DNA from: Alkalicaulis satelles
GTDB taxonomy: Bacteria > Pseudomonadota > Alphaproteobacteria > Caulobacterales > Maricaulaceae
Direction: 5' to 3'
Length of the DNA: 64,000 nucleotides
NCBI RefSeq assembly: GCF_008630495.1
Contig: NZ_VWOJ01000001.1
Span: 1,054,001-1,118,000, forward strand
The notes under the pieces are model-generated. The model worked only from the letters and a program-made list of their open reading frames with translations. It was not told the DNA's origin and ran no database searches. The position numbers were made by a program, and so were the translations under genes. This document shows positions 1 through 64,000 of the stretch, one piece after another (positions within the stretch are counted from its first letter, which is position 1; each line of letters starts with the position of its first letter).

Positions 1-25
1 GCCGGTCATCGCAAGGGAGGCGGGC

Positions 26-820
26 ATGGTGATCGTTGGAAAAGTGCGCCGTGACGCGCCCTGGTCATGGCTCAAGGACGGGCTGGCCGACCTGGCCGCA
101 GAGCCTGGCATTTCGCTGGGCTATGGCGCGGTGTTCACCCTTGTGGGCGCCGCCATCACTCTGGGCCTTGTGGCCGCCGGGCTGGGCGGGCTGGCGCCGG
201 TCTTCCTGGCCGGTTTCGCCCTGGTCGCGCCCGCCTTCGCCATCGGCGTCTACCGCATCAGCCAGGTGCGCGACGAGGGCGGAACCCCGCGCCTGTTTGA
301 CTTCTGGTCCATGCCCGTCGGGCGGGTGACCCAGCTGGCGCTGCTCAGCGTGCTCTTGCTGGTGTTCTTCCTGGCCTGGGCGCGGCTGGCGCAATTTCTG
401 TTCGCCATGTTCGCCTATGGCAGTGATCTGACCCTGTCCAGCGTCCTGCCCTTCCTGTTCTCCATGCCGGGGCTGGGACTGATCATTGTGGGCACGCTGA
501 TTGGCGGGGCGCTGGCGCTGGCCGCCTTCACCGTGTCGGCGATCGCCTTTCCCATGCTGGTCGATCAGGATGTGGACGCCTTCACCGCCATCGCCGCCAG
601 CATCAAGGCGGTCAAGAACCAGCCCGGCGTCATGCTCACCTGGGCCTGGCTGATCGCGCTGATCACGGCCTTGGGCATGGCCGCTTTCCTGATCGGCCTG
701 GCCTTCGCCTTCCCGCTGATCGCCCACGCCAGCTGGCGCGCCTACAAGGATTTCGCGCCGCGCCCGGCCAGTTCCGCCGACGCGCTCGCCGCTGACCGCG
801 CCTCTTCAGACGCGGTCTGA
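26..820 (+). CDS. DUF2189 integral membrane protein
   Basis: A 264-residue multi-spanning membrane protein of the DUF2189 type; its biochemical role is unknown. About five or six hydrophobic segments are visible, starting near residues 35, 55, 105, 150 and 210. The family look comes from the N-terminal DGLADLA segment, the glycine-rich first helices and the mid-protein ALAAFTVSAIAFPMLVDQ stretch followed by a KAVKNQP loop. The ATG at 26 is preceded by the strong site AAGGGAGG. The gene is convergent with ccoS and their 3' ends overlap by 15 bases. Its position next to a respiratory operon is suggestive but gives no function. Family call is fairly safe. Confidence 0.8.
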   Translation: MVIVGKVRRDAPWSWLKDGLADLAAEPGISLGYGAVFTLVGAAITLGLVAAGLGGLAPVFLAGFALVAPAFAIGVYRISQVRDEGGTPRLFDFWSMPVGRVTQLALLSVLLLVFFLAWARLAQFLFAMFAYGSDLTLSSVLPFLFSMPGLGLIIVGTLIGGALALAAFTVSAIAFPMLVDQDVDAFTAIAASIKAVKNQPGVMLTWAWLIALITALGMAAFLIGLAFAFPLIAHASWRAYKDFAPRPASSADALAADRASSDAV

Positions 821-1000
821 ATCGGCCTCGTTCGCGTCCTCGTCCTCATCGGTGATCGGCTTGTCGTCATCGATGAGGATGCGTTCGGCGACGCCTTGCA
901 TATCGTCATACTGGCCCGAGCGCATGGTCCAGAAGAAGGCCGCCAGGCCCAGTGCGCCCAGAAACAGCGCGGCGGGTATGAGCCACATCAAGGAGGTCAT
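806..1000 (-). CDS. ccoS: cbb3 oxidase assembly protein CcoS
   Basis: Small single-span inner-membrane protein (64 aa) needed for cofactor insertion during maturation of cbb3 cytochrome oxidase. The sequence has the usual CcoS plan: one N-terminal helix (about residues 5-25) followed by a short SGQYDDMQG segment and an acidic tail (DDDKPITDEDEDANEAD). It is the last gene of the minus-strand operon and its start overlaps the ccoI stop by four bases (ATGA), so the two are translationally coupled. Length and context match the family well. Confidence 0.88.
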   Translation of the reverse strand: MTSLMWLIPAALFLGALGLAAFFWTMRSGQYDDMQGVAERILIDDDKPITDEDEDANEADSDRV

Positions 1001-3192
1001 CGGCGCATCAGCCTCATGGCGTTGACCGTGACCACCACCGAGGACGCCGACATGGCCACCGCCGCCACCAGCGGCGTGACAAAACCCAGCACCGCGATGG
1101 GCACGGCGATCACATTATAGAGGATGGTCAGGGCGAAATTCTCGTCCACCCGGCGCCGGGCCGCGCGCGCCACATCCAGCGCCAGCGGGATCGAGGTCAG
1201 CCGGTCACGCTGGATCACCAGATCAGCCGCCGAGCGTGAAATATCCGCCGCCGACCCCATGGAGATGGAAGCGTAGGCGCCCGCCAGGGCCGGCGCGTCA
1301 TTGAGCCCGTCACCCACCATCAGCGTCTTCTCGCCGGCATCGGCCAGCTCTTTCAGGCGCGCGGTCTTGCCTGCCGGGGTGAGGCCTGAACGCCAGTGCG
1401 TCACGCCCAGCGCCCGGGCTATGGCGGCCACCGGCTCTTCCCGGTCGCCGGAGAGCAGCTCCGGCTCCAGCCCGCGCGCACGCAGCGCCGCGATCATCTC
1501 GGCGGCGTCAGCGCGCAGCTGGTCGGCGAAAACAAAGCGCACCGGCGGCGCATCTCCGTCCACCAGCCAGGCCTCCAGCTCGAACGCGCCTTCACCGGCC
1601 TCATCACCCGGGCGCTCCGGCGCGCCGGTCCAGCGCGCCGAACCAAAGCGCACGCGGCGTCCTTGAAATTCCGCCTCCACCCCGCAGCCTGGCGTTTCCA
1701 CCGCGCCGTCCGCCGCCTCGCCCGGCCCGGCGGCGTCGGCCAGCGCCAGCGACAAGGGATGGCGCGACACCCGCGCCAGCCGGGCCGCCAGCGCCAGCGT
1801 CTCCGGCGCGATGTCATCGCCATTGATCAGGCGCGGGCGGCCTTGCGTCAGCGTGCCGGTCTTGTCCAGCACCACCCGGCTCACCTGCTCCAGCCGCTCC
1901 AGCGCATCACCCGAACGCACCAGCACGCCGTCGCGGTAGAGCCGGCCGCACGCCACCACCTGAACCGCCGGCACCGCCAGCGCCAGCGCGCACGGACAGG
2001 AAATGATCAGCACCGCGATGGCGTTGATGATGGCCGGGCGCGGCTCCTGGGCGATGATGAACCAGCCGATGAGGGTCGAGAACGCGATCAGATGGACCAG
2101 CGGGACGTAAAGCTTGGCCGCCTTGTCGGCGAGCCTGACATAGGCTGAGCGCCCCTGCTCTCCGGCCTCCACCAGGCGGGTGATCTCGGCCAGCAGGGAA
2201 TCCTCGCGCGCCGCGGTGGCGCGCACGGTCAGCGCCGCGCCCAGATTGACCATGCCCGACCAGACCCGGTCGCCGGTCTTCAGCGTCACCGGGGCGGACT
2301 CGCCCGTGACCAGCGAGGCGTCCGCCTCCCCCTCGCCTGCGCTGATCTCGCCATCCACCGCGATGCGCTCGCCGGCCGAGACCAGCAGCTGGTCGCCGGG
2401 GCGGATCTCGCTGGCGGGCACGGCCTTGAGCGATCCGTCGGCCTCCACCCGGCGCGCCGCGCGCGCTTCCAGCGCCGCCAGGCGCCGGGCCGCGGCGCCC
2501 GCCCGCGCGCGCAGGCGCATGTCCAGATAGCGCCCGATCAGAAGAAAGAAGAGCAGCATCACCGCAGCGTCGAAATAGGCATCGCCATGGCCGATGGCCG
2601 TCTCATAGACCGACAGGGCGCACGCCAGCGTCACGCCCAGCGAGATGGGCACGTCCATATTCACGCGCCGGGCTTTCAGCGCGCGCAGGGCGCTCATGAA
2701 GAAGGGGCGGGCCGAATAGGCCACCGCCGGCAGGGCGATAGCGCCCGAAATCCAGTGCAGCAGGGTGCGGGTGGACTGGGCCATCTCGCCAGCGCCCGAC
2801 CAGACCGCGATGGACAGGAGCATCACATTGGCCGTGGCGAAGCCGGCCACGGCCATGGCGCGCAACAGCGCTTTTTCTTCCTGCACCGCCGCGTCCGCCG
2901 CGGTTTCGGGCAGATAGGGCCGCGCGCCATAGCCCAGCGCCTCAATGGCCCTGACGATATGCTCGGCCAGCGCGTCCGGCCCGTCAAAACTGACCGTGAG
3001 CCGCCCTGACGACAGGTTCAGCCGCGCCCGGCGCACGCCGGGCAATTCGCCCACCCCGCCTTCGATCTTGGAAATGCACGCCCCGCACCAGGCGCCTTCC
3101 ACGGCCAGATCCAGCGCACGCGCATCACCGCGCTCGCGGATGAAGGCGGCCGCTTCGCCGTCACTGAAATGAGAGGCGTCTAGCGCCGCCAC
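997..3192 (-). CDS. ccoI: Copper-translocating P1B-type ATPase CcoI/FixI
   Basis: Cation-exporting P-type ATPase (731 aa) that delivers copper for assembly of the cbb3 oxidase. Seen in order: an N-terminal heavy-metal-associated domain with WCGAC (Cys36, Cys39), membrane helices from about residue 110, the actuator TGES motif, the transmembrane metal site SCPCALA (CPC near 399-401), the phosphorylation motif DKTGT (Asp near 443) and the hinge GDGLNDAP near 625. The annotated start is a GTG that overlaps the end of ccoH by 13 bases, with a GGAG about ten bases upstream. Neighbours ccoG, ccoH and ccoS identify it as the FixI/CcoI subgroup rather than a general CopA. Confidence 0.93.
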   Translation of the reverse strand: MAALDASHFSDGEAAAFIRERGDARALDLAVEGAWCGACISKIEGGVGELPGVRRARLNLSSGRLTVSFDGPDALAEHIVRAIEALGYGARPYLPETAADAAVQEEKALLRAMAVAGFATANVMLLSIAVWSGAGEMAQSTRTLLHWISGAIALPAVAYSARPFFMSALRALKARRVNMDVPISLGVTLACALSVYETAIGHGDAYFDAAVMLLFFLLIGRYLDMRLRARAGAAARRLAALEARAARRVEADGSLKAVPASEIRPGDQLLVSAGERIAVDGEISAGEGEADASLVTGESAPVTLKTGDRVWSGMVNLGAALTVRATAAREDSLLAEITRLVEAGEQGRSAYVRLADKAAKLYVPLVHLIAFSTLIGWFIIAQEPRPAIINAIAVLIISCPCALALAVPAVQVVACGRLYRDGVLVRSGDALERLEQVSRVVLDKTGTLTQGRPRLINGDDIAPETLALAARLARVSRHPLSLALADAAGPGEAADGAVETPGCGVEAEFQGRRVRFGSARWTGAPERPGDEAGEGAFELEAWLVDGDAPPVRFVFADQLRADAAEMIAALRARGLEPELLSGDREEPVAAIARALGVTHWRSGLTPAGKTARLKELADAGEKTLMVGDGLNDAPALAGAYASISMGSAADISRSAADLVIQRDRLTSIPLALDVARAARRRVDENFALTILYNVIAVPIAVLGFVTPLVAAVAMSASSVVVTVNAMRLMRR

Positions 3193-3677
3193 AGATCACG
3201 CTCCAGCTTGAAGGGGATGGCCTCGTCGGCCGCGCGCACGCGCACCAGCCAGCGGCCGGGATCGGAGGCATCACCCTCAGCTTCATAGACCCCGTCGCGC
3301 ACTTCGATAAACGCCAGCGCCTGATCGCGCTCAGGCTCGCCCGGACGGCGCAGCTCGCCTTCCAGATCAAGCCCGCTCACCGGCGCGCCGGCTTCGTCGG
3401 CGACGCGCACCAGCACGCTCTCGCCGGTCAGATTGACCGCCGCGCTCCAGCCCAGCCCGGCCTGGGCGCGACGCGCCTCGATCACCTCGTTATAGGCCAG
3501 GCCCCGCACATAGGCGCGGGTGGCCTCCTCGCCGGGAAACGTGCTCAGCGCCGAGGTGATGAAAATGCCGTTGACCGTGAACACCACGCCGAAAAAGCTG
3601 ACCAGAACGGCCAGCACATGCCAGCCCCTGAGCCGGAACCCGCCCTCTTGCGCCCCGTTTTGTGAGCTTTCGGTCAT
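3180..3677 (-). CDS. ccoH: cbb3 oxidase accessory protein CcoH/FixH
   Basis: Membrane-anchored accessory protein (165 aa) for cbb3 oxidase biogenesis. One transmembrane segment (about residues 20-42, LAVLVSFFGVVFTVNGIFI) is followed by a periplasmic domain with the FixH signature YNEVIEARRAQAGLGW. Start overlaps the ccoG stop by four bases (ATGA) and the 3' end overlaps the GTG start of ccoI, so it sits in a tightly coupled G-H-I-S assembly cassette. The family is well established in this exact gene order. Confidence 0.9.
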   Translation of the reverse strand: MTESSQNGAQEGGFRLRGWHVLAVLVSFFGVVFTVNGIFITSALSTFPGEEATRAYVRGLAYNEVIEARRAQAGLGWSAAVNLTGESVLVRVADEAGAPVSGLDLEGELRRPGEPERDQALAFIEVRDGVYEAEGDASDPGRWLVRVRAADEAIPFKLERDLWRR

Positions 3678-5167
3678 GGCGCGGCTCCTGTGACAAAGAC
3701 ATCCTGGGTGAAGGCGGTCTCACCGGTTTGCGGATCGGTGATGGTGAACATCACCGGGATGGAATGGCGCAAGGCGGCCTCGCGCGGCAAGGTCAGAAAC
3801 ACTTGGAAGGTGCGGGTGCGGTCCGGGCCGATCTCCAGCACCAGCTCATCACGCGCGCCGAGCAACTGCACGCCCGGCTGCGGGTCGGCGCTGACCGCAA
3901 GGCTCAGATGGCGCGTCACCCGCGCCTTGTTCTGGACATTGAGCGTATAGGCGTTGCGCACCGAACCATCCGTGAGCACCACGAAATTGGGATTGCGGTC
4001 ACGGTCGGCGTGCAGGCCCAGCTCCTCACGCGACACCAGGCCGGCCAGCATGATCGCGCACACTCCCGCAATCAGGACGGCGTAGAGCACCACGCGCGGG
4101 CGCACGAAGCGCCAGCGCGCAGGCTCGCCCGCCTTGCGCCGGGCGATATTGTCGTCGGTGTCATACGCGATCAGCCCGCGCGGACGGCCCACCTTGTCCA
4201 TAATGTCGTCGCACGCATCGATGCACAGCGCGCAGCCGATACATTCCAGCTGCGGCCCCTGGCGGATATCGATGCCCATGGGGCAGGCCGCCACGCAGGC
4301 CTTGCAGTCAATGCAGTCGCCGCGCCCGTCCCAGCTCTCGCCCTTCTTGTGGCGCCCGCGCGGCTCGCCGCGGTCTGTGCGGTAGGTGACCGCCAGGGAT
4401 TCCCGGTCGGTGAGCGCGCCCTGGATACGCGGCCAGGGGCACATATAGGTGCACACCTGCTCGCGCAAGGTCCCGGCCAGGGAGTAGGTGGTGAAGGTCA
4501 ATAGCGCAAAGAAGATATAGGCGGTCAGCGCCGCCTGGCCGGTGAAGAAATCGCGCAACAGGTCAAACGCGTCGTGGAAATAGAGGATCCACGCCCCGCC
4601 AGTGGCCGCCGCGATCGCCAGCCAGACCACGTGCTTGCCGGTCTTTCGCCAGGCCTTGTTGAAACTCATCGGCGCGCGGTCGAGCAGGATGCGCTTGTTG
4701 CGGTCGCCTTCGAACAGGCGCTCCACCGCAATGAACAGATCGGTCCACACCGTCTGCGGGCAGGCGTAACCGCACCAGACCCGCCCGAACAGGGCCGTGA
4801 CCAGGAACAGGGCGAGCGCGGCCAGGATCAGGAGTCCCGTGATGTAATAGACTTCCTGGGGCCAGAGCTCGATGAAGAAGAAATAGAAGCGCGCATTGGG
4901 AAAATCGACCAGCACGGCCTGGCTTGGCCCCTCCGGCCCCCGGTCCCAGCGCACGAAGGGCAACAGGTAATAGACGCCCAGCGCCAGCACCAGGAACACC
5001 CATTTGGCCAGGCGGAAGCGGCCATGGACGAGCTTGGGATAGATTTGCTGGCGCTTCTGGTAGAGCTCACGCTGGCCAACGGCGTTGACCGCGTCCACAT
5101 CCAGGCGCGCGACTCCGTCCGCAGCGTCACCGCCGCTGGCGCCCGGCCTGTTGTGAATGAGGTTCAT
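3674..5167 (-). CDS. ccoG: cbb3 oxidase accessory ferredoxin CcoG/FixG
   Basis: Polytopic membrane protein (497 aa) with two [4Fe-4S] ferredoxin-type clusters; CcoG is reported to act in copper reduction during cbb3 assembly. Visible are an N-terminal YQKRQQIYPKLVHGRF segment, several membrane helices, a GYACPQTVWTDLF box, a YMCPWPRIQ box, and the two cluster motifs CIDCKACVAACP and CIGCALCIDACD, then a C-terminal periplasmic Ig-like domain. An in-frame GTG lies one codon earlier at 5170, but the ATG at 5167 has GGAG eight bases upstream and is preferred. It is separated from ccoP by 36 bases. Confidence 0.92.
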   Translation of the reverse strand: MNLIHNRPGASGGDAADGVARLDVDAVNAVGQRELYQKRQQIYPKLVHGRFRLAKWVFLVLALGVYYLLPFVRWDRGPEGPSQAVLVDFPNARFYFFFIELWPQEVYYITGLLILAALALFLVTALFGRVWCGYACPQTVWTDLFIAVERLFEGDRNKRILLDRAPMSFNKAWRKTGKHVVWLAIAAATGGAWILYFHDAFDLLRDFFTGQAALTAYIFFALLTFTTYSLAGTLREQVCTYMCPWPRIQGALTDRESLAVTYRTDRGEPRGRHKKGESWDGRGDCIDCKACVAACPMGIDIRQGPQLECIGCALCIDACDDIMDKVGRPRGLIAYDTDDNIARRKAGEPARWRFVRPRVVLYAVLIAGVCAIMLAGLVSREELGLHADRDRNPNFVVLTDGSVRNAYTLNVQNKARVTRHLSLAVSADPQPGVQLLGARDELVLEIGPDRTRTFQVFLTLPREAALRHSIPVMFTITDPQTGETAFTQDVFVTGAAP

Positions 5168-5203
5168 CACCCGTCTCCGATACGCCCGGAAGGGCGCGCG
5201 ACA

Positions 5204-6169
5204 CTAGCCTGCGCTGGCCGTTTCCGCCGCCATCTGCGGCGCCAGCCCGGCTTCACGCTGCTGCAGGGTCTCGCCGCCGCCCAGGAGGTAGACATAAGCG
5301 GCCAGCGCCGTGATCACCGGCTCGGGCAGGCGCTGCTCCCAGGCCGGCATGACGCCATAGGGGCCGCGATGGATGGCATGACGGATCTGCTCGCGCGAAC
5401 CGCCATACAGCCAGATATTATTGGTCAGGTTGGGCGCCCCGATGCTCTGGTCGCCGCGCCCGTCATCCATGTGACAGCTGGCGCATTCGCGCTGATAGAT
5501 CTCCGCGCCCAGCGCCAGATCGGCGTTCTCGGAAACCGTGAGCGATGACAGCGTCATCACATAATCGGTGACGGCGTTGATCTCCTCGCGGCTCAGAAGC
5601 TGGTCACGGCCAAAGGCCGGCATTTCCGAAAACCGGGTCTCGGGATGCTCCTCCCAGCGAATGCCCGCCACGATGGTGTGGCGGATATCGTCAAAGGACC
5701 CGCCCCAGATCCAGTCGTCATCGCGCAGATTGGGATAGCCGGTAAAACCCCCGCCGCCCACGCCGTGGCAGGTGGCGCAGTTATCGCCAAACGCCGAGCG
5801 GCCCGCCGCCAGGGTGAAATTGAGCAGATCGCCGTCATTGAGCACCGCCACGACGCCGCCCTCGTCCACGGTCTGCTGCAGCTGGGCGAACATGGGCCCG
5901 CGGCGCGCCTCAAGATCGGCGAGCGCCACCGCCACATTGGCGCGTTCGGAGTGATTGCGCAGCCCGCGCGTATGGCCGTCAAAGCCCGGCGGGGCCGGCA
6001 GGGCCGGCATGAAGATCATATAACCGATGGCCCACACGATGCTGGCGTAGAAACACCACAGCCACCAGCGCGGCAGCGGATTGTCCAACTCGGTGATCCC
6101 GTCCCATTCGTGACCGGTGGTCTCGACGCCGGAAATCTCGTCGACCGGGGGTTTGTCGTGCTCAGCCAT
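5204..6169 (-). CDS. ccoP: cbb3 cytochrome c oxidase subunit III, diheme CcoP
   Basis: Membrane-anchored diheme c-type cytochrome (321 aa) that passes electrons to CcoO/CcoN. Seen: an N-terminal helix (about residues 35-57) and two CxxCH haem sites, CATCH at 131-135 and CASCH at 229-233, each followed by a Met-containing C-terminal ligand region. The reading frame runs open further upstream, but the ATG at 6169 is chosen because it gives the family N-terminus (MAEHDKPPVDEISG), has AAGGAAAG upstream and overlaps the end of ccoQ by eight bases. Member of the ccoNOQP operon. Confidence 0.93.
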   Translation of the reverse strand: MAEHDKPPVDEISGVETTGHEWDGITELDNPLPRWWLWCFYASIVWAIGYMIFMPALPAPPGFDGHTRGLRNHSERANVAVALADLEARRGPMFAQLQQTVDEGGVVAVLNDGDLLNFTLAAGRSAFGDNCATCHGVGGGGFTGYPNLRDDDWIWGGSFDDIRHTIVAGIRWEEHPETRFSEMPAFGRDQLLSREEINAVTDYVMTLSSLTVSENADLALGAEIYQRECASCHMDDGRGDQSIGAPNLTNNIWLYGGSREQIRHAIHRGPYGVMPAWEQRLPEPVITALAAYVYLLGGGETLQQREAGLAPQMAAETASAG

Positions 6170-6365
6170 CACGGCTTTCCTTTTTGTCGTCCGCCCCGGG
6201 CCGGCCGGCGTCGGGACGGTCATTGTCCTCCAGCACGGAGCGGGCGGCGGCGTTGAACTTGTCGCGGTTCTTCGGCCACAGGGCGTAAACCAGCACCCCG
6301 GCGAAGAAGATCATGAAGGCCACCAGCCCCCATGACTGCGCAAAATGGGCCAGGCTCTCATACAT
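6162..6365 (-). CDS. ccoQ: cbb3 oxidase small subunit CcoQ/FixQ
   Basis: Single-span 67-residue subunit that stabilises the cbb3 oxidase complex. It shows the standard layout: a short N-terminus (MYESLAHFAQSWGL), one helix to about residue 30, the FVYALWP-like segment (here VLVYALWPKNRDKF) and a charged tail. It lies four bases after ccoO and overlaps the start of ccoP. Identity rests on both sequence pattern and position. Confidence 0.88.
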   Translation of the reverse strand: MYESLAHFAQSWGLVAFMIFFAGVLVYALWPKNRDKFNAAARSVLEDNDRPDAGRPGADDKKESRDG

Positions 6366-6369
6366 GGCG

Positions 6370-7128
6370 CTACCTCAGATTGGCGTCGGCATCGGCCTCA
6401 TAGGTGGAGAAGTCCACCAATGTGCCGAGCACCTGGAGATAGGCGATCATGGCGTCGAGCTCGGAGATCATGGCCTCATTGCCATCGAAATTGCGCACCA
6501 CCGCGCCGGGATAGCGCTCCAGGAACGCATCGTAATCGGCGGCGAACGGATCGAGCTGGGTGCGCACGTCATCGACCGCCAGGTCAATCATCTCGTCGGT
6601 ATAGGGCACGCCCAGGCGCTGCAGGGCGCGCATGCGCCCGGCGATCACGTCCAGCTCCAGCGCGGTGGTCTCCATGAAGGCGTAGGCCGGCATGATGGAG
6701 CCGGGCACCACAGAGCGCGGATCGCGCATATGGTCGCGGTGCCATTCGTCGGAATACTTGCCGCCCACCCGCGCCAGATCGGGTCCGGTGCGTTTGGAGC
6801 CCCACTGGAAGGGCCGGTCATACATGCTCTCGGCGGCCAGCGAGAAATGGCCGTAGCGCTCCACCTCGTCGCGCAGCGGGCGGATCATCTGGGAGTGGCA
6901 GGCATAGCAGCCCTCGCGGATATAGATGTCCCGCCCCATCAGCTCCAGCGGCGTGTAGGGGCGCACGCCCTCCACTTCCTCGATGGTCTCGTCGAGATAG
7001 AAGAGCGGGGCGATCTCCACGATCCCGCCGATCGAGACCACGCCGATAATACCCACGGTCAGCACCAGCGAGTTCTGCTCCATCACCCGCTTGTGCCAGG
7101 CCCAGATCGAATTGGTTTTCTTGGCCAT
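6370..7128 (-). CDS. ccoO: cbb3 cytochrome c oxidase subunit II, monoheme CcoO
   Basis: Membrane-anchored monoheme cytochrome c (252 aa) of the cbb3 oxidase. It has an N-terminal helix at about residues 18-38, a [17 protein letters not shown] segment and the haem motif CYACH at 74-78 with the downstream [16 protein letters not shown] box and the [10 protein letters not shown] Met-ligand region. The frame is open 93 bases further upstream, but that stretch overlaps the end of ccoN. The ATG at 7128 has AGGGGAAG upstream and begins with the family N-terminus. Confidence 0.94.
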
Positions 7129-7138
7129 ATCGCTTCCC

Positions 7139-8806
7139 CTATTGAGCAGGCTTGTGGATGGCTTGGGCGGGAGCGACATCCTCGGCGTCCGCCGCATCGC
7201 CCCGGACCGTCTTGTAGACATTCCACGCCATCAACAGTGCGCCGGCGAGGTAGAGCAGGCCGCCCAGCACCCGGATGATGTAGTAGGGATGCATCGCTTC
7301 AACGGTCTCGACGAAGGAGTATTCCAGGAAGCCCAGCTCGTTATAGGCCCGCCACATCAGGCCCTGCATGATCCCCGAAATCCACATCGCGGTGATGTAG
7401 AGCAGGATGCCCAGGGTCGCGAGCCAGAAATGCCACTCGATCAGCGCGCGCGAGAACATGGACTTGCGCTTCCACAGCCAGGGCACCAGGCAGTAGATCG
7501 CCCCGAAGGAGATGAAGCCCACCCAGCCCAGCGCGCCCGAATGCACGTGGCCGATGGTCCAGTCGGTATAGTGGGACAGCGAGTTGACCGCCCTGATGCT
7601 CATCACCGGGCCTTCAAACGTGGCCATGCCGTAAAAGGCCACCGAGACCACCAGCATGCGGATCACCGGGTCGGTGCGCAGCTTGTCCCAGGCGCCCGAC
7701 AGGGTCATCAGCCCGTTGATCATGCCGCCCCAGCTAGGCATCAGCAGCATGATCGAGAAGGTCATGCCCAGCGTCTGGGTCCATTCGGGCAGCGCGGTGT
7801 AGTGCAGGTGGTGCGGGCCGGCCCAGATATAGATGAAGATCAGCGCCCAGAAGTGCACGATGGACAGCCGGTAGGAATAGACTGGCCGCTCGGCCCGCTT
7901 GGGGATGAAATAGTACATGATCCCCAGGAAGCCGGCGGTCAGGAAGAAGCCCACGGCGTTGTGGCCGTACCACCACTGGGTCATGGCGTCCTGCACGCCG
8001 GCGAAGGCCGAATAGCTGCGCGAACCCAGCCAGTCGGCGGGCATGGCCAGATTGTTCACCACATGCAGCAGCGCGATGGTGACGATGAAGGCCAGATAGA
8101 ACCAGTTGGCCACATAGATGTGCGGCTCCTTGCGCCGCGCCAGCGTCACCAGGAAGACCAAGAGATACGCCACCCATACCAGCGTCAGCCAGATATCGGC
8201 GTACCACTCAGGCTCGGCGTATTCCTTCGACTGGGTGATGCCCAGCAGATAGCCGGTGGCCGCCACCACGATGAAGAACTGATAGCCCCAGAACACGAAC
8301 CAGGGCCACACGCCCCCGGCCAGGCGCACCCGCGAGGTGCGCTGGACCACATAGAAACTGGTGGCGATGAGCACATTGCCGCCAAAGGCGAAGATCACCG
8401 CCGAGGTATGCACCGGGCGCAGCCGTCCGAAATTGAGCTCAGGCAGCGCGTCGAACTGGAACACGGTGGGCCAGGCCAGCTGGGCCGCGATCACCACCCC
8501 CACCAGCAGGCCGACAACAGCCCAGAACATGGACGCGATGACGCCATAGCGGATGACCGCCTCGTTGTATTCGCGCTTGTCGATGACGACCCCGCCATTG
8601 GAATAGGCGCCCACGATGATCAGAAGCCCGGTCAGGAAGCCCGCCAGAATCACCCAGGCATGGGTGCGCATGGCTGCGTCTGATCCCAAGGCGGCGGCCA
8701 TCAGCGCCCAGATAGCGCCCAGGACGCAAATCGCCGTGACGATCAATCCGTTATGATCAAAGCCGGTTTTCGTCTGTCCGGTCATGTTTGCTGTGCCCGC
8801 GCCCAT
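7139..8806 (-). CDS. ccoN: cbb3 cytochrome c oxidase catalytic subunit I CcoN
   Basis: Catalytic haem-copper oxidase subunit (555 aa) that reduces oxygen to water with high affinity, used under low oxygen. Twelve or more membrane helices are apparent. Copper- and haem-ligand regions are intact: [25 protein letters not shown] and the late [13 protein letters not shown] box. The ATG at 8806 follows GAGGAGGGG by about six bases; a second ATG at 8785 is less well placed. It is the first gene of an eight-gene minus-strand operon (ccoN-O-Q-P-G-H-I-S). A control region lies upstream between it and the divergent SafE-type gene. Confidence 0.96.
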
Positions 8807-8840
8807 AAGCCCCTCCTCGACGGGGAAATTAAAATCACAC

Positions 8841-8868
8841 CCCTTGTGCGGATAAAAGACCGCAAGGG
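8841..8868. promoter_or_regulatory. Interrupted inverted repeat in the ccoN leader
   Basis: CCCTTGTGCGG (8841-8851) and CCGCAAGGG (8860-8868) form an inverted repeat with one bulged base and an eight-base A-rich loop, 35 bases upstream of the ccoN start. It may be an operator or a leader hairpin. No canonical FNR/FixK box (TTGAT-N4-ATCAA) is present in 8807-9005, so the oxygen control expected for a cbb3 operon is not visible in standard form. Confidence 0.4.
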
Positions 8869-9005
8869 AAGTATGGCATTATGTCTCATCTTGCCGCCTC
8901 ATGCAGCCCGTTTAGGGTGACGCGGCCCGCGGCCCGCATCAAGGCGCGCTGCGGGCGTCCGCAAGGTGAAACAGGTTATATTCCAATGCATGAAGGCGCG
9001 CAGGC

Positions 9006-9722
9006 GTGACCCATCCCGGTCTGGACACCGGCCCGGCGCTGGCCGGACGGCTGGAGCTGGACATGCTGGCGGGCTTCATCGCCGGGCTGGGCGCCAGCGT
9101 GCATTGCCTGGCCATGTGCGGAGGGATTGCTGCGGCCATCGCCGTGCAGGGCGGCGCCGGTCACGCCATAAGGCGCCGGCTGTGGGTGCTGACCCAGGCC
9201 CAGCTGGCGCGCGTGTGCATCTATATCGCGCTGGGCGCGGCGGCGGGCGCGATCGGCTGGGGCTTTCATGAAAGCCAGCCACCCGATCTCGCCCGTGCGG
9301 CGGCGCGCTGGCTGGGCGCCCTGGCGCTGATGGCGGCGGCCTTCTCGGTGCTGGACATTCCCGTATTCGGCGGCGCGGGCGGGCGTCTGGCCGGGCGAAT
9401 CACCTCGCCCCTCACCCGGCGCCTGCATCATCTGCACAGGCTGGGGCCTCTGGGCCTGGGCCTGGCCTGGGGGCTGATCCCGTGCGCCATGGTGTATCTG
9501 GCGACCTTCTACGCCGGGCTGACCGGAAGCCCCTTGCAGGGCGCGCTGGTTATGGCCGGCTTCGGCCTGGGCACGATTCCGGCCCTGACCGTGCTGGCCG
9601 CAGGCGCCGCCTCGGTGCAGGCGATGATGCGCCGGGCGGTCTGGCGCTGGCTGGCGGCGGGGCTGCTGGGGGCGCTGGCGGTGTTCACCGCACTGGGCGT
9701 CTGGGGGCCGCACGGACCGTGA
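9006..9722 (+). CDS. SafE/TauE-type (UreH-like) membrane protein
   Basis: A 238-residue polytopic membrane protein of the sulfite-exporter TauE/SafE, DsbD-transmembrane-like group. The hallmark is GASVHCLAMCGGI near the N-terminus, with a second copy-like WGLIPCAMVY segment mid-protein; paired Cys in such positions are typical of the group. Members are often found with cco genes and are suspected of metal or redox transport for oxidase maturation. This one is divergent from ccoN. The start shown is a GTG; the ATG at 9063, with GGAG seven bases upstream and directly before the conserved segment, is an equally good alternative that would give 219 residues. Confidence 0.8.
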   Translation: MTHPGLDTGPALAGRLELDMLAGFIAGLGASVHCLAMCGGIAAAIAVQGGAGHAIRRRLWVLTQAQLARVCIYIALGAAAGAIGWGFHESQPPDLARAAARWLGALALMAAAFSVLDIPVFGGAGGRLAGRITSPLTRRLHHLHRLGPLGLGLAWGLIPCAMVYLATFYAGLTGSPLQGALVMAGFGLGTIPALTVLAAGAASVQAMMRRAVWRWLAAGLLGALAVFTALGVWGPHGP

Positions 9723-9840
9723 GCGGCGCGTCAGCCCAAAAGCGTTCAGCTTGCATTCACCCTCGGCGGCGTTAGGTTTATGAACGTGACATTCCAAAGC
9801 GCGGCCTGAGGATTTCACGGGCCGCATGACGGAGGGGCTG

Positions 9841-10260
9841 ATGTTCCGCATGATCGCCGCCGCCAGTTGCACCGCCGTTCTGACCGCCCTGGCGGCTGCA
9901 GAACCGGCCGAAGCCCAGCGCCTGTCCAACGGCGATTACGAGCTGTGTTCGGTCTACCGCCCGGACGGGACATTTGCAGGCTATGACAGCGCCTGTCTGG
10001 AAGCCCAGCGCGCCGCCGTGCGCCGGCTCAGCCAGCGCCATGAGCGCGGCTACCGGGACCGGTGGAGCCATAGCGCGCCATCCTATGGCGGCTACGCCCA
10101 GGCGGCGCCGCTCTGCCCGTCCTGGGCCAATAACGGCCACGGCTATTCCACCACCATGCGCACAGGCGTTCCGGGCGTGCAGTACGGCACGTTCAACGCC
10201 ATGTTCAACGGCACGCCCTGCATTTCCAATCCGAACTTCTACATGCGCGGATTGCACTAG
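9841..10260 (+). CDS. Small secreted protein of unknown function
   Basis: A 139-residue protein with an N-terminal signal peptide (MFRMIAAASCTAVLTALAA, likely cleavage after AEA-Q). The mature part has four Cys (CSVYRP, ACLEAQ, LCPSW, PCISNP), consistent with two disulphides, and a glycine/tyrosine-rich middle. I do not recognise the family. Start choice: ATG at 9841 has GGAG six bases upstream; an ATG at 9826 is in frame but has no clear ribosome site. The gene stands alone between the SafE-type gene and the convergent purS. Confidence 0.68.
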   Translation: MFRMIAAASCTAVLTALAAAEPAEAQRLSNGDYELCSVYRPDGTFAGYDSACLEAQRAAVRRLSQRHERGYRDRWSHSAPSYGGYAQAAPLCPSWANNGHGYSTTMRTGVPGVQYGTFNAMFNGTPCISNPNFYMRGLH

Positions 10261-10278
10261 GGGCGAAGCCGGACGGGC

Positions 10279-10521
10279 TTACGCGCTCAGTTCGATGTCG
10301 TAGGTCTCGATCACAGGGTTGGCGAGCAGCTTGTCGCACATCTCGGCCACGCGCTTCTGGGCCAGTTCGGCGTCGGCGGTGTTGAGATCGATCTCGATCA
10401 GCTTGCCCTGGCGCGCTGCGCCCACCTCGTCAAAGCCGAGATGTTTCAGGGAATTCGCCACCGCCTGGCCCTGGGGGTCCAGGACGCCGGGCTTGAGATA
10501 GACATGCACGCGCGCTTTCAT
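10279..10521 (-). CDS. purS: Phosphoribosylformylglycinamidine synthase subunit PurS
   Basis: Small subunit (80 aa) of the three-part PurS/PurQ/PurL FGAM synthase of purine synthesis. The sequence is typical: [20 protein letters not shown], then HLGFDEVGAARQGKLIEIDL. ATG at 10521 shares one base with the purC stop (TGATG), so it is coupled to purC. purQ, which commonly follows purS in alphaproteobacteria, is not downstream; the next gene is a convergent secreted protein. Confidence 0.93.
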   Translation of the reverse strand: MKARVHVYLKPGVLDPQGQAVANSLKHLGFDEVGAARQGKLIEIDLNTADAELAQKRVAEMCDKLLANPVIETYDIELSA

Positions 10522-11279
10522 CAGATCGCCTCGTCGCCAGTTCCGTTGCCGGTTTCCTTCATGATTCCCAGACGCCGCGCCACCTCGGCATAGGCTTCGG
10601 TGACATTGCCCAGATCGCGCCGGAACCGGTCCTTGTCCATTTTCTCGCCGCTGGTCATGTCCCACAGACGGCAGCTGTCAGGGCTGATCTCGTCGGCCAG
10701 GATGATGCGGGTCATGTCGTTCTGGTCGTAAATGCGCCCGAACTCCAGCTTGAAGTCCACCAGGCGGATGCCCGCGCCGGTGAACAGGCCGGACAGGAAG
10801 TCATTCACCCGCAGCGCCAGCGCGATCATGTCGTCCACATCCTGGGGGCTGGCCCAGTTGAACGCGGCGATGTGCTCCTCGCTGACCAGCGGATCGCCCA
10901 GCGCATCATCCTTGTAATAGAATTCCACAATGGCGCGCGGCAGCGGCTCGCCCTCATTGAGCCCGAAGCGCTGGGCGATGGAGCCGGCGGCCACATTGCG
11001 CACCACCACCTCAAGCGGGATGATCTCCACCTCGCGCACCAGCTGCTCGCGCATGTTGAGGCGGCGGATGAAATGGGTGGGCACGCCGATCCGGTTGAGA
11101 TTCTCCATGATGTGTTCGGAGATCCGGTTATTGAGGACGCCCTTGCCCTCCAGAACGGCTTGCTTCTTGTTGTTGAAGGCGGTGGCGTCATCCTTGAAAT
11201 GCTGGACGAGCGTGCCCGGTTCGGGACCCTCATAGAGGATCTTGGCCTTGCCTTCGTAAAGTTTCTTGCGGCGGGACAT
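10521..11279 (-). CDS. purC: SAICAR synthetase PurC
   Basis: Phosphoribosylaminoimidazole-succinocarboxamide synthase (252 aa), the ATP-dependent step joining aspartate to CAIR in purine synthesis. Conserved blocks are all present: [24 protein letters not shown], the [10 protein letters not shown] region, [11 protein letters not shown], and the signature [10 protein letters not shown] followed by [13 protein letters not shown]. Length is normal. It is first in a two-gene operon with purS and divergent from the ATPase inhibitor gene, an arrangement often conserved in alphaproteobacteria. Confidence 0.96.
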
Positions 11280-11482
11280 GGGTGCTGGCGCAACTCCGCA
11301 GAGGGGCGGGAAACGAGAAACGGCCCGTCATGCACGGGCCGCGGAAGCCTCATGATACGCTCATTGGCCAGTGCGCTGCAACATGGGCGCGCCGCCGCCT
11401 CTTGCGATTGATTCCCTGCCGGGCGGGCGATTACCATGGCGAATGTGATTACGCCTCCTCCCATCCAGCAAGAGAGCAATTG

Positions 11483-11815
11483 ATGGCCAGCTTTGAAGAT
11501 CGCGAAAAAGCGTTTGAAAACAAATTCGCCCACGATCAGGCGCTGGAGTTCAAGGCTCAGGCGCGGCGCAACAAGCTGCTGGGCCTGTGGGCGGCCGGCG
11601 AGATGGGGCTGAGCGGCGAGGAGGCGGACGCCTACGCCGCCGCCGTGGTCAAGGCCGATCTCGAGGAGCCCGGCGACGCCGATGTCATGCGCAAGATCCG
11701 CAGCGATTTCGACGCCAAAGGCGTTTCCCACTCCGACCATGTGATCAAGCTGAAGATGGACCAGCTGCTCGATGATGCCCGCGCCCAGGTCCAGGCGGGC
11801 GAGCGCCCGGCCTGA
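11483..11815 (+). CDS. F1-ATPase inhibitor zeta subunit (DUF1476)
   Basis: A 110-residue protein of the DUF1476 family, established in Paracoccus as the zeta subunit that blocks the hydrolytic direction of F1Fo-ATPase. The inhibitory N-terminus FEDREKAFENKFAHDQ and the EFKAQARRNKLLGLWAA helix are clearly visible, followed by the four-helix core ending KMDQLLDDARAQV. The frame is open to 11282, but the family N-terminus begins at the ATG at 11483 (GAGAG about eight bases upstream). Divergent from purC. Confidence 0.9.
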   Translation: MASFEDREKAFENKFAHDQALEFKAQARRNKLLGLWAAGEMGLSGEEADAYAAAVVKADLEEPGDADVMRKIRSDFDAKGVSHSDHVIKLKMDQLLDDARAQVQAGERPA

Positions 11816-11930
11816 AGCGCCCTGAGCCGCGGGGAGGCGCGCGCGGCTGCGGCTTGCTATGGTGCGGGCGTGATCGCGCGGGCGAATCACACGCCGCCAT
11901 GACAAGGTCCAAGGTCTGCAAGGTATGGCC

Positions 11931-12740
11931 ATGAGCACTGAGCGCCCCGGCGCTGGGCCCTACGCGCCCCCGCCGGATGACTATGAAATGTTTGACGCGC
12001 GTGATGCCGAGCAGGACCGGCGCGGCTGGCTGGTGCTGCTGGCGGCGGCGGTGGTGTTCGCCCTGTTCATGGCGGTGGTCTGGAATGCGTTCCAGCTGGG
12101 CGTGCGCGAGCGCTCCGACAGCCCGGTGATCCTGGCGGACGCCGAGCCCTTCCGCGTCGCCCCCGAAGATCCGGGCGGCTTCCAGACCCCCAATCAGGAC
12201 CTGAGCGCCTATGAGCTGCGCAGGCGCAATGGAGAACGCGCCGGGCGCGATGAGGCCGATGGCGGGCCCGCGCCCGTCCGGCCGGGCGCCGAGGAGCCGG
12301 TGGCGCGCCCTGAGCGCCTGCCCCCGGTGCAGGTGGAAGCCGCTGACGCCGATGCGCTGGATGCCCCGCCCGAGGCGCTGCCGGAACCCGCCCCGGAATC
12401 AGCCCCGGAATCAGCCCAGGACAGGACACCTGCTGAGCCTGCCGCCCCGGCCCGCAGCGAAACCGCCCCCGCGCCGTCAGGCCGGGCGCAAGGCGCCTTT
12501 GTGGTGCAGATCGGCGCCTACCGGGCCCAGGAAGAAGCCGAGGCGGGCTGGCTCGCCTTCGTCTCGCGCCATTCCGACATGACCTCCGGGCGCGGGCCTG
12601 ACATCCAGCGCGCCGATCTGGGCGATCGCGGCGTGTTTCACCGCCTGCGCGTGGCCGGGTTCGAGACCCGCGAGGAGGCCGCCGCCTATTGCGCCTCGCT
12701 GGACGCGCGCGGCCAGTCCTGCCTGGTGGCGCGGCGATGA
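11931..12740 (+). CDS. SPOR-domain inner-membrane protein
   Basis: A bitopic cell-envelope protein (269 aa). Residues about 30-55 form one membrane helix (GWLVLLAAAVVFALFMAVVW), followed by a long Pro/Ala/Glu-rich periplasmic linker and a C-terminal SPOR domain (from about residue 185, FVVQIGAYRAQEEAEAGW), a fold that binds denuded septal peptidoglycan. ATG at 11931 has AAGG seven bases upstream; an in-frame ATG two codons earlier (11925) is possible. The stop overlaps the nagZ start by four bases. The SPOR-nagZ-scpA-scpB order is a familiar alphaproteobacterial arrangement linking wall turnover and chromosome segregation. Confidence 0.87.
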   Translation: MSTERPGAGPYAPPPDDYEMFDARDAEQDRRGWLVLLAAAVVFALFMAVVWNAFQLGVRERSDSPVILADAEPFRVAPEDPGGFQTPNQDLSAYELRRRNGERAGRDEADGGPAPVRPGAEEPVARPERLPPVQVEAADADALDAPPEALPEPAPESAPESAQDRTPAEPAAPARSETAPAPSGRAQGAFVVQIGAYRAQEEAEAGWLAFVSRHSDMTSGRGPDIQRADLGDRGVFHRLRVAGFETREEAAAYCASLDARGQSCLVARR

Positions 12741-13762
12741 GCGGGGCGGCGGCGGTTGCCTTCTCCGTTGAGGGCGAGACCCTGGGCAAGGAGGAAAAAG
12801 CCTTCTTTCGCGATTGCGATCCCTGGGGCTTCATCCTGTTTGCGCGCAATGTGGACCGTCCCCGTCAGGTGCGCGCCCTGACCGACTCCTTGCGCGACTG
12901 CGTGGGGCGCGACGCGCCGGTCTTCATCGACCAGGAGGGCGGCCGGGTGCAGCGCCTGCGCCCGCCTCACTGGCGCGCTGCGCCGCCCGCTGCGCGCTTT
13001 GCGGCGCTGTGGGACCGCGAACCGGAGCTGGCGCTGGAGGCGGTGCGGATCAATCACCGGCTCATCGCCCATGAGCTCTACGCGCTGGGGATCGACGCCG
13101 ACTACGCCCCGTGCGCAGATATCCGTGTGGAGGGCGCCCATGACGTGATCGGCGACCGCGCCCTGCACAGCGATCCGCACGCCGTGGCGGCGATGGCCAC
13201 AGCCGCGCTGGAGGGCCTTCTGCATCAGGGCGTGCTGGGCGTGATCAAGCATCTGCCCGGCCATGGCCGGGCCGGTGCGGACAGCCATTTCGAGCTGCCC
13301 GTGGTGGAAGCGGACGAGGAGACGCTGGCGCGCACGGACTTCGCCGCCTTCCGCGGAATCAAGGGCGCGCTGATGGCCATGACCGCCCACCTGGTCTACA
13401 CCGCCATCGACCGCGATGACTGCGCCACCTTCTCGTCCGAAGTGATCACACGCGTGATCCGCGGCGATATCGGCTTTGACGGCCTTCTCATGAGCGATGA
13501 TCTGGTGATGAAGGCGCTGTCCGGCCCGCTGCGCCAGCGCACCAGCCGCGCCTTCGCCGCAGGCTGCGATCTGGTCATCCATAACGGCGCCATGCCCGAC
13601 ATGATCGAGATCGCCCACGCCACGCCGCGCCTGGATCACGACGCCCTGCGCCGGGCCGATGCGGCGCTGGCCGCCCGGCGCGCGCCCGATCCGTTCGATC
13701 CCGACGCGGGCCAGGCCGCCCTGGCGCGCCTGTTCGAAGAGGCCGGACTGGACGCGCCATGA
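12737..13762 (+). CDS. nagZ: Beta-N-acetylglucosaminidase NagZ (GH3)
   Basis: Cytoplasmic peptidoglycan-recycling hydrolase (341 aa) that removes GlcNAc from GlcNAc-anhydroMurNAc-peptides. GH3 landmarks are visible: WGFILFARNV, FIDQEGGRVQRL, the general acid/base loop KHLPGHGRAGADSH (Asp-His dyad type) and the nucleophile segment GLLMSDDLVMKAL. ATG at 12737 overlaps the SPOR-gene stop (ATGA) and is preferred over an open extension to 12689. The 3' end overlaps scpA by four bases. Confidence 0.95.
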   Translation: MSGAAAVAFSVEGETLGKEEKAFFRDCDPWGFILFARNVDRPRQVRALTDSLRDCVGRDAPVFIDQEGGRVQRLRPPHWRAAPPAARFAALWDREPELALEAVRINHRLIAHELYALGIDADYAPCADIRVEGAHDVIGDRALHSDPHAVAAMATAALEGLLHQGVLGVIKHLPGHGRAGADSHFELPVVEADEETLARTDFAAFRGIKGALMAMTAHLVYTAIDRDDCATFSSEVITRVIRGDIGFDGLLMSDDLVMKALSGPLRQRTSRAFAAGCDLVIHNGAMPDMIEIAHATPRLDHDALRRADAALAARRAPDPFDPDAGQAALARLFEEAGLDAP

Positions 13763-14565
13763 GCACGCTGTTCCCCGAGACCGAAGACGATTTCGAGGCG
13801 GCGCGCGAGGCCGGCGAGGACGAGGCGCTGATCCTGGATATCGGCGGCTGGGAAGGCCCGCTGCACATGCTGCTGGCGCTGGCGCGCAAGAACAAGGTGG
13901 ATCTGACCGCCATCTCCATGGTGGAGCTGGCCGACCAGTATCTCGACTTCGTCCACGCCGCGCGCCAGAGGCGGCTCGATCTGGCGGCCGAATATCTGGT
14001 GATGGCGGCCTGGCTGGCCTATCTCAAATCGCGCCTCCTATTGCCCAAGCCCCGCCCCCAGGACGACGAGCCCGAACCCGAGCTGATGGCCGCCGCGCTG
14101 GCCTTCCGCCTGGCCCGGCTGGAAGCCATGCGCGCAGGCGCCAAAGCGCTCTATGCGCGCGCCCTGTTCAAGCGCGACGTCTTCCCGTGCGGCCAGCCTG
14201 AAGGCGTGCGCTCCATCCGCACGCCGCTCTATGAGGCCGAGCTCTATGATCTGCTCAAGGCCTACGCTGCGCGGCGCGAGCGCGGGGCGTTCGCCACCTA
14301 TCAGCCCGCCGCGCCGCGCGTGTATTCCCTCGAACAGGCCCGCAAGCGCCTGACCGGCGTGCTCACCCGCCTGACCGGCTGGGAGGAGTTCGGCAAGCTC
14401 TTGCCCGAGGAGGCGGAGGCCGACGGACCGTCAGGCGCCAGCATCACCGCGTCCAGCCTGCTGGCGGCGCTGGAAATCACCAAGGACGGGGACGCCGACA
14501 TGCGCCAGGACGGACCCTTCGCCCCGATCTGGATGCGCCCCGCCAGCCGGGAGAAACGCTCATGA
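13759..14565 (+). CDS. scpA: Segregation and condensation protein ScpA
   Basis: Kleisin partner of SMC (268 aa) in chromosome condensation. The N-terminal kleisin segment GGWEGPLHMLLALARKNKVD and SMVELADQYLDF are diagnostic, followed by EYLVMAAWLAYLKSRLLLP and the C-terminal winged-helix part ending near EITKDG. The start and stop both overlap neighbours by four bases (nagZ and scpB), so translation is coupled through the whole string. Confidence 0.95.
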   Translation: MSTLFPETEDDFEAAREAGEDEALILDIGGWEGPLHMLLALARKNKVDLTAISMVELADQYLDFVHAARQRRLDLAAEYLVMAAWLAYLKSRLLLPKPRPQDDEPEPELMAAALAFRLARLEAMRAGAKALYARALFKRDVFPCGQPEGVRSIRTPLYEAELYDLLKAYAARRERGAFATYQPAAPRVYSLEQARKRLTGVLTRLTGWEEFGKLLPEEAEADGPSGASITASSLLAALEITKDGDADMRQDGPFAPIWMRPASREKRS

Positions 14566-15335
14566 GCGATGACACGCCCGGCGCCGAACGCGATCCGGTC
14601 ACCGAGGCGATCCGCGCCCTGCGCGCCGAGGCCGGGCAGCGCCCCGGCGGCGATAGCGGCCCGCCGGGCGTGCGCCTGGCCGTGGACAATGACGCCGAGC
14701 TGATGCGCATGGCCGAGGCGCTGTTGTTCGCGGCGGTGGAGCCGCTGGACCTCGACACCCTCAAGGCGCGCCTGCCTTCGGGCGCGGACGTGCGCGCGGT
14801 GATCGCCGCCCTGCAGGCCAAATACCAGAGCGCCGGCATCCAGCTCATGGAAGTAGGCGGGCGCTGGCGCTTCCAGACCGCGCCCGATCTCGCCTTCCTT
14901 CTGCGCACCGAACGCGAGGAGCCGCGCAAGCTCTCCCAGGCCGCCCTCGAGACGCTGGCCATCATCGCCTATCACCAGCCGGTCACCCGCGCCGAGATCG
15001 AGGATATTCGCGGCGTGGCGGTGTCCAGAGGCACGCTGGACCAGCTGCTGGAGATGAAATGGATCCGCCTGCGCGGACGCCGGCGCAGCCCGGGCCGTCC
15101 GGTGACCTATGGCGTCACCGACGGCTTCCTGGATTATTTCGGCCTGGCCTCTCTTGGCGATCTGCCCGGCGTCAGTGATCTGAAAGCCGCAGGCTTGCTC
15201 TCCAGCCGCCTGCCGCCCGACTTCATGATCCCCGAACCCGGCCGCATCCTGCCCGGCGAGGAGGAAGACCTGTTCTCCGACGAGGAAGCGGCCGACTTCC
15301 ACGTCGATTTCCTCGATGTGGAGGAAGAGGATTAA
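14562..15335 (+). CDS. scpB: Segregation and condensation protein ScpB
   Basis: Winged-helix partner of ScpA-SMC (257 aa). The first winged helix starts at about residue 45 (LMRMAEALLFAAVEPL), and the second carries the conserved LSQAALETLAIIAYHQPVT and RGRRRSPGRPVTYG boxes. The C-terminus is very acidic. ATGA overlap with scpA. The tat genes that frequently follow scpB in related bacteria are absent; the next gene is on the opposite strand. Confidence 0.94.
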   Translation: MSDDTPGAERDPVTEAIRALRAEAGQRPGGDSGPPGVRLAVDNDAELMRMAEALLFAAVEPLDLDTLKARLPSGADVRAVIAALQAKYQSAGIQLMEVGGRWRFQTAPDLAFLLRTEREEPRKLSQAALETLAIIAYHQPVTRAEIEDIRGVAVSRGTLDQLLEMKWIRLRGRRRSPGRPVTYGVTDGFLDYFGLASLGDLPGVSDLKAAGLLSSRLPPDFMIPEPGRILPGEEEDLFSDEEAADFHVDFLDVEEED

Positions 15336-15341
15336 GGGGGC

Positions 15342-15836
15342 TCAGTCCTGCGCCTGAAGCTCCATCATCTGGCCCCATAGCCCGGTCAATTCTTCACGGG
15401 CCCAATCGCCGAGCCCGGCCTGGAAGTCCTCGCCCTCCAGCCCGGACTGGGGATAGGGCGTCATGAAACTGGCCAGCGTCACTTGCCCCTCATACGGCGC
15501 CTGCGCGTAGTCGACCGCCACCGCCTCCACATGCTGCATGAATTCGACATGCATGTAGGCCCCGCAGCCATAATCCGTCTGGCCATAGGTGCGAACGGTG
15601 ATGGCTATCAGCGATGTCTCGTCGTCCTGCGCGCGCCGGAATTCGAGACCGTGCGCGCTAAAACTGTCCGTCATCCTTTCAAACAGGGGGGCGGGCTGAA
15701 CCTCGCACATCCCGCTGGTGTGGGCGGTGATGGACAGCGCCACCCCGTCCTGCAGCAGATGCACAGGGTTGGCCTCCGGCGCTTGCCCGGCGCTGACCAG
15801 GCCCAGGGCGGCGGTTGCGGCAGACAATATTGTCAT
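15342..15836 (-). CDS. Secreted protein of unknown function
   Basis: A 164-residue protein with a short N-terminal hydrophobic signal-like segment (MTILSAATAALGLVSAGQA). The mature part has two Cys (GMCEVQ, YGCGAY) and a hydrophobic/acidic alternation suggesting a beta-rich domain. I do not recognise the family. The ATG at 15836 has an excellent GGAGGAG four bases upstream, which supports real translation. Convergent with scpB, six bases apart, without a clear terminator. Confidence 0.65.
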   Translation of the reverse strand: MTILSAATAALGLVSAGQAPEANPVHLLQDGVALSITAHTSGMCEVQPAPLFERMTDSFSAHGLEFRRAQDDETSLIAITVRTYGQTDYGCGAYMHVEFMQHVEAVAVDYAQAPYEGQVTLASFMTPYPQSGLEGEDFQAGLGDWAREELTGLWGQMMELQAQD

Positions 15837-15987
15837 GATCTCCTCCGTCTTAGCCGATTGTCATGCCCCGCAAGGTCGCCAGCCTTCCAGATCATTGGCG
15901 CCCGATCAACACTCCCCCGTTTTGCGCTCCGTCCCTGCCTGCGTTCTCCCATCGAAAGACGGACCCAGATTCACCGGCGCCACTGGG

Positions 15988-16005
15988 CCCCGGCTTGCGC
16001 CGGGG
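15988..16005. repeat. Extragenic palindrome
   Basis: CCCCGGC-TTGC-GCCGGGG, a perfect seven-base stem with a four-base loop, in the 284-base gap upstream of the carboxylase gene. Its form resembles short dispersed palindromes found between genes in GC-rich alphaproteobacteria; I see only this copy in the window. It has no T-tract, so it is not a standard terminator. Confidence 0.45.
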
Positions 16006-16120
16006 AAACGCAAGGGGGCTTGGGCGACATGATCAACTGCGCGCCGCGCCATTGCGCCGTGTCCCTCGCGCGGGCTAATCAGACCGCACGCCCTGTCCGG
16101 CCAGACGCCCTGGAGCCGCC

Positions 16121-17728
16121 ATGCCTGTTCTGCCCACCCAGCTTGATCCGAACGCCCCGGCCTTCAAGGCCAATGCAGACGCCATGGCCGCGCTGGTCGA
16201 TGAATTGAAGGACAAGACCGGCGCCGCCGCCCTGGGCGGATCGGACGCCGCGCGCGAGAAGCACCTGAAACGCGGCAAGCTTCTGTCGCGCGACCGGGTG
16301 CAGCGCCTGCTCGATCCCGGCTCGCCCTTTCTGGAGCTGTCGCCGCTGGCGGCCAATGGCATGTATGAGGGCGATGTGCACGGGGCGGGCATGATCACCG
16401 GCATTGGCCGGGTGTCCGGCCGCGAAGTGATGATCGTGTGCAATGACGCCACGGTGAAGGGCGGCACCTATTACCCGATGACGGTCAAGAAGCATCTGCG
16501 CGCCCAGGAGATCGCGCGCGAGAACCGGCTGCCGTGCGTCTATCTTGTCGATTCCGGCGGCGCCAACCTGCCCCATCAGGCCGAAGTCTTCCCCGACCGC
16601 GACCATTTCGGGCGCATCTTCTATAATCAGGCGACGCTCTCCAGCGAAGGCATCCCCCAGATCGCCGTGGTGATGGGCTCGTGCACCGCGGGCGGCGCCT
16701 ATGTGCCGGCCATGAGCGACGAGACCATCATCGTGCGCAAGCAGGGCACGATCTTCCTGGGCGGCCCGCCCCTGGTGAAGGCCGCCACCGGCGAGGTGAT
16801 CTCGGCTGAAGATCTCGGCGGCGCCGACGTGCATGCGCGCCAGTCGGGCGTGGTGGACCATTACGCGGCCGACGATGATCACGCCCTGCAGATCGCCCGG
16901 CGCATCGTGGCCGGGCTCAACACCACCAAGCGTCCTGCGCTGGATATCGCTGATCCGCGCCCGCCCGTGCTCGATCCGGCGACGCTGGACGGCGTGATCC
17001 CGGCCGATGTACGCACGCCCTATGACGTGCGCGAGGTGATCGCGCGCATCGTGGACGGCTCGGAGTTTGACGAGTTCAAGAAGCTTTATGGCGAGACGCT
17101 GGTGACCGGGTTCGCCCGTCTGCACGGCATGCCGGTGGGCATTATCGCCAATAACGGCGTCTTGTTCAGCGAAAGCGCGCTCAAAGGCGCCCATTTCATC
17201 GAGCTGTGCTGCCAGCGCGGCATTCCCTTGCTGTTCCTGCAGAACATCACCGGCTTCATGGTCGGCTCCAAATACGAGGCCGGCGGCATCGCCAAGGACG
17301 GCGCCAAGCTGGTCACCGCCGTGTCCTGCGCGCGCGTGCCCAAGATCACCCTGGTGATCGGCGGCTCCTATGGCGCGGGCAATTACGGCATGTGCGGGCG
17401 CGCCTTCGGCCCGCGCTTCCTGTTCATGTGGCCCAATGCGCGCATCTCGGTGATGGGCGGAGAGCAGGCCGCCAGCGTGCTCGCCACGGTCAAGCGCGAC
17501 GGCATGGAGCTGCGCGGCCAGAGCTGGAGTGCGGACGAGGAAGAAGCCTTCAAGGCGCCGATCCGCGAAACCTACGAGGCCGAAGGCTCGCCCTATTATT
17601 CCACCGCAAGGCTGTGGGATGACGGCGTCATCGCCCCCGCCGACACCCGCCGCGTCCTCTCGCTGGCGCTGTCTGCGGCGCTGAATGCGCCCATCGAGCC
17701 GACGCGGTTCGGGGTGTTCAGGATGTAA
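16121..17728 (+). CDS. Acyl-CoA carboxylase carboxyltransferase, methylcrotonyl-CoA type (beta subunit)
   Basis: Biotin-dependent carboxyltransferase (535 aa). The sequence is closest in pattern to the beta subunit of 3-methylcrotonyl-CoA carboxylase (leucine breakdown, MccB/LiuB): [20 protein letters not shown] near the N-terminus, [54 protein letters not shown] and the C-terminal [18 protein letters not shown] oxyanion region. The ATG at 16121 has GGAG seven bases upstream. The biotin-carboxylase partner and other leucine-pathway genes are not adjacent: a toxin-antitoxin pair follows directly. Geranyl-CoA carboxylase beta (AtuC) is the main alternative. Confidence 0.87.
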
Positions 17729-17758
17729 CGTCCCGGCAAGCAGTGCTATCATGGCCTC

Positions 17759-18055
17759 ATGAGCACGCTTGACCCTGAATTGCTGGACCGTCTGCGGGCG
17801 TTAAAGCCTGAATTGCGCGCCCGCTTTGGCGTCAGCGCAATAGCCGTGTTCGGCTCGCGGGCGCGCGGCGAACACGGGGCGGGGAGCGATCTCGATCTCC
17901 TGCTTGATTTCGAGCGCACGCCGAGTTTTTTCGCCCTCAATGATCTCGATGATTTCCTTGTGTCCGAGCTGGGCGTTCGCGTTGATCTGGTCCCGCGCAC
18001 CTGCCTGCACCCGGGCATAAAGGATGTGGTGCTGGCTGAGGCGCGTGCGGTGTAA
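17759..18055 (+). CDS. mntA: MntA-type nucleotidyltransferase antitoxin
   Basis: Minimal nucleotidyltransferase (98 aa). The catalytic pattern G-S-X10-D-X-D is complete (FGSRARGEHGAGSDLDLLLD) with a later Asp in VRVDLVPR. In MntA-HepT systems this enzyme adds AMP units to the HEPN toxin and so neutralises it. The stop overlaps the start of the HEPN gene by one base (TAATG), the normal two-gene layout. No specific operator could be seen upstream. The pair has a somewhat less GC-biased codon choice than its neighbours, in keeping with mobility of such modules. Confidence 0.85.
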   Translation: MSTLDPELLDRLRALKPELRARFGVSAIAVFGSRARGEHGAGSDLDLLLDFERTPSFFALNDLDDFLVSELGVRVDLVPRTCLHPGIKDVVLAEARAV

Positions 18056-18408
18056 TGCAGTCGCGACCATTTCTCGATGACATGCTTGCCTATGCACGTA
18101 AGGCGCTGACCCTTGTGGGCGAGCGAGACGGCGCCGCTCTGGCGAGTGACGAAGTGCGTTTCCTTGCAGTTCAACGATGCATTGAAATTATAGGGGAGGC
18201 CGCCAGCCGCACGCCGAGTCCCGTGGCCGACGCGCTCTCCCATATCGAGTTCAGAAACGCTGCGGCGACACGGCATCGCATAGTCCACGGCTATAGAACC
18301 ATCGATCCGGATATCGTTGCACGCACTGTGAGCGACCATTTCCCCAAACTTGTGGCCGACCTTGAGGTGGCGCTGGCCGGGCAGTTGCCTGATGAATCTC
18401 AGGAATAG
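18055..18408 (+). CDS. hepT: HepT-type HEPN toxin (DUF86)
   Basis: HEPN-family ribonuclease toxin (117 aa). The catalytic R-X4-H motif with the target tyrosine is intact: RHRIVHGY (R-X4-H-X-Y) near residue 78, preceded by the helix FLAVQRCIEIIGEAA characteristic of DUF86. It should cleave RNA unless its tyrosine region is AMPylated by the upstream partner. Coupled to mntA by a one-base overlap. The length is typical. Confidence 0.85.
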   Translation: MQSRPFLDDMLAYARKALTLVGERDGAALASDEVRFLAVQRCIEIIGEAASRTPSPVADALSHIEFRNAAATRHRIVHGYRTIDPDIVARTVSDHFPKLVADLEVALAGQLPDESQE

Positions 18409-18510
18409 GCCAAGCACCGTCCCCTGATCTCCTCCGGCCCATTCCTTGCCCCGCCCCCTCAAAACCCGCCGCGCCTGTGCCGGACGGGGACGGATGCGGG
18501 AGGGTTGGGC

Positions 18511-19437
18511 ATGGACTGGATCGAGCGCTGGACGCAGGAAGATCGCGGGCGGTTCCGCACCGGCATTGTGCGTGCGCGGCATCGTCTGGCCGATAGCGGC
18601 CTGTTCTGCGACCCCGCGCTGGAAGAGCTCATCGAGACCCATCCGCGCGAACTTCTGGACATTGCAGTGATGGACGAGGACGGTTCGTCACGCTCCTGGA
18701 CCGATATGGCGCCGGGCGCGCGCGGCGGGGCGGAGCTGCTGGAGGGCGCGCGTCAGGGCCGGGTGTGGATGAATTTGCGCCAGGCGTTCAACATCCATCC
18801 CGAATACCGCGCCCTGCTGGGCGCTGTGTTCGCCGAGCTGCGCGCCCTGCATCCACGCTTCCGCCCCGATGTGATCAAGGGCGGTCTGCTGATCTCCGCG
18901 CCGGGCGCGCGCGTGCCGTTTCATATCGACCGCACCGACACCATGCTCTGGCACTTGCGCGGCAAGAAGCGCGTCTATGTCTATCCGCGCTCGGCGCCGG
19001 TGCTCAATGAGGCTGATGTGGAAGCGGTGCTGATGCACCCGTTCAGCGACGACCTGCCTTATCGCAGCGAGTTTGACCGGCGCGCGCGCGTGTTCGATCT
19101 GGAGCCCGGCGAAGTGCTGTGCTGGCCGGTGCACACGCCGCACCGCGTGGTCAATCTGGACGGGCTGAACGTCTCCATGGCCACCGAATATGCGTGTGCG
19201 GACGTGCGCGTGCGCAATCACGCCATGATGTTCAACGGCCTGATGCGCCGCCGCTTCGGCCTCACCCCGTCCATCGACGAGAGCCGCGGCCTGGGCCTGG
19301 CCGCCCGCGCCGGGCTGGGGCTTGCCGCACGCAAGCTGAAACTTCTGCCGAAGCCCGACGCCCCGGCGCCTGAAGCCGCGCCGGGCGGCGAGCCGCTCAT
19401 TTCCGCCATGGGCGAAGCGGGGCATAGTGGGGCCTGA
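18511..19437 (+). CDS. JmjC-like cupin (cupin_8) protein
   Basis: A 308-residue protein with a JmjC/cupin_8-like core. The putative iron-binding facial triad is visible: HID in PFHIDRTDTMLWHL and the distal His in PVHTPHRVVN, with the intervening KKRVYVYPR strand typical of these 2-oxoglutarate oxygenases. Substrate unknown; protein hydroxylation and small-molecule oxidation both occur in the superfamily. ATG at 18511 has GGGAGGG six bases upstream; a TTG two codons earlier is too close to that site. It lies 27 bases upstream of the glycosyltransferase and may be cotranscribed with it. Confidence 0.75.
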   Translation: MDWIERWTQEDRGRFRTGIVRARHRLADSGLFCDPALEELIETHPRELLDIAVMDEDGSSRSWTDMAPGARGGAELLEGARQGRVWMNLRQAFNIHPEYRALLGAVFAELRALHPRFRPDVIKGGLLISAPGARVPFHIDRTDTMLWHLRGKKRVYVYPRSAPVLNEADVEAVLMHPFSDDLPYRSEFDRRARVFDLEPGEVLCWPVHTPHRVVNLDGLNVSMATEYACADVRVRNHAMMFNGLMRRRFGLTPSIDESRGLGLAARAGLGLAARKLKLLPKPDAPAPEAAPGGEPLISAMGEAGHSGA

Positions 19438-19464
19438 TCGATTCATCACTCCGAAAGATCCGCC

Positions 19465-20463
19465 ATGGCGCTTACGCCCGCCCCGCGCCCGCCCTCGCCC
19501 CTGATCTCTCTGGTCATCCCCTGCTTTAACGAGGCGGACTCCGTCGCGCCCTTCATGGACGCGGTCAGACCGGTGCTGGCCGGGCTCGATGATTGCCGGT
19601 TTGAATATGTGTTCGTGGTGGACGGCGCCACGGACGCCACGCTGGAGCAGCTTGTGGCGCTGGCCGAGGCTGACCCCGGCGTCACCATCGTCCAGCTGAG
19701 CCGCAATTTCGGCAAGGAAGCGGCCCTGACCGCCGGCCTGGATCACGCCGCGGGCGACGCCATCGTGCCTATCGATATCGATCTGCAGGACCCGCCCGAA
19801 GTGATCGCCGCCTTCATCGCCAAATGGCGCGAGGGCTATGACATGGTCTATGGCGTGCGCGCCAGCCGGGCTGCGGACAACTGGGCCAAGCGCGGCGCGG
19901 CGCGCGCCTTCTACGCGCTGTTCAACCGCTTCTCCGACGTGAAAATCCCCGCCGATGCGGGCGATTTCCGCCTGATGGACCGGCGCGTGGCCGAAGCGGT
20001 CAAGCGCCTGCCCGAGCGCAACCGCTTCATGAAGGGGCTGGTGGCCTGGGTGGGTTTCTCCTCCACGGCCGTGTTCTATGACCGCGCGCCACGGGCAGCG
20101 GGACGCACCCAGTTCAACCTGCCCAAGCTGTGGGCGTTCGCCCTGGACGGCATGGCCGGATTTTCCACCTTGCCGATCCGGATCTGGACCTATCTGGGCC
20201 TGGTCTTTGCGATGGGCGCCCTTGTCTACGCCGTCTATCTGACCGTGCGCACCCTGGCCTTCGGGGCAGACGTGCCCGGTTACGCCTCGCTGATGGTGGC
20301 GGTGCTCATCGCCGCAGCCATGCAGATGATCTCGGTGGGGGTGCTGGGCGAATATATCGGCCGGCTGTTCACCGAGGCGAAGGCCAGGCCGGTCTATCTC
20401 GTCGACCGCATTTACCGCCGCCCCGAGCCGCGCCCGGAACCCTCCGGCACGTCGCAGCCATGA
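19465..20463 (+). CDS. GtrB/ArnC-type polyprenyl-phosphate glycosyltransferase (GT2)
   Basis: Family 2 glycosyltransferase (332 aa) that loads a sugar onto undecaprenyl phosphate at the inner membrane. Seen: the N-terminal SLVIPCFNEADSVAPF, the nucleotide-sugar/metal segment IPIDIDLQDPPEV, the RLMDRRV and RNRFMKGL boxes, and two C-terminal membrane helices (about residues 225-290) with GEYIGRLFTEAKARPVY. This is the DPM1/GtrB pattern. The 3' end overlaps the GtrA gene by four bases, giving the classical GtrB-GtrA pair that adds side sugars to envelope polysaccharide or lipid A. Confidence 0.88.
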   Translation: MALTPAPRPPSPLISLVIPCFNEADSVAPFMDAVRPVLAGLDDCRFEYVFVVDGATDATLEQLVALAEADPGVTIVQLSRNFGKEAALTAGLDHAAGDAIVPIDIDLQDPPEVIAAFIAKWREGYDMVYGVRASRAADNWAKRGAARAFYALFNRFSDVKIPADAGDFRLMDRRVAEAVKRLPERNRFMKGLVAWVGFSSTAVFYDRAPRAAGRTQFNLPKLWAFALDGMAGFSTLPIRIWTYLGLVFAMGALVYAVYLTVRTLAFGADVPGYASLMVAVLIAAAMQMISVGVLGEYIGRLFTEAKARPVYLVDRIYRRPEPRPEPSGTSQP

Positions 20464-20852
20464 TCAGGACGGGCGTGTTCCAGCTCATGCGCTTCGGCGT
20501 GGTGGGCGTGGCCGCCACCCTGGTCTATGCAGGCCTGGTTGCGGTGTTCTTCGCCATGGAGATGGCGCCGTTCGCGGCCAATGCGCTGGGCTTCGCCATC
20601 GCCTTTCTGGTATCGGCGGCGGGCCATGTGATGTGGACCTTCGCTGTCAAATCAGGACGCATCGCGGCGACCGCGCGGTTTTTCGTGGTGGCGCTGGGCG
20701 GGTTCGCGGTGTCCAACGCGGTGCTGGGCGGCTGGCTTGCGGCCTCGGGACCGGGCGGGGCCGCAGCCGCGCTGGCGCTGGCCGTGATCGCGGTTCCGGC
20801 GGCGACGTTTCTGGCCTCGCGCTACTGGGCCTTCGCCGCATCTTCCTCGTAA
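20460..20852 (+). CDS. GtrA-family flippase-like membrane protein
   Basis: Four-helix membrane protein (130 aa) of the GtrA family, thought to move lipid-linked sugars across the inner membrane. The N-terminal FQLMRFGVVGVAATLVYAGL and the later ARFFVVALGGFAVSNAV and FLASRYWAF segments are typical. ATG at 20460 overlaps the upstream glycosyltransferase stop. Its last 31 bases overlap the convergent methyltransferase gene. Confidence 0.85.
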   Translation: MIRTGVFQLMRFGVVGVAATLVYAGLVAVFFAMEMAPFAANALGFAIAFLVSAAGHVMWTFAVKSGRIAATARFFVVALGGFAVSNAVLGGWLAASGPGGAAAALALAVIAVPAATFLASRYWAFAASSS

Positions 20853-21523
20853 TAGAGATCCCCGCCCAGCACCGACCAGGCATGGGCCCGCCCGCCAGGA
20901 CGCGCGCGCAGGAGGAAGGCTTCCGGCCACGGGAAGAAATTGAGGTGCAGGTCCAGCGCGTGGCGATAGGGCCGCTGCAGCGGGACGACAATGATCAGCT
21001 TCCCGCGCGTCACCCGGCGCAGCTCGGCAAGGCAGGCCTCGAAATCCAGCACGTGTTCGAGCACATGGGCGCAGACCACGCCGTCAAAGCTGTCATCGGC
21101 AAAGGGCAGCGCCTCGAACCGGCCCTGCACCCAGCCCACGCCATCATCCCTGCCTTCGGGCGTAACGATGTCGAGCGCCGTGACTGCGCAGCGCTCCGAC
21201 AGGCGCGCAGCCAGCCAACCGCGCCCGGCGCCCACATCCAGCACGGCCCCGCCGGTCAGCGCCGCCTCGATCGCGTCAGCACAAGGGCGGTTGAGATCGG
21301 TCTCGCGGTCCATCACGCCTGCGGTTTCACGATAGGCGGCGGCGTATTCGTGCGCGCTCATGCCCGGCGCGCGGGCCTTGAAATCGAGATAGGCGCGGGT
21401 GCGCGAGCGGGCCACCGGCGCGATGAACAGGCGGGCGAACCAGCGCGCATCGCGCAAGGCGGGCGGCAGGAGATTGTCCAGCGCCCAGACCAGGCGGGCC
21501 GTGATGTCGCGGGGCAGTTTCAT
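20822..21523 (-). CDS. SAM-dependent class I methyltransferase
   Basis: A 233-residue methyltransferase of the class I (UbiE/type 11) fold. Motif I is AVLDVGAGRGWLAARL, followed by the post-motif segment LPFADDSFDGVVCAHVLEH. The frame is open upstream into the next gene, but ATG at 21523 is the first that precedes recognisable sequence (MKLPRDITARLVWALDNLLP). Substrate not evident; being wedged between two glycosyltransferase genes, a glycan or lipid carrier-linked sugar is a reasonable guess. Convergent and overlapping with GtrA. Confidence 0.8.
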   Translation of the reverse strand: MKLPRDITARLVWALDNLLPPALRDARWFARLFIAPVARSRTRAYLDFKARAPGMSAHEYAAAYRETAGVMDRETDLNRPCADAIEAALTGGAVLDVGAGRGWLAARLSERCAVTALDIVTPEGRDDGVGWVQGRFEALPFADDSFDGVVCAHVLEHVLDFEACLAELRRVTRGKLIIVVPLQRPYRHALDLHLNFFPWPEAFLLRARPGGRAHAWSVLGGDLYYEEDAAKAQ

Positions 21524-21533
21524 GAGGCTGGCA

Positions 21534-23456
21534 TCATCGCACGAATAGGGGCCGCTCGCCGGTGATGAAGCTCTCCCCGCCGCGCGCGACCACGCGGATG
21601 GAGAGCGTGCGCCGGCCGGAAGGCACGCCATCGAGATCCAGGCGCACATCCCAGTACACTTGCGGATAGTCCGGATCAAAGTCCAGCACGGGCGGGAAGC
21701 GCCAGCCGGGCAGGTCATGGCGCTGCCAGGCGGTGACTTTCACTTCGCCATCGACCAGCACCTCCACCCGCTCCACGCCGGACGGATGGGCGGCCACGCC
21801 ATAGACCGGGATCACGCCCGATACCCGCTCGGCCGGGCGCGGACGCTCCAGAATGGCGTGGGGCAGGAAGGCGCACGGCTCTGAGGTCTCCGCCGGTCCG
21901 CCCTCCCGCACGCGGGCAACAAAGAATGACGCCTCCACCCGCCCCGGGGGCAGACGGGCGGTTTCCACAAGGCGCACGTCTTCAAACATGGCGCACAGGC
22001 GCTCGCGGAACGCCACGGCGTCCAGATCACGGTAGAGATAGAAGGGCTCGCGCAGGGCCACCACAGCCGGTGAGCCGCCCTCGCGGGCGATGAGGTCAGC
22101 CTCGGACTCCCCGCGCGGGGCGTGGGCGGTCTGCACGCCGCGTGTGGCGTCATCGGGATGATCGAGCATGTAGGCCCGGGCCGTAACACCCCCCGTGACG
22201 CGCAGCTGCACGCCGGCCACCTGGTCGGCGGCGGCGAACACCGCGCCCTCCCCGGCCTGGGCAAAGGCGCGCTCTAGCGCAGGCGCAAAGCGTGACCAGT
22301 CCTCCAGATCGCCGCCCTGCAGGGTGTAAAACCGGTCCGGCTCAAGAAAGCGCTCGGGCGCCTGCCAGATCAGGAGACTGACCCCGAAACCGATAGCGCC
22401 CGCGGCCATCAGCACAGCGCCGATCACAGCCGCAACACGCGCCGTCCAGCGCCGCCATGCCTGGCCCAGAGCGTCGTGGAAACGCTGGGCGGCTTCCGGC
22501 GCCAGTACGATCAAAAGGGCATAGGTCATGAGCGGCCAGTGCAGGAGATAGCGGCTGTCAAACAGGGCCAGCGCTGCAAACGGGATAAACAGCGCACCGG
22601 CCATGCAGACCAGAAGCGCATGGCGCGCATCCCCGCCCCGCCAGCGCAGCACCGCCAGCACGGCGGCGCCGGCCAGCAAGGCGAACATCACCGGCGTCAC
22701 AAGGCCGGCCTGCTCCACCGGGTAGAGCAGGCCGCGCGGCCAGAAACGCCAGTCCTGACGCTCCAGCGCCTGAAAGCGCAGCGGCCCGAAATCGGTGAGG
22801 ACGTTATGGGCGATGCTGGGGATCACCCCCAGCACAGCGACCGCCCCGGCGGCCAGCGCCTTGGGATTGCGCCACTGGGCGCGCCCGGCCTGCGCGGCGA
22901 GAAGGAAGACCAGCACGCCCGCCGGGGCGAACCAGAAACGGTAATGATAGAGCAGGCCGATGGCGCATACCGCCCCGGCGGCGAGCCACCAGGCCAGCTT
23001 GTTTCCCGCCAGCGCACGGATCAGACAGCCGGCGAACACCACGGCGAGCAGCTGGAGCGGGCCTTCGGGATAGGCGTAGACGCCTGCGATCACAAAGGGC
23101 GGGACCAGAGCCGACAGCGCCGCCGCGATCAGCGCCCTGACCCGTCCCGTCAACGGCTCGGCGAGGAAAAACACGCCCAGCGGCAAAAGCGCCGACAGCG
23201 CCCAGGTCAGCAGCCGGGAGCCAAGCTTGCCGGACCCGAACAGCGCTTCAGACAAAGCCGCCAGCAAAGGCGTGCCCAGCGGCGTATCGGCATAGCCCAG
23301 CGCCGGGGATCGCCCGGCCAGGCGGAAATAGGCCTCTTCCCAGAGAAGATTGGCGTTGGCGGCGAGATACAGCGACCAGAGCGCGCCGGCCGCAACCGCC
23401 AGCCCCGCCGCCGCCCATAGCCAGGGGCTCACCCGTTCATGGTCCGGTGCGCGCAA
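21534..23456 (-). CDS. ArnT/PMT-like glycosyltransferase (GT39 type) with C-terminal Ig-like domain
   Basis: Polytopic membrane protein (about 640 aa) resembling lipid-linked sugar:acceptor transferases. The first periplasmic loop has the acidic LLWEEAYFRLAGRSP and YADTPLGTPLLAAL segments typical of ArnT-like enzymes, followed by about ten membrane helices to residue 400. The C-terminal 240 residues are soluble and end in an Ig-like module (SGVERVEVLVDGEVKVTAW). The open frame runs past the divergent neighbour's start, so the true start is internal: a TTG at 23456 lies just after GGGGAGGGGG, and a GTG at 23432 is an alternative. The start is therefore the least certain part. Confidence 0.72.
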   Translation of the reverse strand: MRAPDHERVSPWLWAAAGLAVAAGALWSLYLAANANLLWEEAYFRLAGRSPALGYADTPLGTPLLAALSEALFGSGKLGSRLLTWALSALLPLGVFFLAEPLTGRVRALIAAALSALVPPFVIAGVYAYPEGPLQLLAVVFAGCLIRALAGNKLAWWLAAGAVCAIGLLYHYRFWFAPAGVLVFLLAAQAGRAQWRNPKALAAGAVAVLGVIPSIAHNVLTDFGPLRFQALERQDWRFWPRGLLYPVEQAGLVTPVMFALLAGAAVLAVLRWRGGDARHALLVCMAGALFIPFAALALFDSRYLLHWPLMTYALLIVLAPEAAQRFHDALGQAWRRWTARVAAVIGAVLMAAGAIGFGVSLLIWQAPERFLEPDRFYTLQGGDLEDWSRFAPALERAFAQAGEGAVFAAADQVAGVQLRVTGGVTARAYMLDHPDDATRGVQTAHAPRGESEADLIAREGGSPAVVALREPFYLYRDLDAVAFRERLCAMFEDVRLVETARLPPGRVEASFFVARVREGGPAETSEPCAFLPHAILERPRPAERVSGVIPVYGVAAHPSGVERVEVLVDGEVKVTAWQRHDLPGWRFPPVLDFDPDYPQVYWDVRLDLDGVPSGRRTLSIRVVARGGESFITGERPLFVR

Positions 23457-23610
23457 CGCCCCCTCCCCGCTTGAAGACGGGTCACCATAAACCGCCGCGC
23501 GTCCAGCGCGAGCGGCAATTGCGCCTGTCTGCGGCGGCGCGCCGCCCGTGACCTTGGCTCTGCGCGCCCTAGAACGTCTTCCATGCGTTGTGTTGGTGAG
23601 GGAGCCCGCC

Positions 23611-24921
23611 ATGGACAAGCGTGACCGGCGCGGCGTGGCCGCACCTTCAGGGCGCCTGTCGCGCACGGCGCACATGGCCGGTCTGGGCGCGGAGCTGGCC
23701 GGCCGGTCGCTGCTGAAGGGGGCTGAAGCCCTGATCCGCGGCCAGAGCCTGAAGCCCGCCGGTCTGTTGCTGACGCCGGGCCATATGCGCCGGACCGCCG
23801 AGGAGCTGGCGCGCCTGCGCGGCGCGGCGATGAAGGCGGGCCAGCTGGTCTCCATGGATTACGGCGCGGTACTGGCGCCAGAGCTGGCCGAGCCCCTGAC
23901 CCGGTTGCAGGAGAGCGCCGCGCCCATGCCGCCCCATCAGCTGCGCCGGGTGCTGGACCGGGCCTGGGGTCCGGGCTGGGCCGCCCGCTTCGAACGCTTC
24001 GAGACCCGCCCGGCGGCGGCGGCCTCCATCGGACAGGTGCACCGTGCGCGCCTGCGCGGCGGACGGGCGCTGGCGGTGAAGGTGCAGTTTCCAGGCGTGC
24101 GCGACAGCATTGATGTGGATCTCGACACGCTCTCCTTTCTGATCCGCCGCTCGGGGCTGTTGCCCAAGGGCGCCGATATCGGCCCCTTCCTGGAGGGCGT
24201 GCGCACGCGTCTGCACCGGGAGGCCGATTATCTCAGCGAGGCGCAGTATCTGGCCGCCTACGCCAAGGCGCTGGGCGATGACCGGGACTTCGTCACGCCC
24301 GGCCTGGAAACCGATTTGAGCGGGCCGGACATACTGGCCATGGACTGGCTGGACGGCGCCCCGCTCAAACACGCCGGGAGCGAAGACCAGGCTCGGCGCA
24401 ACGCCATCGCCGAGCGATTGGTCAGGCTGACATTGCGGGAAATCTTCGAGTTCGGACTGATCCAGTCCGATCCCAATCCGGGCAATTTCCGCCTGTGCCC
24501 GGACGGGCGCATCGCGCTTCTGGATTTCGGCGCGGTGGAGACGGTGAGCCCCGCGCGCGCCCAAGGCCTGCGCACGCTGTTGCGGGCCGGGCTGGAGGGC
24601 GATGACGCCGCGCTGGAAACGGCGCTGGAAGACGCCGGGGCGATCAGCGCCGGTCTGGAACCGGATGTGCGGGCGCGGGCGGTCGCGCTCGCCCGCACGG
24701 GATTTGCGCCGCTGGCCTCGACAGCCGTGTTCGATTTCGCCGGGTCAGGCCTGGCCGAGCGCATGCGCGCCGAGGGCCAGGCGCTTCAGGCGGCCGGGTT
24801 CAATCACACCCCGCCGGTGGATTTCGCCTATATCCAGCGCAAGGTGGCCGGAATCTATCTGATCGCCGCGCGCCTGAAAGCCCGCATCGCCCTGAGACCG
24901 CTGGTGGCGGCGTGGCTATGA
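23611..24921 (+). CDS. ABC1/UbiB-family atypical kinase
   Basis: AarF/UbiB/COQ8-like protein (436 aa). Family motifs are plain: the KxGQ helix (RGAAMKAGQLVSMD, about residue 75), AAASIGQVHRARL (A-rich nucleotide loop), AVKVQFPGVR with the catalytic lysine, QSDPNPGNF and LLDFGAVE (metal-binding Asp). These proteins support quinone synthesis or other lipid metabolism; the subgroup here is not decided. ATG at 23611 follows GAGGGAG by six bases. It is convergent with the photoreceptor gene with four bases between stops. Confidence 0.86.
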   Translation: MDKRDRRGVAAPSGRLSRTAHMAGLGAELAGRSLLKGAEALIRGQSLKPAGLLLTPGHMRRTAEELARLRGAAMKAGQLVSMDYGAVLAPELAEPLTRLQESAAPMPPHQLRRVLDRAWGPGWAARFERFETRPAAAASIGQVHRARLRGGRALAVKVQFPGVRDSIDVDLDTLSFLIRRSGLLPKGADIGPFLEGVRTRLHREADYLSEAQYLAAYAKALGDDRDFVTPGLETDLSGPDILAMDWLDGAPLKHAGSEDQARRNAIAERLVRLTLREIFEFGLIQSDPNPGNFRLCPDGRIALLDFGAVETVSPARAQGLRTLLRAGLEGDDAALETALEDAGAISAGLEPDVRARAVALARTGFAPLASTAVFDFAGSGLAERMRAEGQALQAAGFNHTPPVDFAYIQRKVAGIYLIAARLKARIALRPLVAAWL

Positions 24922-24925
24922 GCGC

Positions 24926-26059
24926 CTAATGGCGCTGGGAGGCTGTACGCGGCGCGTCGAAGGCGGTGCGCTGGCGGTTGAGTGACCCCAGAGCCGATTG
25001 CACCAGCTCGCCGATCGCAAGCGACGCATGAGCGTTGGCCTGCGCCTCGTTAAGCGCCTGCGCGCCGGCCCAGGCGGCCAGCGGGCCTGACGCCGCGCCG
25101 CCCAGATAGACCGGACGCCGGGGCGCGCGCGCCTGAACGGCCAGCGCAAAGCCATGGGCTCGGCGCGCCTCGCTGCCCGGGCCTGCGCGCGGACCGGCCA
25201 CGATGACGGCGTCGAGACCCGGGCTGCAGGCCGCATCCAGCGCCGCCTCATCGGAGTCATCGAGCACCATGCGCACGGCCACGCCCTCGCTGCGCAACAG
25301 ATCGGCCTTGACGATGGCGCCCAGGATTTCAGATGCGCCCGGCGGGACTGCAATAGCCACATGACGGCGCGCCTGCACAGGGTCGCGCGCACGGCCCGCC
25401 TGCTGCCACAGCCGGTTGAGGCGAAACAGGGCGATGGCGATCTGGTCCGGCGGCCAGATATCCTCCGCCCGGCCCTGGGCGAGAGCCATGCACACATGAT
25501 CGGCCAGCTCGGCCCGCCGGTGAAGATCGCGCAGGGCCGCCTGCGGCAGGGCGGGCAGAGCTTCGTCTGACGCGCTGATCAGCGCGCGGGCGAAGGCGGC
25601 ATGTTCAAGATGCACGCGCCCGTCCGGCGCCGCCTCACGAAGATGATCCTCCGCCACGCTGTCAAAAGCGCGCATGGCGCCGTCCGCGTCATAGGACGAG
25701 CGGGGCGAACGCGGCGCCAGACAGGGCATGGGCCGGTCACTGAGCTGCATGGGCCAGCGCGCATATCGCCGCTGCGCCATCCACCCCGAACCCAGCACGC
25801 TGACCTCATGATGGCGCGGATCGGCCTCGATGCGTTTCATGAGGGCGCACACCGTGTCTCGCGGCCCTTCAAGCCATTGCAGGAAGATATCATCTTGCGC
25901 GAAGAGCACGCCCGAGACCCGGTTGCGCCGGTTACTGGATGCGGCGTAATCGGCCAGTTCGGTCACGAACGGCGCGCCCATTCCCGAGAGCGAGCGGCTG
26001 GCGTAGGCGAGGCGGAAGACCCGGCGGGCCGCCGGATCGAGAACGGTGGTCAAGGCCAT
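24926..26059 (-). CDS. AppA-like BLUF-SCHIC blue-light/redox sensor
   Basis: A 377-residue sensor. Residues about 14-110 are a BLUF flavin domain. Tyr19, Asn43, Gln61, Trp102 and Met104 match AppA Tyr21, Asn45, Gln63, Trp104 and Met106 with a constant offset of two; the FLQWLEGP and DPRHHEV boxes are standard. Residues about 175-340 form a cobalamin-domain-like region (HVAIAVPPGASEILGAIVKA) like the SCHIC domain of AppA and AerR/PpaA, which binds haem or B12. In Rhodobacter, AppA antagonises the repressor PpsR. The Cys-rich AppA C-terminus is missing here. ATG at 26059 has GGGGAC upstream. The BLUF call is secure; the SCHIC call is good but inferred. Confidence 0.85.
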   Translation of the reverse strand: MALTTVLDPAARRVFRLAYASRSLSGMGAPFVTELADYAASSNRRNRVSGVLFAQDDIFLQWLEGPRDTVCALMKRIEADPRHHEVSVLGSGWMAQRRYARWPMQLSDRPMPCLAPRSPRSSYDADGAMRAFDSVAEDHLREAAPDGRVHLEHAAFARALISASDEALPALPQAALRDLHRRAELADHVCMALAQGRAEDIWPPDQIAIALFRLNRLWQQAGRARDPVQARRHVAIAVPPGASEILGAIVKADLLRSEGVAVRMVLDDSDEAALDAACSPGLDAVIVAGPRAGPGSEARRAHGFALAVQARAPRRPVYLGGAASGPLAAWAGAQALNEAQANAHASLAIGELVQSALGSLNRQRTAFDAPRTASQRH

Positions 26060-26393
26060 AAAAGTCCCCGTAAGCCATGAAGCGGGACAGTCTTGCCGGG
26101 GAGATCGCGCAGCCATGTGGGCCGCTCGTGTGATCGTGAAGCCCCGGAATGCGTATGCGCATGCCGGACGGCGCCGACGCCGTCCTGTCCACCATGAACG
26201 CCCGCCCATGAGTGTCAAGCAAAAGCGACAAGCAAGACTGTTGCATTGCCCTTGACGCCCGTCCCGCTTTTCGCGTCACTGGACGCGGACGGCGCTTTGC
26301 TTGAAGCGCGCGGTCCGCTCGAGATCCCGCACCCGCAAGGACGCGCCTTCCCATGCCCACTTTTGTGTCAGCCCCTGACCCGAACGGGCCTTC
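26060..26393. other. Divergent control region between photoreceptor and BciB-like gene
   Basis: About 330 bases without a credible gene. It holds the TGT-N12-ACA element described separately, a short palindrome ATGCGTATGCGCAT (26150-26163) and no convincing coding frame. Its size and divergent placement suggest shared transcriptional control of both flanking genes. Confidence 0.5.
26213..26230. promoter_or_regulatory. Putative PpsR/CrtJ-type operator TGT-N12-ACA
   Basis: TGTCAAGCAAAAGCGACA fits the TGT-N12-ACA consensus bound by PpsR/CrtJ repressors of photosynthesis genes exactly. It lies between a BLUF-SCHIC sensor gene and a BciB-like gene, where such a site would make sense. Only one copy was found, while PpsR usually binds two, so this is suggestive only. 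Confidence 0.45.
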
Positions 26394-27644
26394 ATGACAG
26401 CGCCGCGACCTGAATTTCCGGGCGTTGAGGCGCCAGCCCTGCGCGAAGCCGAGGCGCGCAATCTGTGCACCGATTGCGGCGTTTCGCGCCTGGAGGACCC
26501 CAAGGCATGCGGGCGGGCCTGCCAGTTCATCCAGCCCGATTATCCCGCCCTGGAAGCCAGGGTGCATGGCCGCGCGCGCGATCCTGCTCGTCCCGACGAG
26601 CTGCATTTCGGCCCCTTCCGGCGCATGGTGCGCGCGGCGCTGAAAGCCCCGCGCGAGGGCGCCCAGTGGACGGGAATCGCGACGCGTCTGGCCGAGCGGC
26701 TTCTGGAAACCGATGCGGTGGACGTGGTGCTGACCGTCGCGCCCGATCCTGACGACCGCTGGAAACCGGTTCCGGTGATGGTCACGCGCGCAGACGGCAT
26801 GGCCCATGTGCGCGGCATGCGCATGGGCTATTCGCCCCTCATCGCCCTGATCGAGCCGGTGCGCGCCAAGGGTTACAAGCGGGTGGCGGTGATCGGCATT
26901 CCCTGTCAGGTCTATGCGCTGCGCGCGCTGGAGACCGAGCTTGATCTAGACGCGCTCTATGTGATCGGCACGCCGTGCTCGGACAACACCACCACAGAGC
27001 GCTTCCACCAGTTCCTGGCGCTCCTGTCGGACCAGCCCGGCGCCATCACCTATCTGGAATTTCGCGCCGACTACCAGGTGGAGCTGCGCTTCGAGGACGG
27101 GCGGCGCAAGACCATCCCCTTCCTGAAACTGCCGATTTCCAAACTGCCGCCGGACTTCTTCCCGCTGACCTGCCGGACCTGCGTGGACTACACCAATGTG
27201 CTGGCCGACATCACGGTGGGCTATATGGGCGGGGAGGGCGAGCAATGGCTCTTGGTGCGCAATGCGCGCGGCGAGGCGCTGCTGGATCTGATCGCCGATG
27301 AGGCCGCGCTGGCCGAACCCGGCTCCAAGGGCAAGCGCCAGACCGCGGTCACCGGCTTCATCGCCAATACCGAGCGTGCGGCGGGCGGGCTGCCCTTGCG
27401 CGCCATGCCGGACTGGGCGCGGCCCATAGCCGCCTGGCTGATGCCGAAAATCGGACCCCGCGGCCTGGAGTTCGCCCGGGCCCGGGTGGAGATGAAGGCG
27501 TCCGAAACCGTGCTGCACCTGCGCCGTCAGGAACCGCGGCGGATGAAAAACATGATCCCGGACCATGTCTGGCGCCTGGTCGCACCCTACGGGCTCAAGC
27601 CTGAAGCCGGCGAGCGGGGCGAACATGACCCGCCCGGTTCTTGA
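26394..27644 (+). CDS. bciB: BciB-like divinyl (proto)chlorophyllide 8-vinyl reductase (FrhB family)
   Basis: Iron-sulfur flavoprotein (416 aa) of the FrhB/coenzyme F420 hydrogenase beta family, with the full-length pattern of BciB, which reduces the 8-vinyl group in (bacterio)chlorophyll synthesis using ferredoxin. N-terminal cluster ligands are Cys25, Cys28, Cys39 and Cys43 (CTDCGVSR, CGRAC). Further conserved blocks are HFGPFRRMVRAAL, GAQWTGIATRLAERLLE, GIPCQVYALRALE, GTPCSDNTTTERFHQFL and LTCRTCVDYTN-LADITVGYMG. Divergent from the AppA-like gene. No other pigment gene is in the window. A different FrhB-family reductase is the alternative, but the match along the whole length favours BciB. 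Confidence 0.72.
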   Translation: MTAPRPEFPGVEAPALREAEARNLCTDCGVSRLEDPKACGRACQFIQPDYPALEARVHGRARDPARPDELHFGPFRRMVRAALKAPREGAQWTGIATRLAERLLETDAVDVVLTVAPDPDDRWKPVPVMVTRADGMAHVRGMRMGYSPLIALIEPVRAKGYKRVAVIGIPCQVYALRALETELDLDALYVIGTPCSDNTTTERFHQFLALLSDQPGAITYLEFRADYQVELRFEDGRRKTIPFLKLPISKLPPDFFPLTCRTCVDYTNVLADITVGYMGGEGEQWLLVRNARGEALLDLIADEAALAEPGSKGKRQTAVTGFIANTERAAGGLPLRAMPDWARPIAAWLMPKIGPRGLEFARARVEMKASETVLHLRRQEPRRMKNMIPDHVWRLVAPYGLKPEAGERGEHDPPGS

Positions 27645-27680
27645 GCCAGCGCGCGTACTGATGGCGCAGCTTGCCGCCGG

Positions 27681-29012
27681 TCAATTCACCCAGTCACGGT
27701 CCAGCGTGCGCAGGGCGGTCAGGAACAATATCCCGGCCACCAGATAGAGGCTTGCACCGGTCATGATCGCATAACGCAGCGACTGCTCGCCAAACAGCGG
27801 GGCATAGAGGGTCGAGAGCTCACCCAGCACGTAAACGCCGACCCCGATGCCCAGGAGATTATTGAGCAGAAGGAAAACGGCCGATGCGACCGAGCGCATG
27901 GATGGCGGCACCAATTGCTGGAATACCGATAGCGTCGGTCCCGCCCAGGCAAGGCCGAGGCCGGTGGGGATGAGGAACAGGAAAAATGCGGCGATGGGTG
28001 ACGGCGCCATGACCCCGATCAGATAAAACGGCATGGTCAGAAAGAACGCGATGGCGGGCACGCGCACATAGGCCTTCTTGCTGGCGCGCCCCAGCCGGTC
28101 ACCCAGGATTCCGCCGAGGAAAATGCCCAGCCCGCCGCCGATCAGGACGATGGTGCCGAATATCCAGCCCGTGTCGACGATGCCAAGCCCGTAGGTCCGG
28201 GCAAAGAAGCTGGGCATCCAGAAAAAGACCCCATAGCCCATCATGGATGAACACGATGCGCCCAGCGCCAGCAGCCAGAAGGTGGGCTTGCGCGCCAAGA
28301 GGGCGATCGTGGCTGCGAAGCTGGGCCGGCTGACGTCGGATGTCATGCTGGCGGGCGCTTCCACAGCAGGCGCGGCCGGCGCCTTGATATCGAGACCGCC
28401 GCGCCTGGGTTCCCGCACGGCCAGACGGAAGAGCGGGGCCAGCACGACGCCCGCAACGCCCACGAAGATAAAGGCCGAGCGCCAGTCATAGTCCGCGCCC
28501 AGCGCCCCGCCCGCGATCAGCGCGCCGGCATAGACCCCGCAGGCGCTGCCCACCGGAATGCCCAGCGAATAGATCGCCAGCGCCCCCGCCCGGCTGCCTG
28601 GCGGAAAATAGTCCGCGATCAGTGAATAGGACGGCGCCACGCCGCCGGCCTCGCCCACGCCGACGCCCACCCGGGCGGCGAAGAGCTGCCAGAAATTCTG
28701 CGCCAGGCCGCACAGGGCGGTGAACCCGCTCCAGGCGGTCAGCGAGACGGTGATGATCCAGGTCCGGCTGGTGCGGTCGGCCAGCCAGGCGATGGGCACG
28801 CCCAGTACGGAATACAGCGCCGCAAAGGCGATGCCGCCCAGGAGCCCCATTTGCCGGTCATCCAGCCCCAGCTCAGCCTGGATGGGAATGGCCAGGATGG
28901 CGATGATCTGGCGGTCAAGAAAATTGAACGCATAGACCAGAAACAGCATCGCCAGCACGAAACCGCGATACCCGGCGCCCGGAGCGGCGGACGCTTTGTC
29001 TGACACGCTCAT
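27681..29012 (-). CDS. MFS transporter (spinster-like)
   Basis: Twelve-helix major facilitator carrier (443 aa) of the type often encoded in aromatic or terpenoid degradation clusters. MFS signatures: FLDRQIIAILAIPIQAELGL in helix 1, the helix 2-3 loop GVPIAWLADRTSRTW, GVGEAGGVAPSYSLIADYFP in helix 4-5, and GGILGDRLGRASKKAY in the second half. ATG at 29012 overlaps the upstream thiolase stop (ATGA), making it the last gene of a three-gene operon (thiolase-thiolase-MFS). Inner-membrane uptake of the cluster's substrate is likely; export cannot be excluded. Confidence 0.85.
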   Translation of the reverse strand: MSVSDKASAAPGAGYRGFVLAMLFLVYAFNFLDRQIIAILAIPIQAELGLDDRQMGLLGGIAFAALYSVLGVPIAWLADRTSRTWIITVSLTAWSGFTALCGLAQNFWQLFAARVGVGVGEAGGVAPSYSLIADYFPPGSRAGALAIYSLGIPVGSACGVYAGALIAGGALGADYDWRSAFIFVGVAGVVLAPLFRLAVREPRRGGLDIKAPAAPAVEAPASMTSDVSRPSFAATIALLARKPTFWLLALGASCSSMMGYGVFFWMPSFFARTYGLGIVDTGWIFGTIVLIGGGLGIFLGGILGDRLGRASKKAYVRVPAIAFFLTMPFYLIGVMAPSPIAAFFLFLIPTGLGLAWAGPTLSVFQQLVPPSMRSVASAVFLLLNNLLGIGVGVYVLGELSTLYAPLFGEQSLRYAIMTGASLYLVAGILFLTALRTLDRDWVN

Positions 29013-30223
29013 GAGCGTTCCACAATCATGGCTGAACCCGTGCCTGAACCGCCATGGGCGACAGCGAGCCCCAGCGCGCCGCCGCAACGTTCCAGTTCAT
29101 GAACCAGCGTGGTCAGTAGAATTGCGCCGGTCGCCCCCATCGGATGGCCCATGGCCAGATGGCCGCCATTGACGTTCACCTTCGACGGGTCTGCGCCCCG
29201 GTCGCGGCGGAACTTGGCGGGCACGGCGGCGAACGCCTCCATGAATTCGATGCGGTCAAAATCATCCAGCGACAGCCCGGTCATGGACAAAAGGGCGTCC
29301 ATGGCCGCAAAGCCGGCTGTGAGCTGATCGACCGGATCGCCGGACGCATCGATCCGGGCCAGGATCCGGGCTTTGGGTTTCAGCCCCGCCGCATCACCCG
29401 CCGCCCGTGACCCGATCAGGGTCAGCGCAGCGCCGTCGGCCATGGGCGGGCAGTGGGCGACCGAATGCAGATGGGAGACCGCCTCCAGCCCCGGATTGGC
29501 TTTCAGCATCATCGCGTCATAGCCCGCTGCGCCCATCTTCGCGAAGGCAGGGGGCAGGGCGTCGAGCGCGGCCTGGTCCATGCCTTCACGGATGCACTCG
29601 TCGCGCGCCAGCACGATCGCGCCATCAGGGCCGCGGACAGGCGCCACCGCCGCATCGTGGCGGCCTTGCGCCCAGGCCTGCGCGGCGCGCTCGTGGGAGG
29701 CGATCACCTCGGCGTCCAGCTCGGCGCGGCTTAGCCCTTCCTTGGTGGCCATCAGATCGGCCGACAGCGCCACGGGCGCGTAACGCAGGGCACGGGACAG
29801 ATCGGGATCGGTGTAATAGCTGGCCTTGTCCCCCATGAAGGGGACCTGGCTGAGCATCTCCACCCCGCCCGCCAGCATCAGGGCTGGTTCTCCGGCGCTG
29901 GCCAGGGCTGCGGCCTGTCCTGTGGCGGTCAGCCCCGCCACACAGAAATTGTTCAGCGTCCAGGCGGCAGTCTCGTGAGGCAGGCCCGCATGCAGGCGGC
30001 TGACCAAAGCGATATTGCCGCCCTGGCTGCCGATCTGGCCGACGCTGCCCAGAATCAGGGCTGAAGCGGACTCCACCGCGTCCGGCGAAGTGCGGTCCTT
30101 GAGCGCCGCCACGAGCTGGGAGACCAGCTCGTGCGGGCCGATATGCGCCAGCGCGCCGCCTTCGCGGCCCTTGCCCCGGGGCGTGCGGACTGCGTCATAG
30201 AGGTATGCGTCAGACAGTTTCAT
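29009..30223 (-). CDS. Thiolase (acetyl-CoA acyltransferase type)
   Basis: Classical thiolase fold protein (404 aa) expected to cleave a beta-ketoacyl-CoA with CoA. The nucleophilic Cys is present (NNFCVAGLTATG) and the His motif is intact (NGGHLAMGHPMGATGA). Unusually the C-terminal CxGGG proton-donor motif reads AVAHGGSGTG, so the second catalytic Cys is missing. Start and stop each overlap neighbours by four bases. It forms an operon with the SCP2-type thiolase upstream and the MFS carrier downstream. Confidence 0.88.
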   Translation of the reverse strand: MKLSDAYLYDAVRTPRGKGREGGALAHIGPHELVSQLVAALKDRTSPDAVESASALILGSVGQIGSQGGNIALVSRLHAGLPHETAAWTLNNFCVAGLTATGQAAALASAGEPALMLAGGVEMLSQVPFMGDKASYYTDPDLSRALRYAPVALSADLMATKEGLSRAELDAEVIASHERAAQAWAQGRHDAAVAPVRGPDGAIVLARDECIREGMDQAALDALPPAFAKMGAAGYDAMMLKANPGLEAVSHLHSVAHCPPMADGAALTLIGSRAAGDAAGLKPKARILARIDASGDPVDQLTAGFAAMDALLSMTGLSLDDFDRIEFMEAFAAVPAKFRRDRGADPSKVNVNGGHLAMGHPMGATGAILLTTLVHELERCGGALGLAVAHGGSGTGSAMIVERS

Positions 30224-31455
30224 GCGCCGATCACCAGTGAGACATTGGCGGTGGCCGAACCGCCCACATTGTAAGTGGCCACATTGCGTGCGCCTTCGAC
30301 CTGGCAGTCACCTGCACGGCCCTGAACCTGACGGGCGGCGTCCAGCGCCATGCGAACGCCCGTGGCGCCAACCGGATGGCCGAGCCCGATCAACCCGCCA
30401 GACGGATTGACCGGCGAGCGCCCGCCCAGGGCGATGCGCCCGTCCTCCACCGCCTCGCCCGCCCGGCCCGGCGCGGTGATGCCGAAATGCTCGATGGCGG
30501 CCAGCTCGGTCACCGAGAAGCAGTCATGAGTCTCGAAAGCGTCGATGTCCCCGGCGCCGCTCAGCCCGGCGCGCGCGTAAGCGTCTGTCATCGCCTTGCG
30601 CATCCAGGGAAACATCCAGCCATCATTGCGCCCCCGGGAATCGGCCAGCTTCTTTTCCAGCAGCAATGGCGCGGTGGTGTGGCCCCAGCCCTTGATGCGC
30701 GGGATATCTTCCAGCCGGCGGCCGGTGCGTGCGGCGTGGGCGCGCGCCGCCTCGGCGCCGGCCAGCACGATCATCGCCGCGCCATCGGTGACCTGCCCGC
30801 AATCTGATTTGCGCATGCGGCCTTCGATGACCGGATTGGCCTCGTCATCCTCACTGAAACTCGCCTCGCTGAAGGACCATTTGCGGGTCTGTGCAGCGGG
30901 ATTGCGCCGGGCGTTGTCGAAATTGATCCGGCTGATTTCCGCCAGGTGGGCGCGGTCGAGGCCGAAGCGGGCGTCGTATTCCTCGGCGATATCGGAGAAC
31001 ATGGCTGGCCACAGATAGGTTGCACCCTGCGCTTCCCGTCCCGCCCAGGCCGCCGCGCCCAGATATTCCGCCGCAGTCTGGCCGGGCACATTGCGCATCA
31101 TTTCCACGCCCAGCACCGCCGCCACGCCGTAACGGCCCGCCTCGATATCGGCCATGGCGGCCAGAATCGCCATCGAACCCGAGGCGCACGCGGCCTCATG
31201 ACGCATGGTGGGCAGGCCTTCCAGATCAGGATGGATATGCCCGGCGAACCCGCCCAGCAGGCCCTGTCCGCAGAACAGCTCGCCCGCGAAATTGCCGATA
31301 TGCACGGTCTCGACATGTGCCGGGTCCAGGCCCGCATCGGCCAGTCCGGCCAGCGCCGCCTCAGCCATCATATCCTGAAGACCCAGCCCCTCACGGGCCC
31401 AGTTGCGGGCGAAGTCGGTCTGCGCGCCGCCCAGAATGAACACCTCAGCGGCCAT
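30220..31455 (-). CDS. SCP2/SCPx-type thiolase
   Basis: Thiolase of the sterol-carrier-protein-x subgroup (411 aa). Catalytic regions: HEAACASGSMAI (nucleophilic Cys), ETHDCFSVTELAAIEH, NPSGGLIGLGHPVGATGVR (His) and a C-terminal VATYNVGGSATAN that lacks Cys, as is usual in this subgroup. It probably cleaves a branched or cyclic beta-ketoacyl-CoA. First gene of the minus-strand operon; its upstream gap to the divergent flavoprotein carries two copies of the cluster motif (31500-31516 and 31568-31584). Confidence 0.88.
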   Translation of the reverse strand: MAAEVFILGGAQTDFARNWAREGLGLQDMMAEAALAGLADAGLDPAHVETVHIGNFAGELFCGQGLLGGFAGHIHPDLEGLPTMRHEAACASGSMAILAAMADIEAGRYGVAAVLGVEMMRNVPGQTAAEYLGAAAWAGREAQGATYLWPAMFSDIAEEYDARFGLDRAHLAEISRINFDNARRNPAAQTRKWSFSEASFSEDDEANPVIEGRMRKSDCGQVTDGAAMIVLAGAEAARAHAARTGRRLEDIPRIKGWGHTTAPLLLEKKLADSRGRNDGWMFPWMRKAMTDAYARAGLSGAGDIDAFETHDCFSVTELAAIEHFGITAPGRAGEAVEDGRIALGGRSPVNPSGGLIGLGHPVGATGVRMALDAARQVQGRAGDCQVEGARNVATYNVGGSATANVSLVIGA

Positions 31456-31499
31456 GGCCCGCTCCTTCGCTCGATCTGGAAGCGAGGCTAAAGCTAACA

Positions 31500-31516
31500 G
31501 GTATGATTATGCAAGT
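31500..31516 (+). promoter_or_regulatory. Cluster motif copy 1
   Basis: GGTATGATTATGCAAGT, 45 bases upstream of the SCPx-type thiolase start. One of seven copies of a 17-nt motif in the 5' gaps of this catabolic cluster. Likely an operator or shared promoter element. Confidence 0.6.
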
Positions 31517-31567
31517 AGCCACCTGAAGGGCCTTGCCAGCCGCCGCCGGATCGCCCACAATCGAGTT

Positions 31568-31584
31568 GGTATGGTTATGAAAGC
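31568..31584 (+). promoter_or_regulatory. Cluster motif copy 2
   Basis: GGTATGGTTATGAAAGC, 19 bases before the TTG start of the flavoprotein gene and 68 bases from copy 1. The octamer AAGCTAAC flanks both copies (31491-31498 and 31581-31588). Confidence 0.6.
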
Positions 31585-31602
31585 TAACTTCGGAGCCGCC
31601 GC

Positions 31603-32568
31603 TTGACCTCCACCACAGCCGATGCGCTGAAGGCCCGCATGCGCCTGCCCGCAGTTGTCGCACCCATGTTCCTGGTATCGGGACCTGCGCTGGTGGATGC
31701 TGCGCGCCGGGCCGGGCTGATGGCAAGCTTTCCTTTTCCCAATGCGCGCACCATCGAGGTGCTGGAGGACTGGCTGGCCGGCGCGTGTGCGCCTGACGGT
31801 CCACGCGCGCCCTTTGCGGCGAACATGGTCACCCATTCATCCTATGGCCGGTTCGACGCCGAGCTTGATCTGGTCGGCCGTTACAAACCCGAGATCGTCA
31901 TCACAGCGCTGGGCGGGCCGCGCCGGGTGGTGGATGCGGTCCATGAGTATGGCGGTCTGGTCTTCGCAGATGTCAATTCGGTGGGTTTCGCCAGGAAGGC
32001 CGTCGAGCAGGGCGCAGACGGGCTTGTGCTCGTCTCGGCAGGCGCGGGCGGACATACCGGCCCGATGGCCGGCTTCGCCTTCGTGTCCGCGGTGCGCCGC
32101 TTTTTCGACGGCCCGGTCATGCTGGGCGGCGGCATAGGCGACGGACGCGCAATCCGCGCCGCTGAGGTGCTGGGCGCGGACTTTGCCTATATGGGCACGC
32201 GCTTCATCGCTGCTGAAGAGAGTCTGGCGTCCGATGAATACCGCTCCATGCTCATAGCCGCCGAGTTCGAGGACCTTGTCCTGTCCAACAAGCTGACCGG
32301 GGCGGACGCCTATTACCTCAAGGCCAGCCTGGCCCGCATGGGCATCGGGGCGGACGGCCGCCGCGAGGACGGTCCCGATTTCGCCGACAGCGAAGGCCAG
32401 GTGAAAGCCTGGCGCGATGTCTGGTCCGCCGGGCATGGCGTGGGCGCGGTCACCGCCACGCAAAGCGCCGCCCTTATCGCCGACGCGCTGGCCAGCGAGT
32501 ACGCCGCCGCCTGCGCCATCCCCGTTCACACAGCTGAAAACCCTGCGCGTCCGGCGCGGGCAGTCTGA
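31603..32568 (+). CDS. Nitronate monooxygenase-family FMN enzyme
   Basis: TIM-barrel flavoprotein (321 aa) of the nitronate monooxygenase/2-nitropropane dioxygenase family. FMN-phosphate and active-site regions are seen in VSAGAGGHTGPMAGFAFV and GGGIGDGRAIRAAEVLGADF-YMGTRF. In catabolic clusters such proteins are often mis-named and may act as enoate or CoA-ester oxidoreductases; the true reaction is not determined. Start is a TTG at 31603 with GGAG seven bases upstream. It lies 12 bases upstream of the carotenoid-oxygenase gene and forms an operon with it. Confidence 0.82.
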   Translation: MTSTTADALKARMRLPAVVAPMFLVSGPALVDAARRAGLMASFPFPNARTIEVLEDWLAGACAPDGPRAPFAANMVTHSSYGRFDAELDLVGRYKPEIVITALGGPRRVVDAVHEYGGLVFADVNSVGFARKAVEQGADGLVLVSAGAGGHTGPMAGFAFVSAVRRFFDGPVMLGGGIGDGRAIRAAEVLGADFAYMGTRFIAAEESLASDEYRSMLIAAEFEDLVLSNKLTGADAYYLKASLARMGIGADGRREDGPDFADSEGQVKAWRDVWSAGHGVGAVTATQSAALIADALASEYAAACAIPVHTAENPARPARAV

Positions 32569-32580
32569 AGGAGGCCTGCC

Positions 32581-34029
32581 ATGACCATGATCGTCACCGA
32601 TTTCGAGCGCGAAGAGCTCAGCACCCCGGTCAACAAGCTCAACCCGTATCTGAAGGGCATTTATGCGCCCGTGCGCAAGGAAGTCACCGCGCTGGAGCTG
32701 GAGGTTGAGGGTGAGATTCCCCGCGATCTTCACGGGGCTTATGTGCGCAATGGCCCGAACCCGCTGAACGCGCCTGAGGGCATGCATCACTGGTTCGACG
32801 GCGATGGCATGCTGCACGGGATTTATTTCGAGAACGGCAAGGCGGAATACCGCAACCGCTATGTCCGCTCGGCCGATCACGAGGCGGAGAAAGCCGGCAT
32901 GCTTGATGCGGGCGGCATCCTCATGCCCGCCGACAAATCACGCCACCCCACCACCTACAAGGACACCGCCAATACCGATGTGGTCCTGCACAACGGCTCG
33001 CTGATGGCGCTGTGGTATATTTCCGGACAGCCGGTGCGCGTGGACGCGCGCACGCTCGAGACCGTGCGCACCGAGACCTTCTCGGGCAAGCTGCCCAAGA
33101 ATGTTTCCGCCCACTCCAAGGTGGACCCCGGGACCGGGGAGTTCGTGTTCTTTGACTATGACCTCTACAACCCGGTCATGAGCGCCGGGGTGGTGTCCAA
33201 GGACAATGAATTGTCCTGGTTCCGCGAGATCGAGCTGCCCGGGCCGCGCCTGCCCCACGACATGGCGATCACCGAGAATTACATGGTGCTGATGGATCTG
33301 CCGGTGGTGTTCACCGAGTCCGGCATACGCAACGGCATGTGGCAGATTCACCAGCCCAAGGGCCAGGCCACCCGCTTTGGCGTGCTGCGCAAGGACGGGA
33401 CCGGCGATGTGCGCTGGTTCGAGGCTGATCCGTGCTACATCTATCACGGGGTGAATGCGTGGGAGGAAGGCGACGAGATCGTCTTCTACGCCTGCAAGAT
33501 GATCCCCAACGGCCTCACCCCCGATCCCGCTTACGGCCCTTACGCGCCGATGGTTGGCGTGCTGGCCCTGCAGGCGGTGCTGTATGAGTGGCGCTTCAAT
33601 CTGAAGACCGGCCAGACCAAGGAGCGCCCCGTTGATGACCGGGTGACCGAGTTCCCGGTCATCAATCTCGACAAGACAGGCCGCGACAGCCGGTATTCCT
33701 ATCACGTCTCCATTCCCAATACCCAGACCCAGGTCTTTGACGGGCTGGTGAAATATGATCTCAAGACCGGACGCGGCGAGGCCCATGAATTCGGCCCCGG
33801 CCGGTTCGGATCCGAGCCGGCCTATGCGGCCAGGACCGGGGCCAAGCACGAGGATGACGGCTATGTCATCTCCTTTGTGTTCAACGCCGAGACCGGCGCG
33901 TCGGAAGCGCTGATCCTGGATGCGCAGGACTTCTCCTCCAAGCCGCTGGCGCGGGTGAAGCTGCCCCAGCGCGTGCCTGCAGGCTTCCACGGCACCTGGG
34001 CGCCGGGTGACCAGATCCGCGCGGCCTGA
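32581..34029 (+). CDS. Carotenoid/lignostilbene-type cleavage oxygenase
   Basis: Non-haem iron oxygenase (482 aa) of the carotenoid oxygenase/lignostilbene dioxygenase family, which splits a C=C bond into two carbonyl products. The four iron-ligand histidines are visible: His178 (NVSAHSKVD), His226 (RLPHDMAIT), His289 (IYHGVNAWEE) and His470 (PAGFHGTWAPG). The N-terminus has the RNGPNPL box with MHHWFDGDGMLHG. Start ATG at 32581 follows AGGAGG by six bases. No signal peptide. In this cluster it is the best candidate for the entry reaction, giving an aldehyde for the downstream PaaN-type dehydrogenase. A phenylpropanoid/stilbene or apocarotenoid substrate is possible. Confidence 0.92.
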   Translation: MTMIVTDFEREELSTPVNKLNPYLKGIYAPVRKEVTALELEVEGEIPRDLHGAYVRNGPNPLNAPEGMHHWFDGDGMLHGIYFENGKAEYRNRYVRSADHEAEKAGMLDAGGILMPADKSRHPTTYKDTANTDVVLHNGSLMALWYISGQPVRVDARTLETVRTETFSGKLPKNVSAHSKVDPGTGEFVFFDYDLYNPVMSAGVVSKDNELSWFREIELPGPRLPHDMAITENYMVLMDLPVVFTESGIRNGMWQIHQPKGQATRFGVLRKDGTGDVRWFEADPCYIYHGVNAWEEGDEIVFYACKMIPNGLTPDPAYGPYAPMVGVLALQAVLYEWRFNLKTGQTKERPVDDRVTEFPVINLDKTGRDSRYSYHVSIPNTQTQVFDGLVKYDLKTGRGEAHEFGPGRFGSEPAYAARTGAKHEDDGYVISFVFNAETGASEALILDAQDFSSKPLARVKLPQRVPAGFHGTWAPGDQIRAA

Positions 34030-34052
34030 CAGGGGTTCATGACAGTGAAGGG

Positions 34053-34084
34053 CGGGGCTCCGGGAGACCGGAGCCCCGTTTTTT
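34053..34084 (+). terminator. Rho-independent terminator
   Basis: A perfect 11-base stem CGGGGCTCCGG/CCGGAGCCCCG with a GAGA tetraloop and a run of six T, just after the oxygenase gene. It ends the flavoprotein-oxygenase operon and abuts the stop of the convergent DUF1295 gene. Confidence 0.9.
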
Positions 34085-34890
34085 CATGCCCGTTTGGGCG
34101 GCATGGGCACAAAGCCTGATGTGCGCGCCATGTATTCGGCATAGCCCGGCTTCTCGCGCGCCAGCTTCTTGTCCAGCGTGCGCATGCCGGTCACATTGAC
34201 CAGGAAATGGGTCATCATGATCGGGCCGATCACCGTCACGAGCGCGACGGGGTGCGCGCTGGCGGCGATGAAAATGCCCCACCACAAAAGCGCGTTGCCG
34301 AAATAGTTGGGATGGCGTGACCAGCCCCACAGGCCTTTATCCAGCACCTTGCCCTTGTTGGCGGGATCCTTGCGGAAGGCGGTCAGCTGCGCGTCGGCGG
34401 CGGCTTCGCACGCCACGCCCGCCAGCCATACCCCTGCGCCCACCCATAACAGCACCGGCCAGGCGGGCGGGCCGTCCATCGCCAGGGCCACGATGACAGG
34501 CAGCGCGACGATGACCATCACATGGCCCTGCAGCAGGAATACCCGGGTCAGGGAAAAGCGCGCGAAAGCCGCGTCTCCGCCCTGCACCCAGTCGCGCAGT
34601 TTCGCGTAGCGCGCATCTTCGCCATGGCCCCAATTGCGTTTCAGGATGAAAAGCGTGTAGCGGGCCGCCCACAGCGCCGGCATGGCCGCCAGCATGATCG
34701 CGTAAACGCTCTGGGGCCGGTTCAGCAGATACAGCGCCACCGCGATCACCGCGAATCCCGCCCCCCAGAACATGTCGATAATGCTGACATCGCGGATTTT
34801 CACGCTGATGGCCCACAGGGCCAGCACGCAGATCATCACCAGCGCATAGGCCACGGCCAGATTGAGAGCGATTGCAGAAACAAGGGTCAT
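34084..34890 (-). CDS. DUF1295 (steroid 5-alpha-reductase-like) membrane protein
   Basis: Integral membrane protein (268 aa) of DUF1295, related to steroid 5-alpha reductases and ICMT-type enzymes. The C-terminal family signature is complete: LWGWSRHPNYFGNALLWWGIF, then TVIGPIMMTHFLVNVTGM and REKPGYAEYMARTSGF. Six or more helices. In this context reduction of an enone or alkene is plausible, but DUF1295 proteins have few proven reactions. ATG at 34890 overlaps the SDR stop (ATGA), so it is coupled to that gene. Confidence 0.85.
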   Translation of the reverse strand: MTLVSAIALNLAVAYALVMICVLALWAISVKIRDVSIIDMFWGAGFAVIAVALYLLNRPQSVYAIMLAAMPALWAARYTLFILKRNWGHGEDARYAKLRDWVQGGDAAFARFSLTRVFLLQGHVMVIVALPVIVALAMDGPPAWPVLLWVGAGVWLAGVACEAAADAQLTAFRKDPANKGKVLDKGLWGWSRHPNYFGNALLWWGIFIAASAHPVALVTVIGPIMMTHFLVNVTGMRTLDKKLAREKPGYAEYMARTSGFVPMPPKRA

Positions 34891-35774
34891 GACTGCGCCT
34901 CCTGCGCGCACTTGACGAAATCCATGAAGGCGGCGGGCGCGCCCGAGGCTTCGCGTGCGCCGTCCATGGCGCCGGCGCGGGCCAGATCCGCTTCAGCCAC
35001 AGTGGCCGGCAAGGCTGATCCGCCGCCCTCCATCATCGCGGCCCGGCGGGCGAATCCTCCGCCTGTCACCCAAATCTCGCCACCGCGCTCGCACGCTGCG
35101 CTGGCCAGGAAGGCGCAGGCGGGCGCAGCGGCTTCAGGGGTGAAGCGCGCGGCCATCTCCCCGCTGATGGCGTCGCCCGTCATCCGGGTGGCCGCATAGG
35201 GCGCCAGCACGTTCACCCGCACAGGGCCGCGCCGCTCTTCCTGCGCCAGGGCCAGCGCAAATCCGTTCAGTGCGGCTTTCGAGGCGCTATAGGGAGCCCG
35301 CCCGTATATGCCGTACAGGCCCGCCGAGGATGACACGAACACCATCCGCCCCGCCGGGCTTTCGCGCAGATGGGGCAAGGCGGCGCGGGCCAGCGCGATC
35401 TGGGCGGTCAGATTGACCGCCATAACGGTCGCGAACTCATCTGCGGGCAGGTCCATGAACCGGCCCGCCGCGCCGTTCACCCCGGCATTGAAGATCACCG
35501 CATCAAGCCGCCCGAAGGCGGACAGGGCCGCCTGCACCATGGCTTCGCCCGCGCCAGGATCGGTGATGTCTGACAGTTCGGCGGCGGCGCGCCCTCCGGC
35601 AGCGCGAATTTCTGCAGCGGTCTGCTCAGCGCTGTCTTCAGCGCCTTCGCGCCGCCGGTTATTGACCACGACCGCGTCCCCGCGCGCCATGCAAGCCAGC
35701 GCGAAGGCCCGTCCCAACCCCTTGCCCGCCCCGGTGACCAGCGTCACCCGGCCGGGCTGTGATGGAGCGCCCAT
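34887..35774 (-). CDS. Short-chain dehydrogenase/reductase
   Basis: NAD(P)-dependent SDR (295 aa). Cofactor loop TGAGKGLGRAFA, FNAGVNG (variant of NNAG), catalytic Ser in VFVSSSAGLYG and the YSASK Tyr-Lys pair are all present. The sequence begins GRVTLVTGAG and carries about 45 extra C-terminal residues beyond the usual end (after WVTGGGFARRAA), which recalls the multifunctional-enzyme type SDRs of peroxisomal-like beta-oxidation. First of a two-gene unit with the DUF1295 gene; a motif copy is 39 bases upstream. Confidence 0.86.
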   Translation of the reverse strand: MGAPSQPGRVTLVTGAGKGLGRAFALACMARGDAVVVNNRRREGAEDSAEQTAAEIRAAGGRAAAELSDITDPGAGEAMVQAALSAFGRLDAVIFNAGVNGAAGRFMDLPADEFATVMAVNLTAQIALARAALPHLRESPAGRMVFVSSSAGLYGIYGRAPYSASKAALNGFALALAQEERRGPVRVNVLAPYAATRMTGDAISGEMAARFTPEAAAPACAFLASAACERGGEIWVTGGGFARRAAMMEGGGSALPATVAEADLARAGAMDGAREASGAPAAFMDFVKCAQEAQS

Positions 35775-35812
35775 AGCGGTTCCTCCCCTTGAAAGCTGAG
35801 GAAAAACTAGTG

Positions 35813-35829
35813 GGTATGATAATGAAAGT
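35813..35829 (+). promoter_or_regulatory. Cluster motif copy 3
   Basis: GGTATGATAATGAAAGT between the SDR start (35774) and the end of the HxlR regulator gene, 39 bases upstream of the SDR. Same strand orientation as all the other copies. Confidence 0.6.
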
Positions 35830-36819
35830 CTAGGCCCCCTGCGCCCGGACTTCTTCCTGGCTGCGCCGCATGGGCCGGATGTGGAAGGCCACCTCGCCGG
35901 GCACGAGCGGCTGGTGGCAGCACGAGCAAGCCATCACCGGATCCAGCGGCAGTCCAGTGTGCCGGTGCTCGAGCACCAGGGGCGGCCCTTCTGGCGCCAC
36001 ATACCAGCGGTCGCCCCACACCATCAGCATGACCAGCACCGGATAATAGTCGATGCCGGTCTCGGTCAGGCGGTACTCATAGCGGGCGGGACTTTCGGAA
36101 TAGAGCCGCTTGTGGATCAGCCCCATGCCCGTCAGCCATTGCAGGCGGTCGGCCAGGATGTTGGTGGCGATGGCCGCGTCCTTCTGGATCTCGTCATAGC
36201 GGCGGAAGCCGGTGAAGATCGAGCGCAGGATGAGCGAGGCCCAGCGGTCGCCCAGCACCTGCACGATCACGTCCAGAAGATTGCTCTCTGTGCTTTCAGC
36301 GTCTGTGCGCTGCTTGCGCCGCCGGCTGTGGCGCGGCGCGATCCAGCCCATGCCCGGCCCGTGTTCCCAGCTGACATCCCGGGCAGTGAAAGGCACGCCG
36401 GCCGAGCGGCTGAACGGCACCGCATCGATATTGCGCGCGCCACAAGCCAGGTGATCAAGCTGGACGGTGAACTTGGTCGCCGCCGCGCCCCAGCGCTTCT
36501 CCCAGCGCAACATGGCCAGCGCCACCCAGTACAGGTCGCGGCCCTTTTCGGTGGCCCAGTACTCATACCGCGCAGGCCGTTCGGAATACTGGCGCTTCTC
36601 CAGCAGCCCGGTCTCGGTCATGGTCTTGAGCCGCTGGCTGAGCAGCGCCTTGAGCAGGCCGGTGCGCTGCTGGAAGCCGTCGAACCGCCGTTCACCCAGC
36701 CAGAACGCCTCCAGAATCAGCATGGTGGGCACGTCGCCCACCACCTCCAGCGCACGCCAGATAGAACAGCTGCGGATCAGCTTCAGGTCAGCAGCGGGTT
36801 TCACGGTCGCAAGTTGCAT
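35830..36819 (-). CDS. Tandem HxlR-type transcriptional regulator
   Basis: A 329-residue DNA-binding protein made of two HxlR winged-helix domains in one chain. The first (about 15-110) reads CSIWRALEVVGDVPTMLIL-EKRQYSERPARYEYWATEKG; the second (about 155-260) reads VIVQVLGDRWASLILRSI-HKRLYSESPARYEYRLTETG. A C-terminal CSCCHQPL segment could bind metal. HxlR proteins normally act as homodimers of about 110 residues, so this looks like a fused dimer. It is the only regulator in the catabolic cluster and the best candidate to read the repeated 17-nt motif. Start is uncertain: ATG at 36819 or GTG at 36855, neither with a strong ribosome site. Confidence 0.85.
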   Translation of the reverse strand: MQLATVKPAADLKLIRSCSIWRALEVVGDVPTMLILEAFWLGERRFDGFQQRTGLLKALLSQRLKTMTETGLLEKRQYSERPARYEYWATEKGRDLYWVALAMLRWEKRWGAAATKFTVQLDHLACGARNIDAVPFSRSAGVPFTARDVSWEHGPGMGWIAPRHSRRRKQRTDAESTESNLLDVIVQVLGDRWASLILRSIFTGFRRYDEIQKDAAIATNILADRLQWLTGMGLIHKRLYSESPARYEYRLTETGIDYYPVLVMLMVWGDRWYVAPEGPPLVLEHRHTGLPLDPVMACSCCHQPLVPGEVAFHIRPMRRSQEEVRAQGA

Positions 36820-36875
36820 AACAACTCGTATAGGCGATGCGGCGGGCTTTGTCACAGACGGTTTTCGCGCGTGCG

Positions 36876-36892
36876 GGTATGATTTTCACAGC
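36876..36892 (+). promoter_or_regulatory. Cluster motif copy 4 (degenerate)
   Basis: GGTATGATTTTCACAGC, in the divergent gap between the HxlR gene and the CoA ligase operon. The 5' half is perfect, the 3' half is the poorest match of the seven. Confidence 0.45.
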
Positions 36893-36930
36893 TGGCGCAG
36901 CGATAGGACTTGGCGCCGGACGCTCCAGTT

Positions 36931-36947
36931 GGTTTGATTGTGCAAGT
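36931..36947 (+). promoter_or_regulatory. Cluster motif copy 5
   Basis: GGTTTGATTGTGCAAGT, 50 bases upstream of the CoA ligase start and 55 bases from copy 4. Confidence 0.55.
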
Positions 36948-36996
36948 TATAAAACGGCGGATCACGCCGCACGTGAACAATGGGAGGAGACCGGCC

Positions 36997-38679
36997 ATGG
37001 ACCGGACAGCGCAGGCGCAGGCGCGCCATCAGGCCTATCGCGACAAGGGGTGGTGGGACGGCCGCACGCTGCATGGCGCTTTCGACGCCGCCGCCTCTGA
37101 CGCGCCGGACCAGACCGCCATCGTCGATCCGCTCGATTGCGAAGCCCTGATCGGCCGCGCGCCCCTGCGCCTGAGCTGGGCGGAGGCGAAAAACGCGGCG
37201 GACAATCTGGCCGCGGTCATGAAACAGGCCGGGATCGGGCGCGGTGATGCGGTTCTGGTCCAGCTTCCCAACACCGCAGAACTGACGGTTCTTTACATCG
37301 CCCTGTCCCGGCTGGGCGCCATCATCAGCCCCATCGCCATGCAGTATGGCCGCCACGAAGTGGCCCACACCTCCGGCGAGCTGGGGGCGAAAGCCTTTAT
37401 CGGGATCACGCGCTTCAAGGACGAGCCGTGTGCGCCGCGGATCGCGGACGCGCTGCCCGCCGGCGCCAAGCGATTTGCGTTCGGCGCCAGGACAGAAGGC
37501 TTCGAGCCGCTGGCGCTGGACTTCTCCGAGCCCGGGTCCCGCCCCGCATCCGAAGGCCAGGCGGAGGACATCGTCACGATCTGCTGGACTTCGGGTTCGA
37601 CCGGCACGCCCAAGGGCGTGCCGCGCCATCACGGCCACTGGTTCACCCAGAGTCTGGCGGTGTTCGATGCGGTGCCGCTGCCCAAGGGCTCGGCCATGCT
37701 CAACCCGTTTCCGCTGATCAATATGGCCGCGTTGGCGGGCTTCTTCGTCTATTGGCTGGAGAACCGCGGCACGCTGGTCCTGCACCATCCTTTCGATCTG
37801 CCCGGCTTCCTGCGCCAGCTGGTGACGGAGAAGATCGCCTACACCATCGCGCCGCCCGCCGTGCTGAACATGTTCCTTCAGAACGAGGCCCTTCACGGGC
37901 AGGTCGATCTGTCGGCGGTGAAATACATCGCTTCAGGCTCCGCGCCGCTCGATCCCTGGATGACCAAGGGGTTCAAGGACAAGTTCGGGGTGGAGATCGT
38001 GAACTTCTTCGGCTCCAACGAGGGGATCGGCCTTGTGGGCGGCCCCGCCGAAGTGCCCGACCCCGAACAGCGTGCAGTGGTCTTCCCCCGTTTCGGCGCG
38101 CCAGGCCTGAGCTGGTCCAACGGCTTTGCAGCCTTTTTCGAGAGCAAGCTGGTCGACTGGCAAAATGATGACGCGCTGATCGATGCGCCGGGCCTGACAG
38201 GCGAGCTTCTGATCCGCGGGCCGAACGTGTTTGATGGCTATCTCGGCGACACAGGCGAGGATGTGTTCGACGCCGAGGGATATTTCCGCACCGGCGATCT
38301 GTTCGAAATCGCCGGAGAGGGGGAGATGGCCCGCTTCTACCGCTTCAAGGGCCGGCGCAAGGACGTCATCATCCGCGGCGGCGTGAACATTTCTCCCGAA
38401 GAGCTTGATGGCGTGCTCAACGCCCATCCCGCCATCGTGGAAGCCGCGGTATGCGGCTATGATGACCGCATGATGGGCGAGAAGGTGTGCCTGTTCGCCG
38501 TGGTCAAGGACGGCGAGAGCCTCGATCTGGAATCTGTCAAAACCTTCCTTGAAGACAAGGGCGTGGCCAAGTTCAAATGGCCCGAGCGGCTGGAGCTGAT
38601 CGACCAGCTGCCGCGCAATCCTCTCAACAAGGTGGTGCGGCCCGATCTGAAGAAACGGCTGGAGACCAGCTCCGCATGA
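36997..38679 (+). CDS. Acyl-CoA synthetase (AMP-forming)
   Basis: ANL-superfamily CoA ligase (560 aa) that activates a carboxylic acid to its CoA thioester via an acyl-adenylate. P-loop TSGSTGTPKGVPRHH, FGSNEG (A5), GELLIRGPNVFDGY and GYFRTGDLF (A7) and the catalytic lysine in RNPLNKVVRPDL are present. The start at the ATG at 36997 follows GGGAGGAGA. First gene of a three-gene coupled operon (ligase-thiolase-ligase). Substrate unknown; it is the larger of the two ligases in the cluster. Confidence 0.9.
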   Translation: MDRTAQAQARHQAYRDKGWWDGRTLHGAFDAAASDAPDQTAIVDPLDCEALIGRAPLRLSWAEAKNAADNLAAVMKQAGIGRGDAVLVQLPNTAELTVLYIALSRLGAIISPIAMQYGRHEVAHTSGELGAKAFIGITRFKDEPCAPRIADALPAGAKRFAFGARTEGFEPLALDFSEPGSRPASEGQAEDIVTICWTSGSTGTPKGVPRHHGHWFTQSLAVFDAVPLPKGSAMLNPFPLINMAALAGFFVYWLENRGTLVLHHPFDLPGFLRQLVTEKIAYTIAPPAVLNMFLQNEALHGQVDLSAVKYIASGSAPLDPWMTKGFKDKFGVEIVNFFGSNEGIGLVGGPAEVPDPEQRAVVFPRFGAPGLSWSNGFAAFFESKLVDWQNDDALIDAPGLTGELLIRGPNVFDGYLGDTGEDVFDAEGYFRTGDLFEIAGEGEMARFYRFKGRRKDVIIRGGVNISPEELDGVLNAHPAIVEAAVCGYDDRMMGEKVCLFAVVKDGESLDLESVKTFLEDKGVAKFKWPERLELIDQLPRNPLNKVVRPDLKKRLETSSA

Positions 38680-39920
38680 CCGCGCTGTTCATCGCCGGAA
38701 TCGCCATGACGGCGATGGGCAAGCGCCCTGAGGCCAGCGTCAAATCCCTGACCGCAGAGGCGGTCAGGGGCGCGCTGGCCGATGCAGGCATCGGTGCGGA
38801 CCGGATTGAGGCCGCCTGGTTCTCCAATACCCGCCAGCCCATGCTGGAAGGCCAGAACACCATACGCGGGCAGGTCGCGCTGCGGGCCATGGGCATCGGC
38901 GCGATACCGGTGGTCAATGTCGAGAATGCCTGCGCCTCGGGCTCGACCGCCGTCATCCAGGCCGCCGCTTCAATCCGTGCAGGGCTCTGCTCGACCGCGC
39001 TGGTGGTTGGCGCCGAAAAGATGTTTTTTCCCGACCGGCCCGAGAAGATCGCCGCCGCCTTTCGCGGCGGCACGGATATAGAGAACATAGACCGCATTCA
39101 TGCCGAGCTCTCCGCCCTGGCCGCGGACCTGATCCCTCAGGCGCTCAAGGGCCGCGAAGCGCAGGCGCGCAGCTTTTTCATGGACAGCTACGCCGCCTTC
39201 GCCCGGCTGCATATGAAGACTTTCGGCACCACAAGGCGCCAGCTGGCCGCTGTGGCGTCCAAGAACCACACCCACTCCGCGCTCAACCCGCTATCGCAAT
39301 ACCGCACGCCAATGAGCGTGGACGACGTGCTGGCCGACAAGCTGATTGTCTGGCCCTTCACCCGCTCCATGTGTGCGCCGATCAGCGATGGCGCTGCTGC
39401 GCTGGTTCTGATGGCCGGGGAGACCATGACGCCCGCCATGCGCCAAAGAGCGGTCAGGCTGCGCGGCTTCGCGCTGGGCAGTGGCGCGGACCGGGCGCCG
39501 GACGATTTCGCGGCCCATGTCGGGGCCCGCGTGGCGCGGGCCGCCTATGAGGCGGCAGGGGTTGGGCCCGAAGATGTCGATCTGGCCGAGGTCCATGACG
39601 CCACGGCCTATTCCGAAATCCAGCAGATCGAGAATCTGGGCCTGTGCCCCATCGGCCAGGGCGGTCCCTTCTCCGAGGCCGGGCAGACCACGCTGGGCGG
39701 ACGGGTCCCGGTCAATCCGTCCGGGGGGCTGGTCTCGAAAGGCCACCCGGTGGGCGCCACCGGCATCGCCCAGCTCTATGAGCTCTGCTTGCACCTGCGC
39801 GATGAAGCAGGCGAACGCCAGATTCCCGGCGCGCGCATCGCGGTGGCGGAAAACGGCGGCGGCTTCCTGCAGACCGAGGAGGCCGCGACGGCCGTCACCC
39901 TTCTGGAGCGGCCCGCGTGA
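38676..39920 (+). CDS. SCP2/SCPx-type thiolase
   Basis: Second SCPx-group thiolase of the cluster (414 aa). Active-site regions: NVENACASGSTAV (nucleophilic Cys), EVHDATAYSEIQQIENLG, NPSGGLVSKGHPVGATGIA (His) and VAENGGGF at the C-terminus. Overlaps the upstream ligase by ATGA and the downstream ligase by GTGA, so the three are translationally coupled. Together with 29009-31455 this makes three thiolases, which suggests repeated or branched chain shortening, or one of them acting as a retro-aldolase-type enzyme. Confidence 0.88.
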   Translation: MTALFIAGIAMTAMGKRPEASVKSLTAEAVRGALADAGIGADRIEAAWFSNTRQPMLEGQNTIRGQVALRAMGIGAIPVVNVENACASGSTAVIQAAASIRAGLCSTALVVGAEKMFFPDRPEKIAAAFRGGTDIENIDRIHAELSALAADLIPQALKGREAQARSFFMDSYAAFARLHMKTFGTTRRQLAAVASKNHTHSALNPLSQYRTPMSVDDVLADKLIVWPFTRSMCAPISDGAAALVLMAGETMTPAMRQRAVRLRGFALGSGADRAPDDFAAHVGARVARAAYEAAGVGPEDVDLAEVHDATAYSEIQQIENLGLCPIGQGGPFSEAGQTTLGGRVPVNPSGGLVSKGHPVGATGIAQLYELCLHLRDEAGERQIPGARIAVAENGGGFLQTEEAATAVTLLERPA

Positions 39921-41395
39921 TCCCGCCGGTCCTGCGTTTTATGGAAAGCGCCGCGCGCTGGCCGGACCGGCCCGCGCTGCAGGACGATCTGGGCGCCCGG
40001 CTGACCCATGGAGAGCTCGCCAGCCGGGCGGCGGCGCTGGCGGCCGGGCTGCAGAAGCGGTTGGGCGATAATCGCGAAGCCATTGTGGCGCTGGCGGCGA
40101 AGAACCATGCAGACCATGTGGTCGCAATGTTCGGTATTTTCCTCGCCGGTTATGCCTGGCTGCCTCTCAACCCGCGCAGCGCCCCGGCCCTCAATATCCA
40201 GATATGCGAAACGCTGCGGCCCTCACTGGTGCTGCTGGACGAGGCCTGCAAGGACTGCGTCAACTCCAGCAGCCTGCCAGCGGCGTTGTTCAGGGCTGGC
40301 GACCGGCAGGGTCTGGACGCGCTCAGCGCAGACGCCGGACAGTGGCGCGCGCCGGCCCTGGCGCCCGATCACGTGATGAGCGTGAAGCTGACGGGGGGCA
40401 CGACCGGCAGGCCCAAGGCCGTCGCCCAGACGCAACGCGTGATCGCCACAGCCGCCAGTGACCTGGCCGCCGTGTTCGCGATCACGGGCGAGGACGTCAA
40501 TCTCGCCGCCGCGCCCTTGTCGCACGGGGCTTTCCATCTGCTATTGCCCGTTCTGATCGCAGGCGGGCGTCACGTCATCGCCTCCGACCTGTCGCCTGAA
40601 GCGCTTCTGGACGCGATGGAGCGCGAAGGGGTGACCCTGGCCTTCATGCCGCCCACCCTGATCATCAAGCTGAGCGGGAGCGGGCTGGCGCGCCCTGAAC
40701 GTTTCCCCGCGCTGCGCGAACTGATCTATTCGGCCGCCCCCATGCCCCCGGCCCAGATACGCCGCGCCTGGGAGGCTTTCGGGCCGAAAATCGCGGCCAT
40801 GTACGGTCAGGTCGAAGCGCCCATGGCGCTGGCGGCGATGACGGCGGGAGAGATGGCCGGGACCGGCAAGCTGGAGAGCGCCGGGCGGGCCTGCCCGTCC
40901 ACCCAGCTGCGCATTCTCGGTCCGGATCCGGACGGAACAGGTGAAATTGCGGCGCGCGGTCCGCTGGTCGCGCCGCGCTACCTCACCGGGGAGCCGCTGG
41001 ATATCGAGGATGGCTGGCTGAAGACCGGCGATCTGGGGCGCATCGACCCGGACGGCCATGTGTTCATCCGGGGACGGTCGCGCGAAATGCTCATCACCGG
41101 CGGCTTCAATGTCTATCCGGCCGAGGTCGAGCGGGCGCTTCTGTCCGTGGACGGGGTCACGGAGGCCTGCGTGTTCGGCGTGGCCGATCCCTATTGGGGC
41201 GAGCGGGTGGAGGCCGCCATCGTGGCGCAGCCCGGCGTGGATGACGAGGCTTTGCGCGAGGCGGTGAAAGCCGCCATCGGCGCGGTGGCCGCGCCCAAGG
41301 CCATCCACAGAATCGAGGCCCTGCCGCGCAACCCGGTGGGCAAGGTGGTGCGCCGGGAAGTCGCCGCCCTGTTCAGCGCTTGTGACGGGGCGTGA
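39917..41395 (+). CDS. Acyl-CoA synthetase (AMP-forming), second copy
   Basis: A 492-residue ANL-superfamily ligase. P-loop LTGGTTGRPKAVAQT, MYGQVEAPMA (A5), GEIAARGPLVAPRYL, DGWLKTGDLGRIDPDG (A7), GGFNVYPAEVE and the catalytic Lys in RNPVGKVVRREV are visible. GTG start overlapping the thiolase stop. Its 3' end overlaps the convergent thioesterase gene by 23 bases. The two ligases differ clearly in sequence, so they may serve the two products expected from oxidative cleavage. Confidence 0.88.
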   Translation: MIPPVLRFMESAARWPDRPALQDDLGARLTHGELASRAAALAAGLQKRLGDNREAIVALAAKNHADHVVAMFGIFLAGYAWLPLNPRSAPALNIQICETLRPSLVLLDEACKDCVNSSSLPAALFRAGDRQGLDALSADAGQWRAPALAPDHVMSVKLTGGTTGRPKAVAQTQRVIATAASDLAAVFAITGEDVNLAAAPLSHGAFHLLLPVLIAGGRHVIASDLSPEALLDAMEREGVTLAFMPPTLIIKLSGSGLARPERFPALRELIYSAAPMPPAQIRRAWEAFGPKIAAMYGQVEAPMALAAMTAGEMAGTGKLESAGRACPSTQLRILGPDPDGTGEIAARGPLVAPRYLTGEPLDIEDGWLKTGDLGRIDPDGHVFIRGRSREMLITGGFNVYPAEVERALLSVDGVTEACVFGVADPYWGERVEAAIVAQPGVDDEALREAVKAAIGAVAAPKAIHRIEALPRNPVGKVVRREVAALFSACDGA

Positions 41396-41819
41396 TCATC
41401 ATCCCCGCCGTGCCGCGCGCGTGCACGCCTGCATCGGAGGACACGGTGCACTCGGCGACCGCCAGCGTGCGCCCGCGATGCACGATCCGCGCTTCGGCGA
41501 TGAGCCTTGCAGTGGATATCGGCGCAGCGCGCACATAGCGCACCTGCAGGTCGGTTGTTGCAAAACGCTGGCTATCGTCCAGCAGGGTCAATAGCGCGCA
41601 GCCCGTCACCGCATCCATCAGCCCGGCCATCACCCCGCCATGCACGCCCGCCATGAGATTGGCGTGATCGGACCTGACCGGGCATTCGAGCTTGGCCGCG
41701 CCGTCAGAGAATTGTGCAACATCAAATCCCAGCAATGCCGCGAAACCGGGAATCCGTCCGGCCTCGCGCCAGGCGGTCAGGATATCCAGTCCCGAGCCTT
41801 CGAAGGCCAGGGCGCTCAT
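41373..41819 (-). CDS. PaaI-type hotdog thioesterase
   Basis: Hotdog-fold thioesterase (148 aa) that hydrolyses acyl-CoA esters, thought to rescue trapped CoA in degradation pathways. The family core is ANLMAGVHGGVMAGLMDAVTG, followed by TTDLQVRYVRAAP and AEARIVHRGRTLAVAECTV. ATG at 41819 overlaps the stop of the PaaN-type gene (ATGA); its 3' end overlaps the convergent ligase gene. Such thioesterases commonly accompany phenylacetyl-CoA genes. Confidence 0.87.
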   Translation of the reverse strand: MSALAFEGSGLDILTAWREAGRIPGFAALLGFDVAQFSDGAAKLECPVRSDHANLMAGVHGGVMAGLMDAVTGCALLTLLDDSQRFATTDLQVRYVRAAPISTARLIAEARIVHRGRTLAVAECTVSSDAGVHARGTAGMMITPRHKR

Positions 41820-43525
41820 TCGGCCGCCGCCGCAGGAACCGGCTCGCGGAACTGCACGATGCGGAAGCGGTCGGCCACAAAGGCCAGATCCGCCAGACAG
41901 GCATTGCCCGCCGGGTTCAGGCCGGTGACATGATAATCCGAATAGGCCGCCGCGAAATTGATCGGCATGCGGTTGTCCATATTTATCCAGAGTGACGCGC
42001 CCGCCTCGGCGAACCGGTCCTGGGCCGTCTCGATGAAGCCGCGATCGGCGGAATAGAGATAGGACGAGATCGCGCCGCGTTCGGATGCGATGCGGGCCGA
42101 GTTTTCCAGCGCCGCCTCTCTGGACGCCTCCCGGATCACGAAGCAGACCGGCGCAAACACCTCTTCGCCGTAGAGATCGATCTGGCTGGCGTCGACCGAC
42201 ACCACGAGCGGGGTTGCGGTGCGCGCGTTCGGAAAGTCGGGATGAGCGTAGGGACGCGAGTCCAGCAGCACCTGGCCGCCGGCCGCCAGCACCTTCTCGC
42301 GGACCTCGCTGATCAGCTCGAGCGATTGTTCGGCCTGGACCGCTGCGCACAGTCCCGCCGCGCGGGCCGGGTTTTCCGTGCGCCGGGTGATGGCGTCCAC
42401 AATCCGCCGGGCCGCCTCGTCAAAGCTCAGCGTCTTGCCATCTGCGCGCACGCCGGTTTCGGGCAAGTGGACATTCTGCGGGCTGGTGCACATCTGGGCG
42501 GAGAAGCCGCACAGCCCATTGGCCAGGCCGCCAATGGCCGCATCCATGTCATCAAAACTGTCCAGCACCACCGCATTGCACCCTGCGGTCTCGGTATAGA
42601 CCAAGCGGTCCGCGCAGTGCTCTTCGATCCAGGCGCCAAAGCGCTGGCTGCCGGTATAGTCGATGATCGCGCAGGCGGGATGCTTGAGCAGGTCGATCGT
42701 GATGGGCGCTTCGCGCTCGTCGGCGGCCAGCAGGACCATATTGGGGTCGAGCCCTGCGCCGGTGAGCACCTCACGCATGCGTTTGACGGCCATGGCGACG
42801 GGCAAAATGCCATTGGGATGGGGTTTGAGGATCGCCGCATTGCCCGTCATCAGATTGGCGAACACCGCCGGATAGGCGTTCCACATGGGAAATGTCGCGC
42901 AGCACACCACCACCGCCACGCCGCGCGGACGCAGCCGGTAGGTCTTCTTCAGGCGCACCACGCCTGTGCGTCCGAAATTCTTCTCCCACTCGGCCGCGCG
43001 CGGCACGTCCGCCATCGCCTTGTAGGCATAGGCCAGAGCCTCCACGCCCCGGTCCAGCGCGTTCGCGCCGCTGCCCGAGAACGCCATCAGATAGGCCTGT
43101 CCGGCAGTGTGCATGGTCGCGTGAGCGTTGGCGAAGGCCTGCTCTTCCAGCGCGAACGCCATCTCGAAACAGACCCCTGCCCGCTCCTCGGACGTCAGAC
43201 AGTTCCAGCCGGTCATCGCCGCTCTGGCGGCGCTGAACAGCGCATCGGGGTCAGACTTGGGATAGGCGATGGCCAGCGGTTCGAGCGTGTAGGGCGAGAC
43301 CTCATGGCCCACCGCGCCGATCGTCCCGGGCTGGTCCAGCTCGAAGGGCCGGCCCAGAAGGGCCTCGAAGCGCGCCTTGCCCTCCGCCGGGCGTTCCTCG
43401 CCGTGGATTTTCGAGCTGGGCGATTCCTTGAACGGGCTCCATTGCTCACGCGTGGCGCAGGCCTTCAGCGCAGCGTCCAGATGGTGCGCGTGGCGCGCGG
43501 CCAGATCAGCGGGTCGGGCAGTCAT
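41816..43525 (-). CDS. PaaN-type aldehyde dehydrogenase
   Basis: A 569-residue member of the PaaN branch of aldehyde dehydrogenases. Diagnostic segments: FEALLGRPFELDQPGTIG, MHTAGQAYLMAFSGSGANA, ATFPMWNAYPAVFANLMTGN, the NAD-fold IIDYTGSQRFGAWIE and the catalytic Cys in SAQMCTSPQNVH, plus WINMDNRMPINF near the end. In this cluster it most likely oxidises the aldehyde made by the cleavage oxygenase; PaaN proteins lack a hydratase domain, unlike PaaZ. ATG at 43525 has AGGAG seven bases upstream; the frame extends to a TTG at 43540. A motif copy lies 44 bases upstream. Confidence 0.85.
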   Translation of the reverse strand: MTARPADLAARHAHHLDAALKACATREQWSPFKESPSSKIHGEERPAEGKARFEALLGRPFELDQPGTIGAVGHEVSPYTLEPLAIAYPKSDPDALFSAARAAMTGWNCLTSEERAGVCFEMAFALEEQAFANAHATMHTAGQAYLMAFSGSGANALDRGVEALAYAYKAMADVPRAAEWEKNFGRTGVVRLKKTYRLRPRGVAVVVCCATFPMWNAYPAVFANLMTGNAAILKPHPNGILPVAMAVKRMREVLTGAGLDPNMVLLAADEREAPITIDLLKHPACAIIDYTGSQRFGAWIEEHCADRLVYTETAGCNAVVLDSFDDMDAAIGGLANGLCGFSAQMCTSPQNVHLPETGVRADGKTLSFDEAARRIVDAITRRTENPARAAGLCAAVQAEQSLELISEVREKVLAAGGQVLLDSRPYAHPDFPNARTATPLVVSVDASQIDLYGEEVFAPVCFVIREASREAALENSARIASERGAISSYLYSADRGFIETAQDRFAEAGASLWINMDNRMPINFAAAYSDYHVTGLNPAGNACLADLAFVADRFRIVQFREPVPAAAAE

Positions 43526-43568
43526 CCAATGCTCCTGCAATGTCTTGCGGCATATGGTGGCTCAATTG

Positions 43569-43585
43569 GGTATGGTTGTGCAAGC
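43569..43585 (+). promoter_or_regulatory. Cluster motif copy 6
   Basis: GGTATGGTTGTGCAAGC in the 110-base divergent gap between the PaaN-type gene and the SDR gene, roughly central (44 and 51 bases from the two starts). Confidence 0.6.
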
Positions 43586-43635
43586 GACATGGGCGGTCTA
43601 GTTTCAGGCTCTGACATCACACAGAGGAGCCGCCC

Positions 43636-44592
43636 GTGAGTCTGTCAAAAACAATCAATTTCTATGGCCGATTCCTAATCCCGTTCTCGCGGCTCGGGTT
43701 CATGCTCAAGGGGCTGAACATTCCCGAGCAATATGACGGTCTGGAAGGGCGCACGGTCCTGATCACCGGCGCCACGGGCGGCATCGGCGCGGCCATGGCG
43801 CTGGGCGTGGCGAGAAGCGGCGGTATAGCGCTGGCGGCCGGGCGCAGTGACAGCAAGCTGGCGGATCTGGTGGCGCAAGCCAAAGGCCTGGCTGGACGGG
43901 TCGAACCGCTCAAGGCGGACCTGTCGCTCGCCTCCGACACTTTGGCGCTTGCCGATATGCTCGCAGCCCGGCCTGGCGGTGTTGATGCGCTTATCAATAA
44001 TGTGGGCGTGCTCAATCATGCCCATGAGGCCACGGGCGAGGGTATCGACGCGATGTATGCGGTCAATATCCTCAACCCCTTCATCCTGACAGAGGCGCTG
44101 ATGGCGTCCGGCGCGCTCAAGCCTGGAGGCTGCGTGGTCAATATGGCCTCGGGCGGCATGTATAATGCGCCCCAGAACCTCGTTTACATGGAGCAGAAGC
44201 CCGAAGGATATAACGGCTTCGCCGCCTACGCGACCCACAAGCGCGCCCAGCTGGTGCTGTCAGACGGCTGGGCCGCGCGCGGCTACGCCGCCTGGACCAT
44301 GCATCCAGGATGGGTGGACACTGACGGCGTCAAGCGTTCGCTGCCGAAATTCCGCAAGGTCCTCAAATCGATCCTGCGCAATGAAGACCAGGGCGCAGAT
44401 ACCGCCCTGTGGCTGATCAGCGCGCGCCCTGCGCCCCAGGCCGGCGCGCTGTGGTTCGACCGCGCGCCCCGCCCGGCCCACGCCTTCAAGCGAACCCGTA
44501 CGCCGCTGGCCAGCGACGCCGATATCCGCGCCAAGCTGGAAACCGGCGCCGCCGCCCTCAAGACACGCCTGCAAACCGGAGACGCCTCATGA
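43636..44592 (+). CDS. Short-chain dehydrogenase/reductase (DHRS12-like)
   Basis: SDR (318 aa) with an N-terminal extension (about 35 residues) typical of the DHRS12-like group. Cofactor loop TGATGGIGAAMA, NNVGVLN, a VVNMASGGMY Ser strand and the catalytic YATHK are present. It starts with GTG at 43636 with AGAGGAG upstream. Coupled by ATGA to the SnoaL-like gene. Substrate not evident; oxidation or reduction of a carbonyl in the cluster pathway is likely. Confidence 0.84.
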   Translation: MSLSKTINFYGRFLIPFSRLGFMLKGLNIPEQYDGLEGRTVLITGATGGIGAAMALGVARSGGIALAAGRSDSKLADLVAQAKGLAGRVEPLKADLSLASDTLALADMLAARPGGVDALINNVGVLNHAHEATGEGIDAMYAVNILNPFILTEALMASGALKPGGCVVNMASGGMYNAPQNLVYMEQKPEGYNGFAAYATHKRAQLVLSDGWAARGYAAWTMHPGWVDTDGVKRSLPKFRKVLKSILRNEDQGADTALWLISARPAPQAGALWFDRAPRPAHAFKRTRTPLASDADIRAKLETGAAALKTRLQTGDAS

Positions 44593-45023
44593 GCCATCTT
44601 CAAAGTTTTCTCGACCTGGTCGCCGACTGGAAGCGCGGCGATCTCGACGCCGTGGCGGCGCGCCTGTCGCCGGATGTGGTCTGGCATTTTTCCGCCACCA
44701 CCAAGCCGCCCGCCATCGGGCGTGAGGAATCCATCGCCTTTTTGAAAGCCTATGGTCAGGTCTCGTCCAATAGCCGTCTTCGCCTTTTCACCCATGCAGA
44801 GACCGAAGACCGGCTGTTTTACGAGGCTGCAGAAGATTTTGACGGTCCGGACGGCCAGCGCGTGCTCGTGCCTTATGCAGGCATTGTGGATTTCGCACCC
44901 GACGGCCTGATTACCGGCTGGCGCGATTATTTCGACCGCGCCCTGATTGATGGCCAGGTGGCCGGAACCGCCAAGCTGCCCGATTACGCAAGCGATCTGA
45001 TCAACCGGCCGTCCATGGACTGA
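44589..45023 (+). CDS. SnoaL/limonene-epoxide-hydrolase-like (NTF2-fold) protein
   Basis: A 144-residue NTF2-fold protein. The C-terminal strand-turn GIVDFAPDGLITGWRDYFD, with Arg and Asp in WRDYFD, resembles limonene-1,2-epoxide hydrolases, while the rest is compatible with SnoaL-type isomerases. It may hydrolyse an epoxide or isomerise a ring intermediate; function is inferred from fold and context only. ATGA overlap with the SDR gene. Ends 9 bases before a strong hairpin. Confidence 0.72.
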   Translation: MSHLQSFLDLVADWKRGDLDAVAARLSPDVVWHFSATTKPPAIGREESIAFLKAYGQVSSNSRLRLFTHAETEDRLFYEAAEDFDGPDGQRVLVPYAGIVDFAPDGLITGWRDYFDRALIDGQVAGTAKLPDYASDLINRPSMD

Positions 45024-45031
45024 CAAGGCAA

Positions 45032-45057
45032 GCCCCCGCTCCGGAAGGAGCGGGGGC
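45032..45057. terminator. Strong hairpin between convergent genes
   Basis: A perfect 11-base stem GCCCCCGCTCC/GGAGCGGGGGC with loop GGAA. It lies between the SnoaL-like gene and the convergent TonB receptor. There is no clean T-tract on either side, so it is a probable bidirectional terminator or 3' stabiliser. Confidence 0.65.
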
Positions 45058-45080
45058 CAATTCAGTCTTCCTGTTGGAAA

Positions 45081-47408
45081 CTAGAAGCGCAGCGAGGCCT
45101 GCACGCCCACAACGCGCGGACGCAGGGGCACAGCGTACTGCGTGTTCGCGCCCACCGAGCTGGCGAACGGGACGTTCGCAGCGAAGGTCAGCACTTTTTC
45201 ATCCAGAAGGTTGCGGGCCAGCAAGGCCACTTCCCAGCGCTCGGTTCCGAAACCGGCCCTGAGATCGACCATGGTGTAGCCGTCCACATTGCCCAGCGGG
45301 TCCAGATTGTCGTGGATGTTGTGGCTGCCCGTATAGGCCACGTTGAGCACACTGGAGAAGTCGATGGTGTCGGTGACAGGCCGGTCATAGGACAGCCTGG
45401 CGAAACCCGTCCATTCGGGGGTGAACCGGCCGCGGCGGCCTGTGTAGTCGCATAGCTGGACGCCATCGACGATGTCCCCGTCCGGCGTCTCCTGGAAGGC
45501 GCAATTGCCGCGGCGGAAGTCGGTGTATTCAAAGTCGAGATATGACACCCCTGCGGCCAGCGAGAGCTCGTTGGTCAGCGCGATCCGGCCGTCAATATCG
45601 AAGCCGGAGATCTCCGTCTTGCCCGCATTGCCCACATTGAAACCGATCGTGCCATCGAACTGGCTGATCTGCAGGTTGGAGTATTGTGAGAAATAGGCCG
45701 TGGCGTTGAACTGGGCGCGTCCCGCCATCAGGTCCGAACGCAAGCCCGCCTCATAGGTGCGCACGGTCTCGTCGGCGAACTCGAAAAAGGCCGTGCGGTT
45801 GCCGCGCACGTCGAAGCCGCCGCCTTTGAAGCCCTCCTTGTAAGAGGCGAAGATCATCACGTCGTCAGTGGCGTCGAATTCCACGGTCACGGACGGCGTC
45901 AAACGGCTTTCCGAGCGCGACTGGCTGAGATCATGGCCTGATCCGCCGCCCGGATTGTTCAGCTCGACGCCCAGGCCGGCCTGGATGGTCGCCAGAACCA
46001 CCGGATCGGTGACCAGAGGCGCGTCAAAGCCCAGCGGGTTTGTCGTGGCCGCGATCTGACGGGTGGCGTCCTTGTCTTCGGTGGTCCAGCGCAGACCGCC
46101 AATCAGGCGCAGCCGGTCGGTCAGGTCGTAGGTCAGCTCGCCAAACAGCGCGAAGGCGGTCGAATCCGTCTTGTAGCGGCGCTCCAGTCCGACATTGGCC
46201 AGCGGCGCGAAGCCCAGATTGGTGATATCCGGGCCAAAGCCGGTGATGTCGTTATTGGTCAGTGTCGAGGACTGATAAAACCCGCCCGCGATCCAGCGCA
46301 GACGCTGGTCCTGCCGGGAGACCACCCGGACCTCCTGGGTGAACTGGTCATAGTCCTCTGACAATAGCCCCGTGAGGATGAAGTAGTTGGTGAAATCGAG
46401 ATCAGCCAGCTCGTCGCGGCTATAGTCGAGATAGCCGGTCACCGAGGTGAGCGTGCCGAAGCCCAGATCGTAATTGGCCGTCAAAGTGGCGTTGAACAGC
46501 GTGTTGTCGGCGAACTCATCGGAATCTGCGTCGCGGGTGAAGTTGAACTCGCTATTGGTGATCGCACCAGGCAGCCCGGCCCCGGTCAGCGCATTGGCGA
46601 AGGTCAGCGGGACGCCATTGGGAAGGGTCTGGGTGTTCACGTCGCGCACCACTTCGATCTCGCGCCCGCGTGAATCGAACCGGTTATGCTCCAGCTTCAG
46701 CGTCGCGTCGAAACGGTCATTGGGCTCGAACAGGAGCGAGCCGCGGATGGCGAATTGCTCCCGGCTCGGCTCATCGCGGCCCTTGTTGGGATTGGAGACG
46801 AACCCGTCAGTCTCGTAATAGCGCACCGCCAGGCGCCCCATCAGCTGTTCTGACAACGGGCCGGAAACCGCCGCATCCACCTGCCGGTCGCCGAACTCGG
46901 GCATCCAGGTCGCGGTGACATAGCCTGTGGTCTCGCGGGTGGGCGCTGCAGTGATCAGGCTCAGCGCGCCCGCCACGGTGTTCTTTCCGAACAGCACGGA
47001 CTGGGGCCCGCGCAGCACTTCAACCCGCTCCAGGTCGAAGAAGGGCGCGCGAATCAGCTGGGCGCGGCCATAGCTGACCCCGTCAATGAACTGGGCCACG
47101 GATTGCTCGAAAGCCGGATCATTGCCGGTGCCCACGCCGCGGATAAACATTTGCGTGCCGATACCGGTCTGGGTGACCTGGAAGTTCGGAACCGTCAGCT
47201 GAAGATCGTCCAGCGTGGCGATGCTCAACTCGTTAAGCGTCTGGCCCTCCAGCACGGTAATGGCGATCGGCACGTCCGTGACCGCCTGTTCTCGGCGCTG
47301 GGCGGTGACGGTGACCGTGTCCAGCTGCTGGGCCAGCGCCTCGGCGCCGTCAATGGCGACGATCAACGCCGCCAGCCCTGCTCCGATGAGATAGCGAGAT
47401 ACTTTCAT
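45081..47408 (-). CDS. TonB-dependent outer-membrane receptor
   Basis: Outer-membrane beta-barrel receptor (775 aa) for energised uptake. It has a signal peptide (MKVSRYLIGAGLAALIVAI... ending near ALAQ), a TonB-box-like start LDTVTVTAQRREQAVTDVP, a plug with FIRGVGTGNDPAFEQSVAQ and LRGPQSVLFGKNT, and a barrel ending in the terminal aromatic residue (VGVQASLRF). This is the pattern of alphaproteobacterial receptors found with degradation clusters, distinct from siderophore receptors with nearby iron genes. ATG at 47408 has GGGGAG upstream. A motif copy 65 bases upstream ties it to the catabolic regulon. Confidence 0.93.
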   Translation of the reverse strand: MKVSRYLIGAGLAALIVAIDGAEALAQQLDTVTVTAQRREQAVTDVPIAITVLEGQTLNELSIATLDDLQLTVPNFQVTQTGIGTQMFIRGVGTGNDPAFEQSVAQFIDGVSYGRAQLIRAPFFDLERVEVLRGPQSVLFGKNTVAGALSLITAAPTRETTGYVTATWMPEFGDRQVDAAVSGPLSEQLMGRLAVRYYETDGFVSNPNKGRDEPSREQFAIRGSLLFEPNDRFDATLKLEHNRFDSRGREIEVVRDVNTQTLPNGVPLTFANALTGAGLPGAITNSEFNFTRDADSDEFADNTLFNATLTANYDLGFGTLTSVTGYLDYSRDELADLDFTNYFILTGLLSEDYDQFTQEVRVVSRQDQRLRWIAGGFYQSSTLTNNDITGFGPDITNLGFAPLANVGLERRYKTDSTAFALFGELTYDLTDRLRLIGGLRWTTEDKDATRQIAATTNPLGFDAPLVTDPVVLATIQAGLGVELNNPGGGSGHDLSQSRSESRLTPSVTVEFDATDDVMIFASYKEGFKGGGFDVRGNRTAFFEFADETVRTYEAGLRSDLMAGRAQFNATAYFSQYSNLQISQFDGTIGFNVGNAGKTEISGFDIDGRIALTNELSLAAGVSYLDFEYTDFRRGNCAFQETPDGDIVDGVQLCDYTGRRGRFTPEWTGFARLSYDRPVTDTIDFSSVLNVAYTGSHNIHDNLDPLGNVDGYTMVDLRAGFGTERWEVALLARNLLDEKVLTFAANVPFASSVGANTQYAVPLRPRVVGVQASLRF

Positions 47409-47472
47409 GATGGTCTCCCCTGACTGAAAGTTCGGCGATCCAGGCCGCCGTTGAGCGGAGATTGTCATAGTT

Positions 47473-47489
47473 GGTATGATAATAAAAGT
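47473..47489 (+). promoter_or_regulatory. Cluster motif copy 7
   Basis: GGTATGATAATAAAAGT, 65 bases upstream of the TonB receptor start. It marks the right-hand end of the motif-bearing region. Confidence 0.6.
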
Positions 47490-48046
47490 GATAATGGGAG
47501 CGCCACCCCCTTCCCGACCGCATCTGAGCAAAGCTTTCGCCAGATTCCATCGGCGGAGGGGTCACTTGCGTATGTGATAAATTCCCCCCGGTCTGAGCTT
47601 GCCCGGAGTGAATGTTGCCCTCCCGCGGCTTGCGTTCGGAAGGCTGCGTCATCTGCCGCAGACTCTCCTTGAAGACCTGCAAAACCGGGCCGGAGCCGGA
47701 CCGGTGGAGCGCTTTCGCCAGGATACTGGGCGGCGCCAGACAAACGCGAACAGCTCCTGTTTCGCCCGCTCTGGCCGGTTTGGGCTGCCAGGTCCGGCCA
47801 GGCCAACCGGCTGCCAACACGTCCGGCCAGATCTTCAAGCCTGAAGCGCCCATTCGGCGCTCGCCTTGTCCAAAGCCCGCAAGGAACCTGCCCGCCCCGC
47901 CCTGGACCGAACCTGGATCGCGCCGCCCTTGGCGCTGATTTACACCCTCATGGCCATTTGTTTGTGAGTTGGGCCTTGATCTTGCGCGCAATACGGTGCT
48001 GGTAGAGGGTTCATTCCTGATCATTTCCGGTAATGCGAGGCCCGTG
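47490..48046. other. Long intergenic region without recognisable gene
   Basis: About 560 bases between the receptor promoter and the bactofilin gene. Open frames on both strands have no family resemblance and lack ribosome sites. It contains an imperfect inverted repeat (GCCGGTTTGG near 47774 and CCAACCGGC near 47803). It could be a decayed gene or an untranslated leader for the bactofilin gene; I cannot tell. Confidence 0.4.
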
Positions 48047-48568
48047 ATGAGTAACGCTTCTACGTCCCCCAAGTCCGCCAAAGTCAGCCCCCTTGAAGGC
48101 AGCGAAGACCTTGCTTTCTTTATGGGCGAAAAGTGCGCCGTCGAGGGCGCTTCGCTTGAAGTCGACGGAGCTGCGCGCATTGACGGGCACTTCAGCGGCA
48201 AGCTGCGCGCCATTCACCTGATTGTTGGCGAGAAGGGCCATGTCTCCGGCGATATTACCAGCGAGACCGCTGACATCATGGGAAGCGTTCAGGACACGCT
48301 GGTCCTGTCCGGCAAGCTGACCATACGCGGCGGCGGGCGAATCGAGGGCCAGATCACGTACGGCTCGCTGGAAGCCCATGAGGGCGCTCAGCTGATCGGT
48401 CAGATCAACACCCAGGACCGCAGCAATCGCAGCGAAGGCGCATCCTCCCTCTCCAATCTTCGCTCCGCCATTTCAAAGACCTCGCGTGAGGCAGACACCA
48501 CCTCAAAAAACGAGCATAATCCCGACACCCCGAATAATGGCGGCGAGAGCAATTCTCAGACCGGCTAG
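48047..48568 (+). CDS. Bactofilin
   Basis: Polymer-forming cytoskeletal protein (173 aa). The bactofilin beta-helix core runs from about residue 25 to 125, with characteristic repeats such as VDGAARIDGHFSGKL, LIVGEKGHVSGDI, LVLSGKLTIRGGGRIEGQI and YGSLEAHEGAQLIGQI, flanked by disordered Ser/Asn-rich tails. Bactofilins assemble without nucleotide and position wall enzymes or other proteins. ATG at 48047 with GCGAGG upstream. It is followed after 31 bases by a ParA-like ATPase, with a second bactofilin beyond that. Confidence 0.9.
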   Translation: MSNASTSPKSAKVSPLEGSEDLAFFMGEKCAVEGASLEVDGAARIDGHFSGKLRAIHLIVGEKGHVSGDITSETADIMGSVQDTLVLSGKLTIRGGGRIEGQITYGSLEAHEGAQLIGQINTQDRSNRSEGASSLSNLRSAISKTSREADTTSKNEHNPDTPNNGGESNSQTG

Positions 48569-48599
48569 GGCAGATACAAGGCTAGGGGGTTGAACGCAG

Positions 48600-49280
48600 A
48601 TGAGCTGCATCACCGTCCTGTTCGCCAATGCCAAGGGGGGCGTGGGGAAAAGCACCCTGGCCTTCCTCAGCGCAATTTACTTTGCGGCGAAATATGACCT
48701 GCGGGTCTGCGTTATCGATTTCGACCGGTTGCGCACGACCTATAACGCCGCGCGCCGGTTCGGCGCCTCGGGCGTCCAGCACGTCTATATGGGCGATCAT
48801 GACTGGGAAGGCCCGAACGCCGATCTGGAGAGCGTGCGCGCCGCCATCGAAACGCTGCGCCGGAACAATGATGTTCTGTTCGTGGACACCCCTGCCGGAT
48901 TTCCGTCCGTCACCCTGATGCCCGTTATCCAGCCGGATCTGATCTTCGTGCCCGTGGCCGTATCGGATGCGGATATCATGGCGACGCGCACCTATCTTCC
49001 CGAACTCAAAGAGGCGGCGAACCGCCTGGCTGACATCCGGGAGAACCGGGCGCGCATCACGCTCGTGCCCAATCAGGTGTTCAGCGACAATGAAGCGCTC
49101 GTGATCCGTGACAATTTTTACAATAACAATGTTCGCATAGCCCCGGCCCTGACGTTTTCCAGAGGCTTGCGCGGCGCATTCCATTTTGAGGCCGAGGACG
49201 CCAATATCGTATCAGTGTTTATCGAACATGGCGGCTTTTTCCGCTGGATCGCCGAAGACATCAAAGCCATGCGCAAATAG
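48600..49280 (+). CDS. ParA/MinD-family ATPase
   Basis: ParA-like ATPase (226 aa). The deviant Walker A motif is AKGGVGKST (residues about 10-18), followed by the switch-type VLFVDTPAGFPS (Walker B region) and the NQVF segment. The Walker-A-prime Lys (first K of KGGVGKS) is present, so dimerisation-dependent ATPase activity is expected. There is no parB neighbour and no replication gene, so it is an orphan positioning ATPase, probably for a protein cargo. Encoded between two bactofilin genes. Confidence 0.88.
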   Translation: MSCITVLFANAKGGVGKSTLAFLSAIYFAAKYDLRVCVIDFDRLRTTYNAARRFGASGVQHVYMGDHDWEGPNADLESVRAAIETLRRNNDVLFVDTPAGFPSVTLMPVIQPDLIFVPVAVSDADIMATRTYLPELKEAANRLADIRENRARITLVPNQVFSDNEALVIRDNFYNNNVRIAPALTFSRGLRGAFHFEAEDANIVSVFIEHGGFFRWIAEDIKAMRK

Positions 49281-49324
49281 GCGCAAGGGCCCCTGCCCAA
49301 GCCTGCCTTCCCCCCTCCCGGGCT

Positions 49325-49741
49325 TTACCTGAAGGGCCATTGTGGAGGATTGTTTGAGGTCTGCGCGCTGTCCGGGCGCTTTGACCCGTCCATTTGGGAT
49401 ATTGAGCCCGCAGGGGCCGTCCGGGCCTGGGGGCGGCAAAGCCCGTCAAGAATGGCGCCGCCTTCAATCATCAGCGTCTGATAGTTCACATCGCCAACCA
49501 GACGGCTTCCCGGCATGAGCCTGAGTTCGCGCACATAGAGCGTGTCTTCGGCGCAGCCGTGAATGACGGCCGATCCGGCATGAACCGTCCCTTTGACACG
49601 GCCTTCCCGGCTGATCACCAGCGCCTCGGCGCGCAATTCACCCTCCACCCTGCCCTCTACCTGGACTTCACCCGTGGAGGTCACGGCGCCCACAATACGG
49701 GCGTCAGCGGCGATGATGGAAAGCGGCGTTTTTGTATTCAC
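49325..49741 (-). CDS. Bactofilin, second copy
   Basis: Smaller bactofilin (138 aa). The beta-helix repeats are clear: LSIIAADARIVGAVTSTGEV, VEGRVEGELRAEALVISREG, VKGTVHAGSAVIHG and LRLMPGSRLVGDVNYQTLMI. The C-terminal 35 residues are Pro/Ser-rich and probably disordered. Convergent with the ParA-like gene (44-base gap). It differs enough from the first bactofilin to be a separate paralogue rather than a recent copy. Confidence 0.9.
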   Translation of the reverse strand: MNTKTPLSIIAADARIVGAVTSTGEVQVEGRVEGELRAEALVISREGRVKGTVHAGSAVIHGCAEDTLYVRELRLMPGSRLVGDVNYQTLMIEGGAILDGLCRPQARTAPAGSISQMDGSKRPDSAQTSNNPPQWPFR

Positions 49742-49990
49742 GGAACCATAAACTCCCGATCCTTCAGAAACCTTGTCCTGTTGACCGCATCACCGCCGGC
49801 TGAAGGCCGGAAAAAGGGTCCGGTTTGACTCAACAGGGTTCAGGCGGCGTCCAGCATGTCATCCGCCCCGCTCAGGCCGCCAGCGCTTCAGGGATCGGCT
49901 GACCGGAGTAAGCCTGACCGGAGGTTTTCCCGTCAAGAGGTGAATGAGACCGGGGTAAATGATTTCATGGCCGCGCCCCCCGGCGCGCTG

Positions 49991-51199
49991 TCAGGACCGG
50001 TCAAGCCAAGCGGCCGCGCCCCTTGCCGCCGCAGCGCCGGAAGCGAAGCTCGCCTGCAGGAGATAACCGCCAGTGGGCGCTTCCCAGTCGAGCATTTCTC
50101 CGGCAGCGAACACGCCAGGCAGGGCCTTCAGCATGAAGCGCCCATCCACGGACTCGCGCGCCACGCCCCCGGCGCTCGAGATTGCCCGGTCGAGGCCCTG
50201 CATGGCGTGCAGCGTAAGGGGCAAGGCCTTGATGCGCGCCGCCAGCTCTAGTGGCGTGCGCGGTGCTTCACCCGCTTCGCGCACCAGCGCAGCTGACAGC
50301 GGCGAGAGCCGGGCCTGTTTGCGCAGCGTGCTGGACAGGGACTGGCCCGGCCTGGCCGCCTTGAGCCGCGCCGCCAGGGCGGCCTCGGACATGTCAGGCG
50401 CCAGATCAAGCGTCAGCACCGCCGCGCCGTCCCGCCCGATAGCGTCGCGCAAGCCCGCGCTCAAGGCATAGATCGCGCCCCCTTCCAGGCCATAGGCCGC
50501 GATCATGGCTTCGCCGCGCACCGACCGGCCTTCATGGCTGAAGCGGGCGGCCTTGAGCGGCGCGCCGGCGAAGCGCTCACGCATCACGCACGACCAGCGC
50601 GCATCAAATCCGGCATTGGCTGGCGCGAAGGGTGTGATCGCGACGCCGCGCGCCGCCAGCCAGCCGGTCCATTCGCCCCTTGACCCCAGACGCGGCCAGC
50701 TCGCCCCGCCCAGCGCCAGGATCACCGCATCGGCCTCCAGCACGCGCTCCTGACCGTCCGGCCCGGCCATCAGGAACCGGCCCGCCTCATCAAAGCCACG
50801 CCAGGCGTGGCGCAAATGGATGCTGACGCCCAGCGCATCGAGCCTCGCCAGCCACGCGCGCAAGAGCGGCGAGGCCTTCATGCTTTTGGGAAACACCCGC
50901 CCGCTGGAGCCGGTGAACACCGCCTGCCCCAGGCCCTCGCACCAGGCGATGAGGTCAGACGGCGCAAAGGCGCGGATGGCCGGCCCCAGCCAGTCACGCT
51001 GCGCGCCATAGCGGTCCAGAAAGGGCTCCAGGGGTTCAGAGTGGGTCAGGTTCAGCCCGCCCCGCCCCGCCATCAGGAATTTGCGCGCCACGCTGGGCAT
51101 GCGCTCATAAACATCAACGCCGAACCCCTGCTCCGCCAGACGCTCCGCCGCGATAAGGCCCGCAGGCCCGGCCCCGATAATGGCGATACGGCCGGTCAT
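49991..51199 (-). CDS. BaiN/RdsA-type FAD-dependent oxidoreductase (HI0933-like)
   Basis: Two-dinucleotide-binding-domain flavoprotein (402 aa) of the HI0933/BaiN family. FAD site GAGPAGLIAAERLAEQG at the N-terminus, RKFLMAGRGGLNLTHSEP, the FPKSMKASPLLRAWLARL stretch and the C-terminal GVFAAGEMLDWEAPTGGYLL box are typical. Its natural reaction in alphaproteobacteria is unknown. Stands alone; ATG at 51199. Confidence 0.87.
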   Translation of the reverse strand: MTGRIAIIGAGPAGLIAAERLAEQGFGVDVYERMPSVARKFLMAGRGGLNLTHSEPLEPFLDRYGAQRDWLGPAIRAFAPSDLIAWCEGLGQAVFTGSSGRVFPKSMKASPLLRAWLARLDALGVSIHLRHAWRGFDEAGRFLMAGPDGQERVLEADAVILALGGASWPRLGSRGEWTGWLAARGVAITPFAPANAGFDARWSCVMRERFAGAPLKAARFSHEGRSVRGEAMIAAYGLEGGAIYALSAGLRDAIGRDGAAVLTLDLAPDMSEAALAARLKAARPGQSLSSTLRKQARLSPLSAALVREAGEAPRTPLELAARIKALPLTLHAMQGLDRAISSAGGVARESVDGRFMLKALPGVFAAGEMLDWEAPTGGYLLQASFASGAAAARGAAAWLDRS

Positions 51200-51659
51200 G
51201 GCTCAGAGTCCTGTGATGCGAACACGAAGGGCTTTCCGCATGCTCTGGGCACGCCCTGATATGGTGGCGGATAGCGCCATGGGACCGGCGCCACATGACA
51301 TTTGACCTTGAAGATATCATGCCAGGCGGGGCGGATCGCCTGAAGGCCTGCACACGGATCAAACCGCTCACTGCGCGGCTGGGCCGTGGCGGTGAGGCTG
51401 GGATTTATGGAACATGCCGCGAAATATATAACATATTGAATTTATTATCTATTATGTGTCACGGAAAACGGAATCGGAACAGCTCATACGCACTGACCCA
51501 TCCCTGTGATCCAGGCCGCCGTACATGAGTAGAGCGTGTTCGCCTTCCTTTCCGGGGGGATGAGCTTGGTCAAGGCTCTGCGCGTGAAGTCCCCGGCCAC
51601 GCACGGCGCTCTGAAGCCTCGCATGCCGGTCAGCGCAATAGCCAAGCCAATCAGCTCAG
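51200..51659. other. Intergenic region with AT-rich core
   Basis: About 460 bases without a convincing gene. From about 51418 to 51470 the sequence turns strikingly AT-rich (ATATATAACATATTG, then TTATTATCTATTATG), unlike anything else in this GC-rich window. Open frames on the plus strand in this gap lack family resemblance. It may be a promoter with UP-type sequence or a fragment of foreign DNA. Confidence 0.5.
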
Positions 51660-54017
51660 TTACTGATTGCGCGTGGGGGGGCCGCAGCGTCCTTCGCGTG
51701 TCAGGCTGGGGAGAACTTCGTTCGCAAACCGGCCCCCCATGTTAAAGCCCGCTTCCACGCTGAGGAACGACACAAGGTCGAGAGCGCCTACATGGGTGAC
51801 CTGATTAATGCTGCCTGCCGTATGGGCGGCGCCGGCGCGCAATCCGGCCTGGGCGCCCGCCCCTATGCCTGCAGACGCGCTATGATAGACGACGGTGTAG
51901 AGCAGGCAGCAGCCCAGCCCCTGGTCCGCATCATAGCCGTCCATGCAGGCCTTGGTGTCGCGGCTGAAGCTGAACAGGGCCCAGGCGCCGCTGGCGTAGG
52001 CCACGATGTATTCGGTGGTGGATTGGCCACCCAGCGCATTGCGTCCGAGCACCTCGCCGCCATCCGCGCGGACCCGCCACCATAGGGGGACGCCTTGCGC
52101 TGTCTCAGCCTGGAGCATGACCAGGGCGAAGCCTTCAGCCAGATCGGCTTCGGCGGCCAGGCGGGCGTCCTGGGGCCAGTGCGCCACATCGCTCGAGCGT
52201 CTGGCGATGGTCAGGTCGCGGCTGCGCTCCAGCGCGCCGAAATAGTCCGAACCCGGCTCGCCAAGGCCGAAATCCAGCTCGGCCTGCGTGTCCAGCACCC
52301 CGCGCGCCAGCGCTCCGGCCGGCCAGCTCACCAGACTGTCCCCGTCCAGCGCGGCGCCCGCCCATGGATTCATGAGGATGTCGATATAGGCCACGTTCTG
52401 ATCATCCTGCTCATCCCAGGCACGGTGCAGGGAGAGCACAAGAGGCCCGTCGCGATAGACATGGCGTCCGGCCGGGTTGCGGATGTCCTGATCAATCACG
52501 GTTTGCAGGTTCATCAGGAAGGGCAGATGGGTTTCGCTGAAGGGCTGGGCCTCATTCATGCGCAGCTCGCCGGTCGCCGCGTCGGTCAGTTCGAGCAGGT
52601 GCGCGCCATAGCGCAGACGCGCCGTTTCCGCTTCAAGCGCGGCCGCCAGCCGGTGAGCCGAGTGGGCGCCGCCCGCGCTGATCAACAAATCGCGGCGGAA
52701 ATTCATCCGGTGCGCCAGCCAGCGCAGGCTCTTGGACAGGTCCAGGCGCGGCGCCTCGCCGCTTGCATGCCGGTTGGCGAGCCGGTCGATCAGCCAGCGC
52801 TCCTCGGTGCGCGTCTCGCCGGATGGCTGTGTCCAGCTTACCGTCAGGATGATGCCGGTCAGTGCGCGCGTGGGCTGGTCTTCCGGGCCGCGGCTCGCCA
52901 GGTCGCTGCTGTCCTGCAAGAGATCGCCCAGCGTGCTGAACACGCCCGCCATGCCGCTTGAGTCCATTTGCAATATGCCGGCGTCAATGATCGCGCCGCG
53001 CAGGGTGACGGCGTGCGCGCCAGGGGGCGTGTCCCCGTTGAGGGTGGGCATAAAGAGCGTGCCGGCCTGGTTTTCGCTGAGCGCGCTGATATCCCCGAAC
53101 ATGGACAGGCTGACGGGGCGGTCAAACAGGGCCGCCACCGGCTGGCGCCAGGGCGTCATGAGAGAGTGCTGGCCCAGTCGGCCATTTTCGAGAATTTCCG
53201 CCGAAAGCGAAATCTCGACATAGTGAAGCCAGTCATCCGGCGCCGTTCCGGTGATCACCTCCTGCGGCTCAAGTCCCTCGGGCGCTTCGCCGGACAGTGC
53301 GGGGTGGGCCTCGGTCCAGGACATGCCCGGGCCCAGGCGGTAACGCACCCAGAAATAATCGCCTGAACTGATCCGGGCGCCAGGCTGGGTGATCAGATCA
53401 CTCAGACGTTCAGCGGTCTGTGTGACGGCCTCGTCCAGCGCGCCAGCTTCGCCCGGACCCAGGGCATTGGCGGCCGAGCGCGCGGCCGCGCGGTCCGCCC
53501 GGCTGCCCATCACAGCGATCAGTGCGTCTTCCAGCCGCTGCGTATCGGCGATAGCACGAGCAGGGCCACGCTCGCGCGTTGCTTCGTGTGCCAGAAGCCT
53601 GCCCAGCTCGCCGCCCGTCTCGTCGGTGCGCAGGATCTGGGCGTCATAACCGGCCATGTCCAGCAAGGTTATGAGCAGGAGGCTCTGATCGATCGCATTG
53701 CCCGCCTTTGCCGACAGGGTCGCCTGGGCGCCGCGCAGAATGCCGTCATAGGGTTCATAACGCACCTGTGCGGTGACGAAGCTGGCGATCTCGTGGCCGT
53801 CGAAATCGAGCCGCTCCACAGCAGGCAGGATGTCGAAAGCATCATCCTCGACCGCCGGACGCAGGGAGGCCATGCGATCGGCCGCTGCGTGCGCCTGACC
53901 GATCACATCGCGCAGCGTCTCCTCGCGCCGCTCCCGATCATCGTGTGCAGCGGCCATGGCGGCGGGCGCCGCCAGAGCGAAGCTCAACGCCAGCACCTTG
54001 ATAAAACACGCTCGCAT
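51660..54017 (-). CDS. Large secreted transglutaminase-like protein without catalytic Cys
   Basis: A 785-residue exported protein: signal peptide MRACFIKVLALSFALAAPAA, then mature chain. Residues about 85-135 (VRYEPYDGILRGAQATLSA followed by GNAIDQSLLLITLLDMAGYDAQILR) match the degenerate transglutaminase-like domain that occurs in large secreted proteins; the usual nucleophilic Cys position is occupied by a non-Cys residue (GNAIDQ). The remaining 600 residues are unassigned, with a Cys-containing C-terminal part (CMDGYDADQGLGCC). ATG at 54017 has GGGAGG upstream. It lies at the left end of the cluster of secreted proteins and 94 bases from the next gene on the same strand. Confidence 0.7.
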   Translation of the reverse strand: MRACFIKVLALSFALAAPAAMAAAHDDRERREETLRDVIGQAHAAADRMASLRPAVEDDAFDILPAVERLDFDGHEIASFVTAQVRYEPYDGILRGAQATLSAKAGNAIDQSLLLITLLDMAGYDAQILRTDETGGELGRLLAHEATRERGPARAIADTQRLEDALIAVMGSRADRAAARSAANALGPGEAGALDEAVTQTAERLSDLITQPGARISSGDYFWVRYRLGPGMSWTEAHPALSGEAPEGLEPQEVITGTAPDDWLHYVEISLSAEILENGRLGQHSLMTPWRQPVAALFDRPVSLSMFGDISALSENQAGTLFMPTLNGDTPPGAHAVTLRGAIIDAGILQMDSSGMAGVFSTLGDLLQDSSDLASRGPEDQPTRALTGIILTVSWTQPSGETRTEERWLIDRLANRHASGEAPRLDLSKSLRWLAHRMNFRRDLLISAGGAHSAHRLAAALEAETARLRYGAHLLELTDAATGELRMNEAQPFSETHLPFLMNLQTVIDQDIRNPAGRHVYRDGPLVLSLHRAWDEQDDQNVAYIDILMNPWAGAALDGDSLVSWPAGALARGVLDTQAELDFGLGEPGSDYFGALERSRDLTIARRSSDVAHWPQDARLAAEADLAEGFALVMLQAETAQGVPLWWRVRADGGEVLGRNALGGQSTTEYIVAYASGAWALFSFSRDTKACMDGYDADQGLGCCLLYTVVYHSASAGIGAGAQAGLRAGAAHTAGSINQVTHVGALDLVSFLSVEAGFNMGGRFANEVLPSLTREGRCGPPTRNQ

Positions 54018-54111
54018 TCAAACCTCCCACGCGCGGATAACCGGGTCATGATCGCCAAGCCCGAGGGCTGCGCACAGACCCGAACGGGTTTCAGCCTCTG
54101 TGAAGGCGCGC

Positions 54112-54630
54112 CTAGTCCTCGCGCGAGGGGGTCACGTCAAATTCGACCACCAGCGAGACCGTATTGGCGGGGTCGGGCTCGCGGAACATGGACGCCCGGT
54201 AGCCCAGAACGCCTTCATAGCGGCCGGTGATCCGGGGCTGGCCGCCATCAAGCTCGACGCGCTCCAGCACCAGGCCTTCGAGCGCGCTTTCATCGGTGAA
54301 GTGCGGCGTCATGCGCGCCTCTGGAAAATACATGGCGGTGGCGTCCAGCACTTCCTCGCCCATCAGGGAGAAGGTGATCGAAACGCTGCCCTCGACTTCA
54401 TAGCGCGGATTGCGGTGGGCCTGGACGGTCACCGAGTAGAACCCGGGCGAATCCTGGCGGAAATTGACCGTCTTGCTGTCCTCGCCCTGCAGCACATGCC
54501 ACTGGCGCGGCTCGCCATCCAGGGATCCGCTCACATCATCCGCAAGCGCCGGCGCAGCGGCCAGTGCAAGGCCCGGAAGGGCGGCCAGCAACAGGGTTTT
54601 GTGGCGGGGCAAGGCGGCCGGCATGGACAT
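54112..54630 (-). CDS. Secreted protein of unknown function
   Basis: A 172-residue exported protein with signal peptide (TLLLAALPGLALAAAPALA) and a beta-rich mature domain without Cys. I do not recognise the family. The open frame extends another 1.2 kb upstream, but that stretch is antisense to the next gene. ATG at 54630 has GGAG eight bases upstream and directly precedes the signal peptide. Same strand as the 785-residue protein and probably cotranscribed. Confidence 0.7.
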   Translation of the reverse strand: MSMPAALPRHKTLLLAALPGLALAAAPALADDVSGSLDGEPRQWHVLQGEDSKTVNFRQDSPGFYSVTVQAHRNPRYEVEGSVSITFSLMGEEVLDATAMYFPEARMTPHFTDESALEGLVLERVELDGGQPRITGRYEGVLGYRASMFREPDPANTVSLVVEFDVTPSRED

Positions 54631-54804
54631 GGCGTTCTCCAGAGCAGGAATCTGAGGGGCTGATGTTTTTGAGCATTCCCACGATGGGGCCTGAATGCAA
54701 CGCCCAGCTAGACCCGTCCGGGTCTGGCGCCTGTTGCGCAAGGCCGGTTTGCTGGGTTTGAGAGACTTCAACCGTTTGCATCTCTGCCCGGGAGACATCC
54801 GATT

Positions 54805-55599
54805 ATGACCTGGCTGAACACAGTCCTCGCCACCGCCCTGGGGCTGGCCGCCCTTGTCCTGACGCCCGCCATGGCGGCGGCCCAGTCCGGGCCCTGGCAG
54901 CACGCCAGGGAGCCGCGGGACCGGAGCCTGAGCTGCGACGCCCTGGAGACCGAGATCGGCGAGATCGACCGGTGGCGTGCAAGCCATCGTGACGGCCCGG
55001 GCGGCGGCGGCGTGGACGCGCGCCAGGGCGCTGCGGCCGCCGAGGTGGCGGCGCGGCGCACCGGCAATCGCCAGGCGAGCGGCATGATGCGTGATGCGCA
55101 ACGCATTTTCGGCGGCAACCCGCCGCGCAACCAGCGCGCCCGCAATCAAGGCCCGGACCCTGACCGTGTGGCCTTTGAGCGGCGTGATCATCTGATGGGG
55201 CTGTACCAGAACAGAGACTGCGCTGCGGCGCTGGACGAGATTGATCAGCCGGGCGCAGGACCTTGGCTGGCCCCGGTTCTGCCCCGGGATGCCGCACTGA
55301 GCTGCGACGCCCTGGAAGCCGAGATCGGCCATATTGACGTGTTCATCGAGCAGGAAACCGGGACCCGCCCGGCGGGCGCCGGTGTGGATGCCGACCAGGT
55401 GCTTGACGCTGGCCAGACAGCGGCCCGCCATACCCGCAATTACGAAACCAGCGGCGTTCTGGGCGATGCGCGCCGTGTGCTGGGCGCAGGCGGTTCTGCG
55501 CAACGCCAGCCGAGCGATGGCGGCGCCTGGCGCACAGATGTGGCCTATGACCGGCGTGACCATCTCATGGATTTGTTCGAACGCCGCGACTGCTGGTAG
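54805..55599 (+). CDS. Secreted protein with internal duplication
   Basis: A 264-residue exported protein: signal peptide to about residue 27, then two homologous units of about 105 residues. Unit 1 begins SLSCDALETEIGEID and ends ERRDHLMGLYQNRDC; unit 2 begins ALSCDALEAEIGHID and ends DRRDHLMDLFERRDC. Each has one Cys near the start and one at the end, suggesting one disulphide per unit. The RRDHLM element and an A-A-R-x-T-x-N helix are conserved in both. No known family recognised. Confidence 0.75.
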   Translation: MTWLNTVLATALGLAALVLTPAMAAAQSGPWQHAREPRDRSLSCDALETEIGEIDRWRASHRDGPGGGGVDARQGAAAAEVAARRTGNRQASGMMRDAQRIFGGNPPRNQRARNQGPDPDRVAFERRDHLMGLYQNRDCAAALDEIDQPGAGPWLAPVLPRDAALSCDALEAEIGHIDVFIEQETGTRPAGAGVDADQVLDAGQTAARHTRNYETSGVLGDARRVLGAGGSAQRQPSDGGAWRTDVAYDRRDHLMDLFERRDCW

Positions 55600-55653
55600 C
55601 CTGCCTCTGACTTTGCCGCCCTGCGGCCAACCCATCAAAACAAGGACGACGCC

Positions 55654-56034
55654 ATGCTTATTTCCGCCCTGGCCCTGATGCTGACTGCGCCTGATGCGCC
55701 CGCTGGAACCGGCACGCTGTGGCTGGACGGCCAAGCGATTCCCATGACGGTGAGCGGATGCGGGGTGGATACCGAAACAGCCAGCGCTTCGGGTGAAACG
55801 CCGGACGGGCAGTCGGTTTCCATCATGCTGATGCGCTGGCCGGGCATGCACTCCTTGTCGGTGACATATGACAACAGCCAGTGGGTGCATCGCGGTCCCG
55901 AGGACAGCGACGCCGCCCCGGACATTCGCCGCTGGAGTGATGACGGCGTGCTCAGCGCGGCGGGCGCCGCCGCCGTGTTTCCGCCCATTCGCGAGGATCA
56001 GATGGAGGTCCGTTTTGAGGGCCGCTGCCCCTGA
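55654..56034 (+). CDS. Small exported hypothetical protein
   Basis: A 126-residue protein with a short hydrophobic N-terminus (MLISALALMLTAPDAPAG) and two Cys (SGCGVD and RCP at the C-terminus), compatible with a single disulphide in a small beta domain. Unknown family. It follows the duplicated-unit protein by 54 bases on the same strand and is convergent with the FnIII-like protein 18 bases on. Confidence 0.6.
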   Translation: MLISALALMLTAPDAPAGTGTLWLDGQAIPMTVSGCGVDTETASASGETPDGQSVSIMLMRWPGMHSLSVTYDNSQWVHRGPEDSDAAPDIRRWSDDGVLSAAGAAAVFPPIREDQMEVRFEGRCP

Positions 56035-56052
56035 ACGGCGCTGTGATCACAC

Positions 56053-56673
56053 TCAGGGCCTGGCCTCTCCGGCGTCCGGCGGGGTCAGGTCCGTGTATGG
56101 CCCGAGACCGTTAAATCCGTCAGGCCCAGCGTCGAAGGGCGCGGTGTAGCGGCCCTCCTCACCGGCCAGTCCCTGGCCGAAGACCACCTGATAAATCCAC
56201 GCGGGCCGCTGGGGCAGAATGAAAGGGCGCTGCTGAGCGGCGCGGATGCGTGTGCCGCGGTCTTGCGCTGGGCCGGCATAGGCGGCCCTCACGCCGACGA
56301 ACGGACGGGTGTAGACCTGCGGATCCCAGTCAATCACATAGCGCTCGGTGGTTTCAGCCATGAAGTCTATCGGCTCGCGCACTTCGCGGAACGGCTCTGT
56401 ATCGCCGTCGCCTTCAAACCGGATGGCATAAACGCTCAAATTCTCCGGCGGAACGTCGCTGAGATGCAGATAGCTCAGCCGGGAGGCCGACATAAGCCGC
56501 GATGAACCAGCCCGCACCTCATAGCGGGAGGCGTTCACATTCTCCCAGCTAATCTCGATGAAGGCTTGTGGCGTCAGGCTCACGCCGGGCGAGCGGGCCT
56601 GCGCTGTTCCGGCAACCAGGCAGGCTGCGATCAGGCTTGTTTGCAGGCTCATCTGTATGCATGGGCGGTTCAT
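56053..56673 (-). CDS. Secreted protein with FnIII-like segment
   Basis: A 206-residue exported protein. After the signal peptide (QTSLIAACLVAGTAQA), residues about 35-100 show a fibronectin-III-like pattern (FIEISWENVNASRYEV, then LSVYAIRFEGDGDTEPF). The rest is unassigned. ATG at 56673 has AGGAG six bases upstream; the frame is open further, but without a plausible start. Part of the secreted-protein run. Confidence 0.65.
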   Translation of the reverse strand: MNRPCIQMSLQTSLIAACLVAGTAQARSPGVSLTPQAFIEISWENVNASRYEVRAGSSRLMSASRLSYLHLSDVPPENLSVYAIRFEGDGDTEPFREVREPIDFMAETTERYVIDWDPQVYTRPFVGVRAAYAGPAQDRGTRIRAAQQRPFILPQRPAWIYQVVFGQGLAGEEGRYTAPFDAGPDGFNGLGPYTDLTPPDAGEARP

Positions 56674-56756
56674 CAAGGTCTCCTGTGCGCGAACGCGCCG
56701 GCAAAGCGTCCGGCCCTGAAAAGGCCGGGCCCGGGGGTGAGCCATTGTGCTGGCGG

Positions 56757-57419
56757 TTACATATGCTCTTCGGTCGCCAGGGCCGAGAAATCGAGATTGA
56801 TCTGGGGGCAGAAGGTTTCGCCCATCACCCGCGCCTGCGAGTTCACGCGGTTGCCGCGCTGGTCGATGTCGTAGACATAGAGGCACGCCTCGCCGGACAC
56901 GCTGCCTGAAATCTCGATGCCGTCCCGGGTCCAGTTGAACGTGTCTATGGACACCGCCGGCTGGGAGAACAGGGTCTGGTATTGCAGCGCCGGCGAAGGC
57001 ACGTGGCTCGGCCATGTTTCAATAAAGGTCACGGACGACGACACGATATTGTCCGCTGATATGGCGTCCCGGCCGTCCTGGGTGAACTCGAACACAAGGT
57101 CGAGCTGGACGGCATTGTCGCCATAATAGCCCGTCGGGCTGTTGCGGATCGTCTCATTCTGACCAATCGCCAGAATCTTGATCTGCAAGGCGAGATTAGC
57201 CCCTTGCATCGCGACCGTGTAATGCGCGCCATCGAACAGATCGGCATTGGGGGGATTGGGCATCGGGATGCTGCCCTCATAGGCCATGTCCCCGATCACG
57301 CCAGAGACCGAGCCGGCTCTGGTCACGCCCTGGGACTGGGCGCTGGCGGCGCCCGCGAACAGGCAAAGGCCGAGCGCCAGCGCACTGGCGGCATGGAGGG
57401 AGGTGTATCCTTGTATCAT
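56757..57419 (-). CDS. Secreted protein of unknown function
   Basis: A 220-residue exported protein: signal peptide (AASALALGLCLFAGAASA) and a mature part predicted beta-rich, with two Cys (EACLYV and TFCPQ) near the C-terminus. No family recognised. Same direction as the FnIII-like protein downstream and the giant VWA protein upstream; the gaps of 83 and 105 bases permit cotranscription. Confidence 0.65.
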   Translation of the reverse strand: MIQGYTSLHAASALALGLCLFAGAASAQSQGVTRAGSVSGVIGDMAYEGSIPMPNPPNADLFDGAHYTVAMQGANLALQIKILAIGQNETIRNSPTGYYGDNAVQLDLVFEFTQDGRDAISADNIVSSSVTFIETWPSHVPSPALQYQTLFSQPAVSIDTFNWTRDGIEISGSVSGEACLYVYDIDQRGNRVNSQARVMGETFCPQINLDFSALATEEHM

Positions 57420-57524
57420 TGCAGATCTCCTGAGATGTCCTGTTAGAGCCGGGCGGCAGGCCAGGCCTGACAGGCCGCCACAGCCATGGCGGTGAGTGCG
57501 GAAGGATGGCGCAGACGCGCCTGT

Positions 57525-60500
57525 TCAAGGTGTGACGACTGTCAGGGTCTGGGGCTCGATGACGATCTCCCGGTCTTCCCGGCCGTCGATCTGGAGGATG
57601 TAGCGCCCGGCTTCGAGCTCAATCTCGTCCTCATCCACACGCCCCCGGGCGACCAGCGCCCCGGCAGCGTCGCGCACGGTGAATTCGGCGGCCAGCGCCC
57701 GGGCCAGCGCCTGTGACAGGCCATCGCCGTCGCGGGTGTCGAAATACACACCGCCGCCCATATCAGCCAGCCGCTCGAATTCATCGCGCAGATTGGCCTG
57801 GTCGATATGAAAGCCGACAATGTTCATCCGCACGTCCACGCCCGTTTCCAGCAGGCGTTCGAGTTCAGCCTCCACATCGCCCTCGCAGGTCTCTTCTCCG
57901 TCGGTGAACATCACCACCAGCTGACGCTCGCCCTGGAAGTTCTGGAGATCGCTGGAAACAGCAGCCAGCGACGCCGCCAGCGGCGTACGGGCCAGATTGA
58001 TCGCCTGGATGCCCTCGACAGCGGCCAGCACATCGGCGTGATTGCCGGCGGCAGGAGCGACCAGCAGTTCGGTCTCGCAGCTGCCCGGCGCAGTATGGCC
58101 AAAGGCTCTGAGCGCCACCGGCACGTCAGCAGGAATGCGCTCGGCGATAACGTCGCGCGCCACCGTGCGCGCGACCTCGATGCGCCGCCCGCCGGTCATG
58201 CGCCGGAGCATGGAGCCTGATGCGTCGAAGATCATATGGACCACCGATCCCGCAACAGCCGGTTCATCGCCGCTGACCACCGCAAGCGACCCAGGTTCGG
58301 GCGGATCGGTCCAGCCGGTTTCGGCCGAGATCAGGAACTCGGTCGGCTGGCGGATCTCGTGCATGGCCGCTTCGAGATTGCGCAGCAGGGCGGCGGTGCT
58401 GGCGCTGTAGCTGTAGCGGCCGCCCGCAGCCATGGCCCAGTTCATGATCAGGTCGCGCTCATGCAAAAGCTTGGCGGTGTCGGAGCCATAGTCGCCAGGA
58501 TTCATGCCGAGGGAGAATATTCGCGGACGTACGCGCTCCAGCATGGGCCAAAGATCGGTCCGGTGCGGAGTCAAAAGCTCGGCATCAGCGATCAGTATGA
58601 TGGCGCGCTCTCCCTCACGCCCGTCGAGCCGCCGTGCAGCGACCATAAGACCGGTTTCGGCGTCCGAGGTGGCGTTATCACGCGAGAAGCGCGGGGAATT
58701 GATATCCACGGCGGCGAGCGCCTGACTGAGTTGCACGCCATGCTCGGCCCAGCCATCGATCAGGGGCGGAAAGCCGATCGGGACGATATTGGCGACTTCC
58801 TGCTCCGGGATCAGGCCGTCGGCGAACTCGGCGAAGGCCCGGAAAATGGCGGGCCGGTGATCAATCAGGCTGCCCGACCCATCCCAGACGATGAATATGG
58901 AGCGCACCGGCTCTTCCAGCTCGATCCGGTATTCGCCGGGCGCAAGGCCGATGGCCGCGCCGCGGCGGTGGTCCGCCTCGTGTTCCCATACGATCTCAAT
59001 CTCGCCCTCCGGCCCGGTCAGACGGACCGCAGCACGATCACTCACACTCTCGTTCAGCGCGATCTCAAGCGTGTTCTCGCCATCGGGCACGGTGACGGTG
59101 TAAGCGCGCACATCGCCCACAGCCTCCAGCCGGCCCCGGCGGCCATCGCCCAGCGGCAGGGGCGATGACGCAGACGAGGCGGTGTCCACCTCGCCTTCGA
59201 AGGGCTGCGGCTCGGGTTCTTCGGGACCGTCATGGGTGTACCAGCCCCAATGGCCGAGAATGGAGCGGCGCGACTCAAGACCCTCCGCCTCATAGGCGGC
59301 GACATGCTCAGGCACGGTGAAGCGCCGGTCTGCGGCCTCAAATTCAAAGCGGACATAGCGCGTCATCACAGGCTCATCGAACACCAGACGGCCTTCGCCG
59401 CCGGACAGCTCGATCACACCTTTCTGGGTCCAGGGCCCAAGCGGGCTTGTGCTGGACACGCTCACCGGCACGCTTTGCGGGCCGTTGGCCGACTGGCTCT
59501 GACCGGTGCGCCACTCCAGGGTCTCCAGCCGCGCCAGCCGCTGTTGATGGAAACCGGCGACAATATCACGCCCCCGGCCCTGCCGTTGCTGCTCCCTCTG
59601 ATGGTGCAGCGGCGATCCCGAGGCGCGTTGCAGGGCGCCATGCAGGAGGGAGCGCCCAACGCGCTGGGCGCCGTCGGTCCAGACCACATGCCCGCCCAGT
59701 TCCGGCTGCAGCAGATTGGGGGTGTGACCTTCGCCCGGCATGCCCAGCGCCATGATAACGCCCGTGCCGGACCGTCTGCTGGCGCTTTCTCCGGCCCTGA
59801 CGGTCTGCCCCCAGTCACTCAGCGGCGTCACGCGCAGGTGGGTGGCGGTGACGGGCGTATCCAGCCTGAACACCTGCTGGCCGTCGCCGACATCCAGCTC
59901 CGTCGTCATCAGAGGCTGAAAATCCCGGCCATCGGCGGAAGCCTCCACGCGGACCCGCCGCCAGCGCTGCTCGCCAGAGAGCGATGAGGTCTGGTCGAAA
60001 ACCAGCGCGTGAATGTCCCCGCCACCGCCTGCCAGCTCGATCACCGGCAAGGCCTCACCCATCGGGCCATACCAGCGCAGGCCCGTGTCCCCGCCGACCG
60101 TGTTGTTGATCAGGTGGAAGGCGCGCTCTCTCGGCGCCGTATCTGCGGTGAACCGCGCGCCCAGCGCATCCCAAGCCAGGTTGACCAGTCCGGCGAGATC
60201 CTCGTCGATGCGGGTGTAATGGCCGCCGACCGGCTCGGCGTCGGGATCGGCCGTCAGGCGCAGTTCGGCGCTTGCGGCGCCCGCACGCGCCCACAGGGCG
60301 ATGGGTTCTCCTGCAGGAAGCCAGGCGGGCATGTCCACATCCACAGCGATCACGACGCTCCCGCCCGCCTCCAGCGGAGTTTCAGGCAGGTCGTAGGCAA
60401 GGCGCGCATCAGCCCGGCTGGCGGCGATCGCGAGATCGGGCAGGGCCGGTTCATCGCCGGTATTGACGATTTCCAGCTCCGCCGTCACGCGCTGGCGCTC

Positions 60501-62900
60501 GGGCCGCCACGCAGCGAGCGTGTGGGCGCCGGACAGCGATGCCCGCCAGCTGTCATCCGGTTCACTCAGGGCCGGGTCGTCCACAATGATGACGGGCTCT
60601 CTGCTCATGCCTGTGGCATGGATCAGCCAGGCTTCGCCTGCGGGCACGGTTGCGCTCACCGGCGCCTGCTCCCTGCCGCCACCTTCCGATTGAAGCTCAA
60701 GATTTGCGTTGAGCATCGCGAAAGCGGTTACAGATCCTCCGTCAATGCGGGCGGAGACCTCCCGGTCCTCATCCGCGACCGGAAGGGCGACCCAGTGCGA
60801 GGCACGGCGCCGGGCCAGCGTATCGGTGTGCAGCGCCACCCGCCCGTCATGGGGCAGGGGCTGGGCGAGCGGTGCGCGGTCCGCGACGACCGCCCCGTCC
60901 GGCGCTGACCATGGCGCGCCGATATCCACCGTCAGCGCGTATTCCAGCTCGCTTGGCGTGCGCCCGCGCAGCGCGACATGATAATCACCCGCCGGCAAAA
61001 GGCTGCTCATTTTGATGGACTCGCCGGAGATGAATTCGCTCTGGCCGATTTCCCGCCCCTGGTGGAGGAGACGCACCTGCACCGCGGCGTCGGCGGGCGG
61101 GTCCAGCTGGAGGCTGACCTGGCTCCACCCGTGGGTGGAGAAAGTGAACATGTCGACATCGCCGCTGTGGAAATTGCCCTGCATGCGCTCGCCAAGGGTC
61201 AGCACATTGGCCGTCAGGGCGTCGTCATTGGGTTCCACCTCCCAACCCGGTTCAGGCTGGCCCATCGGGATGGCGCGCAACATGAAGTCGGCGTCCGACC
61301 TCACCTCGATCAGATAACGGCCAGGCAGGAGAGTAAGGCGGTCAAGGCGCATGCCGCCGGACGAGGGGCGTGCGGTGCTGTTGGAGGCGACGGTGCGGCC
61401 AAACTCCGCCTCGCGCACATGGAGGCCGCTCAACGCGTCACCATTGGCCTGGAAGCGCCAGAGCTGCGGCAGGCCGCTGACATGAAGCTCGAACCAGAAG
61501 GCCCGGCGGATATCGGTCTGCGCCCGCACCGGGCGGCGCGGCTCCATGGGCGCGGCCCAGTCGGCAAGATCATTAGGCTGGCGCGCGAAGGTGGCGCCCG
61601 GGGCGGGGCCGGTCTCAAGCGATACGGCGTACGTGACACTGCGCGCCTGCGCCCGCGGCGCGCGCAAGTTCATGGCGTAGTCGCCCGCCTCCAGCTGCAG
61701 CGGACCAAACTCAAAGCGTTCCGAGGTGCTGCGCCGGCAGATGGGCTGGCGCTCGAAGTCCTGAAGGCAGGCGAGTATTTCCTCCCCTGCCGGGTTCTCG
61801 ATCACCAGTGTCTGGCTGCCTTCAGCGTGCCTGTCATCCAGCGCGAAGGCGAAGTAGTCATCATCACGCGAACCGTCGAGAACGCCGGCGAAACCGTCCT
61901 CGGCAAGATTGGTCCAGTTGGCCTGCTCAAGCGTGTCATTGGGCTCGCGCTCCTCGCCCGGCGCGGCCACGCCCAGGGCGGTGAGCGAAACCGCCATCAG
62001 CCCGGCCCGCTCCTCTCTTCCCTGCGCCTGGATCTCCAGCTGGGCGCCAGGTTCCAGCGCCAGATTGCGCCAGTGCTGGCGCAGCGGGCTGGCGGTCACC
62101 CAAGCAGCCAGCCGGGCGCCTTGCGCATCGCTCAACCCGCCCGTCAGGCGCGTCCCCAGACCCCCAATGACAGAGACCTGCCACAGCTGGCCTTCGGCCT
62201 GGTCTTCGGGGATATCCAGCGCAAACACGCCAGCGGTGTCTTCGATCATCACGACTTGCTCGGCGCCGGGTGTGATGATGATGGCCTCGTCTGCATCATG
62301 CGCCAGTGCGTCAGCCGGGGTCAGCGCCGCGCGCCGTCCGCGCCGGAGGTGAACCTCATAAGCGCCGCCATCGCCGGCGGCTGACATCCCGATCAGATAA
62401 TCGCCGGGAGGCAGGAGCAGCTCGCCTTCGCGCACGACAGGCTGTCCACGGCGGGTTTGCAGTGTGAGATGGGTCTGGGAGCCGGAGATCAGCCGGTCGG
62501 CGCCTGAGTCCCCTGAAGGCAGGGCGCTAACCAGCCCGCCTTCCACCGCCGAGGCGACGGCATCGGGGTCGTGATAGGACAGCTCGATAATGTCCAAGCG
62601 GACCAGGCCGGTTGTCTCGGCCGCCAGCTCGATGGACCAGAGGTGATCGGCGTCTTCATCCTCCACCGTCCACATCCAGGCGTCCTGATCGCGTCCGGAG
62701 ACCTCGCCGATGAGCACGGCGTGGCCTGAAAAGCGGCGGGCCTGATCAGGGGTGTTGTTGGGCTCCTGCTCGAACAGGCGCGGGGGCGCTGCGCTGGATG
62801 CGTCATATTCCTCGCCCGCTGCAGGCGCAGACGCCCACAAGCTCAAAGCCATGGCCGGAAAGAAGACCGCTGCAAGTAAAAACCGATGACGTGCGAGCAT
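57525..62900 (-). CDS. Giant secreted protein with PPC-like modules and two VWA domains
   Basis: A 1791-residue exported protein. Signal peptide MLARHRFLLAAVFFPAMALS. At least four PPC-like module starts with the E/QPN-D/N pattern: EQEPNNTPDQA (about 44), EREPNDTLEQA (318), ARQPNDLADWA (440) and EVEPNDDALTA (553), each followed by a D-x-D-x-F-type strand such as DVDMFTF. A discoidin-like middle section follows. Two von Willebrand A domains end the protein, with MIDAS motifs DGSGS (1340-1344) and DASGS (1559-1563); the second also has FTDGEE. A short beta domain (ELEAGRYILQI) closes the chain. It is likely a surface or periplasmic metal-dependent binding protein; partners unknown. Confidence 0.82.
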   Translation of the reverse strand: MLARHRFLLAAVFFPAMALSLWASAPAAGEEYDASSAAPPRLFEQEPNNTPDQARRFSGHAVLIGEVSGRDQDAWMWTVEDEDADHLWSIELAAETTGLVRLDIIELSYHDPDAVASAVEGGLVSALPSGDSGADRLISGSQTHLTLQTRRGQPVVREGELLLPPGDYLIGMSAAGDGGAYEVHLRRGRRAALTPADALAHDADEAIIITPGAEQVVMIEDTAGVFALDIPEDQAEGQLWQVSVIGGLGTRLTGGLSDAQGARLAAWVTASPLRQHWRNLALEPGAQLEIQAQGREERAGLMAVSLTALGVAAPGEEREPNDTLEQANWTNLAEDGFAGVLDGSRDDDYFAFALDDRHAEGSQTLVIENPAGEEILACLQDFERQPICRRSTSERFEFGPLQLEAGDYAMNLRAPRAQARSVTYAVSLETGPAPGATFARQPNDLADWAAPMEPRRPVRAQTDIRRAFWFELHVSGLPQLWRFQANGDALSGLHVREAEFGRTVASNSTARPSSGGMRLDRLTLLPGRYLIEVRSDADFMLRAIPMGQPEPGWEVEPNDDALTANVLTLGERMQGNFHSGDVDMFTFSTHGWSQVSLQLDPPADAAVQVRLLHQGREIGQSEFISGESIKMSSLLPAGDYHVALRGRTPSELEYALTVDIGAPWSAPDGAVVADRAPLAQPLPHDGRVALHTDTLARRRASHWVALPVADEDREVSARIDGGSVTAFAMLNANLELQSEGGGREQAPVSATVPAGEAWLIHATGMSREPVIIVDDPALSEPDDSWRASLSGAHTLAAWRPERQRVTAELEIVNTGDEPALPDLAIAASRADARLAYDLPETPLEAGGSVVIAVDVDMPAWLPAGEPIALWARAGAASAELRLTADPDAEPVGGHYTRIDEDLAGLVNLAWDALGARFTADTAPRERAFHLINNTVGGDTGLRWYGPMGEALPVIELAGGGGDIHALVFDQTSSLSGEQRWRRVRVEASADGRDFQPLMTTELDVGDGQQVFRLDTPVTATHLRVTPLSDWGQTVRAGESASRRSGTGVIMALGMPGEGHTPNLLQPELGGHVVWTDGAQRVGRSLLHGALQRASGSPLHHQREQQRQGRGRDIVAGFHQQRLARLETLEWRTGQSQSANGPQSVPVSVSSTSPLGPWTQKGVIELSGGEGRLVFDEPVMTRYVRFEFEAADRRFTVPEHVAAYEAEGLESRRSILGHWGWYTHDGPEEPEPQPFEGEVDTASSASSPLPLGDGRRGRLEAVGDVRAYTVTVPDGENTLEIALNESVSDRAAVRLTGPEGEIEIVWEHEADHRRGAAIGLAPGEYRIELEEPVRSIFIVWDGSGSLIDHRPAIFRAFAEFADGLIPEQEVANIVPIGFPPLIDGWAEHGVQLSQALAAVDINSPRFSRDNATSDAETGLMVAARRLDGREGERAIILIADAELLTPHRTDLWPMLERVRPRIFSLGMNPGDYGSDTAKLLHERDLIMNWAMAAGGRYSYSASTAALLRNLEAAMHEIRQPTEFLISAETGWTDPPEPGSLAVVSGDEPAVAGSVVHMIFDASGSMLRRMTGGRRIEVARTVARDVIAERIPADVPVALRAFGHTAPGSCETELLVAPAAGNHADVLAAVEGIQAINLARTPLAASLAAVSSDLQNFQGERQLVVMFTDGEETCEGDVEAELERLLETGVDVRMNIVGFHIDQANLRDEFERLADMGGGVYFDTRDGDGLSQALARALAAEFTVRDAAGALVARGRVDEDEIELEAGRYILQIDGREDREIVIEPQTLTVVTP

Positions 62901-63116
62901 GATGATCAGCCCCGTGGAGCGCCGGATTGCGGGAGGCGTCCAGTATCGCTTGAGGGAAAACCAAGGTTAGCCCCGAACGGGTCTGCAAGCGCCCGGCGGA
63001 GAGTGGAATGTGTGTAAGGGCTGGCTGCGCCCTGTCTGGAGGAAGTCCTGGCGTCTTCCGCTCCACCGGCAGCCGCGCCTCATGCCCGCAGCCAAACCTT
63101 CAAGGGAGCTGGAACC

Positions 63117-63737
63117 ATGCCTGTCATCCAACGTGATTTTACCCGCCTGGCGCACCGGACCGTATTCGCCATGATCAGCCTGATGGCCCTGGCGCTGGCG
63201 GCCGTGATGAGCGCGCCCCAGGCGGTGGCGCAAAGAACCGTGGATCTGACGCTTGAGATATCCGAGCGCGATTATCAGCACTTTGCCCGCGCCCATGCCG
63301 AGCGCGGCGCCACAGCGGCGCAGACCGGTGAGTGGTTCGCCCGCCACGCCCGCTTCGGGGGGGCGCAAGCCGGGACCGTGCTGGCCTATATCGTCGATGG
63401 TTCTGGACAGATCGTGGGCCGCGCCGCTCAGGATATCCGCATTGGCCGCGATGGAGGTTATGCCCAGAGTTTTCCGGGCGACCACTTCTTCCCGGGCGAC
63501 CATTTTTTCCCGGGTTCACACTTCTTCCCCGGCGATCACTTCTTCCCCGGCGATCACTTCCTGGGACGCAGCGATACGATTTCAGGCGTGTCTGAAGCCC
63601 AGCGCGCAGCGCGTGCGGCAAGCCGTCATGCCGGGCGTGACGGTCATGCGCTGGTCGTCTTCTTTGTTCCTGCCGGGGAGCGTTTTGATGCGCCCGTCAA
63701 TCCGGGCGCGATCGTCCTCCCGGGACGCTTCCGCTAG
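63117..63737 (+). CDS. Secreted protein with FPGDHF repeats
   Basis: A 206-residue exported protein. Signal peptide ends near AVAQ (residue 39). A conserved-looking N-domain (LTLEISERDYQHFARAHAERG) is followed by five tandem hexapeptides FPGDHF (one is FPGSHF) at residues 119-148, then a Ser/Ala/Arg-rich tail with FFVPAGERF. The His/Asp-rich repeat could bind metals or act as a spacer. ATG at 63117 (GGGAGC upstream). Divergent from the giant VWA protein, with a 216-base gap. Confidence 0.72.
   Translation: MPVIQRDFTRLAHRTVFAMISLMALALAAVMSAPQAVAQRTVDLTLEISERDYQHFARAHAERGATAAQTGEWFARHARFGGAQAGTVLAYIVDGSGQIVGRAAQDIRIGRDGGYAQSFPGDHFFPGDHFFPGSHFFPGDHFFPGDHFLGRSDTISGVSEAQRAARAASRHAGRDGHALVVFFVPAGERFDAPVNPGAIVLPGRFR
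63471..63560 (+). repeat. Five tandem 18-bp repeats coding FPGDHF
   Basis: Units TTTCCGGGCGACCACTTC, TTCCCGGGCGACCATTTT, TTCCCGGGTTCACACTTC, TTCCCCGGCGATCACTTC and TTCCCCGGCGATCACTTC. Units 4 and 5 are identical; the others differ mostly at third codon positions, so the protein repeat is under selection while the DNA has diverged. Confidence 0.9.
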
Positions 63738-63746
63738 GGCCGGTTC

Positions 63747-63776
63747 GCGCCAGCGCAGCCGTATCTGCGCTGGCGC
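63747..63776. terminator. Strong hairpin between convergent genes
   Basis: A perfect 12-base stem GCGCCAGCGCAG/CTGCGCTGGCGC with loop CCGTAT, between the repeat protein and the partial gene at the window edge. No T-tract; probable bidirectional terminator. Confidence 0.6.
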
Positions 63777-63788
63777 TTGCCCGTCCGG

Positions 63789-64000
63789 CTAGCGGGGGAA
63801 GGCGCCCATCGCGCCCATGGACATGCGCTGATAGCCCTGCGGCACCACAAACCAGCGGTCCTCCTGCTCAGCCCGCTCGAACTCGCGGGCCTCAAACACG
63901 GCGCCCTCATCGGGCACAGACACGCGCAGCACGATGTAATCATCGGTCAGGCAGCCCAGGGCTTCGCCGCCAGACGCGTCTTCGGTCTCAAAGCGGTAGA
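63789..64000 (-). CDS. Partial CDS (C-terminal end), unknown function
   Basis: The minus strand reads in frame from the window edge to a TAG at 63789-63791, about 70 residues: a Cys-containing segment GEALGCLTDDYIVLRVSVPD, then EAREFERAEQEDRWFVVPQG and a Met/Gly-rich end. Codon use is normal for the window and no other frame is as good. No family recognised; the 5' part lies outside the window. Confidence 0.55.
   Translation of the reverse strand, partial: YRFETEDASGGEALGCLTDDYIVLRVSVPDEGAVFEAREFERAEQEDRWFVVPQGYQRMSMGAMGAFPR

Follow-up and report, generated by a model that had tools for sequence, protein, structure and literature searches.

Many bacterial wHTH regulators are homodimers that bind palindromes, and HxlR-family wHTH proteins bind DNA as dimers. 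Single-chain heterodimeric TetR, with its hybrid tet operators, is an engineered protein, and the AraC-family monomers MarA and Rob are activators that set two HTHs on an asymmetric site. The tandem HxlR protein of Alkalicaulis satelles described here would resemble single-chain TetR in combining two different DNA readers per chain with a hybrid operator, but it belongs to another family and is natural, as inferred from sequence alone. It would share with MarA and Rob a single chain with two readers, a directional site, and an orientation that matters at promoters, while differing from these activators in fold. The one-domain HxlR/DUF24 regulators (PA1607, YodB, HypR, and B. subtilis HxlR) belong to the same family by sequence and structural model. 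Sites of the one-domain relatives studied here have the same 25-bp geometry as the tandem operator; in contrast, the tandem protein has two domains per chain and its operator has unlike halves. Among titles and abstract openings in the open-access literature, no account of a tandem HxlR or of a hybrid operator for this family was found.

In the catabolic cluster of the window (the whole 64,000-nucleotide stretch analyzed), an earlier note had reported seven copies of a 17-nt motif and read them as a private operator uniting five transcription units. All seven 17-mers are present, nine of 17 positions are invariant as described (G1 G2 T3 T5 G6 T8 T11 A15 G16), and comparative data lend good support to a private operator of the tandem HxlR that unites five promoter regions. 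We consider it likely that six of the copies mark 25-bp hybrid operators of the cluster's fused HxlR, which would probably repress by promoter occlusion. The putative operators and the remaining copy are as follows:

31496..31520, plus strand: operator 1 (G-arm 31496-31504, C-arm 31512-31520; 17-mer at 31500), 26.0 bits, upstream of the minus-strand thiolase operon (start 31455); kept in 2 relatives
31564..31588, plus strand: operator 2, 31.3 bits, upstream of the NMO-family gene on the plus strand (TTG start predicted at 31603); conserved in 2 relatives
35809..35833, plus strand: operator 3, 28.2 bits, in the gap from the hxlR stop codon to the minus-strand SDR gene (start 35774), its end overlapping the last 4 bases of hxlR; conserved in 3 relatives
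36927..36951, plus strand: operator 4, 31.0 bits, in the divergent region of hxlR (minus) and the acyl-CoA ligase gene (plus)
43565..43589, plus strand: operator 5, 25.8 bits, in the divergent region of the PaaN-family gene (minus) and an SDR gene (plus); conserved in 3 relatives
47469..47493, plus strand: operator 6, 31.6 bits, upstream of the minus-strand TonB-dependent receptor gene (predicted start 47408); similar 36.2-bit site in locus L048 of genome G013
36876..36892, plus strand: remaining copy of the seven, which probably resembles the others by chance

Within the window, the nine-position pattern matches 8 places versus 0.14 expected, and none of 100 dinucleotide shuffles reached 8. 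When scored with a relatives' matrix built without the five closest loci, six window sites reached 25.8 to 31.6 bits, compared to 6.0 for the next place in the window and 11.7 for the best place in a reversed-sequence control. Five of these six are also conserved islands in intergenic DNA (2 to 3 related genomes); the 47473 site is not alignable there. The copy at 36876 is not supported as an operator: its GGTATG is missing in Glycocaulis profundi, whose regulator is 95% identical, neither G. profundi nor G013 nor Marinicauda conserves it, and the top places listed in the family matrix scans do not include it. All seven copies lie outside genes, as had been claimed, but the eighth pattern match (31954) is a weak look-alike within the NMO gene. 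The single facing of all copies holds in the window but not in relatives, where 200 of 289 sites of at least 16 bits face against the direction of hxlR and 89 face with it (23 of the 289 lie inside predicted genes). Nearly every promoter region is marked; hxlR has only the divergent site at 36927-36951, which it shares with the ligase gene.

Across tandem HxlR loci, the operator is 25 bp long (AGTnRGTWTSRTWATGMAAGTnAnT), with arms 7 bp apart. Sites occur in 78 of the 80 loci fetched, some of which have weak matches only, explicable by chance (e.g., L080, L098, and L127). The 80 loci hold 290 sites of at least 15 bits versus 19 in reversed sequence, as counted with an 80-locus matrix that took the seven window sites as its starting point, so that this test is controlled, not fully independent. 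Paired sites are 18 nt apart in some loci. In the whole 2.89-Mb genome, the nine-position pattern occurs at 16 places (versus 7 for a backwards control), comprising the seven sites, 31954, and 8 elsewhere; neither GGTATG nor GGTTTGATT occurs in any of the 9 non-site places (31954 and the 8 elsewhere). A second pattern, with up to 2 mismatches allowed, was found at 23 places in the genome versus 10 in the control. Seven of the 23 have 0 or 1 mismatch; six of these are sites described here, and the seventh is on another contig. The best place outside the cluster, L244, has one mismatch. Among 61 genomes (own included), 6 contain the strict pattern, of which 5 carry a tandem HxlR (one cut by a contig end), and 10 of 12 strict-pattern places are on the regulator's own contig; the exceptions to this confinement are G047 and one contig of G016. 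The scan of genome and relatives by which the earlier note proposed to check its reading came out in its favor: six sites stand far above the rest, and the motif is largely absent from promoters elsewhere.

It is very improbable that the operator is read by another regulator encoded elsewhere, with the tandem HxlR as a passenger. Such a reading would suit the observation that only 24 of 80 loci have a site in the 200 nt preceding the predicted hxlR start; however, operator and tandem HxlR occur together in 78 of 80 loci, the tandem gene is present in 5 of 6 pattern-bearing genomes, the operator arms are of HxlR type, and no further regulator was found among the 20 window proteins scanned. The regulator itself is encoded next to operators 3 and 4:

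35830..36819, minus strand: tandem HxlR (P0001), 329 aa, with domains D1 (about residues 14 to 112) and D2 (about residues 176 to 274)

PF01638 matches P0001 in two stretches (123.6 bits versus a gathering cutoff of 20.8), placing it in the HxlR family, and a profile from one-domain relatives also finds two domains. The predicted structure of the whole chain (pLDDT 85.9, pTM 0.84) has the wHTH fold, with best Foldseek matches to the HxlR/DUF24 proteins PA1374, PA1607, YodB, and HypR. In the alignment of 80 loci and the window, the recognition helices of D1 and D2 are unlike; in the tandem protein, the D1 helix is non-TN, and the D2 helix is of the TN type (A-T-N-I-L). Family members that sense redox state or aldehydes have a conserved cysteine near the N terminus. 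Cys18 of D1 is nearly invariant (at least 90%) in 43 tandem proteins, and by eye D2 of the window protein lacks a cysteine at the corresponding place. D1 and D2 group weakly as sisters in a domain tree of few columns (80/47), so that the tandem protein may stem from a duplication or from the fusion of separate lineages. The usual HxlR mode, a homodimer on a symmetric operator, is not a condition of PF01638 membership and is not what we see: here one chain with two domains is paired with an asymmetric site. Two tandem chains might instead dimerize, with one DNA-contacting domain each and the asymmetry arising elsewhere. This would accord with the dimeric action of HxlR-family proteins described in an excerpt of PMC7835342 and with the paired sites 18 nt apart, but it is improbable given that the hybrid arms and their 7-nt gap share the geometry of one-domain sites and that a single-chain model is predicted with confident scores.

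For comparison, we used genes with one HxlR domain per frame (118 of 118 loci). A palindrome search by self-complementarity only gave mostly chance palindromes of high G+C content, and its gene finder dropped 33 of the 58 loci; arm models with a reversed-sequence control were used in its place. The lead to symmetric sites came from whole-site matrices (20 HxlR loci) and then a hand-weighted consensus (60 loci, in some of which no gene had been located). One-domain sites in related genomes are 25 bp long and mostly symmetric (30 of 33), and the symmetric ones are of two kinds, with AGTnAGTYT arms (GG) or AGTnACTTK arms (CC). Because their scoring used the arms of tandem sites, the result is controlled, not fully independent. 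Among the 33 distinct sites that exceeded the control threshold, genes with a TN helix (T/S-N) have 17 CC and 1 hybrid, versus 12 GG, 2 hybrid, and 1 CC for genes with other helices (Fisher P = 1.5 × 10−7 on 17/0 versus 1/12, with the three hybrid calls, L036, L040, and L216, dropped; class CG is the hybrid GC as seen on the other strand). L040, a hybrid call with a TN-type helix, carries G in each arm and breaks the link between helix and arm. The main weakness of this link is that ancestry confounds it: 23 of 26 TN rows, together with L185, form one clade in the domain tree.

Arms taken from one-domain sites in turn predict G-7-C hybrids in tandem loci (192 matches versus 40 in the control; 66 of 80 loci). 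Hybrids with gaps of 5, 6, 8, or 9 show no excess in these loci, nor does GG with a gap of 7 (24 versus 26 in the control); CC with a gap of 7 is also enriched (52 versus 16). Within the window, this one-domain-arm model places only 2 of 6 sites above threshold, and a non-site at 48675 (10.5) beats three of the six. A point that the earlier note had not made is that the asymmetry of the site probably arises because each of two unlike HxlR domains reads a half-site of its own. The D2 helix would point to the C-arm; D1 is assigned to the G-arm by elimination, because the one-domain genes with a site included none whose helix resembles the KALL helix of D1.

The putative operators lie among seven predicted target units:

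27681..31455, minus strand: unit 1, MFS transporter and two thiolases
31603..34029, plus strand: unit 2, NMO-family enzyme and RPE65/carotenoid-cleavage-type dioxygenase
34084..35774, minus strand: unit 3, DUF1295 protein and SDR
36997..41395, plus strand: unit 4, acyl-CoA ligase, SCPx-like thiolase, and second acyl-CoA ligase
41373..43525, minus strand: unit 5, PaaN-family aldehyde dehydrogenase (TIGR02288 above cutoff) and hotdog thioesterase
43636..45023, plus strand: unit 6, SDR and SnoaL-like protein
45081..47408, minus strand: unit 7, TonB-dependent receptor

In relatives, the C-arm often supplies a putative -35 element (TTKCAT) 17 bp before a phased -10: TAnnnT stands at +30 in 21 of 101 sites, and CTA at +29 in 21 of 101 versus a mean of 0.51 elsewhere. 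In the window, operator 4 covers TTTGAT (36933-36938), the predicted -10 of the ligase gene, 17 nt after its predicted -35, TTGGCG (36910-36915); TTGGC, the 17-nt spacing, and TTTGAT are kept in 4 genomes. When a common -35 was sought upstream of same-direction sites, TTGGC was rightly placed in a few loci, mainly the window's close clade. No convincing -10 was found at the phased place for the four minus-gene sites of the window. The earlier note had offered a shared core promoter for the minus-strand units as a weaker alternative, and this is partly borne out: some of the relatives' promoters have a -35 within the operator at a constant distance from a -10, and one window site (36931) covers the conserved -10-like TTTGAT. 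As the sole explanation, a -35/-10 region without a dedicated protein is hardly credible: the same sequence does not recur at promoters genome-wide, the motif is nearly confined to tandem-HxlR loci (with the two exceptions above) and occurs in both orientations to genes, conservation spans 25 bp, including bases beyond the promoter hexamers, and the arms match sites of other HxlR genes.

The same register bears on the sign of regulation. Of 144 one-sided regions, 115 have the C-arm upstream of the gene, a strong bias that would suit a polymerase-contacting protein, as would the fixed register to a -10 in part of the sites; TTKCAT is also a weak -35. The tandem HxlR might be an activator that aids RNA polymerase from the same hybrid operator, as B. 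subtilis HxlR does (its PDB entry names it a transcriptional activator), with orientation and poor -35 boxes signifying polymerase contact. We find this unlikely, since the operator would lie over the -35 plus spacer, or over the -10 at 36927, where bound protein should block polymerase, and 29 of 144 one-sided sites take the other orientation. Repression by occlusion appears the likeliest mode: because the operator would overlap core promoter elements, bound protein would likely block RNA polymerase at the five promoter regions.

In the mechanism that we propose, two HxlR protomers are joined in one chain and have diverged. One domain (likely D1) would read the G-arm, AGTnRGTWT, and the other (likely D2, with the A-T-N-I-L helix) the C-arm, AGTnACTTK, 7 bp away. 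With two unlike domains taking one half-site each, the operator would be a directional hybrid of the two symmetric HxlR operator kinds. A pathway metabolite would release the bound protein. Conservation of the operator, its company with the tandem HxlR, the hybrid arms, the 7-bp gap, and the promoter register in part of the relatives can be read from the sequences; from them we infer actual binding, the assignment of domains to arms, repression, and the effector.

More broadly, we lean toward the view that these proteins form a natural single-chain heterodimer family, in which two fused HxlR domains each keep their own half-site, the operator is directional with a preferred promoter orientation, and the arm type (sixth base G or C) follows the recognition helix as a simple HxlR reading code. 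Such a code would be testable, and the operator set offers an immediate map of the regulon for a catabolic cluster conserved in Alphaproteobacteria. If true, such fusions with unequal halves, natural and widespread, would illustrate a way for a regulator family to leave palindromic operators behind; the hybrid operator would gain direction relative to the promoter and could avoid cross-talk with one-domain relatives that recognize one or the other symmetric form.

The earlier note had described seven copies of a 17-nt motif in the promoter regions of the catabolic cluster, and all seven 17-mers were found where it placed them (starts at 31500, 31568, 35813, 36876, 36931, 43569, and 47473). The nine-position pattern common to them was enriched in the window (8 matches versus 0.14 expected); the eighth match, at 31954, was weak and lay within the NMO gene. 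Across the whole 2.89-Mb genome, this pattern occurred at 16 places versus 7 for a backwards control; 8 of the 16 belonged to the window, and the remaining 8 lacked the typical core. A second pattern, allowing up to 2 mismatches, gave 23 genomic places versus 10 in the control. Seven of the 23 had 0 to 1 mismatch, and 6 of those 7 were sites of the window.

The sole regulator found among 20 window proteins scanned with Pfam was P0001 (329 aa; gene 35830-36819, minus strand), which contains two HxlR stretches (first and second domains, D1 and D2). Its AlphaFold2 model (mean pLDDT, 85.9; pTM, 0.84) suggests that the two domains adopt a defined arrangement. The best Foldseek matches were PA1374, PA1607, YodB, and HypR, with alignments about one domain long. 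PMC7835342 describes HxlR-family proteins as binding DNA as dimers. In the tandem family, a Cys-containing, zinc-ribbon-like stretch follows each HxlR domain (linker and C terminus of P0001; alignment A2), and these stretches are partly lost in P0001. Residue 18 of P0001 is a near-invariant D1 Cys with no counterpart in its D2; it lies roughly where DUF24 proteins carry their sensing cysteine. Some HxlR match was present in 45 of 61 genomes (own included), and long matches across both domains were found in G000, G013, G017, G054 (two copies), G021, G032, G008, G027, and G055; in G016, the tandem gene was cut by the contig end. A collection scan with alignment A1 (eight tandem proteins) provided the best 80 of 200 candidate loci, mostly of Caulobacteraceae, Maricaulaceae, and Hyphomonadaceae types plus sphingomonads, with a few other taxa (e.g., Stappia, Ramlibacter, Pseudidiomarina, and Kordiimonas). 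Among these 80, Glycocaulis profundi had the closest regulator (95% identity).

A matrix of the seven window sites gave strong matches in the clusters of relatives, and after iteration it found 290 sites of at least 15 bits in the best 80 of 200 candidate loci versus 19 in reversed sequence. Sites were recovered in 78 of these 80 loci, a few of the 78 having only weak ones. The motif is 25 bp long (AGTnRGTWTSRTWATGMAAGTnAnT). When the matrix was rebuilt from 231 sites with the five closest loci left out, exactly six window sites came out on top (25.8 to 31.6 bits; next-best place, 6.0 bits; reversed window sequence, 11.7 bits at best), a test that is controlled yet not wholly independent because the iteration was seeded from the window sites. 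The remaining copy, 36876, was rejected, since it was not kept even in G. profundi and did not appear in the places listed from the matrix scan. The original observation is real apart from one site. In a promoter alignment with three relatives (region A alignable with two only; region E, containing 47473, with none), 31500, 31568, 35813, 36931, and 43569 formed islands within drifting DNA. Of the 61 genomes, 6 contained the strict 17-base pattern, with 10 of its 12 places on the contig of the regulator; the tandem gene is present in 5 of the 6. The exception was G047, with a strict match (C4:199142-199158) and no recognized tandem HxlR; five further tandem-bearing genomes among the 61 had no exact match. 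Operator pairs 18 nt apart were seen at L131, L132, L133, L137, L128, and L064, mostly from Sphingomonadales with a shortened D1 wing; such pairs may accommodate two adjacent chains.

In an initial set of 20 comparison HxlR loci, several had symmetric 25-bp sites upstream. The full comparison covered 120 HxlR loci (L027-L046 and L138-L237; a few are the same gene twice), 118 with a usable upstream stretch; none of the 118 had a two-domain HxlR frame by the profile that calls two in P0001. Every position was scored with the four pairings of a G-type (AGTnRGTWT) and a C-type (AGTnACTTK) arm, both from the tandem motif, and the threshold was set at 14.7 bits, the 95th percentile of scores in the reversed control. 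It was exceeded by 38 rows, which represent 33 distinct sites; the remaining 80 rows of the 118, some TN-type genes included, fell below. Example sites are as follows:

L190, one-domain site: AGTCACTTT-AATTTTG-CAAGTTACT
L039, one-domain site: AGTGAGTTT-ATAAACT-AAACTCACA

Genes with a T/S-N recognition helix (e.g., VTTNIL, IATNVL, and IPTNTL) had 17 CC sites and 1 hybrid (L040), and those with other helices (SRTIL, ARRVL, TRHIV, and others) had 12 GG sites, 2 hybrids (L036 and L216), and 1 CC site (L185, helix TTSVL); hybrid here is class CG, i.e., GC on the opposite strand. Helix type and arm were associated (17/0 versus 1/12, three hybrid calls dropped; Fisher P = 1.5 × 10−7), although a domain tree united 23 of the 26 one-domain rows of TN type, together with L185, in one clade, and the association therefore represents few independent events. 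In the same tree, D1 (30 rows) and D2 (30 rows) each formed one group, the two weakly joined (80/47). L040 is TN-type, lies outside the main TN clade, and has G as the sixth base in both arms. Upstream of the one-domain genes, L036 and L040 have a third, near-symmetric kind of site (AGTTGC...GAAACT), and L178 and L180 have overlapping C-type repeats before TN HxlR genes.

Arms were also taken from the one-domain sites themselves (>14.2; GG sites of non-TN genes and CC sites of TN genes only), giving 30 G arms and 34 C arms. Joined as G-7-C, they produced 192 matches in the best 80 of 200 candidate loci versus 40 in reversed sequence, spread over 66 of the 80. In the same loci, the G-C model with gaps of 5, 6, 8, or 9 showed no excess over control, and GG with gap 7 gave 24 versus 26; CC gave 52 versus 16 with gap 7 and 16 versus 7 with gap 6. 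In the window, 2 of the 6 sites passed the threshold of this cruder model (14), and the non-site 48675 scored above three of the six. Among 81 aligned tandem proteins (three with stops), D1 helices were mostly KALL, QTLL, or RSVV-type and D2 helices mostly ATNIL-type. The simplest reading of these sequences is that D2 would read the C-arm and D1 the G-arm, each domain of one fused chain sitting on its own half-site of the hybrid operator. In Kordiimonas L124 (10959) and L125 (10981), the right arm is altered, the left arm is normal, and the D2 helix is changed (AVPNTL), a thin but fitting agreement with D2 reading the C-arm.

With a simple gene finder, 289 sites of at least 16 bits were assigned to one-sided regions (144), divergent regions (120), predicted genes (23, some of them perhaps errors of the gene finder), and gaps between convergent genes (2). 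Of the 144, 115 had the motif on the strand opposite the gene and 29 on the strand of the gene (binomial P = 2.6 × 10−13; related loci are not independent). The common form in gene direction is AGTnACTTKCATAAYSATACTnACT. Downstream of 101 distinct sites, TAnnnT at +30 and CTA at +29 each occurred in 21 (CTA mean elsewhere, 0.51), which corresponds to a −10 element exactly 17 bp past TTKCAT. Each of the 21 CTA cases is from a different locus, but they are not 21 independent events, because the orthologous promoter directly behind hxlR is among those listed (e.g., L065, L067, L069-L072, and L075). The window site 36927-36951 is oriented along its own gene and covers TTTGAT 17 nt past TTGGCG, a layout conserved across four genomes. 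Positions 28 to 35 of the four sites facing minus-strand genes (CTTTAGCC, TTTTTCCT, AGCCACCA, and GACAATCT) held no convincing −10. Because the operator overlaps core promoter elements, firmly for part of the sites only, the sequence favors a repressor role, in which the bound tandem HxlR would block these elements.

Putative targets of at least 100 aa numbered 273; 120 were drawn at random and hand-thinned to 83 for a Pfam tally, in which the most frequent families were SDR (17), AMP-binding ligases (10), TonB receptors (9), DapB-like (8), RPE65-type dioxygenases (7), NMO (7), SnoaL/LEH (7), thiolases (6), and DUF1295 (5). The commonest target families are kinds present in the window, DapB-like excepted. 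For 17 window proteins, only PaaN (TIGR02288) and one thiolase (PRK06289) exceeded the equivalog cutoff among the matches listed. The PaaN-type aldehyde dehydrogenase (41816-43525) is clustered with a carotenoid-cleavage-type dioxygenase. Judged from sequence, the sites are most likely operators serving a fused HxlR pair, and the unusual part of this system is the hybrid, directional operator.
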